Origin: a virus
Virus record (IMG/VR): IMGVR_UViG_3300049597_000151
Span: 1 to 22,764 of that record
Length of the DNA: 22,764 bases
Strand: one strand, 5' to 3'
The notes beneath the pieces were generated by a model. That model searched no databases, was not told the DNA's origin, and was given only the letters and a program-made list of their open reading frames with translations. Below are positions 1 to 22,764 of the stretch, in pieces. Every line of letters starts with the position of its first letter. Position 1 is the stretch's first letter. The translations under genes were made by a program, and so were the position numbers.

Positions 1-96
1 CAGCTATACAACGAAGCTAGAACCCAGAAGGCTTCCGCTGACATTCTTGAAGACATAAAAACCAAGGTGGCCAGTTTTGCACCCGCTACTTCATAG
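1..96 (+). CDS. C-terminal end of an unknown phage gene
   Basis: An open frame enters from the left edge in phase 1 and stops at TAG 94-96, giving the last 31 residues of a protein. The tail is hydrophilic and helical-looking (repeated Lys/Glu/Asp, then SFAPATS). It contains no motif I recognise. It overlaps the next gene by 20 bases if that gene starts at TTG 77, and lies on the same strand, so it probably belongs to the same early operon. The product cannot be named from this fragment. Confidence 0.6.
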   Translation, partial: QLYNEARTQKASADILEDIKTKVASFAPATS

Positions 97-283
97 CAGG
101 GCAATCCTTCTAGCCGCAATGAAAGAGTTAGTGGAGCTGGCCCAATTTTACGGGGACACTTACGACAGAACTAAAAGCCCGTTGGCAATGCAACACCATA
201 AATACTTTACGTTTGAAGCCGCAAGACTTAGCCAACGTTTATTGTTAGTCCAAATAGAGATTGAGGAACAAGACCTTGACTGA
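77..283 (+). CDS. Small hypothetical protein
   Basis: A 68-residue frame starts at TTG 77, preceded by AAGG at 64-67 with nine bases between. An alternative start is ATG 119 (54 residues), which has only a distant, weak ribosome site. The body is helical and moderately acidic, with no cysteine motifs, no signal peptide and no membrane segment. It overlaps the following gene by 8 bases, typical of translationally coupled phage genes. I do not recognise a family. The start codon is uncertain; the reading frame itself is likely real because it fills the space between two other frames without a gap. Confidence 0.5.
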   Translation: MHPLLHSRAILLAAMKELVELAQFYGDTYDRTKSPLAMQHHKYFTFEAARLSQRLLLVQIEIEEQDLD

Positions 284-632
284 AATTAATTATCCCGCAG
301 ACGTAAACAGGGAACTAGCTTTGTTACGTTCCCAAGCTGAATTGGGCATAAACATTTTGGCAGACAAAGAACGGGAGCTAGTAAAGCTATCCTTGGAAGC
401 TGACCGAATTGAAGCACTCACCTATTTAGAAGCTGGCGGGTCAATCCCAGAACGTAACGCCGTGGCCAAGCTTAAAGCCTTAGACGCTAAAGAAGCGGCG
501 GAGCTTTGCAAGGTGGAAGTCAATCGCATAAAGCTAAAACTAAAGCACTTGTCTGAATCACAAATGAACATCCAGACACAATCTAAGATGATAGAACTAC
601 AATGGAGAACCGCGGGCATAAAAGAAAACTAA
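276..632 (+). CDS. Hypothetical helical (coiled-coil-like) protein
   Basis: This 118-residue protein starts at TTG 276, with GAGG at 263-266 as ribosome site; an in-frame TTG at 261 is the alternative. It is Leu/Ala/Glu/Lys rich with long helical stretches (a regular pattern of LRSQAELG, ADKERELVKLSLEADRIE and KLKALDAKEAAEL) separated by a Gly-Gly-Ser turn near residue 55. That layout suggests an antiparallel coiled coil. Proteins of this size and style sit beside recombination and single-strand-binding genes in many phages, but I see no diagnostic residue. It overlaps the next gene by one base (TAATG). Confidence 0.6.
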   Translation: MTEINYPADVNRELALLRSQAELGINILADKERELVKLSLEADRIEALTYLEAGGSIPERNAVAKLKALDAKEAAELCKVEVNRIKLKLKHLSESQMNIQTQSKMIELQWRTAGIKEN

Positions 633-856
633 TGTTCACAATAAACGAAACTTGTTCATGCGGGGCTAACTTGAAGATTAGCGGACGTGTTGAATTAGTC
701 CTACGCGAACTAAAGCTTTGGCGTAAGCGCCACGTTTGTTTAAAGCAAGACAATGACGACACCGTGACCAGCGGAAACGCAGAAACTCAAATTGCTATTG
801 GTTTCCAAGCTGGAGAGATTCCAGCTAGACAGTATGACCCTTGGGAAGATGACTAA
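632..856 (+). CDS. Small protein with a CxC...C possible metal site
   Basis: The ATG at 632 overlaps the stop of the previous gene (TAATG), so translation is probably coupled; an upstream in-frame ATG at 602 would lie inside the previous gene. The 74-residue product has Cys9 and Cys11 in a TCSCGANLKI segment and a further Cys about 26 residues later in RKRHVC. This could be a small zinc site, although only three cysteines plus a histidine are present. The C-terminus is acidic (DPWEDD). Function unknown. It overlaps the next frame by 8 bases. Confidence 0.55.
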   Translation: MFTINETCSCGANLKISGRVELVLRELKLWRKRHVCLKQDNDDTVTSGNAETQIAIGFQAGEIPARQYDPWEDD

Positions 857-1016
857 GAAAAAACCCGCTTACCTGAAGCCCTTAGAAAAAAGTGTTTTGG
901 AAAAAATCTTGAAAATTGAAAAAAAGCCAAAAAAATGGGAAAAAGCTCAAAAAGAAGAAAATTTGGCTAAAACCGTTTTTGGCCTTTCTAGTGGCCTTAT
1001 GTTTAGCGGGGTGTAG
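849..1016 (+). CDS. Small lysine-rich protein
   Basis: The ATG at 849 lies in ATGACTAA, overlapping the previous stop by 8 bases, an arrangement seen repeatedly in this genome. The 55-residue product is very rich in Lys and Glu (residues 1-37) and ends in a neutral segment (VFGLSSGLMFSGV). The high Lys content follows from the A-rich DNA, which grows steadily toward the non-coding A-tract block. Its last 100 bases are overlapped in the +1 frame by the lipoprotein-like frame described next; at most one of the two need be functional. No family recognised. Confidence 0.4.
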   Translation: MTKKKPAYLKPLEKSVLEKILKIEKKPKKWEKAQKEENLAKTVFGLSSGLMFSGV

Positions 1017-1101
1017 CCACGGTGTTTTTAGAAACCAGCTCCATCGAAGCCCTTTGGGAAAAATGATTTACCAGTTCAAAGCTAAAAAGAAAATAATTTA
1101 A
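916..1101 (+). CDS. Possible small lipoprotein (overlapping frame, doubtful)
   Basis: A 61-residue frame from TTG 916 reads as a lipoprotein precursor: a lysine-rich n-region, the hydrophobic run LKPFLAFLVALCLAGC ending in a lipobox LAGC (lipid-bearing Cys at residue 33), then a short basic tail. Such small phage lipoproteins can block superinfection in Gram-positive hosts, but that role is only a guess. Against it: no convincing ribosome site precedes TTG 916, the n-region may simply reflect A-rich DNA, and it overlaps the gene at 849-1016. Part of the coding stretch is the first copy of a direct repeat whose second copy (1470-1531) has stop codons just upstream. Confidence 0.3.
   Translation: MKKSQKNGKKLKKKKIWLKPFLAFLVALCLAGCSHGVFRNQLHRSPLGKMIYQFKAKKKII
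995..1055 (+). repeat. Imperfect direct repeat, left copy
   Basis: This segment matches 1470-1531 in the same orientation. Over 995-1034 versus 1470-1509, I count 30 of 40 identical positions without gaps; the match continues with small gaps to the shared GAAG..CCCTT. The two copies lie about 475 bp apart and bracket the A-tract block. Confidence 0.65.
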
Positions 1102-1124
1102 AAAATGCCAAAAATGTAAAAAAC
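1100..1124 (+). repeat. 25-bp exact direct repeat, copy 1
   Basis: This 25-base stretch (A6, TGCC, A5, TGT, A6, C) is repeated exactly at 1377-1401. It shows that the A-tract block contains real long-range duplication and not merely random A-rich sequence. Confidence 0.75.
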
Positions 1125-1376
1125 CCAAAAAAATCCAAAAATGTTAGAAATCCAAAAAAACCCAAAAAAACGGGAAAATGTCAAAAAATGGAAAAAAACT
1201 AGAAAAAGTGATTTTTTGAAAAAAAACTAAAAAAACTCAAAAATAGAAAAAAATGAAAAAAAGTCCAAAAAGTGAAAAAATGATAAAAAAACCAAAAAAG
1301 TGAAAAAACCTAAAAATTTAGAAAAAAGTGAAAAATCTTATTTTTTTGAAAAAAACCCAAAAACCTGAAAATTTAG

Positions 1377-1401
1377 AAAAAATGCCAAAAATGTAAAAAA
1401 C
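1377..1401 (+). repeat. 25-bp exact direct repeat, copy 2
   Basis: Identical to 1100-1124, 277 bp downstream, near the right end of the A-tract block. Confidence 0.75.
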
Positions 1402-1469
1402 GTAAAAAAATCAAGAAATGTAAAAAACTGAAGAATTTGAAGAAAAATGATTTTCCAACTAATTTTACC

Positions 1470-1531
1470 CCTTATTCTATGCGGGTTCTAGCCCCGTGGT
1501 ATTTAGAAAACCGTGCCACCTGAAGACCCTT
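1470..1531 (+). repeat. Imperfect direct repeat, right copy
   Basis: Partner of 995-1055. It contains a short hairpin GCGGG-TTCTAGC-CCCGT that resembles a tRNA T-arm by chance. Stops lie directly upstream in the frame that would match the lipoprotein-like protein, so this copy is non-coding. From here to 1609 I see only A-rich sequence and the ribosome site of the next gene. Confidence 0.65.
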
Positions 1532-1609
1532 CAAAAAACCACCCAACTGAATAGCCCTAGAAAAATAAATAAATAAAAAAAGCCCAAAACTGAAAAAAGG
1601 CCGAAAAAG

Positions 1610-1951
1610 ATGAAAAAACAAGCTTTTGATAAATTGCTAGAGCGGGATGGTTATTGTCTCCATTGCGGAGAGACCCAAGCCGTGGCACCTAACCACCGAA
1701 TCAATCGGGGAATGGGTGGAAGTAAAAAACTAGATAATTGGGCCAATCTAGTTATTCTTTGTTCATTACTAAACGGGCAGATTGAAGCCGATACACGTTG
1801 GGCGTCCATGGCCGAATCCTACGGCTGGAAACTAAGGCGCTACCAAGACCCGCTGGCGGAACCCGTCTTTGACGCAATCGCTGGGGTTTGGTATTTGCTA
1901 GATGATAACTTAGGCCGTAAGGTAGTAGACGGAAAGGGAAACAATGACTAA
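1610..1951 (+). CDS. HNH-type endonuclease-like protein
   Basis: This 113-residue protein starts at ATG 1610 behind AAAAGG with normal spacing. It shows Cys16-x2-Cys19 (GYCLHC), then Asn28-His29-Arg30, the GMGGSKKLDN loop with Asn43/Asn46, and LVILC around residues 47-51 followed by LLNGQ. This is the layout of HNH (His-Me finger) nucleases stabilised by a zinc knuckle. The second half (WASMAESYGWKL) is typical of the phage branch often seen with replication or modification genes. It is the first gene after the A-tract block and overlaps the next by 8 bases. The DNA target is unknown; roles range from free-standing homing nuclease to a packaging or restriction activity. Confidence 0.8.
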   Translation: MKKQAFDKLLERDGYCLHCGETQAVAPNHRINRGMGGSKKLDNWANLVILCSLLNGQIEADTRWASMAESYGWKLRRYQDPLAEPVFDAIAGVWYLLDDNLGRKVVDGKGNND

Positions 1952-2147
1952 AGCAAACGAACTTTTATTACTAGCGCGGGAAGCCGAAGCGAACGCCGAA
2001 GCTGACCCAGCAAACTGGGCCATTAGGCGGACCCGTAATCTCTATGTAGATTCGCTGGCGTATACCTTGGACATCGCCTACCAGACCGCTTACGAAATGG
2101 TTCTGGACCCAGATTTTAGGTTGCCGAAAGAAAAGAAAAATAAATGA
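1944..2147 (+). CDS. Small hypothetical protein between HNH and methyltransferase
   Basis: The ATG at 1944 sits in ATGACTAA, overlapping the HNH stop, with GGAAAGGGAAA just upstream as ribosome site. The 67-residue product is helical and Ala/Glu rich at the N-terminus, with a lysine-rich C-terminus (PKEKKNK). No motif is recognised. It overlaps the methyltransferase by four bases (ATGA), so the HNH gene, this gene and the methyltransferase are probably translated as a coupled set. Confidence 0.65.
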   Translation: MTKANELLLLAREAEANAEADPANWAIRRTRNLYVDSLAYTLDIAYQTAYEMVLDPDFRLPKEKKNK

Positions 2148-3232
2148 CCTACAAAATCCACGTTGGAAACAACCTAGACGTCCTGCCCACGCTTCCAGAT
2201 AACAGCGTGGATTCCATCGTTACAGACCCGCCGTATGAACTTGGATTTATGGGTAAGAAGTGGGATTCAACTGGCATCGCCTATTCCGTGGAGCTTTGGC
2301 AGGAATGTCTTCGGGTCTTGAAACCAGGCGGTCACTTACTTGCCTTCAGCGCAACTAGAACTTACCACCGCCAAGTGGTTGCAATCGAAGACGCTGGGTT
2401 TGAAATCCGCGACATGATTAGCTGGATAAGCAACAAGACGTTCCCTAAGTCGCTAAACATAAGCAAGGCCATAGACAAGGCGGCGGGAGCAACGGAAGAC
2501 GCAAAGAAATGGGAAGGCTGGGGAACTGCACTAAAGCCAACCGTGGAACCAATCGTAATGGCACGCAAACCAGTAGAAGGCACCGTTGCGAATAACGTTT
2601 TGACTTACGGCACGGGCGGGCTAAACATTGACGCTTCCAGAATTGGAACTGACACGATAACAATAAACACGTTTGATAATGGCGCGAAACCGTTTGGTGA
2701 TGCCGTTGGTCAGCCGTTTACTTCAAGACAGCAAGAAGGGCGATGGCCCGCTAACGTCGTTTTTGATGAAGACAGCGCAGAAATCCTTAATGAACAAAGC
2801 GGAAAGACAACAAGTAAATCAGCAAAGACGGCATTGCCAGACATTAGAGGTGGCAAGTTTGGTTCTGACTACGGAAATAGGAATTTTGATTCAATCAGGG
2901 GCCATGACGATTCTGGGGGAGCTTCAAGATTTTTCTACGTTGCTAAAGCTTCCAAGAAAGATAGAAACGAAGGCTTGGAAAATCTACCCAACGCACATCC
3001 AACCGTTAAGCCAACTACTCTAATGAGCTACCTAATCAATTTGGTAACACCAGAAGGCGGAACCGTGCTTGACCCGTTTACTGGTTCTGGTTCTACTGGT
3101 AAAGCCGCCGTGCTTAATGGTTTCGATTTTATCGGTATAGAAATGACGGAAGAATACTTGCCAATTATTGAAGGCAGATTGAAACACGCAGAAAAAAAGT
3201 TCGCCGAAAAGAAAACGGAAAAACTTTTCTAA
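2144..3232 (+). CDS. DNA N6-adenine or N4-cytosine methyltransferase
   Basis: The 362-residue protein transfers a methyl group from S-adenosylmethionine to an exocyclic amino group in DNA. The catalytic motif DPPY is at residues 28-31, and the SAM-binding motif DPFTGSGSTG starts at residue 310. Catalytic-before-SAM order is that of beta-class enzymes in the N6/N4 methylase family (PF01555). Also visible are MGKKWD after the catalytic motif, a VLKPGGHLLAF strand, and HPTVKP before the SAM motif. A central insertion (about residues 130-275) probably holds the target recognition region. No partner restriction enzyme is obvious except the HNH gene two genes upstream, so it may be an orphan enzyme that protects phage DNA. 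Specificity cannot be read from sequence. Confidence 0.93.
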   Translation: MTYKIHVGNNLDVLPTLPDNSVDSIVTDPPYELGFMGKKWDSTGIAYSVELWQECLRVLKPGGHLLAFSATRTYHRQVVAIEDAGFEIRDMISWISNKTFPKSLNISKAIDKAAGATEDAKKWEGWGTALKPTVEPIVMARKPVEGTVANNVLTYGTGGLNIDASRIGTDTITINTFDNGAKPFGDAVGQPFTSRQQEGRWPANVVFDEDSAEILNEQSGKTTSKSAKTALPDIRGGKFGSDYGNRNFDSIRGHDDSGGASRFFYVAKASKKDRNEGLENLPNAHPTVKPTTLMSYLINLVTPEGGTVLDPFTGSGSTGKAAVLNGFDFIGIEMTEEYLPIIEGRLKHAEKKFAEKKTEKLF

Positions 3233-3414
3233 TGCCAAACTATGACTATGCTTGTAAAACTTGCCCGCAAACATTCACGGTCAATCGGTCAATAACAGAT
3301 AAAGAAATAGTTCCGAAATGCCTAAAATGCCAATCCTACGCAATTAGGGTTTTTGGGACACCAGCTATACAATTCAATTCACCAGGCTTTTATTCGACAG
3401 AAGGGAAAATCTGA
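3232..3414 (+). CDS. FmdB-type zinc ribbon protein
   Basis: This 60-residue protein starts at ATG 3232 (TAATG with the methyltransferase stop). It begins MPNYDYAC with Cys8-x2-Cys11 and a second knuckle Cys30-x2-Cys33, followed by RVFGTPAIQFNSPGFYST. That is the classic FmdB/putative regulatory zinc ribbon (PF09723 type), in which a single zinc is held by the two CxxC pairs. The family is widespread and functionally vague; in phages it is often found beside DNA modification or replication genes. It ends two bases before the replication-initiator start, so the two are probably co-translated. Confidence 0.9.
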   Translation: MPNYDYACKTCPQTFTVNRSITDKEIVPKCLKCQSYAIRVFGTPAIQFNSPGFYSTEGKI

Positions 3415-3415
3415 C

Positions 3416-4279
3416 ATGCCACTAATCCGCGGCCACCACTCATTTGACGACCACTTTACCCAGATACCTAACGCTTGGCTTCGGGACCCAAACTTATCCC
3501 TAGGCGCTAAAGGATTATTGGCCCAGTTGCTAAGTCATTCACCAGGTTGGGAAGTCTCCCAAGAATCACTTGCCAAAGCTAACAGAATGGGCAAGGACGC
3601 CATAAGAAAACTTATTGGGGAACTATTGGGGGCAGGCTACTTAAACCGCTCCACGGACCGCACAAGGCTGGATAAAGGGTATTTAGGTGGATACACTTAC
3701 ACAACCCAAGACCCTGACCCATCCATGGCGGGAAACCCTACGTTGGAAAACCCTACGTTGGATAATCCTACGTTGGATAATCCGCCACTTAAGAAGAACA
3801 TACTTAAAGAACAAAATACTAAAGAAGAAAATAATAAAGAAATTACGCAAAAAAGCTTTGAAGATGATTTTGGAAGATTTTGGACTATCTACCCAAGGCG
3901 GGCTGAAAAGGTAGCCGCTTATTCCGCTTTCTGCAAAGCCGTCCAGAAATACGGGCTAGAAGTGGTAATGACTGGCGTTGTGAATCTTGCAAATGACCCT
4001 AATCTTCCAGAAAAAACGTTTATCCCTTACCCAGCTAGTTGGCTAAATGCAGGGGGCTGGACTAATGACCCTTACCCAGAACGCAAGTTCACACCTGAAG
4101 AAAAGGCGGAAAGAATTGCCGCCGAAAGAAAAAAGAAAGCTTTGGCGGAACAGGAAAACACCAAACGGCTATTCGAAGAAATGGAAAAGTCGAAAGCTAA
4201 CGCGTCACCACCGCCAAAATGTAGCCACGGAAATTCGTTACTAAGTTGCTTACCGTGTCTACGCCAAATGTCTGACTAA
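3416..4279 (+). CDS. Replication initiator / replisome organiser-like protein
   Basis: I chose ATG 3416 (287 residues) over the TTG at 3353 because family members start near MPLIRG..FDDHFTQIPN and the TTG would overlap the FmdB gene. Residues 1-95 look like a winged-helix DNA-binding domain (LSLGAKGLLAQLLSHSPGW, then SQESLAKANRMGKDAIRKLIGEL). A low-complexity linker with NPTL(E/D) repeats follows, then a helical domain (FEDDFGRFWTIYPRR, YPASWLNAGGW) of the type that loads a helicase. The C-terminus has a possible zinc site, CSHG..SCLPC. The repeats are encoded by DNA iterons, as in the lambda O gene. It should recruit the replicative helicase, which is not in this window. Confidence 0.8.
   Translation: MPLIRGHHSFDDHFTQIPNAWLRDPNLSLGAKGLLAQLLSHSPGWEVSQESLAKANRMGKDAIRKLIGELLGAGYLNRSTDRTRLDKGYLGGYTYTTQDPDPSMAGNPTLENPTLDNPTLDNPPLKKNILKEQNTKEENNKEITQKSFEDDFGRFWTIYPRRAEKVAAYSAFCKAVQKYGLEVVMTGVVNLANDPNLPEKTFIPYPASWLNAGGWTNDPYPERKFTPEEKAERIAAERKKKALAEQENTKRLFEEMEKSKANASPPPKCSHGNSLLSCLPCLRQMSD
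3734..3778 (+). repeat. Three 15-bp iterons, candidate replication origin
   Basis: Three tandem 15-bp units run 3734-3748, 3749-3763 and 3764-3778, with a decayed fourth start at 3779. Each shares the core CCTACGTTGG, an imperfect dyad around ACGT. Directly downstream, 3791-3840 has 33 A and only 10 G/C among 50 bases. Iterons followed by an A+T-rich unwinding region inside the initiator gene is the architecture of the phage lambda origin. The units also encode the NPTL(E/D) peptide repeats, so they could instead be a coding linker. Confidence 0.6.
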
Positions 4280-4300
4280 GACAATAAACTAAACAAAGCG

Positions 4301-4317
4301 CCCAATAAACGATTGGG
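4301..4317. promoter_or_regulatory. Hairpin upstream of the SSB-like gene
   Basis: A perfect 6-bp stem (CCCAAT/ATTGGG) with a 5-base loop lies in the 63-base gap between the initiator and the OB-fold gene. There is no T-run after it, so it is more likely an mRNA-processing or translation-control element than a terminator. Confidence 0.4.
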
Positions 4318-4342
4318 ACCCTAAAGAAAAGAGAAAAATAAA

Positions 4343-4690
4343 ATGGCACTACAAATTGAATTCGAAGGTTTCATTCAAGACGTTAGAAATTTCGATTGGG
4401 GAACCGTTGTTGTGGTAGCCCATAACCAACGGGCTAAGTCTCCAACTGGCGAATGGGAAACCGTTGGCAAGGATTACATAGACGTTACCTTTGATGGTGT
4501 TACACCACCGAAAGAAACGCTTGTAAAAGTTAAGGGAACACTAAAGGTTTCTACTTACGCTAAAAAAGACGGTTCTACTGGGGTTGCATTAAAAGTTAGA
4601 GCTTCAGAACTTTACCCGTTCAAGCGTGGCGACGCGGTTTCTGCAACTAAAGAAATCTTGGAGCCACTAGACCCGTCGCTTCCGTTCTAA
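4343..4690 (+). CDS. OB-fold, single-stranded-DNA-binding-like protein
   Basis: The 115-residue protein starts at ATG 4343 after an A/G-rich leader. Its pattern of beta strands (IEFEGFIQDVRNF, TVVVVAHNQRAK, KDYIDVTFDG, ETLVKVKGTLKVSTY, GVALKVRASELYPF) fits an OB fold. The C-terminus ends DPSLPF, which resembles the acidic, Pro-Phe-ending tail by which SSB proteins recruit partners. Position right after the initiator and before the RusA resolvase supports a role in coating single-stranded DNA during replication or recombination. It is shorter than bacterial SSB, and true homology would need a structure or profile search. Confidence 0.6.
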   Translation: MALQIEFEGFIQDVRNFDWGTVVVVAHNQRAKSPTGEWETVGKDYIDVTFDGVTPPKETLVKVKGTLKVSTYAKKDGSTGVALKVRASELYPFKRGDAVSATKEILEPLDPSLPF

Positions 4691-4845
4691 TGATTTCGGC
4701 AATTTTTGCTTTTTCTTACGGCTTGCTAATTTTTGCGCTTGTCGGAGAAGTAGAAACTGAATCGCTTCGGATTGCAGGATTCATTGGTGCAGGCTGGATG
4801 GTGTTCGCTGGAGCAATGGCGGGCTATCAAGGTATGAATAAGTGA
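4690..4845 (+). CDS. Small two-helix membrane protein
   Basis: A 51-residue frame starts at ATG 4690 in TAATG with the previous stop and ends at TGA 4845. Two hydrophobic segments are visible: residues 1-18 (ISAIFAFSYGLLIFALVG) and about 27-47 (RIAGFIGAGWMVFAGAMAGY), joined by an acidic loop (EVETES). It overlaps the RusA gene by four bases (GTGA). The exact fit between two genes at both ends argues that it is real. Function unknown; lysis is unlikely given its place among replication genes, but a holin-like shape cannot be excluded. Confidence 0.65.
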   Translation: MISAIFAFSYGLLIFALVGEVETESLRIAGFIGAGWMVFAGAMAGYQGMNK

Positions 4846-5300
4846 ATTCACGGAAAGAACTTTATTTCACGGCTTACGGAATCCCAAGACCGCAGGGTTC
4901 CAAACGTCACGTTGGTAACGGCGTGATGATTGAAGCAAGTGACGTAAAGCCATGGCGGAAGACAATCGCTAACGCGGTGTTTGAAGCTTGGAGTCGTTCG
5001 GGCGACGAAAGGCCGTTTACGGAACCCGTAGTTGTCTGGGCGACTTTCTTTCTGCCCCGCCCCAAGTCTGTCAAGCGTTTTCTGCCGTCTGTAGCCCCCG
5101 ATTTGGACAAGCTTTGTAGGGCGCTTGGCGATGGCCTAAGCATTGATTCCGAAGCCCTTACGGATGACGCCCTTATAGTCAAATGGCATGCCGCCAAGGT
5201 CTACGCGGACGGCCACGAACCAGGCGTTTCCGTGGGAATCCGCCTTTATAACGATTTGGTAACAAACCCCAAAATGGTCCAAAATGAGTTTGACAAGTGA
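4842..5300 (+). CDS. RusA-like Holliday junction resolvase
   Basis: The 152-residue protein starts at GTG 4842, overlapping the membrane-protein stop (GTGA). RusA enzymes are dimers that cut four-way DNA junctions symmetrically, here probably to debranch replicating or recombining phage DNA before packaging. The hallmarks are present: GIPRPQGSKR (residues 13-22), WRKTI, FFLPRPKS, the metal-binding PDLDKL with Asp87 and Asp89, Asp97, and the DDA pair at 108-109 followed by an AAKVYA strand. Length is close to the roughly 120-150 residues usual for the family. A strong promoter overlaps its last codons, so a new transcript begins at its end. Confidence 0.9.
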   Translation: MNSRKELYFTAYGIPRPQGSKRHVGNGVMIEASDVKPWRKTIANAVFEAWSRSGDERPFTEPVVVWATFFLPRPKSVKRFLPSVAPDLDKLCRALGDGLSIDSEALTDDALIVKWHAAKVYADGHEPGVSVGIRLYNDLVTNPKMVQNEFDK

Positions 5301-5318
5301 TAAGGAAAGCCCCATAAT
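5290..5318 (+). promoter_or_regulatory. Strong sigma-70/sigma-A type promoter
   Basis: TTGACA at 5290-5295 is a perfect -35 box; after exactly 17 bases comes CATAAT at 5313-5318, five of six matches to the -10 consensus. The start of transcription would be near 5325. It drives the gene series beginning at 5365. It is the best promoter I can see in the window. Confidence 0.7.
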
Positions 5319-5323
5319 GGATA

Positions 5324-5345
5324 CATAAGGCAAACGGGCCTTATG
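5324..5345. promoter_or_regulatory. Perfect 8-bp inverted repeat at the predicted transcript start
   Basis: CATAAGGC (5324-5331) and GCCTTATG (5338-5345) are exact reverse complements around a 6-base loop. Lying right at the predicted +1, it could be an operator for a dimeric repressor or, in RNA, a 5' hairpin that protects the message. No T-run follows. Confidence 0.6.
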
Positions 5346-5364
5346 AAACGAAGGGAAGATTCAA

Positions 5365-5634
5365 ATGACTAAGAAGGTATTTAGCAACAAAGTAGCAAAA
5401 GCATTGGGTTGGAAGCACGGCCCAGAAGTAGCAAAAGACAAGACACTTACAGCTTCACTAAACGGATTCACTTTTATTGAAACTGAAATTGACGGTGCTT
5501 TTCACATCGGAAACTTAAAAGACTGGCAGGCAGTTGCTTTGCTAGAAGCTGGATTCATTGCCACAATCAAAATCAGGGAACCACGCTGGGCAAGCGATGA
5601 AAAAAGACCTGTAATGTTTTGGTCGGTGGCATAA
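5365..5634 (+). CDS. Hypothetical protein, first gene after the promoter
   Basis: The ATG at 5365 is preceded by GAAGGGAAG at good spacing. The 89-residue product is mixed alpha/beta (TFIETEIDGAFHIGNL, WQAVALLEAGFIATIKI) and soluble, with no cysteines and no catalytic pattern. As the first gene behind a strong promoter it may be expressed early and at high level, which in phages often marks host-takeover or anti-defence proteins; this is inference from position only. It overlaps the next gene by one base (TAATG). Confidence 0.7.
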   Translation: MTKKVFSNKVAKALGWKHGPEVAKDKTLTASLNGFTFIETEIDGAFHIGNLKDWQAVALLEAGFIATIKIREPRWASDEKRPVMFWSVA

Positions 5635-5951
5635 TGACTAACCTAACAATTCAAGCGGTATGTGGAGCGATTCGCGCAACCAAAGGAATCGAAGTAAGCG
5701 CAAAGTCTACTCGCCGCAAAAGTAGAATGGTTAGAAGTTCTGGCGTCTATGCAGAAGTTCTTCCAATCTCTAATGAAATAAGACTTAATTATTCAACCCA
5801 CGGTTATTCAACATTTGAAGAACGCGCAAAAAAAGAAATGCCGAAAGTTATTGAAACGCTAGAATCACGTGGATTCAAAGTTGTAAAGAAACTTGAAAAC
5901 ATGGGTTATGGTCAAAGGATGCGCGAAATTCTAATTGTAGAGGTTGCCTAA
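5634..5951 (+). CDS. Hypothetical basic protein
   Basis: Starting at ATG 5634 (TAATG overlap), the product has 105 residues. It is basic near residues 20-32 (STRRKSRMVRSS) and has a Tyr/Ser-rich centre (LNYSTHGYSTFEERAKK), then an amphipathic helix and a strand (GFKVVKKLENMGYGQRMREILIVEVA). It may bind nucleic acid, judging only from charge. No family recognised. It overlaps the next small gene by one base, so the four genes from 5365 form a coupled series. Confidence 0.7.
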   Translation: MTNLTIQAVCGAIRATKGIEVSAKSTRRKSRMVRSSGVYAEVLPISNEIRLNYSTHGYSTFEERAKKEMPKVIETLESRGFKVVKKLENMGYGQRMREILIVEVA

Positions 5952-6118
5952 TGAGCGACAAGCAAGAAAAGAAGTTTGTGGTTACTTACCTAAGTGGCCA
6001 GTCTGTTATCTACTACGCTTCGACACTTGAAGAAGCAACCGAAACCGCCGAAAAGGGAATTGCTTGGCTAAAAGTTGGCAGGCCCCACGTTGGCATAAAG
6101 TCAGTAAAGGAAGTCTAA
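5951..6118 (+). CDS. Small hypothetical protein
   Basis: A 55-residue frame from ATG 5951 (TAATG overlap) to TAA 6118. It reads as a compact beta-alpha-beta fold: KKFVVTYLSGQSVIYYAS, then EEATETAEKGIAWL, then VGIKSVKEV. Such short proteins are common in phage early regions. No known function. AAGGAAG inside its 3' end serves as the ribosome site for the following membrane protein. Confidence 0.65.
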   Translation: MSDKQEKKFVVTYLSGQSVIYYASTLEEATETAEKGIAWLKVGRPHVGIKSVKEV

Positions 6119-6120
6119 CC

Positions 6121-6291
6121 ATGAGTGCTAAAGAATACCTATTTGCTTTTTTATGGATTGCCGTTTTCCTAGTGGTTATGTTATCGGTGGACATTATCGC
6201 CCCAATAATTAGCCCCGTATTTGGTCCGCTGATTGTGATTGTTTTCGTTATGGTTTTGGCTTATCTAATGATTGCGCTTGTAAGACGATGA
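6121..6291 (+). CDS. Small membrane protein with two transmembrane helices
   Basis: I place the start at ATG 6121, behind AAGGAAG; a longer frame from 6064 would run inside the previous gene. The 56 residues hold two hydrophobic segments, about 6-25 (LFAFLWIAVFLVVMLSVDII) and 31-53 (SPVFGPLIVIVFVMVLAYLM), and end in Arg-Arg. The topology is probably a helical hairpin with both ends inside. Holins can look like this, but the position in the early region and absence of an endolysin make superinfection exclusion or host-membrane interference equally possible. It overlaps the next gene by four bases (ATGA). Confidence 0.7.
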   Translation: MSAKEYLFAFLWIAVFLVVMLSVDIIAPIISPVFGPLIVIVFVMVLAYLMIALVRR

Positions 6292-6692
6292 TTCAGTTCA
6301 CCGAAGGGAAAAGAAAAAAAGTAAAAAGCACTTGTGAACGATGCGGCTATGAATGGATTCAGAACGAACGCCAGCTTTACAGGGAAACCGCGGAACTAAA
6401 ATTCTGCCGTAGTTGCAAAGCCACCGAATCTAAAAGCGTAATGCGTGACGGTTGGGTTTGTTCTCCCCACCGTGGCGAAGTGGACCTTGACACCATGACG
6501 CCACTAGACAGAAACGGCAAGCCCTACTTACCTGGAACCAGAATTTGCGGGATGCTTGACTGTATTACCAAGGCCCACATAATTACCGAAGCCCCAACAA
6601 ACAAAAAAGACGGTAAGGCGGTTTTGGCTGGAAAAGTAATCACCTATACCCAGTTTCTTGAAATCGAAAAGGCAAGAAAGGCCAAAAAATGA
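6288..6692 (+). CDS. Zinc-ribbon protein of unknown function
   Basis: The 134-residue protein starts at ATG 6288. Its N-terminal third is a zinc ribbon, CERCGYEW (CxxC near residues 16-19) paired with FCRSCK (near residues 40-43). A second Cys/His group follows (VCSPHRGEVDLDT and RICGMLDCITKAHI). The C-terminal 30 residues are a basic helix. It may bind DNA, RNA or a host protein; I cannot assign a family. It overlaps the Nmad1 gene by four bases. Confidence 0.7.
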   Translation: MIQFTEGKRKKVKSTCERCGYEWIQNERQLYRETAELKFCRSCKATESKSVMRDGWVCSPHRGEVDLDTMTPLDRNGKPYLPGTRICGMLDCITKAHIITEAPTNKKDGKAVLAGKVITYTQFLEIEKARKAKK

Positions 6693-7066
6693 GCGTTACA
6701 GACCACCCAGCTTTTACCGCAATGAAAGAAAAAGAAGAACTAGAACTAATGAGACAAGCCGCTAGGGAAGGATTAGACAATGACATGCGACTGTTCGGGG
6801 AAACGGTGCAACGATACTTCGACGATAACGCCAAGCTATTGTTGTCAAAACACAAAGACTACGGACCAAAAAACATTAGCCAATCCCCAGGTGGACCCAT
6901 TAACGGCTTGCGGGTCAGGATGCATGACAAGCTTGCCAGAATTAGCCACCTTACAGATTCAGGAAAAGCCCCCGAAAACGAAGCCTTAAGGGATTCTTTT
7001 ATTGACCTTGCAAACTACGCAATGATTGGTTTGTTAGTCTTAGATGGTGAGTGGCCTAATGAGTAG
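6689..7066 (+). CDS. Nmad1/DUF1599-like protein
   Basis: The 125-residue protein starts at ATG 6689. The core SKHKDYGPKNISQ, then GLRVRMHDKLARISHL, then NEALRDSFIDLANYAMIGLLVL matches the pattern of DUF1599, also named nucleotide modification associated domain 1 (PF07659). The family is all-helical with conserved Lys-Asp-Tyr-Gly, Arg-x3-Asp-Lys and Asp-x2-Asp residues resembling MazG/dUTPase-like nucleotide pyrophosphohydrolases. It is found in phages near nucleotide and DNA-modification genes. Here no obvious base-hypermodification gene is within view other than the methyltransferase. It overlaps the next gene by 8 bases. Confidence 0.75.
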   Translation: MSVTDHPAFTAMKEKEELELMRQAAREGLDNDMRLFGETVQRYFDDNAKLLLSKHKDYGPKNISQSPGGPINGLRVRMHDKLARISHLTDSGKAPENEALRDSFIDLANYAMIGLLVLDGEWPNE

Positions 7067-7481
7067 AGTTCAAGGATACGAACCTAGATTTGACATTGAC
7101 TTTTCTAGGGGTCTAATTGGTGAAAACCTTGTTAGTAATTTGCCCGAAGCAATCCAATCTGGCACGGTAGAAGTAAAGACAGATTACAGGGCGGAAACCA
7201 CGGGTAATTTTTACGTTGAAACTTGGCAATACGGCAAAGAAGACGAATCAGACAAAAAACAATCTGGCATAAACACCACCAAGGCAGATTCTTGGGCTTT
7301 CGTTATTCCGCAAACTGGCGCTATGTTTCTAATTAGAACAGACCACCTAAAAGCCTTAATGACCGCAAATCCCTATAGGGAAACTAGGCAACCGAAAATA
7401 AATGAAAACACAAATGCCAGCATAGGAAGATTGGTTCCAGTAATGGACATAGCGCTTCAGATGTTTACCGCAGGCAAGTAA
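7059..7481 (+). CDS. PD-(D/E)XK nuclease-like protein
   Basis: I place the start at ATG 7059 (in ATGAGTAG, overlapping the previous stop), 140 residues. The order of motifs fits the PD-(D/E)XK nuclease fold: FDIDFSRGLIGENLV with Asp13 and Glu22 in the first helix, then the strand TVEVKTD (Glu-x-Lys core), then GNFYVETW, then SGINTTKADSWAFVIP. Related phage proteins are annotated as endonuclease- or resolvase-like. With RusA upstream it may process branched or foreign DNA. The catalytic assignment is by pattern only. A short gap with GAAGGGAAA separates it from the next gene. Confidence 0.6.
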   Translation: MSRVQGYEPRFDIDFSRGLIGENLVSNLPEAIQSGTVEVKTDYRAETTGNFYVETWQYGKEDESDKKQSGINTTKADSWAFVIPQTGAMFLIRTDHLKALMTANPYRETRQPKINENTNASIGRLVPVMDIALQMFTAGK

Positions 7482-7498
7482 AAAGAAAGAAGGGAAAA

Positions 7499-7687
7499 AT
7501 GACAACAAGGCAGGCAACCAAAAAGCCAACTATCGAAGAAATAAAAGCCGAAGCAAAGCAACAAGGCATCCTTGAAGAACGCTACAGAATTCTAACGGCC
7601 CTAAACCAAAATCAATACAGGGGCGATTGGAACAGCCCTTGCGCTAAGTGGGCTATTGAGCTAATAGAAGACGGCCAAGATGACTGA
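7499..7687 (+). CDS. Small hypothetical protein
   Basis: ATG 7499 follows AAAGAAGGGAAAA at good spacing. The 62-residue product has a basic N-terminus, a long helix (IEEIKAEAKQQGILEERYRILTAL) and ends acidic (IELIEDGQDD) after WNSPCAKWAIE. This style (helix plus a Cys-containing C-terminal patch) is common in small actinobacteriophage genes of unknown role. It overlaps the next gene by 8 bases in ATGACTGA. Confidence 0.65.
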   Translation: MTTRQATKKPTIEEIKAEAKQQGILEERYRILTALNQNQYRGDWNSPCAKWAIELIEDGQDD

Positions 7688-7805
7688 ATGTTTCTGGTGC
7701 CAGCAAGTATTTGACGATACTAACCATGAAGCTTGTTCCAGTTGCGCTAAAGACACACATACCAAAGAAATTAAGATAATAACAAACGAAGGGAAAGCAA
7801 CATGA
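7680..7805 (+). CDS. 41-residue zinc-finger protein
   Basis: A frame from ATG 7680 (ATGACTGA overlap) to TGA 7805. Cys4-x2-Cys7 (CFWC) and, 11 residues on, Cys19-x2-Cys22 (CSSC) form a minimal treble-clef or ribbon zinc site. Overlaps at both ends with its neighbours support its reality. Such micro zinc fingers may bind host proteins or nucleic acid. Function unknown. Confidence 0.6.
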   Translation: MTECFWCQQVFDDTNHEACSSCAKDTHTKEIKIITNEGKAT

Positions 7806-8029
7806 ACTATCCGCCAGGAGTAACGGGAAACGAAATACAAATAACAGGGGCGGACGAATACACCGCCGAACGCGAAGTAATTTGTTGGGAAGAATCTTGT
7901 CAGATGTTTGAAAAAGCCCAGACCGTTGAACTAGAACTTTCTTCAGACCGCTTTCAAGAATGGGCAGACTGGACTTGTTCAACCTGCAAGACCGAACAAG
8001 TATTTGAAAAGCGTGTTCCCCTTGGATGA
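7802..8029 (+). CDS. Small zinc-ribbon-like protein
   Basis: ATG 7802 (ATGA overlap) follows GAAGGGAAAG. The 75-residue product has two widely spaced cysteine pairs: CWEESC (near residues 28-33) and CSTC (near 59-62), with an acidic helix between (ELELSSDRFQEWADW). This is likely a zinc-stabilised domain. It follows directly on another Cys4 mini-protein, so the two may act together. No family recognised. Confidence 0.6.
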   Translation: MNYPPGVTGNEIQITGADEYTAEREVICWEESCQMFEKAQTVELELSSDRFQEWADWTCSTCKTEQVFEKRVPLG

Positions 8030-8213
8030 ATTCGAACGGCTATTTATTGAAGGCCCCGCGGCGATTGAAGAACAAATGGGAAACACATGGACTTCCGCAA
8101 CCGAACAAGAACGCGAAAGGATTCTAGGCGAAGTGAATTCGTCTGGGGTATTAAGCCGAATAAAAGAAAAAGACATGCAAGCCCTAATAAACATAATTAT
8201 GAAGTTGAACTAA
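8004..8213 (+). CDS. Small hypothetical protein, start uncertain
   Basis: The frame runs to TAA 8213. There is no ATG near the front: candidates are TTG 8004, GTG 8013 and TTG 8022, all overlapping the previous gene and none with a strong ribosome site. The product (63-69 residues) is acidic and helical (LDEFERLFIEGPAAIEEQMG, TEQERERILGEV, DMQALINIIMKLN). It is probably translated by coupling with its upstream neighbour. Function unknown. Confidence 0.55.
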   Translation: MKSVFPLDEFERLFIEGPAAIEEQMGNTWTSATEQERERILGEVNSSGVLSRIKEKDMQALINIIMKLN

Positions 8214-8347
8214 TGGCCAGACACCTAAGTAAACGTTCTGGGTTCACCCCAACCCTAAAGCAACGGATTTGGCAACTGAAGAACCATTGGTTATTCTTTC
8301 ATAAGCCCAGACTAAAGAAGGCGTTATGGAACCTATTAAAAAGATAA
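8213..8347 (+). CDS. 44-residue basic protein
   Basis: ATG 8213 overlaps the previous stop (TAATG). The product is strongly basic and aromatic (RIWQLKNHWLFFHKPRLKKALWNLLKR), an amphipathic helix pattern that could contact membrane or nucleic acid. It overlaps the next gene by 22 bases. No family recognised. Confidence 0.5.
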   Translation: MARHLSKRSGFTPTLKQRIWQLKNHWLFFHKPRLKKALWNLLKR

Positions 8348-8499
8348 CCCGCGAAATTGAAGAAATCCAAACGCTTCTAATAGCTATCCAAGAAGACGTA
8401 AAGGGAATAAAAGACTTACACGTTGGATTCATCCCCGTAATGGTAGAACTAGAGCTTCTAAGCGCTAATCTGCAAGACATAAAGAACGAACTAATTTAG
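8326..8499 (+). CDS. 57-residue coiled-coil-like protein
   Basis: ATG 8326 follows AAGAAGG. The product is two Ile/Leu-rich amphipathic helices (IKKITREIEEIQTLLIAIQE and VMVELELLSANLQDIKNELI) with a short break at HVGFIP, so a helical hairpin or dimer. It is the last gene of the early-type series; a 196-base region with no clear gene follows. Function unknown. Confidence 0.6.
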   Translation: MEPIKKITREIEEIQTLLIAIQEDVKGIKDLHVGFIPVMVELELLSANLQDIKNELI

Positions 8500-8695
8500 C
8501 CGTTTTAGTATACTTTCGGCCCCTTTTACCCCTTTACTCTTTATGTAGAAGGTTAGGTGGCTCCACTAGAACCAAGGGTTCAGCCCAGACGGTTTGAGTG
8601 TTGAGGGGTTGGCTGGCGGGCATCGCCTTCTATCGGCTTTCTAAGTTCGGTATCCGCCGAAAGAAAAGAAAAAAAGCCATGAACAAAGGCATAAG
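8500..8695 (+). other. Intergenic region with small hairpins, no clear gene
   Basis: Between the early-type genes and the HNH gene. It holds a TATACT (8509-8514) that could be a -10 box but lacks a -35, and short hairpins such as GAACC-AAG-GGTTC (8569-8581) and TTCGG-TATCCG-CCGAA. Two tiny frames, GTG 8557-8604 (15 residues) and GTG 8598-8702 (34 residues), overlap and are in tandem, but neither has a good ribosome site. A late promoter or leader is likely here, unproven. Confidence 0.4.
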
Positions 8696-9046
8696 ATTTT
8701 AGCCCCAACACCGTGCAACGAACAAGGTTGTCATAATAGAGCAATAGCACGGGGAGTTTGTAAGGAACATAAGAAGCCCGCTTTCTTCGGACACAATAGA
8801 AAAAGTAGGCTACCCCCAGACTGGCGAACCAGAAGACTTATCGTTTTGAAACGTGACGGGGGCATATGCTACCTATGCGGTAAGGGTGGCGCTGATACTG
8901 TAGACCACGTAATTCCAAACGATGATAACAGCCTAGGAAACTTGAAGGCCGTCCATGATTCTGCCCCGCCCCATTGCCACCGATACAAGACTTCCAAAGA
9001 AGGAACGAACGCAATCTTAGGTAGCAGAACAAGACGTAGGCACTAG
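8696..9046 (+). CDS. HNH endonuclease next to terminase; unusual start
   Basis: The conserved protein clearly runs from about 8702: PCNEQGCHNRAIARGVC (first zinc knuckle), LPPDWRTRRLIVLKRDGGICYLC, then GADTVDHVIPNDDNSLGNLKAVH and PHCHRYKT (HNH core). HNH proteins beside the terminase assist cleavage at cos or pac sites in HK97-like phages and many actinobacteriophages. No ATG, GTG or TTG lies between the upstream stop (8642) and this conserved part; the first usable TTG is at 8846, inside the domain. ATT 8696 has AAAGG (8685-8689) six bases before it, so I propose AUU initiation (116 residues). Alternatives are a -1 shift from the frame of ATG 8679 or a sequence error. Confidence 0.8.
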   Translation: MLAPTPCNEQGCHNRAIARGVCKEHKKPAFFGHNRKSRLPPDWRTRRLIVLKRDGGICYLCGKGGADTVDHVIPNDDNSLGNLKAVHDSAPPHCHRYKTSKEGTNAILGSRTRRRH

Positions 9047-9064
9047 GGGCCATGCTTGCCTAGT
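9042..9064. promoter_or_regulatory. Inverted repeat over the HNH stop codon
   Basis: ACTAGG (9042-9047) and CCTAGT (9059-9064) are exact complements around an 11-base loop. An A/T-rich run follows rather than a T-run, so terminator function is doubtful. Confidence 0.3.
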
Positions 9065-9089
9065 AAACAAATAAATAATTATTATTCCC

Positions 9090-9118
9090 TTGACATTGTA
9101 AAAAGCCCTAAAAAATAA
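9090..9118 (+). promoter_or_regulatory. Possible late-operon promoter (weak)
   Basis: TTGACA at 9090-9095 is a perfect -35 box, but the hexamer 17 bases on is AAATAA, a poor -10. It lies well placed, about 225 bases before the terminase genes. It could need a phage activator. Confidence 0.3.
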
Positions 9119-9184
9119 AAAAACCCCAAAGATTTTCGCTGGGTCTTACTGATTAGACGGATACCGCTTACATAGTGGGGAGTA

Positions 9185-9263
9185 GCCCCCCGCCCCCAAG
9201 CCACTCGGTCACGGGGCGGTTAGACAATGCACGGCTCCGCAAAACCCAAGACCCCCCTAGGGG
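9185..9263. other. G/C-rich inverted-repeat island, cos-site candidate
   Basis: CCGCCCC (9190-9196) and GGGGCGG (9213-9219) are exact complements with a 16-base spacer, inside a C-rich run unlike the surrounding A/T-rich DNA. A 10-bp palindrome CCCCTAGGGG follows at 9254-9263. The location between the HNH gene and small terminase is where cos sites usually lie. If so, the window spans the physical genome ends of a circularly assembled sequence. It might instead be a terminator or terminase-binding site. Confidence 0.4.
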
Positions 9264-9320
9264 CAAAGCTTAGATGGCCGCATGGCCAACAATAATCCCG
9301 CACGGGAAAGGAACAGCCGC

Positions 9321-9833
9321 ATGGCAGGAACAGGAAGGCCCGCAGGTCGCCCATCGAAACCGCTTGAAATAAAAAGAGCAATAGGCAACCCAGGCCAAAG
9401 ACCACTTCCAGATGCACCGCTACCAGGCCAAGGCTTGGAAGGTGTTTCAGGCGTTCCAACCCCGCCCGAATTGCAAGACGCAGGGCTAACGCTTTGGTAT
9501 CACGTTTGGACCGCAGGCCGTTCTTGGCTTGCTCCAGAATCAGACCGAACAATAATCACGCTTCTATGTCAAGCCCAAGACGAAGCTGAAGAAATTCGCT
9601 TGCAGATACAAAGCGGCGAGATTGAAAGATTTTACACAACCGCGAACGGACAGATGGTAACGCATCCAATCGTTACCCAGCTATCTAACTTACGAACCCA
9701 GATGACCGCTTGGCTTGCCGCAATCGGATTTTCACCCGCAGACCGTTCACGCTTAGGCTTGGCCGAAGTTCGCGTAAGGGATGAACTAGACGACTTACAA
9801 AGGCGACGCATTGAGCGTTCTGGAACCGCCTAG
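9321..9833 (+). CDS. terS: Terminase small subunit (P27-like)
   Basis: The small subunit binds the packaging start site and feeds DNA to the large subunit. I chose ATG 9321 (170 residues), which has AAAGGAA seven bases upstream; an in-frame ATG 9282 has no ribosome site. The N-terminus MAGTGRPAGRPSKP followed by NPGQRPLPDAPLP is typical of the P27 family (PF05119 type). The C-terminal part, QLSNLRTQMTAWLAAIGFSPADRSRLGL, is the family's signature helix and loop. It overlaps the large terminase by 23 bases. Confidence 0.88.
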   Translation: MAGTGRPAGRPSKPLEIKRAIGNPGQRPLPDAPLPGQGLEGVSGVPTPPELQDAGLTLWYHVWTAGRSWLAPESDRTIITLLCQAQDEAEEIRLQIQSGEIERFYTTANGQMVTHPIVTQLSNLRTQMTAWLAAIGFSPADRSRLGLAEVRVRDELDDLQRRRIERSGTA

Positions 9834-11328
9834 CCCAATTTGGGAACCAGCTTGGTCAGTTCCAACTTTGTCGGATTCGACCAACGGCCCGAACGTTACA
9901 GATTTTGCCGCAACATTACTAAAGGCTAGTCGCGGTTTTAAAGAAGGCCAGCCCTTAGAATTTACCGCTTGGCAATCTTGGCTTATGAAGCGTCTTTTTG
10001 AGCTTGACCCCGAAACTGGACTAATGCGTTATCGCAGGGCCGTTATAGGACTTCCCAGGAAGAACGGGAAAAGTTTATTGGGAACCGCTATTGCTTTGGA
10101 ACACTTAGTTTATGGACCAAGTGGGGCGCAAGTTTATAGCGCGGCTTCTGATAGAGCGCAGGCCAAAATCGTTTTCGGTGAAGCCCGCCAACAAGTTTTG
10201 AACAATCCAGCATTATCAAGAATAATTAAGGTTTACCGCGACGCCTTAGAAATCCCATCCAAGGGTGGAGTTTATAGGGCGCTTTCGGCGGACGCTATGA
10301 GGGCGCACGGTCTAGCACCGTCGCTAGTTGTAGCGGACGAATTACATGCTTGGCCGTCTTCCGCATCGAACACACGCGGGGATGAGCTTTGGGAAGCACT
10401 AACGCAAGGTTCTGCCGACAGGCCAGAATCCTTGGTTGTCGGAATCACTACCGCAGGCGGACACACCGATACATTGCTTGGCCGTTTATACGAACATGGC
10501 AAGCGAGTGGCCGCAGGTGAAATTGACGACCCGCAGTTTGGTTTCTGGTGGTGGGAAGCTCCACAAGACGCAGACCCCACGGACCCAGACGTTTGGAAAA
10601 AATCTAATCCGAATCTTGCAGAAGGCTTATTAGACGTGGGCGACTTCGAAGCCGCCATTGCTTCGGCAGGCTCGGCAGGCTTCGCAGGTTTCCAACGTTA
10701 CCGCTTGAACCAATGGGTCAGGCTTGCAGGTGAAGACTTTGTTAGCCCGCACTTCTGGGCCGAAGCTAAAAAAGAAACAAGTATTCCAATAGGCGCAACC
10801 GTTACCGCAGGTTTTGACGGTTCTGTATCAGGCGACGCAACTGGGATTGTTATTTGCGACATCGAAACTGGAACCCTAAAAGTCCACGCAGTTTGGGAAC
10901 CAGACCCAAGCAATCCAGATTGGACCGTAGACCGTGCAGACGTAAACGCGGCCATACAAAAACTTTTTGAAAACTACAACGTGAAAATGCTTTGGGCAGA
11001 CCCAAGCTTTTACGAACCAGACGTGCTAGAGTGGTCACGGCAGTATCGAAATAGAGTTGAAAGAATACCGCCAACAAATCACCGAATGGCCCCACTAGCC
11101 CAACAATTTATTGCGGACCTAGTAGCCAAAGACCTTGGACATGACGGGGATAAGCGATTGGAAAGACACGTTCTAAACGCAGTTGCGACAGAATCAGGGT
11201 CATTCAAAAAAGAGAAAAAAGCAAGCCCCCGTAAGATTGACTTACTAGCTTGTTCGGTTCTAGCGAACGGCGCTAGACACCAAATCAAAGACCGCAAGAC
11301 TACGAACCGAAGGGCCGTTATTTTATGA
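9811..11328 (+). CDS. terL: Terminase large subunit
   Basis: The 505-residue motor and nuclease packages DNA into the prohead. The start is TTG 9811 with AAAGG seven bases upstream. The ATPase part has Walker A GLPRKNGKS (residues 80-88) and Walker B LVVADELH (about 172-179, Asp176-Glu177). The RNase-H-like nuclease part has acidic residues Asp336 (GFDGS), Asp397 (WADPSF) and Asp477 (KIDLLA). Length is normal for the HK97-type family. It overlaps the portal by four bases. Confidence 0.95.
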   Translation: MSVLEPPSPIWEPAWSVPTLSDSTNGPNVTDFAATLLKASRGFKEGQPLEFTAWQSWLMKRLFELDPETGLMRYRRAVIGLPRKNGKSLLGTAIALEHLVYGPSGAQVYSAASDRAQAKIVFGEARQQVLNNPALSRIIKVYRDALEIPSKGGVYRALSADAMRAHGLAPSLVVADELHAWPSSASNTRGDELWEALTQGSADRPESLVVGITTAGGHTDTLLGRLYEHGKRVAAGEIDDPQFGFWWWEAPQDADPTDPDVWKKSNPNLAEGLLDVGDFEAAIASAGSAGFAGFQRYRLNQWVRLAGEDFVSPHFWAEAKKETSIPIGATVTAGFDGSVSGDATGIVICDIETGTLKVHAVWEPDPSNPDWTVDRADVNAAIQKLFENYNVKMLWADPSFYEPDVLEWSRQYRNRVERIPPTNHRMAPLAQQFIADLVAKDLGHDGDKRLERHVLNAVATESGSFKKEKKASPRKIDLLACSVLANGARHQIKDRKTTNRRAVIL

Positions 11329-12746
11329 GTTTAACGCCAGATGAATTAGACCTTGTAAATTATCTTTACCGCAAGCTTCAGCAACATGACCCTAAGAACT
11401 ATGTTCTACAGCGTTATTACGAAGGTAGAAACAAGCTGAAAGATTTGCGAATTTCTATTCCGCCACAACTAACCGCCGTTGAATCGGTTGTTGGTTGGGC
11501 TGGCACCGCCGTAGACGTTTTAGAAGAACGCTTAGACCTTGAAGGTTTTATTGACCCAGCGGACTTAGGCGTAAATGAAATTTTCCGCCAGAACGAAATG
11601 GACCTTGAAAGTTCATTAGGCCACAAAGACGCTTTGGTTTTCGGAACTGGATTCGTTACCGTTGGCCGTGGAATTGACGGCGAACCAGACCCGCTAATAA
11701 CAATCGAATCGCCAAAGAAAATGACGGCGCTATTTGACCTAAGAACCCGCAGACTAAAAGCGGCGTTACTTGTAAATAGAAACGAGACTGGTTCACCAGT
11801 TAGCGGAAGCCTTTATCTCCCAGACCAGACAATTTTCTTGGACTACGTTTCTAGGGCTTGGGTGGACGTGGACCGCGACATTCACAACCTTGGACGCGTC
11901 TTGGTTGCCCAACTTCCAAACAATCCACGTTCGGGAGACCCTTACGGTAGAACTGAAATCACTAGGGCAGTAAGAAGCTACACGGACAGCGCTATGCGAA
12001 CTTTGTTGGGCGCAGAAGTAGCACGTGAATTTTATTCAGCTCCCCAGCGTTACATCCTTGGCGCAACCGAAGACATTTTCTTAGATGCAGACGGTAAGCC
12101 ACTAAACCCGTGGTCAGTTTATCAAGGCCGTGTTCTGGGTATTCCTTACAACGAAGCCGAAAGCGTAATGCCACAAGTTGGTCAGTTCCAGGCTAACGAT
12201 ACCCGCCCTTACTTCGAACAAATCCGCGCCTACGCACAACTAATGGCGGCAGAAACAGCAATCCCAGCAAGCTACTTAGGTTTCCAAACAGACAACCCAG
12301 CAAGCGCAGATGCTATTCGCCAAATGGAAGCAAGACTTGTAAAACGTGCAGAACGTAGACAGCGCCAGTTCGGTAGAACTTGGTCTGAAGTTGCACGTCT
12401 AGCTTTGTTGGTTAGGGATGGTTCAATCCCAGAAGAAGCTGGAGAAATTCGCCCGATTTGGCGCGACGCTTCAACACCAACTAGAGCCGCCGCCGCAGAC
12501 GAAGCGGTTAAACTTATTTCGGCAGGTGTTTTGTTGCCCGATTCTGAAATAACTTACAATAGAATTGGCCTAAGCGAAACAGACAAGCAAGTTTTAAGAG
12601 CAGAAAAGAAATTAGCTTCCGCGACTAACCTAGTAGCTAACTTGGCGCAAGCAAGTCTTAACGCAGTCCAAAATCCAGTTGTAGCAGAACTAGCAAGCCG
12701 AAGAACAGAAAACGAAACGAACGTAGACAATGCCGCTAATAGCTAA
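11325..12746 (+). CDS. Portal protein (SPP1 gp6-like)
   Basis: This 473-residue protein should form the dodecameric ring at the capsid vertex through which DNA passes and to which the tail joins. It starts in ATGA with the terminase stop. Features fitting PF05133-type portals are the start LVNYLYRKLQQHDPKNYVLQRYYEG, the wing strand pattern PLITIESPKKMTALFDLRTR, and the C-terminal stem region YFEQIRAYAQLMAAETAIPASYLGF. The C-terminal 50 residues are polar and disordered-looking. It overlaps the next gene by 17 bases. Confidence 0.93.
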   Translation: MSLTPDELDLVNYLYRKLQQHDPKNYVLQRYYEGRNKLKDLRISIPPQLTAVESVVGWAGTAVDVLEERLDLEGFIDPADLGVNEIFRQNEMDLESSLGHKDALVFGTGFVTVGRGIDGEPDPLITIESPKKMTALFDLRTRRLKAALLVNRNETGSPVSGSLYLPDQTIFLDYVSRAWVDVDRDIHNLGRVLVAQLPNNPRSGDPYGRTEITRAVRSYTDSAMRTLLGAEVAREFYSAPQRYILGATEDIFLDADGKPLNPWSVYQGRVLGIPYNEAESVMPQVGQFQANDTRPYFEQIRAYAQLMAAETAIPASYLGFQTDNPASADAIRQMEARLVKRAERRQRQFGRTWSEVARLALLVRDGSIPEEAGEIRPIWRDASTPTRAAAADEAVKLISAGVLLPDSEITYNRIGLSETDKQVLRAEKKLASATNLVANLAQASLNAVQNPVVAELASRRTENETNVDNAANS

Positions 12747-13536
12747 ACGGCGGGCGCTTGACGAAACCACAACTTTAGCAATCGCAACCACCGTTGAAGT
12801 TACTAATCTTCTAAGGGATAGAACAATCCCTGAAATAGCTGGACAACTTAGGATTGCAATGCCAGCAATCACAACCCAGTTTGGTGAAGTTGCCGCAGTT
12901 GTTAGCGCTAACGATTATAACGTAGACCGTTCAAGGCTAGACCTTCCAACTGAATACGTTGCGATACCGCAAGCCAAACCAGTTGTAACGGCCACGCAAG
13001 CCGCAGTTGGTTTTGGGATTGCCCAGCTAACTAAAGAAGTTCCGTTTGAAACTTTTCAAAGCACTTTAGCTGGTTCGGTCCAACGTCTAGTAATGCAAGG
13101 CGATAGAGACACCATAGAATTTAACATTGTAACAGACCCAGACGGAACCAGTTACGAAAGAGTTCCAAGCCCAGGCGCTTGCGCTTTCTGTATGACAATG
13201 GCCGCGGTTGCTACAGACGGAACTAACATTCGTAAAGATTACTTTGATAAATACCACAATTTTTGCCGTTGCACTATCAGACCAATCTTTACTGGTCAAA
13301 GCCCAACGGAACTACCCGAATACAAACAGGCTAGGGATGCTTACACTTTAGCCAACAACCAACTTCTAAAAGAACAAAAAGAAGCAAGAAGACTTTTTGA
13401 CATAGAAAGAGAAGCCCAAGGATTACGAACTGGTGGAAGTAGAGCAACAACGGCTTTCCAAAAAGCGAATCCAGAACTATCGCTAACTACCGAAAACATT
13501 TTACGTAACGTTAGAAAGATAACTGGGCAAAAATAG
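12730..13536 (+). CDS. MuF-like minor head protein
   Basis: The 268-residue protein starts at ATG 12730 inside the portal's end. The region PSPGACAFCMTMAA followed by YHNFCRCTIRPIF (about residues 144-185) is the conserved Cys/His signature of Mu F-like head morphogenesis proteins of actinobacteriophages. These associate with the portal and may be ejected with DNA or assist capsid maturation. No separate head maturation protease lies between portal and capsid, so this protein or host enzymes might fill that role, or the capsid may mature uncleaved. The C-terminus is a basic helix (LLKEQKEARRLFDIEREAQG). Confidence 0.85.
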   Translation: MPLIAKRRALDETTTLAIATTVEVTNLLRDRTIPEIAGQLRIAMPAITTQFGEVAAVVSANDYNVDRSRLDLPTEYVAIPQAKPVVTATQAAVGFGIAQLTKEVPFETFQSTLAGSVQRLVMQGDRDTIEFNIVTDPDGTSYERVPSPGACAFCMTMAAVATDGTNIRKDYFDKYHNFCRCTIRPIFTGQSPTELPEYKQARDAYTLANNQLLKEQKEARRLFDIEREAQGLRTGGSRATTAFQKANPELSLTTENILRNVRKITGQK

Positions 13537-13539
13537 ATT

Positions 13540-13572
13540 TCTGGCACCGCGCCAGACACAGCCGCATGGCTG
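13540..13572. promoter_or_regulatory. Two tandem hairpins before the scaffold gene
   Basis: TCTGGC-ACCGC-GCCAGA (13540-13556) and CAGCC-GCAT-GGCTG (13559-13572) lie between the MuF-like stop and the scaffold ribosome site (AGGAG). No T-run follows. They are probably RNA processing or stabilising hairpins that set the 5' end of the scaffold-capsid message. Confidence 0.5.
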
Positions 13573-13597
13573 AAATCCTGCATAGGAGAAAAACGCA

Positions 13598-14080
13598 ATG
13601 AGCGAAGAAACAACAGAAACAACCGCGCCAACCGAAATAGTCGAAGACGCAGTAGAGCCGCAGGGCGAAGCAAGCGAAACCGATTGGAAGGCCGAAGCCC
13701 GCAAGTGGGAAAGTCGCGCTAAAGCCGCAAAGGTAGATAGCGAAGACGCCAACAAGTGGCGGGATTATGAGAAAAGCCTTAAACCAGTTCAAGAGCGTTT
13801 AGCAGAAGAATTGGCCCAAGCTAAGGCGGAAGCAATCGAATCTTCCACCAAACTTCTCAAGTATGAAATCGCAAGTCAAAGGGGAATCCCAGCGGACGCG
13901 ATTGAATTGCTAAATGGTCAGACACGCGAAGATTTAGAAACTTCGGCTGACAAACTGATGTCACTTATTGCGAATCAGTCAAAAACACCAACTAAAGCTG
14001 ACGTGAACCAAGGCAAACCAGATGGCGGCGGAACTACCACCGCTAACCAGTTTGCTAACGCACTAAGCGAATTACTATAA
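13598..14080 (+). CDS. Scaffolding protein
   Basis: This 160-residue protein should direct capsid assembly from the inside and leave before DNA packaging. ATG 13598 follows AGGAG. It has the usual scaffold make-up: an acidic disordered N-terminus (residues 1-28), a long charged coiled coil (about 29-95, KAEARKWESRAKAAK and ERLAEELAQAKAEA), and a short C-terminal helix (NQFANALSELL) likely to bind the capsid. Position directly before the capsid gene agrees. Confidence 0.88.
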   Translation: MSEETTETTAPTEIVEDAVEPQGEASETDWKAEARKWESRAKAAKVDSEDANKWRDYEKSLKPVQERLAEELAQAKAEAIESSTKLLKYEIASQRGIPADAIELLNGQTREDLETSADKLMSLIANQSKTPTKADVNQGKPDGGGTTTANQFANALSELL

Positions 14081-14098
14081 GAAAAGGAGTTTGCTAAA

Positions 14099-14947
14099 AT
14101 GGCAGACATTAATAGAGGTTCTGGAAGTATCGTTCTTCCAGCAGACGTATCAGGTGAGATTCTAGGAAAGGTTTTGGAGACTTCTGTCATCCAGAGCGCC
14201 GCCCGCAGAATTGACCTTCCAGGCCGCGGCACCGCAGTAAACATTGTTACTGGAGAGCCAAGCGCCGCATGGGTTGGAGAGACCGAATCAAAGCCAGTTT
14301 CTAACGGAACAGCCGCGACCAAGGTTCTACGCCCATACAAGTTGGCAGTAATCGAAACATTCTCTAACGAGTTCCGTCGCGACCTTCCAGCACTTTACAA
14401 CGCACTAGCTTCACGCCTACCAAACGCATTGGCTAAGAAGTTCGACACCACCGTATTCCACGGCACCAACCCAGGTTCCGACTTTGACAACCTATCTTCT
14501 GCAAGCGCTCACGTGCTTGACTATGACGGTATGGTTGCGGCATTGTCAGCCCTAGGCGCTTCAGGTTACGACATGAACGGAATCATTGTTTCCCCACAAG
14601 GAGAAGCAAAGCTTCTAGGCGAGAAGGACCTTCAGGACCGTCCGCTATTCATTAGCAACCTACAGGCTGAAGGTGGAATTGGTTCCGTATTGGGCCGTCC
14701 AGTATTCAAGTCCAAGGCGGCTTACCTAGACACCACAACCGACGTTCTAGGATTCGCAGGAGACTGGAGCCAGGCCGTATGGGGTCAGGTAAACGACGTA
14801 ACTGTTAAGATTAGCGACCAAGCTACTCTAACCGTTGGAGAAGACACCGTTAACCTATTCCAGCAAAACATGTTCGCAGTATTGGCAGAAATCGAAGTTG
14901 GTTTCCGTATTAGCGACATTGCAGCTTTCAAGAAGCTAACCGCCTAA
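14099..14947 (+). CDS. Major capsid protein (HK97 fold)
   Basis: The 282-residue shell protein starts at ATG 14099 with a strong AAAGGAG site. The segments AAWVGETESKPVS, RPYKLAVIETFSNEFRRDLPALYNALASRLPNALAKKFDTTVFHG (split across the E-loop and spine helix) and VLAEIEVGFRISDIAAFKKL match the HK97-fold capsids of actinobacterial siphoviruses. The lack of a long N-terminal delta domain agrees with a separate scaffold gene. Codons look more uniform (many TTC, GAC, AAC) than in neighbours, as in highly expressed genes. A hairpin terminator follows. Confidence 0.93.
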   Translation: MADINRGSGSIVLPADVSGEILGKVLETSVIQSAARRIDLPGRGTAVNIVTGEPSAAWVGETESKPVSNGTAATKVLRPYKLAVIETFSNEFRRDLPALYNALASRLPNALAKKFDTTVFHGTNPGSDFDNLSSASAHVLDYDGMVAALSALGASGYDMNGIIVSPQGEAKLLGEKDLQDRPLFISNLQAEGGIGSVLGRPVFKSKAAYLDTTTDVLGFAGDWSQAVWGQVNDVTVKISDQATLTVGEDTVNLFQQNMFAVLAEIEVGFRISDIAAFKKLTA

Positions 14948-14960
14948 CATTAGGCAACCC

Positions 14961-15006
14961 CGCTAGGGGCTGGTTTCGACTGGCCCCTAGCGCCCTAAAA
15001 TTTTTT
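14961..15006 (+). terminator. Intrinsic terminator after the capsid gene
   Basis: CGCTAGGGGC (14961-14970) and GCCCCTAGCG (14983-14992) form a perfect 10-bp stem with a 12-base loop, followed eight bases later by T6 (15001-15006). It probably stops part of the transcription, so that capsid mRNA exceeds that of the joining genes. Confidence 0.7.
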
Positions 15007-15021
15007 AGCTGAAAGGCAAGT

Positions 15022-15483
15022 ATGAGCTGGACCACGCCGCAAGATGTTTTAGACCGCTGGGTTGGTAGTGATAAGCCAACGGATGATGATTTGATTCAAG
15101 CGCTAATTGATGACGCTGAAGCCGTAATACTTTCCGAATACCCAAAAATTCAAGACCGCATTGATGACGAAGAACTTTCTGTAAATACCGTTATCATGGT
15201 TGTTTCAAGAATGGTTTCCCGCCTACTTAGAAACCCCGAAAACTTAACTTACTGGCAACAACAAACAGGCCCATTTGGTCAAGCTAGAAACTACGGTTCT
15301 GGCAACGGCGACATTTGGTTAACCGAAAACGAACTATCTTTATTGGCCCCGAAATCACGCGGCAAAGCTTACGAAGTAAACCAAGGATACGATGCACAAT
15401 CTCCATCCGTGGTAGACGACTTTAGGCTTGGACTTGCTAACGAATTCGAATGGCTGGAGATTAGCGACAATGAGCTTTATTAG
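15022..15483 (+). CDS. Head-tail adaptor (Gp15/Gp19-like)
   Basis: The 153-residue protein starts at ATG 15022 behind AAAGG. It is mainly helical at the N-terminus (DVLDRWVGS, IQALIDDAEAVILSEYP) and has the segment QQQTGPFGQARNYGSGNGDIWLTENELSLL typical of the adaptor proteins (PF09355 type) that attach under the portal and extend the DNA channel. First in a run of four joining genes. It overlaps the next by 14 bases. Confidence 0.82.
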   Translation: MSWTTPQDVLDRWVGSDKPTDDDLIQALIDDAEAVILSEYPKIQDRIDDEELSVNTVIMVVSRMVSRLLRNPENLTYWQQQTGPFGQARNYGSGNGDIWLTENELSLLAPKSRGKAYEVNQGYDAQSPSVVDDFRLGLANEFEWLEISDNELY

Positions 15484-15808
15484 AGGCGGGGAAACAATAA
15501 CAATCAGACGGCGTTCTGAAACCGCCGTGGATGACTACGGAAACCCAACTTATTCGATTACCACAATAACCGTAAAAGACGCGCTAGTTGCGTTTGGTTC
15601 TACAGACGAACCAGTAGACGCAAGCCGCGACCCGATAGACAGCAAGATAACCGTTTACCTTCCTAACGGAACAGCCGTTCAAGACGGCGACACTTTTATT
15701 ATTCGCAATACTAATTGGGTTCAAGACGGCCAGTATCAAAACTGGATTAGTCCTTTTACCAGCTTTGAAGCTGGGACTGTAGTTCAACTAAGGAAACGCG
15801 TTGGCTAA
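15470..15808 (+). CDS. Head-tail stopper-like protein
   Basis: I placed the start at ATG 15470, preceded by GGAG, giving 112 residues; a longer frame from 15428 lies inside the adaptor gene. The protein is nearly all beta (GETITIRRRSE, TITTITVKDALVAF, SKITVYLPNGTAV, DTFIIRNTNWVQDG), as in stopper proteins that close the portal channel after packaging. Gene order (adaptor, stopper, joining protein, terminator) supports the call. Confidence 0.7.
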   Translation: MSFIRGGETITIRRRSETAVDDYGNPTYSITTITVKDALVAFGSTDEPVDASRDPIDSKITVYLPNGTAVQDGDTFIIRNTNWVQDGQYQNWISPFTSFEAGTVVQLRKRVG

Positions 15809-16061
15809 AGCTAGAATACTGGTCAAACTTGATTCGGACGAAATTAGAAAACTTCTAAAATCTAATGACGTGGGCGACTATTTATTAGACCTAGGAAAAC
15901 AAGTTGCCGATAAAGCTGGCCCAGATTACATTGCAAGCCTAGACAAAGAATCAAGAAAAACTAGGGTTGTAGTAAACGTAGGAGACCCAAGACCAGGGGC
16001 AAAATTTATAGAAATGCGAACTGGAAGATTAGCTAGAGCGCTAGGAGAAACCAAAAAATGA
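15801..16061 (+). CDS. Tail-to-head joining protein (HK97 gp10-like)
   Basis: The 86-residue protein begins at TTG 15801, overlapping the previous stop by 8 bases. It has a helix with DVGDYLLDLGKQVADKAGPDYIA, then a strand (RKTRVVVNVGD) and the Arg-rich end EMRTGRLARALG, a pattern of small HK97 gp10-like proteins. Short for the family. It overlaps the tail terminator gene by four bases. Confidence 0.6.
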   Translation: MAKARILVKLDSDEIRKLLKSNDVGDYLLDLGKQVADKAGPDYIASLDKESRKTRVVVNVGDPRPGAKFIEMRTGRLARALGETKK

Positions 16062-16468
16062 TGCCAGCCGTTATTTTTCCAGACGTTGAACGCGTGTTAG
16101 TTGCGGCAATAAAAGCCGAACTACTAACAAGGTCAGAAACCTACGCGCAAAATGTTTTTGTCGCAACCAAAAAACCTGCCGCAGATAAAACCCCTTACCC
16201 TTCCAGAATCATAACAATTCGTTCCGACGGTGGACCAAAACTTGACTGGGTAAGAAAGTCCGAAAGGGTTGCTATTACAATTTGGGCAAATACTTATTCG
16301 GATGCGTCGGACCTTGCCAGACTAATTGAAGCGCTTTCAATTACACTTACTAGCGATTCAATCAAACTTAGCCAAGTAATTCTTTCACCAATTCGAATTG
16401 ACGAAGCTGGACCGCAAGAATGTCGCTACATGACATTGGAACTAATAACCAAAGGTTCCACATTATAG
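16058..16468 (+). CDS. Tail terminator-like protein
   Basis: The 136-residue protein starts at ATG 16058 (or the adjacent ATG 16061). The alternating pattern of helix (DVERVLVAAIKAELLTRS), strands (RIITIRSDGG, SERVAITIWANT), helix (DASDLARLIEALSITL) and strand (CRYMTLELITKG) is that of terminators that cap the tail tube and join it to the head. Location before the major tail protein agrees. Confidence 0.75.
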   Translation: MMPAVIFPDVERVLVAAIKAELLTRSETYAQNVFVATKKPAADKTPYPSRIITIRSDGGPKLDWVRKSERVAITIWANTYSDASDLARLIEALSITLTSDSIKLSQVILSPIRIDEAGPQECRYMTLELITKGSTL

Positions 16469-16469
16469 A

Positions 16470-16521
16470 TTTCCGCGTAGCGGAAAACCACAACCCAAAT
16501 TGGGTTAAACCTTTCGAAAGG
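16470..16521. promoter_or_regulatory. Three consecutive inverted repeats before the major tail gene
   Basis: TTTCCGC-GTA-GCGGAAA (16470-16486), AACCCAA-A-TTGGGTT (16492-16506) and the 12-bp palindrome CCTTTCGAAAGG (16510-16521) follow one another in the 61-base gap. The last carries the ribosome site GAAAGG. They could protect the 5' end of the tail message or fold to control its translation. Confidence 0.65.
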
Positions 16522-16529
16522 AAAACAAA

Positions 16530-17057
16530 ATGGCACTTATCGCCGAAAACGTGGTAGTAGGAATAACAGGGGAAGTCTATGTTGGACCAACCACCGCTAC
16601 CGCCCCAACATCCAGCACTTCAACCCTTACAGGATTTAGCTCATTGGGCTATGTATCCGCAGACGGCGTTGAATTTGCGTCGGAAAAATCCACCAACCAG
16701 ATTAGAGCTTGGCAGAACGCTGACCTAGTCCGCGAAGTTATCACCGAAGGAACTGTAACTTATTCTTTCGCACTACTAGAGACAACCGAAGAAACCCTAG
16801 AACTTTACTTCGGCGCTCCATTGCTAGACGGCAAGATTGAGCTTAACCCAGTAAGCACGGGTGGCCGCAAGTCTTTCGTTATTGACATTGTAGACGGCGC
16901 AAAGGTAATTCGCCACTACGTTCCAGCGGGGGAGATTCTTTCTGTAGAAGCCCAGACAATCCAGAATGGTGAAGCCGTTTCTTACGGTGTAACAATGACC
17001 GCTTACGCTTCCGAAGGTCGCGTAGCTGACATTTTCCATTCTGAATTTGAAGCTTAA
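16530..17057 (+). CDS. Major tail protein
   Basis: The 175-residue tube subunit starts at ATG 16530 behind AAAGGAAAAC. It has the usual order: N-terminal strand with Thr/Ser-rich arm (VGPTTATAPTSSTST), GYVSADGVEFASEKSTNQIRAWQNADLVREV, which is very typical of siphovirus tube proteins, then strands to TYSFALLETTEETLELYFG. Even codon use and flanking hairpins fit high expression. Confidence 0.9.
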   Translation: MALIAENVVVGITGEVYVGPTTATAPTSSTSTLTGFSSLGYVSADGVEFASEKSTNQIRAWQNADLVREVITEGTVTYSFALLETTEETLELYFGAPLLDGKIELNPVSTGGRKSFVIDIVDGAKVIRHYVPAGEILSVEAQTIQNGEAVSYGVTMTAYASEGRVADIFHSEFEA

Positions 17058-17067
17058 ATAATAAATT

Positions 17068-17104
17068 CCTACGGGGTGGACAAAGCGGTTATCCGCCCCG
17101 TAGG
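17068..17104 (+). terminator. Long hairpin after the major tail gene
   Basis: CCTACGGGGTGGA (17068-17080) pairs with TCCGCCCCGTAGG (17092-17104): 13 pairs with one G-U, loop of 11 bases. Only TTCTTC follows, not a clean T-run, so it may act as an RNA-stabilising 3' hairpin or partial terminator. Confidence 0.6.
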
Positions 17105-17153
17105 TTCTTCAAAACCCAACCGCTAACTTACCGCTAAAAGAAAGAGCAAAAAA

Positions 17154-17414
17154 ATGACCGCGAAACTTTACACGTTTGAACACAAAAAAACCACTTATGA
17201 AATCCCGTTCTTTTCGGAATTGCCTATGGGCGCAATTCGTAAGGCTAGAAAAGCTACAGACGACATTGACAAAGCTTTCATAATCATAGAAGAAATTTTA
17301 GGCGAAAACGCCCCAGCGCTTGAAGCGCTTGATTCCATGAAGGCCGCGGAATTTCAAAAATTCCTAGAAGGCTGGACCCAAGGCGCACCGTTGGGGGAAT
17401 CCTTAGGGTCTTAG
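17154..17414 (+). CDS. Tail assembly chaperone, short form
   Basis: The 86-residue protein starts at ATG 17154. Tail assembly chaperones bind the tape measure protein and help polymerise tail tube around it. Length, acidic-helical content (DDIDKAFIIIEEILGE, LDSMKAAEFQKFLEGW) and position before the tape measure match the G protein of lambda-like systems. Most ribosomes should end here at TAG 17412-17414; a fraction shifts frame at 17393-17399. Confidence 0.88.
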   Translation: MTAKLYTFEHKKTTYEIPFFSELPMGAIRKARKATDDIDKAFIIIEEILGENAPALEALDSMKAAEFQKFLEGWTQGAPLGESLGS

Positions 17415-17776
17415 AACTTCTAAATTCCCACCCAAGGGAATTAGTTTCTGATTTTAGGACCCATTTTCAACTAAGTGTTTTTGAGCTTGGAAAATCTATT
17501 TCATGGCTAGAAGGAATTTATTTAATTTCTTCACTAATGGCAAACCCCAATTCACAATTACAAGCCGTTATTAATAATTGGAAACACCCAGTTTCTTATG
17601 AATGGATTTTACTTAGTCACATTTTTGACCTATTAGCTTCCGCGAATAGCAAGAAAAAACCAAAGCCCTACCCTACCCCGTGGCCCAATCCAAACACAAG
17701 CAGATTGAAGCCAAGTCAAGCACAAAACCGCAATGACGTGCTAGAACAACTTAGACGTATGAACCCAAAGGAATAA
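17154..17776 (+). CDS. Tail assembly chaperone, frameshifted long form
   Basis: Ribosomes that slip at 17393-17399 continue in the -1 frame for 125 more residues, about 207 in all. The added part starts ILRVLELLNSHPREL and contains FELGKSISWLEGIYLISSL, HPVSYEWILLSHIFDLLA and a Pro/Lys-rich linker; these are the usual features of the T domain of chaperones. That the homologous sequence starts before the first ATG of this frame (17537) shows the shift is used. Stop TAA 17774-17776 is one base before the tape measure start. Confidence 0.82.
17393..17399 (+). promoter_or_regulatory. -1 frameshift slippery site GGGGGAA
   Basis: In the chaperone frame the codons are GGG (17394-17396) and GAA (17397-17399), preceded by G. 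Slipping back one base keeps GGG paired and moves GAA to GGA. The downstream -1 frame is open to 17776, as expected for a G/GT-type programmed shift. Confidence 0.72.
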
Positions 17777-17777
17777 C

Positions 17778-19799
17778 ATGGCATCCAGAATTGCAGAAGC
17801 TTATGTTCAAATAGTCCCCAGAATTGACGGGGTTGCGGCTGGAATTAGTGGGCAACTTAGCACCCAAATGGCTACCGCTGGAACCGTTAGCGGAGCAAGC
17901 TTTTCAACTGGATTCAAAAACATTGTAGGACCCGCGCTTATTGCGGCAACGGCAATAGCCGCCGCCGCTATCGGTAAATTACTGACCAGTTCCGTAACAG
18001 CCGCTTCAGATTTTGCCGAAGCTGGCGCGGCGGTAAACGAAGTTTTTGGTGGAGCTTCAAAGACAATTCAAGACTTTGCAGATTCAGCTTCAACTTCATT
18101 GGGTCAGTCTTCCACTCAAGTTTTAAACGCGTCCAAGCAATTTGGTATTTATGGAAAAGCGGCTGGACTTGCAGGCGAAGAAAACGCGGCTTTTTCCATG
18201 GACTTGGTTAGGCTTGCGACAGACCTAGCATCCTTCAACAACACCAGCGTAGACGACGCGATTCTTGCCCTTGGTTCTGGGCTTCGCGGTGAAGCGGAAC
18301 CACTTCGTAGGTATGGTGTTCTACTAGACGACGCCGCACTAAAAGCCCAAGCAATGGAAATGGGAATCTACGACGGAAACGGCGCTTTAACACAACAGCA
18401 AAAAGTCCTAGCCGCAAACTCCGCAATTTTTGCCCAGACAATAACCCAACAGGGTGACTTTGAAAGAACATCCGACGGGCTTGCAAATCAGCAAAGAATT
18501 TTAGCGGCACAATTTTCCAACATTCAAAAACTTCTAGGTGACTTTTTACTTCCTACCTTTACAAGCATTGCCCAAGTTCTTACTAAGTCAGTTATGCCAG
18601 CCTTTTCCGCTTTTTTAATTTCGGTAAGGGACAACGGACTAGCTCAAGCATTACAAGAAACGTTTGCAAAAATTTCTTCTATGCGACAAGACTTTATGGA
18701 TGCAACCTTGAAAGCGCTTCCAGGAATCATTGACGCAATCGTTGGCTTTATTCCAGTTCTTGTTCAAAACTGGGGCATAATGGTTATTAGCCTAATTAAT
18801 GCCTTGACAGCCGCGCTTCCACAACTTATTGCTGGAGCAGTTCAATTCTTTACGGCCTTGGTAAATGCTTTAATAATAGTTATTCCAATAGTAATAACAG
18901 CAATTACCGAAGCCATTCCAACTATCATTGACGCCCTAGTTAAAACACTTCCAAGTTTAATTGAAGGCGCAATTAAGTTATTTACTGGGCTAATTGAAGG
19001 TCTGCTAAAAATACTTCCAGTTTTAATACAAGCCGTTGTTGAACTTATCCCCGTAATAGTTAACGCGTTAATTTCAGTTCTTCCAGAACTTGTCAAGGGC
19101 GCTATTCAGCTTTTCTTGGGAATCGTTCAAGGTCTAATTGAAGCCCTGCCCGAAATTATTACGGCGGTTGTAGAAGCCGTCCCGTTACTTATAGATGCCC
19201 TTGTGGAGCAAATTCCATTATTGGTAGATGGAGCAATGGACCTATTCTTAGGAATCATTGATGGTTTAATTTTGGCTTTGCCTGACATTATTTCAGCAAT
19301 CATAGATAACATGCCAAAGATAATTGGCGCAATTATCGGGGCAATTCCGCAATTTGTAAGCGCAGGTTTTCAGTTAATCGGCGGACTAATTAGTGGTATT
19401 CTTGGAGCTTTCCCAAAGCTAGTCAGCACAATTGTTGAAGGTATTGGCAAGGCTATTGATGCGGGAAAGAAAGCCCTTGGCATTAAGTCACCTTCTAGGG
19501 TGTTCATGGAAATTGGTAGTAACGTAATGTCTGGAATGACATTGGGAATTGAAAAGAATTCTAAAAACCCAGTTTCAGCAATTACTGACATGACTAAAAA
19601 ACTTACTAGAGCGGGAAGCGGGTCAGCTTCTTACGGTATGTTGCCGTCTTTAGTTTCTCCACAATCAAGCTTTGGGGATTCTTCAACTTCTAACACGGGG
19701 CAGACAATAAACTACTATGCCGCGCCTAACCAGTCGCTTGATGCAGAACAAGCTTTGCTTCAGGCCGTAAAGAGAGCTAGGGTTATAACAGGTTGGTAA
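17778..19799 (+). CDS. Tape measure protein
   Basis: The 673-residue protein starts at ATG 17778 with AAAGGAA upstream. It sets tail length and is ejected with DNA. The N-terminus EAYVQIVPRIDGVAAGISGQL is typical; a central domain (about 60-290) precedes a hydrophobic repeat region (about 313-540); the C-terminus has SPSRVFMEIGSNVMSGMTLGIE, a common motif of these proteins. At about 0.15 nm per residue a tail near 100 nm is predicted, shorter than in many actinobacteriophages. It overlaps the next gene by seven bases. Confidence 0.93.
   Translation: MASRIAEAYVQIVPRIDGVAAGISGQLSTQMATAGTVSGASFSTGFKNIVGPALIAATAIAAAAIGKLLTSSVTAASDFAEAGAAVNEVFGGASKTIQDFADSASTSLGQSSTQVLNASKQFGIYGKAAGLAGEENAAFSMDLVRLATDLASFNNTSVDDAILALGSGLRGEAEPLRRYGVLLDDAALKAQAMEMGIYDGNGALTQQQKVLAANSAIFAQTITQQGDFERTSDGLANQQRILAAQFSNIQKLLGDFLLPTFTSIAQVLTKSVMPAFSAFLISVRDNGLAQALQETFAKISSMRQDFMDATLKALPGIIDAIVGFIPVLVQNWGIMVISLINALTAALPQLIAGAVQFFTALVNALIIVIPIVITAITEAIPTIIDALVKTLPSLIEGAIKLFTGLIEGLLKILPVLIQAVVELIPVIVNALISVLPELVKGAIQLFLGIVQGLIEALPEIITAVVEAVPLLIDALVEQIPLLVDGAMDLFLGIIDGLILALPDIISAIIDNMPKIIGAIIGAIPQFVSAGFQLIGGLISGILGAFPKLVSTIVEGIGKAIDAGKKALGIKSPSRVFMEIGSNVMSGMTLGIEKNSKNPVSAITDMTKKLTRAGSGSASYGMLPSLVSPQSSFGDSSTSNTGQTINYYAAPNQSLDAEQALLQAVKRARVITGW
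18714..19390 (+). repeat. Hydrophobic repeats in the tape measure gene
   Basis: About five diverged units of roughly 38 residues follow the scheme LPxLIxGAxxLFxGLIxGLL..LPxIIxAVVExIPxIIxAL. They alternate Pro-marked turns and hydrophobic helices, suggesting membrane insertion during DNA entry. The number of units probably sets tail length. Confidence 0.7.
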
Positions 19800-20656
19800 A
19801 CATAAGTTTTAGCATCGTTGGAAACAACAACGACGAAATTTCATTAGACGGTCCAGACTACGTTTTGGAAACTGGCGCAACTGGTTTTGGTATACCCCAG
19901 CCCGAAGTTCGCATTGACCCAAGCGCTGGAAATGGTGGCAAGTTCAAATTCCTAAAGCGTGGCGTTAGGGTTCTGGACTTGCCCATTGCTATCTTAAGCA
20001 ACAACCAAGAAAACTTAGAACCTAAGCTTAGAAGACTTGCTAGGGCAATGGCTTCAGACTTTACACTAAAAGCGACTTACGCAACTGGTGAAATCTGGTC
20101 TATCGTTCTGTATTTAGACGGCGGGGCGGAAACCACATTTGGCGAAGACGCCAACAAGTATTTTGCTAAATGGGTTCTTAACGCTAGAGCGCCACAACCT
20201 TTTTGGGTAAACGCTACAGCCACAACCTTTAGCGTGCAGGCCGAAGAAGTAGAACGTGGTCTTCTAGGTGTTTCAGTTGGCCAGCGTTCACTTAGCCAAT
20301 TACAAGTTAGTTCTGGGCAAGCCCTTGGAACTATTCTGGTAACTAACGCAGGCGACGTTGAAACCCCAGTTTTCTGGCGTATAGACGGCCCAGCAAGCTC
20401 CGTAGAAGTTGCCTTTAATGGAACTGGTTTTAGCTACGAAGATGATTTGCTAACTGGTGAATCTATTTTGATAAACACCGAACTTGGAACCGTGCTAACG
20501 CAGACGGGCGCTAACGCTTACAGCGGACTTGGCCCAGCCCCGAAGTTATTTGACTTGCCCGCTGGAAACAGTATTATTAACATTACCGCTACAGGCGCAG
20601 ACGAAAACACAAAGATTAGCGGTTCATTCAACCTAAGAAGGGAAGTCCTTCACTAA
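19793..20656 (+). CDS. Distal tail (Dit-like) protein
   Basis: The 287-residue protein begins at TTG 19793, overlapping the tape measure stop. The N-terminal half (SLDGPDYVLETGATGFGIP, GGKFKFLKRGVRVLDLPIAIL, then ARAMASDFTLKATYATGE) is the pattern of the siphovirus tail-tip family. Dit forms a hexamer that joins tube to baseplate. The start lacks a strong ribosome site, so coupling to the upstream gene is likely. Confidence 0.8.
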   Translation: MVNISFSIVGNNNDEISLDGPDYVLETGATGFGIPQPEVRIDPSAGNGGKFKFLKRGVRVLDLPIAILSNNQENLEPKLRRLARAMASDFTLKATYATGEIWSIVLYLDGGAETTFGEDANKYFAKWVLNARAPQPFWVNATATTFSVQAEEVERGLLGVSVGQRSLSQLQVSSGQALGTILVTNAGDVETPVFWRIDGPASSVEVAFNGTGFSYEDDLLTGESILINTELGTVLTQTGANAYSGLGPAPKLFDLPAGNSIINITATGADENTKISGSFNLRREVLH

Positions 20657-22635
20657 TGCAAGTTGCTGACTTAACCGTTGAAGTTCGCAATAGTTCGCTA
20701 GAGCGTGTTGCCCAGATTACCGAACAAGACCTAGTTGGCTTCACGGTAGTTTTGAGATTCAACAACGTTGGTTCTTGGAAAGCTACATTGCCAGCGGATA
20801 GCCTAGCGGCTGAAGCGCTTAGGCAACCAGGTGCAGGCGTAATTGTTACAGGCCCCGAAGGTGTTATTTTTACGGGTCCAACTACTTCGGCTAAGAAGGT
20901 CCAGACCGCAGAAGACCCAGACGGTATTTGGGAAATCGAAGGCGTGGACGATTCTATTCTTCTACGCGAAAGACTTGCTTACCCAGACCCAAGCGAACCA
21001 GACGCGGGGCTTCAGTCTGTAGCTTATGACGAAATTACCGCGCCAGCTTCAACGGTTCTTTATCACTACGTTAGTGCTAACCTAGGCCCTACCGCGCCGA
21101 TAGAAAGAAAAATAGCTAACTTAGTTCTAGCGCCAGACACCGAACTTGGTTCAACCATTACAGGAAAGCTACGCTTCGAAGTTCTTGGTTCCGCTTTCAA
21201 AAACCTAGTGGCCCCAGACGGGCTAGGCTTTGACATAAAGCAACAAGACGGCGATTTAGTTTTTGCGGTTTACGAACCAGTAGACAGGTCAGGAGACATT
21301 CGGCTAGACGTCGAAAATAACAGGCTTAGCCTTTCTGAATACACTTACCAGAACCCAAGGGCCACCCGTGCCATTGTTGCAGGCCAAGGCCAAGGCGACC
21401 AGCGCGAAATCCTAGAAGTTGCAACTACGGAATCTACCGCATCCGAAACAGCTTGGGGCCGTAGGATTGAAGTCTTCAAAGACCAGCGAGACGCAGAAGA
21501 CGCAGGCTTACTAGAGCAAGCTGGTTTTGAGCTATTAGCCAAAGACGGAAAGACCCTAGAAGGAATTTCAGTCAGACCATCCGACGATGGACTTATGCGT
21601 TACGGATACGATTGGGACCTAGGCGACAAAGTTAGCGTTGTAGCTAATGAAGCGGTAGCAGTTGCGACAGTTACCGAAGTTGCCATTTCAATTACCGAAT
21701 CAGGCGTTTACGTTTTAGCAACCGTTGGAGAACCCGACACAGCTTCAGACGAAACCCGCGGGGCTTCAGTTCAAAGCAATCAAGAAGAACGTATTTCTAA
21801 CCTAGAACGCAACGAACCAACTGGCGGGGGCGGTGGTGGCGGGGGCGGTGGCTCAATAGGCTATTACGGTTCTTTCTATGACATGACAGACCAACCGCTT
21901 GCTTCAATTACAGCCGCACAACCCATTGCTATTGGTCAAACCGCTGAAGCTAACGGCGTAAGTATCGCAAGCGGAAACAGAATCACTTTTCCAAATGCTG
22001 GAACTTACAGCTTGACCTTCTCAATTCAAATTACGAACTCAACTACACAAACCGTAAAATCTGTATTTTGGGTGAAGAAAAATGGCGTTGATTACGCAGA
22101 TTCGTCAACCGAACTTGATTTGCAACCCCGTAAGGGCGCAGGTAATCCCAACCGTCAAGTCTTGACAATCAATTACGTGGCAACCGCCGCGGCAGGAGAT
22201 TACGTTCAAGTTTTTTGGGCTGGGGATAATACTGGACTAACAGTTGAAGCTTTGCCCGCTGGAACTTCTCCAGTTTACCCAGCCGTTCCGTCTATTATTC
22301 TTACGGCAACCCAAGTTGGAAACAGCGGGTTGCACGTTTCCCCAGACGCTCCCGAATCTACTGGTGTTCTTTGGTTAGATACAGACGAACCTTCAAGTAT
22401 TCCAATCCCACCTGGCGGAACTAGCGGCCAAGTATTAGCAAAACTTAGTAACAATGACTACGATACAGAATGGAAAGATGGCGGGGGAACTTTCGCCATC
22501 CAGCTAAACGAACAAAGCATAACCGCAAACTATTCAATCCCTTCAGGTTTTAATGGTGTAAGCGCTGGGCCAATTACAATCGCCAGCGGTGTTACCGTTA
22601 CAATTCCTACTGGGTCTTCTTGGAGCATCGTTTAA
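20656..22635 (+). CDS. Gp37-like tail protein with C1q-like receptor module
   Basis: The 659-residue protein starts in TAATG. Residues 1 to about 365 look like the ReqiPepy6 Gp37-like tail family (VADLTVEVRNSSLERVAQI, NNVGSWKATLPADS, then LRFEVLGSAFKNLVAPDGLGF). A short heptad stretch (QEERISNLERNE) and a run of ten glycines (390-399) lead to an all-beta module (about 400-560; GSFYDMTDQPLASITAAQPI, FPNAGTYSLTFSIQI, YVQVFWAGDNTGL) that resembles C1q/TNF-like jelly rolls. The tail has LWLDTDEP, PPGGTSGQVLAKLSNNDYDTEW and a TIASGVTVTIPTGS end typical of fibre tips. It should bind the host surface. Confidence 0.8.
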   Translation: MQVADLTVEVRNSSLERVAQITEQDLVGFTVVLRFNNVGSWKATLPADSLAAEALRQPGAGVIVTGPEGVIFTGPTTSAKKVQTAEDPDGIWEIEGVDDSILLRERLAYPDPSEPDAGLQSVAYDEITAPASTVLYHYVSANLGPTAPIERKIANLVLAPDTELGSTITGKLRFEVLGSAFKNLVAPDGLGFDIKQQDGDLVFAVYEPVDRSGDIRLDVENNRLSLSEYTYQNPRATRAIVAGQGQGDQREILEVATTESTASETAWGRRIEVFKDQRDAEDAGLLEQAGFELLAKDGKTLEGISVRPSDDGLMRYGYDWDLGDKVSVVANEAVAVATVTEVAISITESGVYVLATVGEPDTASDETRGASVQSNQEERISNLERNEPTGGGGGGGGGGSIGYYGSFYDMTDQPLASITAAQPIAIGQTAEANGVSIASGNRITFPNAGTYSLTFSIQITNSTTQTVKSVFWVKKNGVDYADSSTELDLQPRKGAGNPNRQVLTINYVATAAAGDYVQVFWAGDNTGLTVEALPAGTSPVYPAVPSIILTATQVGNSGLHVSPDAPESTGVLWLDTDEPSSIPIPPGGTSGQVLAKLSNNDYDTEWKDGGGTFAIQLNEQSITANYSIPSGFNGVSAGPITIASGVTVTIPTGSSWSIV

Positions 22636-22764
22636 ATGAGTGAACTAACCGTTGGGCAATTACGCGGGCTAACAGTAAATAGCAACGTGATTAGCGTTCC
22701 GTCTGGACACACACTTTACGCGCCTGGTCACGTTATTCAGGTTGTAAACGTAGACAACGTGGCT
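22636..22764 (+). CDS. N-terminus of a fibre-like tail protein (cut by window edge)
   Basis: ATG 22636 immediately follows the TAA of the previous gene; 43 residues are visible. The motif NVISVPSGHTLYAPGHVIQVVNV is common in tail fibre proteins of aquatic phages, where a strand-rich tail follows. It is probably a second receptor-binding or accessory fibre protein. No further assignment is possible. Confidence 0.65.
   Translation, partial: MSELTVGQLRGLTVNSNVISVPSGHTLYAPGHVIQVVNVDNVA

Follow-up and report, generated by a model that had tools for sequence, protein, structure and literature searches.

The window analyzed here, a stretch of 22,764 nucleotides, is a contig of a tailed phage with genes for a large terminase, a portal, and an HK97-type capsid protein. 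Comparison of gene order with the relative G007 indicates that the contig ends inside the left (replication) half and is not a whole genome. On the plus strand, positions 2144 to 3232 encode an N6/N4 DNA methyltransferase (PF01555, E = 3e-34) with CcrM among its nearest solved relatives, and positions 6689 to 7066 encode a DUF1599 or "nucleotide modification associated domain 1" protein (PF07659, E = 1.6e-6; phrog_1485). The latter gene lies directly upstream of, and overlaps the start of, a third plus-strand gene, at 7044 to 7481, whose 145-residue product belongs to phrog_13596 and is proposed here to be an orphan GATC-specific endonuclease of the PD-(D/E)XK type.

Our counts revealed 0 occurrences each of GATC, GTAC, and CCGG across all 22,764 bases, as an earlier note made from the letters alone had claimed. 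The G+C content, which that note had put at about 46%, is 45.6%, and its expectation of tens of each word is borne out by base composition, which predicts 85, 85, and 62 occurrences, respectively. The depletion was upheld by Markov analysis of 4-mers in the window, in which the expected numbers were 41, 53, and 77 under a first-order model and 42, 48, and 79 under a maximal-order model, and the counts of the other palindromes that had been named as frequent agree with that description. The list of three absent palindromes was accurate but understated the extent of the loss, as further words are absent, nearly absent, or depleted. These include ATAT (1/49, observed/expected here and below), GCAGC (GCWGC; 1/44), CACTG (CASTG; 0/29), CTSAG (0/27), and GASTC (1/22), as well as the 3-mer GAG/CTC, which is found at 30% of expectation (157/519), with GAGG/CCTC at 7/129 and CGAG/CTCG at 9/122. 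The GAG/CTC deficit is present in all frames, including off-frame positions outside the control of codon choice. An avoided word of 3 bp is unusual for restriction.

Around 50 relatives of the window phage, with terminases 73 to 83% identical, are present in IMG/VR. Of 30 family records, 16 contain WhiB genes, which suggests that the hosts are actinobacteria, with no species named; a scan of bacterial genomes for a prophage route to the host gave distant terminases only. Comparison with these related phages, which the earlier note had suggested, showed that each whole relative lacks its own, different set of words, with as many as about 12 words missing from one genome. For example, G004 lacks AGCT, CCGG, GCGC, CGCG, GATC, TTAA, ATAT, CCWGG, GASTC, and others, and G008 lacks AGCT, TTAA, GGCC, CCGG, GTAC, and CATG, with GAG nearly gone (23/532). 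Nearly all of the depleted 4-mers in the family are palindromes, which supports restriction-type selection. The window's sister by terminase, G012, has no homolog of the 7044–7481 gene, and GATC is abundant in its two pieces (168/62 and 141/63). Among the 133 GATC positions of G012 that fall in aligned genes, 72 are synonymously changed in the window. The sets of avoided words turn over fast within the family, as seen between G012 and the window, and the GATC sites were lost from the window largely through synonymous change. GATC is absent also from G003, G004, G007, and G014 of the same family, although these lack the gene; together with a few T7-like contigs that are GATC-free without it, they indicate that other causes of GATC loss exist. 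Within its own family the gene is found only in the window, so that the link between gene and GATC rests on other phages.

The 7044–7481 product matched phrog_13596 over residues 15 to 137 (E = 2.9e-20), a family annotated as function unknown in PHROGs, which its distant homologs match too. Pfam searches with the product returned no family match and a PDB sequence search returned no relative. Residues D17, D19, G23, E27, E43, K45, S74, and G75 are invariant in the family, E27 and E43-x-K45 being so in 24 aligned sequences, with TGN and SG coming after, and, judged from sequence, E27 and E43-x-K45 form the putative active site. The arrangement is that of the PD-(D/E)XK superfamily, in which (D/E)-x-K follows one or more conserved acidic residues. 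An AlphaFold2 model of the protein (pLDDT 86, pTM 0.77) gave as its best structural matches I-Ssp6803I (2ost; Z 6.0), the N-terminal domain of Eco15I (8q5o; Z 5.8), and D212 (2w8m; Z 5.5), all of which we take to be PD-(D/E)XK nucleases; MutH matched with a Z of 2.8. These matches are weak, all being below a Z of 8, and the PD-(D/E)XK fold is therefore supported by the motif and a consistent structure, but not proven. Foldseek with the model gave no match with E < 0.001, and VIA no strong fold match.

Homologs were found on actinophage-like, pelagiphage, and roseophage contigs; those in IMG/VR sit in otherwise unrelated contigs, and GATC is wholly absent in 14 of 15. Cultured phages of Pelagibacter, the Roseobacter phage CRP-143, and phage C72C1 carry distant homologs (28 to 38% identity), among them HTVC031P gp18 (AXH71639) and CRP-143 gp22. 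The ten complete genomes examined that have such homologs, spanning 32% to 52% G+C, all contain 0 GATC where 59 to 115 were expected. A profile search extended the set to 63 homolog loci, 62 of which have a GATC count of 0 or below 10% of expectation; loci without a homolog were GATC-free or nearly so in 49 of 309 cases. One or two GATC are kept by two gene carriers, L415 and L457, and the sole exception, L319, has an adjacent adenine methyltransferase gene. When 560 gene clusters were screened against about 700 words in 372 de-duplicated contigs, the top pair was this gene cluster and GATC (55/55 vs. 42/317, P = 2e-39, with kinship ignored). Within the T7-like DNA-polymerase clade, 46 of 46 contigs with the gene are GATC-free compared to 11 of 49 without it. 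The tree of this clade shows 9 gene changes over 95 contigs, and of 8 independent pairs, 5 to 6 went in the same direction and 0 in the opposite one (median P = 0.03); the tree gave no significant result for the remaining words that were tested. The phylogenetically corrected evidence is modest in number and entirely one-sided. GGACC is absent from 24 of 24 testable gene-bearing T7-like contigs versus 17 of 43 without the gene, with the independent pairs short of significance. In L471, which carries the gene, GATC is absent (0/19), and in its nearest sister L467, which has a T5orf172/GIY-YIG protein in place of the nuclease gene, GATC stands at 2/13; L469, with the same replacement, has 9/36. 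The gene lies between those for DNA polymerase and the 5′-3′ exonuclease in pelagiphages, near endonuclease I. Among 794 sampled bacterial genomes there was 1 weak, prophage-like match, indicating that the family is mainly one of phages. On a prophage-like bacterial contig (L498), the stretch surrounding the homolog is GATC-free (0/12.9).

In type II restriction-modification systems a cognate methyltransferase gene lies beside that of the endonuclease. Such an arrangement was seen only in L319; in the window no methyltransferase gene adjoins the nuclease gene, the PF01555 gene being ~4 kb away, and none is annotated beside the homologs in pelagiphages. The PF01555 gene has no homolog in close relatives and is missing from most relatives. 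Its product, which the earlier note had suggested may protect another site, is not needed for GATC protection, because the window has no GATC, and it was rejected as a driver of word loss, as the contigs carrying PF01555 share no single absent word. In L319 (71% G+C), which is rich in GATC (96/63), the homolog is directly adjoined by an MT-A70 adenine methyltransferase gene; by analogy the two resemble a restriction-modification pair, which points to protection by methylation.

Several other explanations were weighed against the proposal of a GATC nuclease. A bias in composition or codon use, or mutation pressure, would fit with the strong A-rich strand bias of the window, and the earlier note had named codon or mutational bias, with the same depletion in the host genome, as a possible refutation. 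However, synonymous-codon shuffles that keep the proteins and codon usage retained 45 GATC, 50 GTAC, and 61 CCGG sites compared to 0 observed, and the deficit of the three words is present in all three reading frames, so that codon bias is not the cause; close relatives contain the words, and the lost sites are mostly synonymous. The probability that such bias underlies the losses is negligible. The earlier note had favored host restriction, in which hosts with MboI-, RsaI-, and HpaII-type systems drove the phage to lose these sites to escape. The part of that reading that stands is selection on 4-bp restriction-type sites, with largely synonymous removals: most of the depleted family words are palindromes of the sort that type II systems recognize, fewer words have been lost by the integrase-bearing members G001, G010, and G011, and for GTAC, CCGG, and others host restriction is still a good candidate. 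For GATC, by contrast, the enzyme looks phage-encoded. Host-driven avoidance should appear in all phages that infect one host, whatever their gene content, and this was not found on either of two strains. On Pelagibacter HTCC1062, HTVC011P (whose gene is present but unannotated), HTVC019P, and HTVC031P carry the gene and have 0 GATC, whereas HTVC010P lacks it and has GATC at 56/32 (16 kb). On FZCC0023, CRP-143 carries the gene and has GATC at 0/103, while CRP-113, CRP-114, CRP-118, and CRP-125 lack it and have 34/49, 51/66, 62/53, and 24/62. Thus, host restriction cannot explain the absence of GATC in these phages. The gene moreover predicts GATC absence across very different hosts. SAR11 is the host of many gene-bearing phages. 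Losing sites is an established phage tactic; restriction sites are wholly or almost wholly missing in roughly one in ten viruses (PMC6286503), and haloviruses avoid sites as well (PMC7230728). SAR11 has no reported restriction-modification systems (PMC9516812), and the GANTC depletion of pelagiphages has been noted without explanation (PMC9516812). Host restriction is therefore an unlikely cause of the missing GATC.

The gene might instead not cut GATC and be a marker of phages that live in GATC-attacking hosts, such as an anti-restriction nuclease or a nuclease for repair, with an indirect link to the word. Activity is not demonstrable by association alone, and gene presence is clustered on the T7-like tree with its few changes. 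We nevertheless consider this quite unlikely, given the same-host contrasts, the return of GATC where the gene has been replaced (L467 and L469), the methyltransferase adjacent to the gene in the one exception, and the conserved PD-(D/E)XK-type residues. A methylation-dependent, DpnI-like enzyme that cuts G6mATC would likewise require GATC-free phages, which would avoid the word since host Dam would mark it. The adenine methyltransferase beside the gene in GATC-rich L319 speaks against such an enzyme, as it points to protection by methylation. The known carrier hosts, Pelagibacter and the Roseobacter group, methylate GANTC and not GATC. We consider a DpnI-like activity very improbable. GANTC methylation in Pelagibacter has been described (PMC9516812).

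The gene does not explain the depletion of GTAC, CCGG, ATAT, and GAG, which resembles the outcome of restriction-type selection, whether exerted by host systems or by other phage nucleases. That the window lacks other words as fully as GATC, with no gene assigned to them, counts against the proposal. A PDDEXK_14 (PF24579) protein is a candidate for the agent behind GAG avoidance; it occurs only in the sisters G007 and G008, in which GAG is avoided most strongly, and viral contigs yielded no additional carriers. The window contig ends where the PDDEXK_14 gene would lie. An HNH protein common to G003, G004, and G014, which form one clade only, is a candidate second GATC nuclease in these phages, and its INPHARED homologs align with just a portion of it. 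No convincing gene emerged from the screens for GTAC, CCGG, and GAG, and the gene associations found for AGCT and GAATC were set aside because they look clade-confounded.

Taken together, our data make it highly probable that GATC absence marks a phage-encoded orphan GATC-specific endonuclease whose self-protection is by purging of the site instead of methylation. The 7044–7481 gene would encode a small PD-(D/E)XK-type nuclease that, judging from its conserved residues and the matching word loss, recognizes and cleaves unmethylated GATC and has no methyltransferase of its own; the phage can carry it without one because its genome has no GATC. Retention of the gene would require a genome free of GATC, the sites having been removed mostly by synonymous substitution, or, as in a single distant case, an accompanying adenine methyltransferase. 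Whether the sites were lost before or after the gene was gained, either order needs GATC specificity. We infer that the target is unmodified host DNA, which the nuclease would cut, probably breaking up the chromosome for nucleotide recycling, and the position beside the polymerase and exonuclease genes and near endonuclease I in pelagiphages fits such breakdown. Competing or rival DNA may be an alternative or additional target. Phage DNA would be spared for want of the site, so that self and nonself are told apart through a missing word.

Such an enzyme would resemble type II restriction endonucleases of the MboI/Sau3AI type in its inferred 4-bp palindromic GATC target, PD-(D/E)XK-type residues, and small size. 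It differs from them in being phage-encoded and almost never found in bacterial genomes, and in that the cognate methyltransferase is missing in nearly all cases, with protection by lack of sites. Chloroviruses (PBCV-1) also encode site-specific endonucleases, which are thought to degrade host DNA, but protect their own DNA by methylation, whereas here the site is removed. Degradation of the host chromosome by phage enzymes is known from T4 (EndoII/DenB) and T7 (gp3 endonuclease I and gp6 exonuclease), and in pelagiphages the gene adjoins those for polymerase and exonuclease; T4 discriminates self from host by base modification, in contrast to an absent word here. There is precedent for virus-encoded nucleases with protection through methylation or base modification, and among open-licence papers, preprints excluded, we found no phage nuclease protected by site absence. 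In restriction-site avoidance by phages and HF1-group haloviruses, too, one or more palindromes are missing altogether (PMC6286503; PMC7230728), but avoidance there is attributed to host systems, while the absence of GATC here tracks a phage gene.

Missing restriction sites in phages are taken for scars of host defense; here, the missing site tracks a gene of the phage itself. The analysis proposes a function for an unnamed gene of pelagiphages, phages of some of the sea's most abundant bacteria, and a simple rule for self and nonself, in which no site means no cut, without DNA modification. It is conceivable, though we hold this only tentatively, that exchangeable orphan site-specific nucleases are common in phages, with self marked by purging of the target word, and that the absent words of the window's family, including GAG/CTC, testify to nucleases that the phages carry or once carried, and not only to those of their hosts. 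Absent words could predict the targets of uncharacterized phage nucleases, and the GATC nuclease proposed here may be relevant to the avoidance of such sites by SAR11 phages, though their hosts have no reported restriction systems.

The 3-bp word GAG/CTC was found 157 times against 519 expected in the window (1-22764), and its observed/expected counts were 89/690 and 23/532 in two relatives from the same phage family, G007 and G008 (L165-L168). In all three, the word was also avoided at out-of-frame positions, and the GGAG count in G008 was zero. No common restriction site is as short as GAG/CTC. PDDEXK_14 (PF24579) proteins were carried only by G007 (L017:603-1061) and G008 (L167:1237-1704), the two strongest avoiders of GAG; the expected position of the gene lies just beyond the end of the window contig.

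Three GATC-free relatives lacking the window's putative GATC nuclease (G004, G003 and G014) had in common an HNH-like protein, a phrog_2340 endonuclease (L159:947-1408; G003, 18798-19259). In several other relatives without the nuclease gene, GATC occurred 2-3 times over expectation (L001, L003, L010, L049/L083). The relative G004 harbors a ParB-like gene with an adjoining PAPS-reductase-like gene (L159:1774-3377). Phage C72C1 likewise encodes a PAPS reductase, together with a DNA methyltransferase, close to its homologue of the putative GATC nuclease.

In L319, a GC-rich phage locus that retains GATC, the nuclease homologue is adjoined by an MT-A70 adenine methyltransferase gene (8333-9849). 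Pelagibacter phage HTVC011P (KC465900) also contains the putative nuclease gene (L490:5745-6119), which is missing from its annotation. Pelagiphages and roseophages (L400-L409, L490-L496) also lack GGWCC, CCWGG, GANTC or GGCC in varying combinations, and within the T7-like clade, GGACC was missing from all 24 testable contigs bearing the nuclease gene (24/24). Two contigs without that gene, L467 and L469, encode a T5orf172/GIY-YIG protein (3590-4207 and 4223-4849, respectively) at the exact site of the putative GATC nuclease in their relatives, suggesting that nucleases are swapped at a single locus.

What the first reader, a model, noticed from the sequence alone, without database searches (positions are those of the whole stretch)
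1084..1440. A-tract array with about 9.2-bp spacing, possibly a new origin or partition element
Twenty-nine A- or T-tracts between 1103 and 1361, separated by 2-4 bases, form a non-coding block of unusual order. An exact 25-bp repeat (1100-1124, 1377-1401) rules out mere random A-richness. The 9.2-bp spacing differs from the 10.5-bp helical repeat, so the DNA may coil rather than bend flat. Candidate roles: replication origin, plasmid-like partition site, packaging signal, or a long A-rich RNA.
Basis: partly seen in the sequence, partly recalled or inferred. Interest (0 to 1): 0.8.

Follow-up and report, generated by a model that had tools for sequence, protein, structure and literature searches.

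The report
Non-helical 9.23-bp A-tract array, actinophages
A phage of actinobacteria carries a non-coding block of about 36 short runs of A spaced with sub-base-pair regularity every 9.23 bases, a spacing that does not match the DNA helix; a related phage carries the same ruler elsewhere in its genome, which suggests a track for a chain-forming DNA-binding protein rather than a replication origin.

Summary
The array is real, and larger and more ordered than stated. Tract centres at 1100-1427 fit a 9.229±0.007 bp lattice (rms 0.46 bp), far outside shuffled controls. It sits in a 753-bp insert (857-1609), built of three diverged box-plus-array units, between two genes that abut or overlap in 39 of 45 relatives. 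So it is accessory, not a conserved origin. The likely origin is inside the replication gene, where 15-bp iterons plus an AT-rich stretch recur at the same place in most relatives. A pattern scan found two more such arrays in a related phage (L183/L250), at other positions and with unrelated spacers; the better one gives 9.233±0.006 bp. A wedge model predicts a corkscrew without global bend, unlike 10.5-bp A-tract arrays. Only "A core, non-A spacer" is conserved, almost always on one strand. This best fits a track for a head-to-tail winged-helix filament of BldC/Xis type (9 bp per protomer, AT minor groove, left-handed, about 8 per turn). The L183 phage encodes such a protein; the incomplete window contig does not, so this is inference (about 0.35). 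The main rival is a decayed, slippage-grown minisatellite: simple 9/10-bp A-tract repeats occur in unrelated bacteria.

The parts
857..1609 (+). Lineage-specific non-coding insert between the CSCGA gene (602/632-856) and the HNH gene (1610-1951)
   Evidence: 753-bp gap here; the gap is 15 bp or less in 39 of 45 relatives, usually a 4-8 bp overlap
1100..1427 (+). Main A-tract array, 34 A-tracts and 2 T-tracts on a 9.229 bp lattice
   Evidence: Fourier and lattice fit
1100..1124 (+). First copy of the exact 25-bp repeat AAAAAATGCCAAAAATGTAAAAAAC
1377..1401 (+). Second copy of the exact 25-bp repeat, 277 bp = 30 lattice steps away
1212..1217 (+). T6 tract at lattice position 12
1341..1347 (+). 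T7 tract at lattice position 26; same local sequence as 1212 at a distance of 130 bp
886..972 (+). Small upstream A-tract array (9 tracts, about 9.2-9.5 bp)
1561..1618 (+). Small downstream A-tract array (6 tracts) running into the HNH start codon at 1610
861..898 (+). Partial box A
   Evidence: score 35 with box B, shuffle maximum 27
985..1075 (+). Box B; overlaps ORF 916-1101 with a lipobox-like LVALCLAGC (LPAM_1 below cut-off)
   Evidence: score 56 with box C, shuffle maximum 32; extended 941-1096 against 1406-1580 score 79, shuffle maximum 37
1463..1545 (+). Box C, diverged copy of box B
3732..3845 (+). Likely real origin: 15-bp iterons (3737-3783) and AT-rich stretch (3787-3841) inside the replication gene 3416-4279

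Best explanation
The array is an accessory, directional track for a DNA-binding protein that assembles as a rigid head-to-tail filament along DNA, one protomer per A-tract, reading the narrow minor groove of each A-tract and the non-A break after it. It most likely controls transcription of the early operon in which it lies. The protein is probably of the small winged-helix BldC/excisionase (HTH_17) type, encoded by the phage or the host. Shown: the lattice, its phase-locking, its recurrence with the same period in a related phage, lack of base preference in the spacers, strand polarity, accessory position, lack of predicted global bend. Inferred: that a protein reads it, which protein, and that the output is transcriptional control.
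For: Two arrays with unrelated spacers in two phage species give 9.229±0.007 and 9.233±0.006 bp; a third (L183b/L250) gives 9.22-9.29. Phases in the two best arrays stay locked better than in a random mix of 9- and 10-bp units (P = 0.003 and 0.0008, low-pass residual) or random 27/28-bp triplets (P = 0.025 and 0.012). 30 of 34 and 30 of 37 units are distinct while the spacing holds. The lattice logo shows only an A core of 5-6 and A-depleted spacers without base preference, as expected for minor-groove readout. Polarity is nearly strict, as expected for a head-to-tail reader. BldC protomers bind 9-bp direct repeats head to tail, with the wing in the AT-rich minor groove, by indirect readout, forming long filaments (PMC5859096). 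9 x 35.1 degrees per bp gives -44 degrees per protomer, about 8.2 per left-handed turn; RdfS has 8 per left-handed turn (PMC11963761); the array has -39 to -43 degrees per step. Of 20 phage records searched, only the L183 phage has an HTH_17 protein over the cut-off (E 1.7e-13); its best PDB match is Pukovnik Xis 4j2n (E 2.5e-6). The L183a array fills the intergenic gap up to a start codon and the window's third array runs into the HNH start.
Against: No HTH_17 or MerR_1 protein is in the window contig, though the contig is a fragment (22.8 kb; relatives are mostly 30-35 kb). One HTH_17 carrier among 20 is weak association. Other excisionases use 10-11 bp spacing (PMC7498355). The BldC-specific C at +9 is not seen in the spacers. 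The third array is not phase-locked. L183 was found with a 9-bp-step pattern, so agreement near 9 is partly selected, although agreement to 0.01 bp is not.
Confidence: 0.35

Rival explanations
1. A non-functional minisatellite: an A-rich 27/28-bp (3-tract) unit grew by unequal recombination and slippage inside a tandemly duplicated box, then decayed; the lattice is a memory of the duplications.
For: Three tandem box-plus-array units. Spacer identity is raised at lags 27, 28, 130, 157 and 277, all multiples of the lattice. Simple 9/10-bp A-tract repeats occur in unrelated MAGs (L265, L296, L300, L319, L295; L272 is semi-degenerate with 9.195 bp). The block is accessory and its position varies. 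Against 27/28-bp triplets alone the phase-lock is only modest (P 0.08-0.12 by rms, 0.01-0.03 by low-pass residual).
Against: Most units are distinct, yet A-runs, the most slippage-prone sequence, have not drifted out of phase; spacers are depleted of A; the same 9.23 value recurs in a second species at another site.
Confidence: 0.33
2. A landing zone for a host xenogeneic silencer (Lsr2/H-NS type) that nucleates on AT-rich DNA.
For: About 73% AT in a 46% GC genome; minor-groove-type signature.
Against: No Lsr2 in 10 phage records (host not known). Such proteins are not expected to need a strand polarity or a sub-bp lattice (general knowledge).
Confidence: 0.12
3. An A-rich unstructured 5' leader RNA that helps translation or transcript stability of the gene just downstream.
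For: A is on the coding strand in all arrays; L183a and the window's third array run directly into start codons; the RNA has no special fold (z 0.14).
Against: Gives no reason for a 9.23-base lattice or for 330 bases of it.
Confidence: 0.1
4. Replication origin, partition or packaging site.
For: Lies in the replication module, 2-3 kb from the replication gene.
Against: Absent in relatives with the same replication module; iterons plus AT-rich stretch are inside the replication gene in most relatives; the position differs in L183; predicted not to bend.
Confidence: 0.05
5. Assembly artefact.
For: Low-complexity DNA in a metagenome contig.
Against: The sister array L183b/L250 was assembled independently from two metagenomes with no indel in 4850 bp; flanking synteny is intact.
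Confidence: 0.03

Closest known systems
BldC operator filaments (Streptomyces smeA-sffA, whiI; PMC5859096)
   Same: 9-bp direct repeats, AT-rich minor groove plus variable spacer, directional, variable repeat number, indirect readout
   Different: 2-4 repeats in the described sites against about 36; a C at +9 there, no spacer base preference here; no BldC-like gene in the window contig
Excisionase/RDF filaments (lambda and Pukovnik Xis, 186 Apl, P2 Cox, RdfS; PMC7498355, PMC11963761)
   Same: Small wHTH proteins, head-to-tail, cooperative, relaxed specificity; RdfS and Cox are left-handed, RdfS with 8 per turn; the L183 phage encodes a Xis-like protein
   Different: Operators of the studied RDFs are spaced about one helical turn (10-11 bp) and number up to 7; no att site or integrase seen here
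Phased A-tract (intrinsically curved) DNA
   Same: Arrays of short A-runs with short spacers
   Different: Period 9.23 instead of about 10.5 bp; predicted not globally curved. True 10.5-bp arrays were found in other viral contigs as a contrast
Bacterial A-tract minisatellites (9/10-bp simple repeats)
   Same: Similar mean spacing, non-coding
   Different: Those are mostly near-identical units with blocks of one length; here nearly every unit differs while phase is kept

Membership tests
BldC/Xis-type filament operator | Direct repeats of about 9 bp with an AT-rich core, same orientation | tested here: met
   Lattice 9.229 bp; 34 of 36 tracts on one strand
BldC/Xis-type filament operator | C-G pair 4 bp after the AT core (BldC AATTXXXX(C)) | tested here: not met
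   No base preference in spacer positions
BldC/Xis-type filament operator | Cognate HTH_17 protein in the same genome | tested here: inconclusive
   Present in the L183 phage; absent from the partial window contig; host not known
BldC/Xis-type filament operator | Cooperative protein binding | not testable with these tools
   Needs footprinting or gel shift
Intrinsically curved phased A-tract DNA | Tract spacing at the helical repeat (10-11 bp) | tested here: not met
   9.23 bp
Intrinsically curved phased A-tract DNA | Predicted global curvature | tested here: not met
   End/contour 0.84, against 0.37-0.56 for 10.5-bp arrays
Phage replication origin | Conserved position next to or in the initiator gene with iterons | tested here: not met
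   Array absent in relatives; iterons are inside the replication gene
Simple tandem repeat / minisatellite | Near-identical head-to-tail units | tested here: not met
   30 of 34 units distinct; TRF finds only 61-85% matching periods of 9, 18-19 and 27-28
Protein-coding sequence | Open frame through the array, period a multiple of 3 | tested here: not met
   No ORF of 50 aa or more through it; period 9.23, not 9.0
Known structured RNA | Rfam match or unusual fold | tested here: not met
   No Rfam hit; fold z 0.14

The most novel reading that the evidence does not exclude
The DNA itself encodes a rigid molecular ruler with a non-integer, non-helical step of 9.23 bp: a selected positioning track for a long left-handed protein filament on phage DNA, conserved only as a lattice of A-cores while its sequence and its place in the genome change freely.
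Probability: 0.3. Interest if true: 0.78.

Novelty: new variant of a known kind. Interest (0 to 1): 0.52.

Why it matters
Periodic A-tracts are normally explained by curvature at 10-11 bp, and phages as a group are reported to lack strong A-tract periodicity (PMC3431218). A phase-locked lattice at 9.23 bp shared by two phages but not by sequence would point to a regulatory or structural code read by a polymerising protein. It would turn the question of what BldC/Xis-like filaments do on long natural tracks into a direct binding experiment.

Tried and rejected
Curved-DNA element: rejected by the wedge-model path. New origin: rejected by relatives and by iterons in the replication gene. Structured RNA: no Rfam hit, fold z 0.14. 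Coding repeat: frame broken, period not 9.0; several scan hits (L134, L170, L236) read as collagen-like coding repeats and were set aside. Target-site or junction duplication at the insert ends (GATGA..AAAAAAC..GCTT at 846-870 and 1605-1625): score 21, under the shuffle maximum of 27. Box B/C homologues in fetched loci: none convincing. Direct relatives of the 123-aa upstream ORF by sequence scan: none by that scan, but relatives were found through neighbours. My first permutation test of the lattice (0 of 10000) was too generous because tract-edge jitter inflates the shuffled walk; the stricter simulation gives P of about 0.001-0.02 for each of the two best arrays. Drawing relatives of the window with the genome search is not possible for a virus record.

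Full report
OBSERVATION. The block exists and is strongly non-random. The A-indicator spectrum of 1084-1445 has a single sharp peak at 9.2 bp with power 17.4; Markov sequences of order 1-3 and permutations of runs and gaps give about 2-3 (0 of 1000 each). Tract centres from 1100 to 1427 fit a lattice of 9.229±0.007 bp with rms residual 0.46 bp over 36 positions. A stricter simulation, in which 9- and 10-bp units are mixed at random and edge jitter is matched to the data, gives P = 0.003 for the low-pass residual; random 27/28-bp triplets give P = 0.025. So the array is not only periodic but keeps phase. Lattice-aligned composition shows an A core of 5-6 positions and A-depleted spacers without base preference; all but two tracts are A on the + strand.

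SETTING. The window is a virus contig of 22,764 bases, a siphovirus-like phage: terminase, portal, capsid and tail genes are read from the ORFs at 9282-22635 (own reading), and PHROGs matches identify HNH, methyltransferase, replication-initiation and RusA proteins. Relatives include Pontimonas phage phiPsal1 and many IMG/VR contigs. In relatives the gene C_261 (261-632), the small CSCGA gene (632-856) and the HNH gene (1610-1951) are packed: 39 of 45 have a gap of 15 bp or less, mostly a 4-8 bp overlap. In the window the gap is 753 bp. The insert is made of three diverged tandem units, each a box of about 75-115 bp followed by an A-tract array: box A and 886-972, box B and 1084-1427, box C and 1561-1618. 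Units 941-1096 and 1406-1580 align with score 79, shuffle maximum 37. Within the main array, spacer identity is raised at lags of 27, 28, 130, 157 and 277, so segmental duplication took part in its growth.

THE SAME RULER ELSEWHERE. Its array L183a (37 tracts, 6303-6645, minus strand) gives 9.233±0.006 bp with rms 0.42 and is phase-locked (P 0.0008). It fills the gap between two small genes and ends at a start codon. A second array, L183b, also present in the independently assembled contig L250, lies upstream of an operon that begins with a predicted exonuclease (own reading of ORF 12216-13115) and gives 9.22-9.29 bp depending on the fit, not phase-locked. Between L183 and L250 there are 45 substitutions and no indels in 4850 bp, one substitution inside the array. 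Spacer sequences of the three arrays do not match. Two stricter 7-tract lattice patterns over the whole viral collection found window-like arrays only in these two contigs, besides a 9.5-bp A/T-rich repeat (L253), a short 10-bp one (L251) and two A-rich contigs. A control pattern at 10.5 bp found 31 contigs, of which about ten hold classical phased arrays at 10.55-10.65 bp. In 84,980 prokaryote genomes the 9.23 pattern hit 70 stretches, mostly simple 9/10-bp A-tract repeats or A-rich coding DNA; L272 is the most similar (9.195 bp, semi-repetitive, not phase-locked); none is titled as a Microbacteriaceae genome.

WHAT IT IS NOT. It does not look like the origin. The replication genes of most relatives compared have 15-bp direct repeats followed by an AT-rich 60-mer at the same place inside the gene, as in lambda O; the window has CCTACGTTGGATAAT repeats at 3737-3783 and an AT-rich stretch at 3787-3841. 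It is not classical bent DNA: in a dinucleotide wedge model (Bolshoy parameters, quoted from memory) the array has end-to-end/contour 0.84 with a mean helical repeat of 10.35 bp, that is a left-handed coil of about 85 bp per turn without net bend, whereas 10.5-bp arrays give 0.37-0.56 and the same array re-phased to 10.4 bp gives 0.20. It is not coding and not a structured RNA.

MECHANISM. A lattice that keeps a non-integer, non-helical step while its spacers change, with a fixed strand polarity and no base preference outside the A core, looks like the imprint of a rigid, directional protein polymer that reads the minor groove. The closest known polymer is the BldC/Xis class. BldC protomers sit head to tail on 9-bp direct repeats with the wing in the AT-rich narrow minor groove and form extended filaments by indirect readout (PMC5859096). 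With its reported twist of 35.1 degrees per bp, 9 bp give -44 degrees per protomer, about 8 per left-handed turn. RdfS filaments are left-handed with 8 protomers per turn (PMC11963761). The array implies -39 to -43 degrees per step. The L183 phage carries an HTH_17 protein of 56 aa between the RusA gene and its first array (E 1.7e-13; best PDB match Pukovnik Xis); no other of 20 phage records passes the cut-off. The window contig has none, but it is a fragment, and hosts may supply BldC, which is reported in many actinomycetes (PMC5859096). I put about 0.35 on this. The nearest rival, at about 0.33, is a neutral minisatellite whose lattice is inherited from 27/28-bp duplications; the data reject it only moderately and the finding that unrelated bacteria hold A-tract repeats of similar spacing keeps it alive.

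NOVELTY. Periodic A-tract DNA is a known kind, but a phase-locked, non-helical 9.23-bp lattice shared by two phages at different positions is not something I found described in eight literature searches (an open-access library only). I therefore call it a new variant of a known kind.

Noticed in passing
window 3737-3841: 15-bp tandem repeats (CCTACGTTGGATAAT) and an adjacent AT-rich stretch inside the replication gene, at the same position in most relatives although the repeat sequence differs: a lambda-O-like origin inside the initiator gene.
   Followed up: partly
L085 10276, L088 10246, L089 10231, L091 10216, L103 10156, L120 10291 (and other relatives): Directly after the RusA gene relatives carry a palindrome CGAAC-N4-GTTCG, repeats TAACGATTTGGTAACATT, then 4-6 A-tracts at about 10 bp just upstream of an extended -10 (TGTGNTANNNT): a conserved promoter with a short helical A-tract array.
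   Followed up: no
L330 2281, L338 2296, L341 3136, L342 2416, L350 12961, L354 6946, L327 7591: Long, degenerate A-tract arrays at 10.55-10.65 bp in other viral contigs, predicted to be strongly curved; several share flanking sequence.
   Followed up: partly
L213 3220, L214 4720, L247 240: Near-perfect 9-bp tandem repeat AAAACGTCA (about 20 copies) in related viral contigs; exact period 9.0 and uniform units, so a simple minisatellite.
   Followed up: no
L283 3560-3900, L297 3250-3560, L292 5480-5732: 56-63% GC deltaproteobacterial MAGs with short non-coding A-tract arrays (AAAAAAGGG/GGGG/GCG spacers) of about 9.1-9.4 bp.
   Followed up: partly
window 916-1101: Small ORF with a lipobox-like segment (LVALCLAGC) whose lysine-rich N-terminus is encoded by the first A-tract array; box C looks like a decayed second copy.
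   Followed up: partly
window 261-632 and 602-856: Two small conserved genes of unknown function (no Pfam or PHROGs hit) that are almost always adjacent to the HNH gene in this phage family.
   Followed up: no
L250 1803-2147 (minus strand): WhiB-like reading frame just upstream of the second A-tract array of the L183/L250 phage.
   Followed up: no
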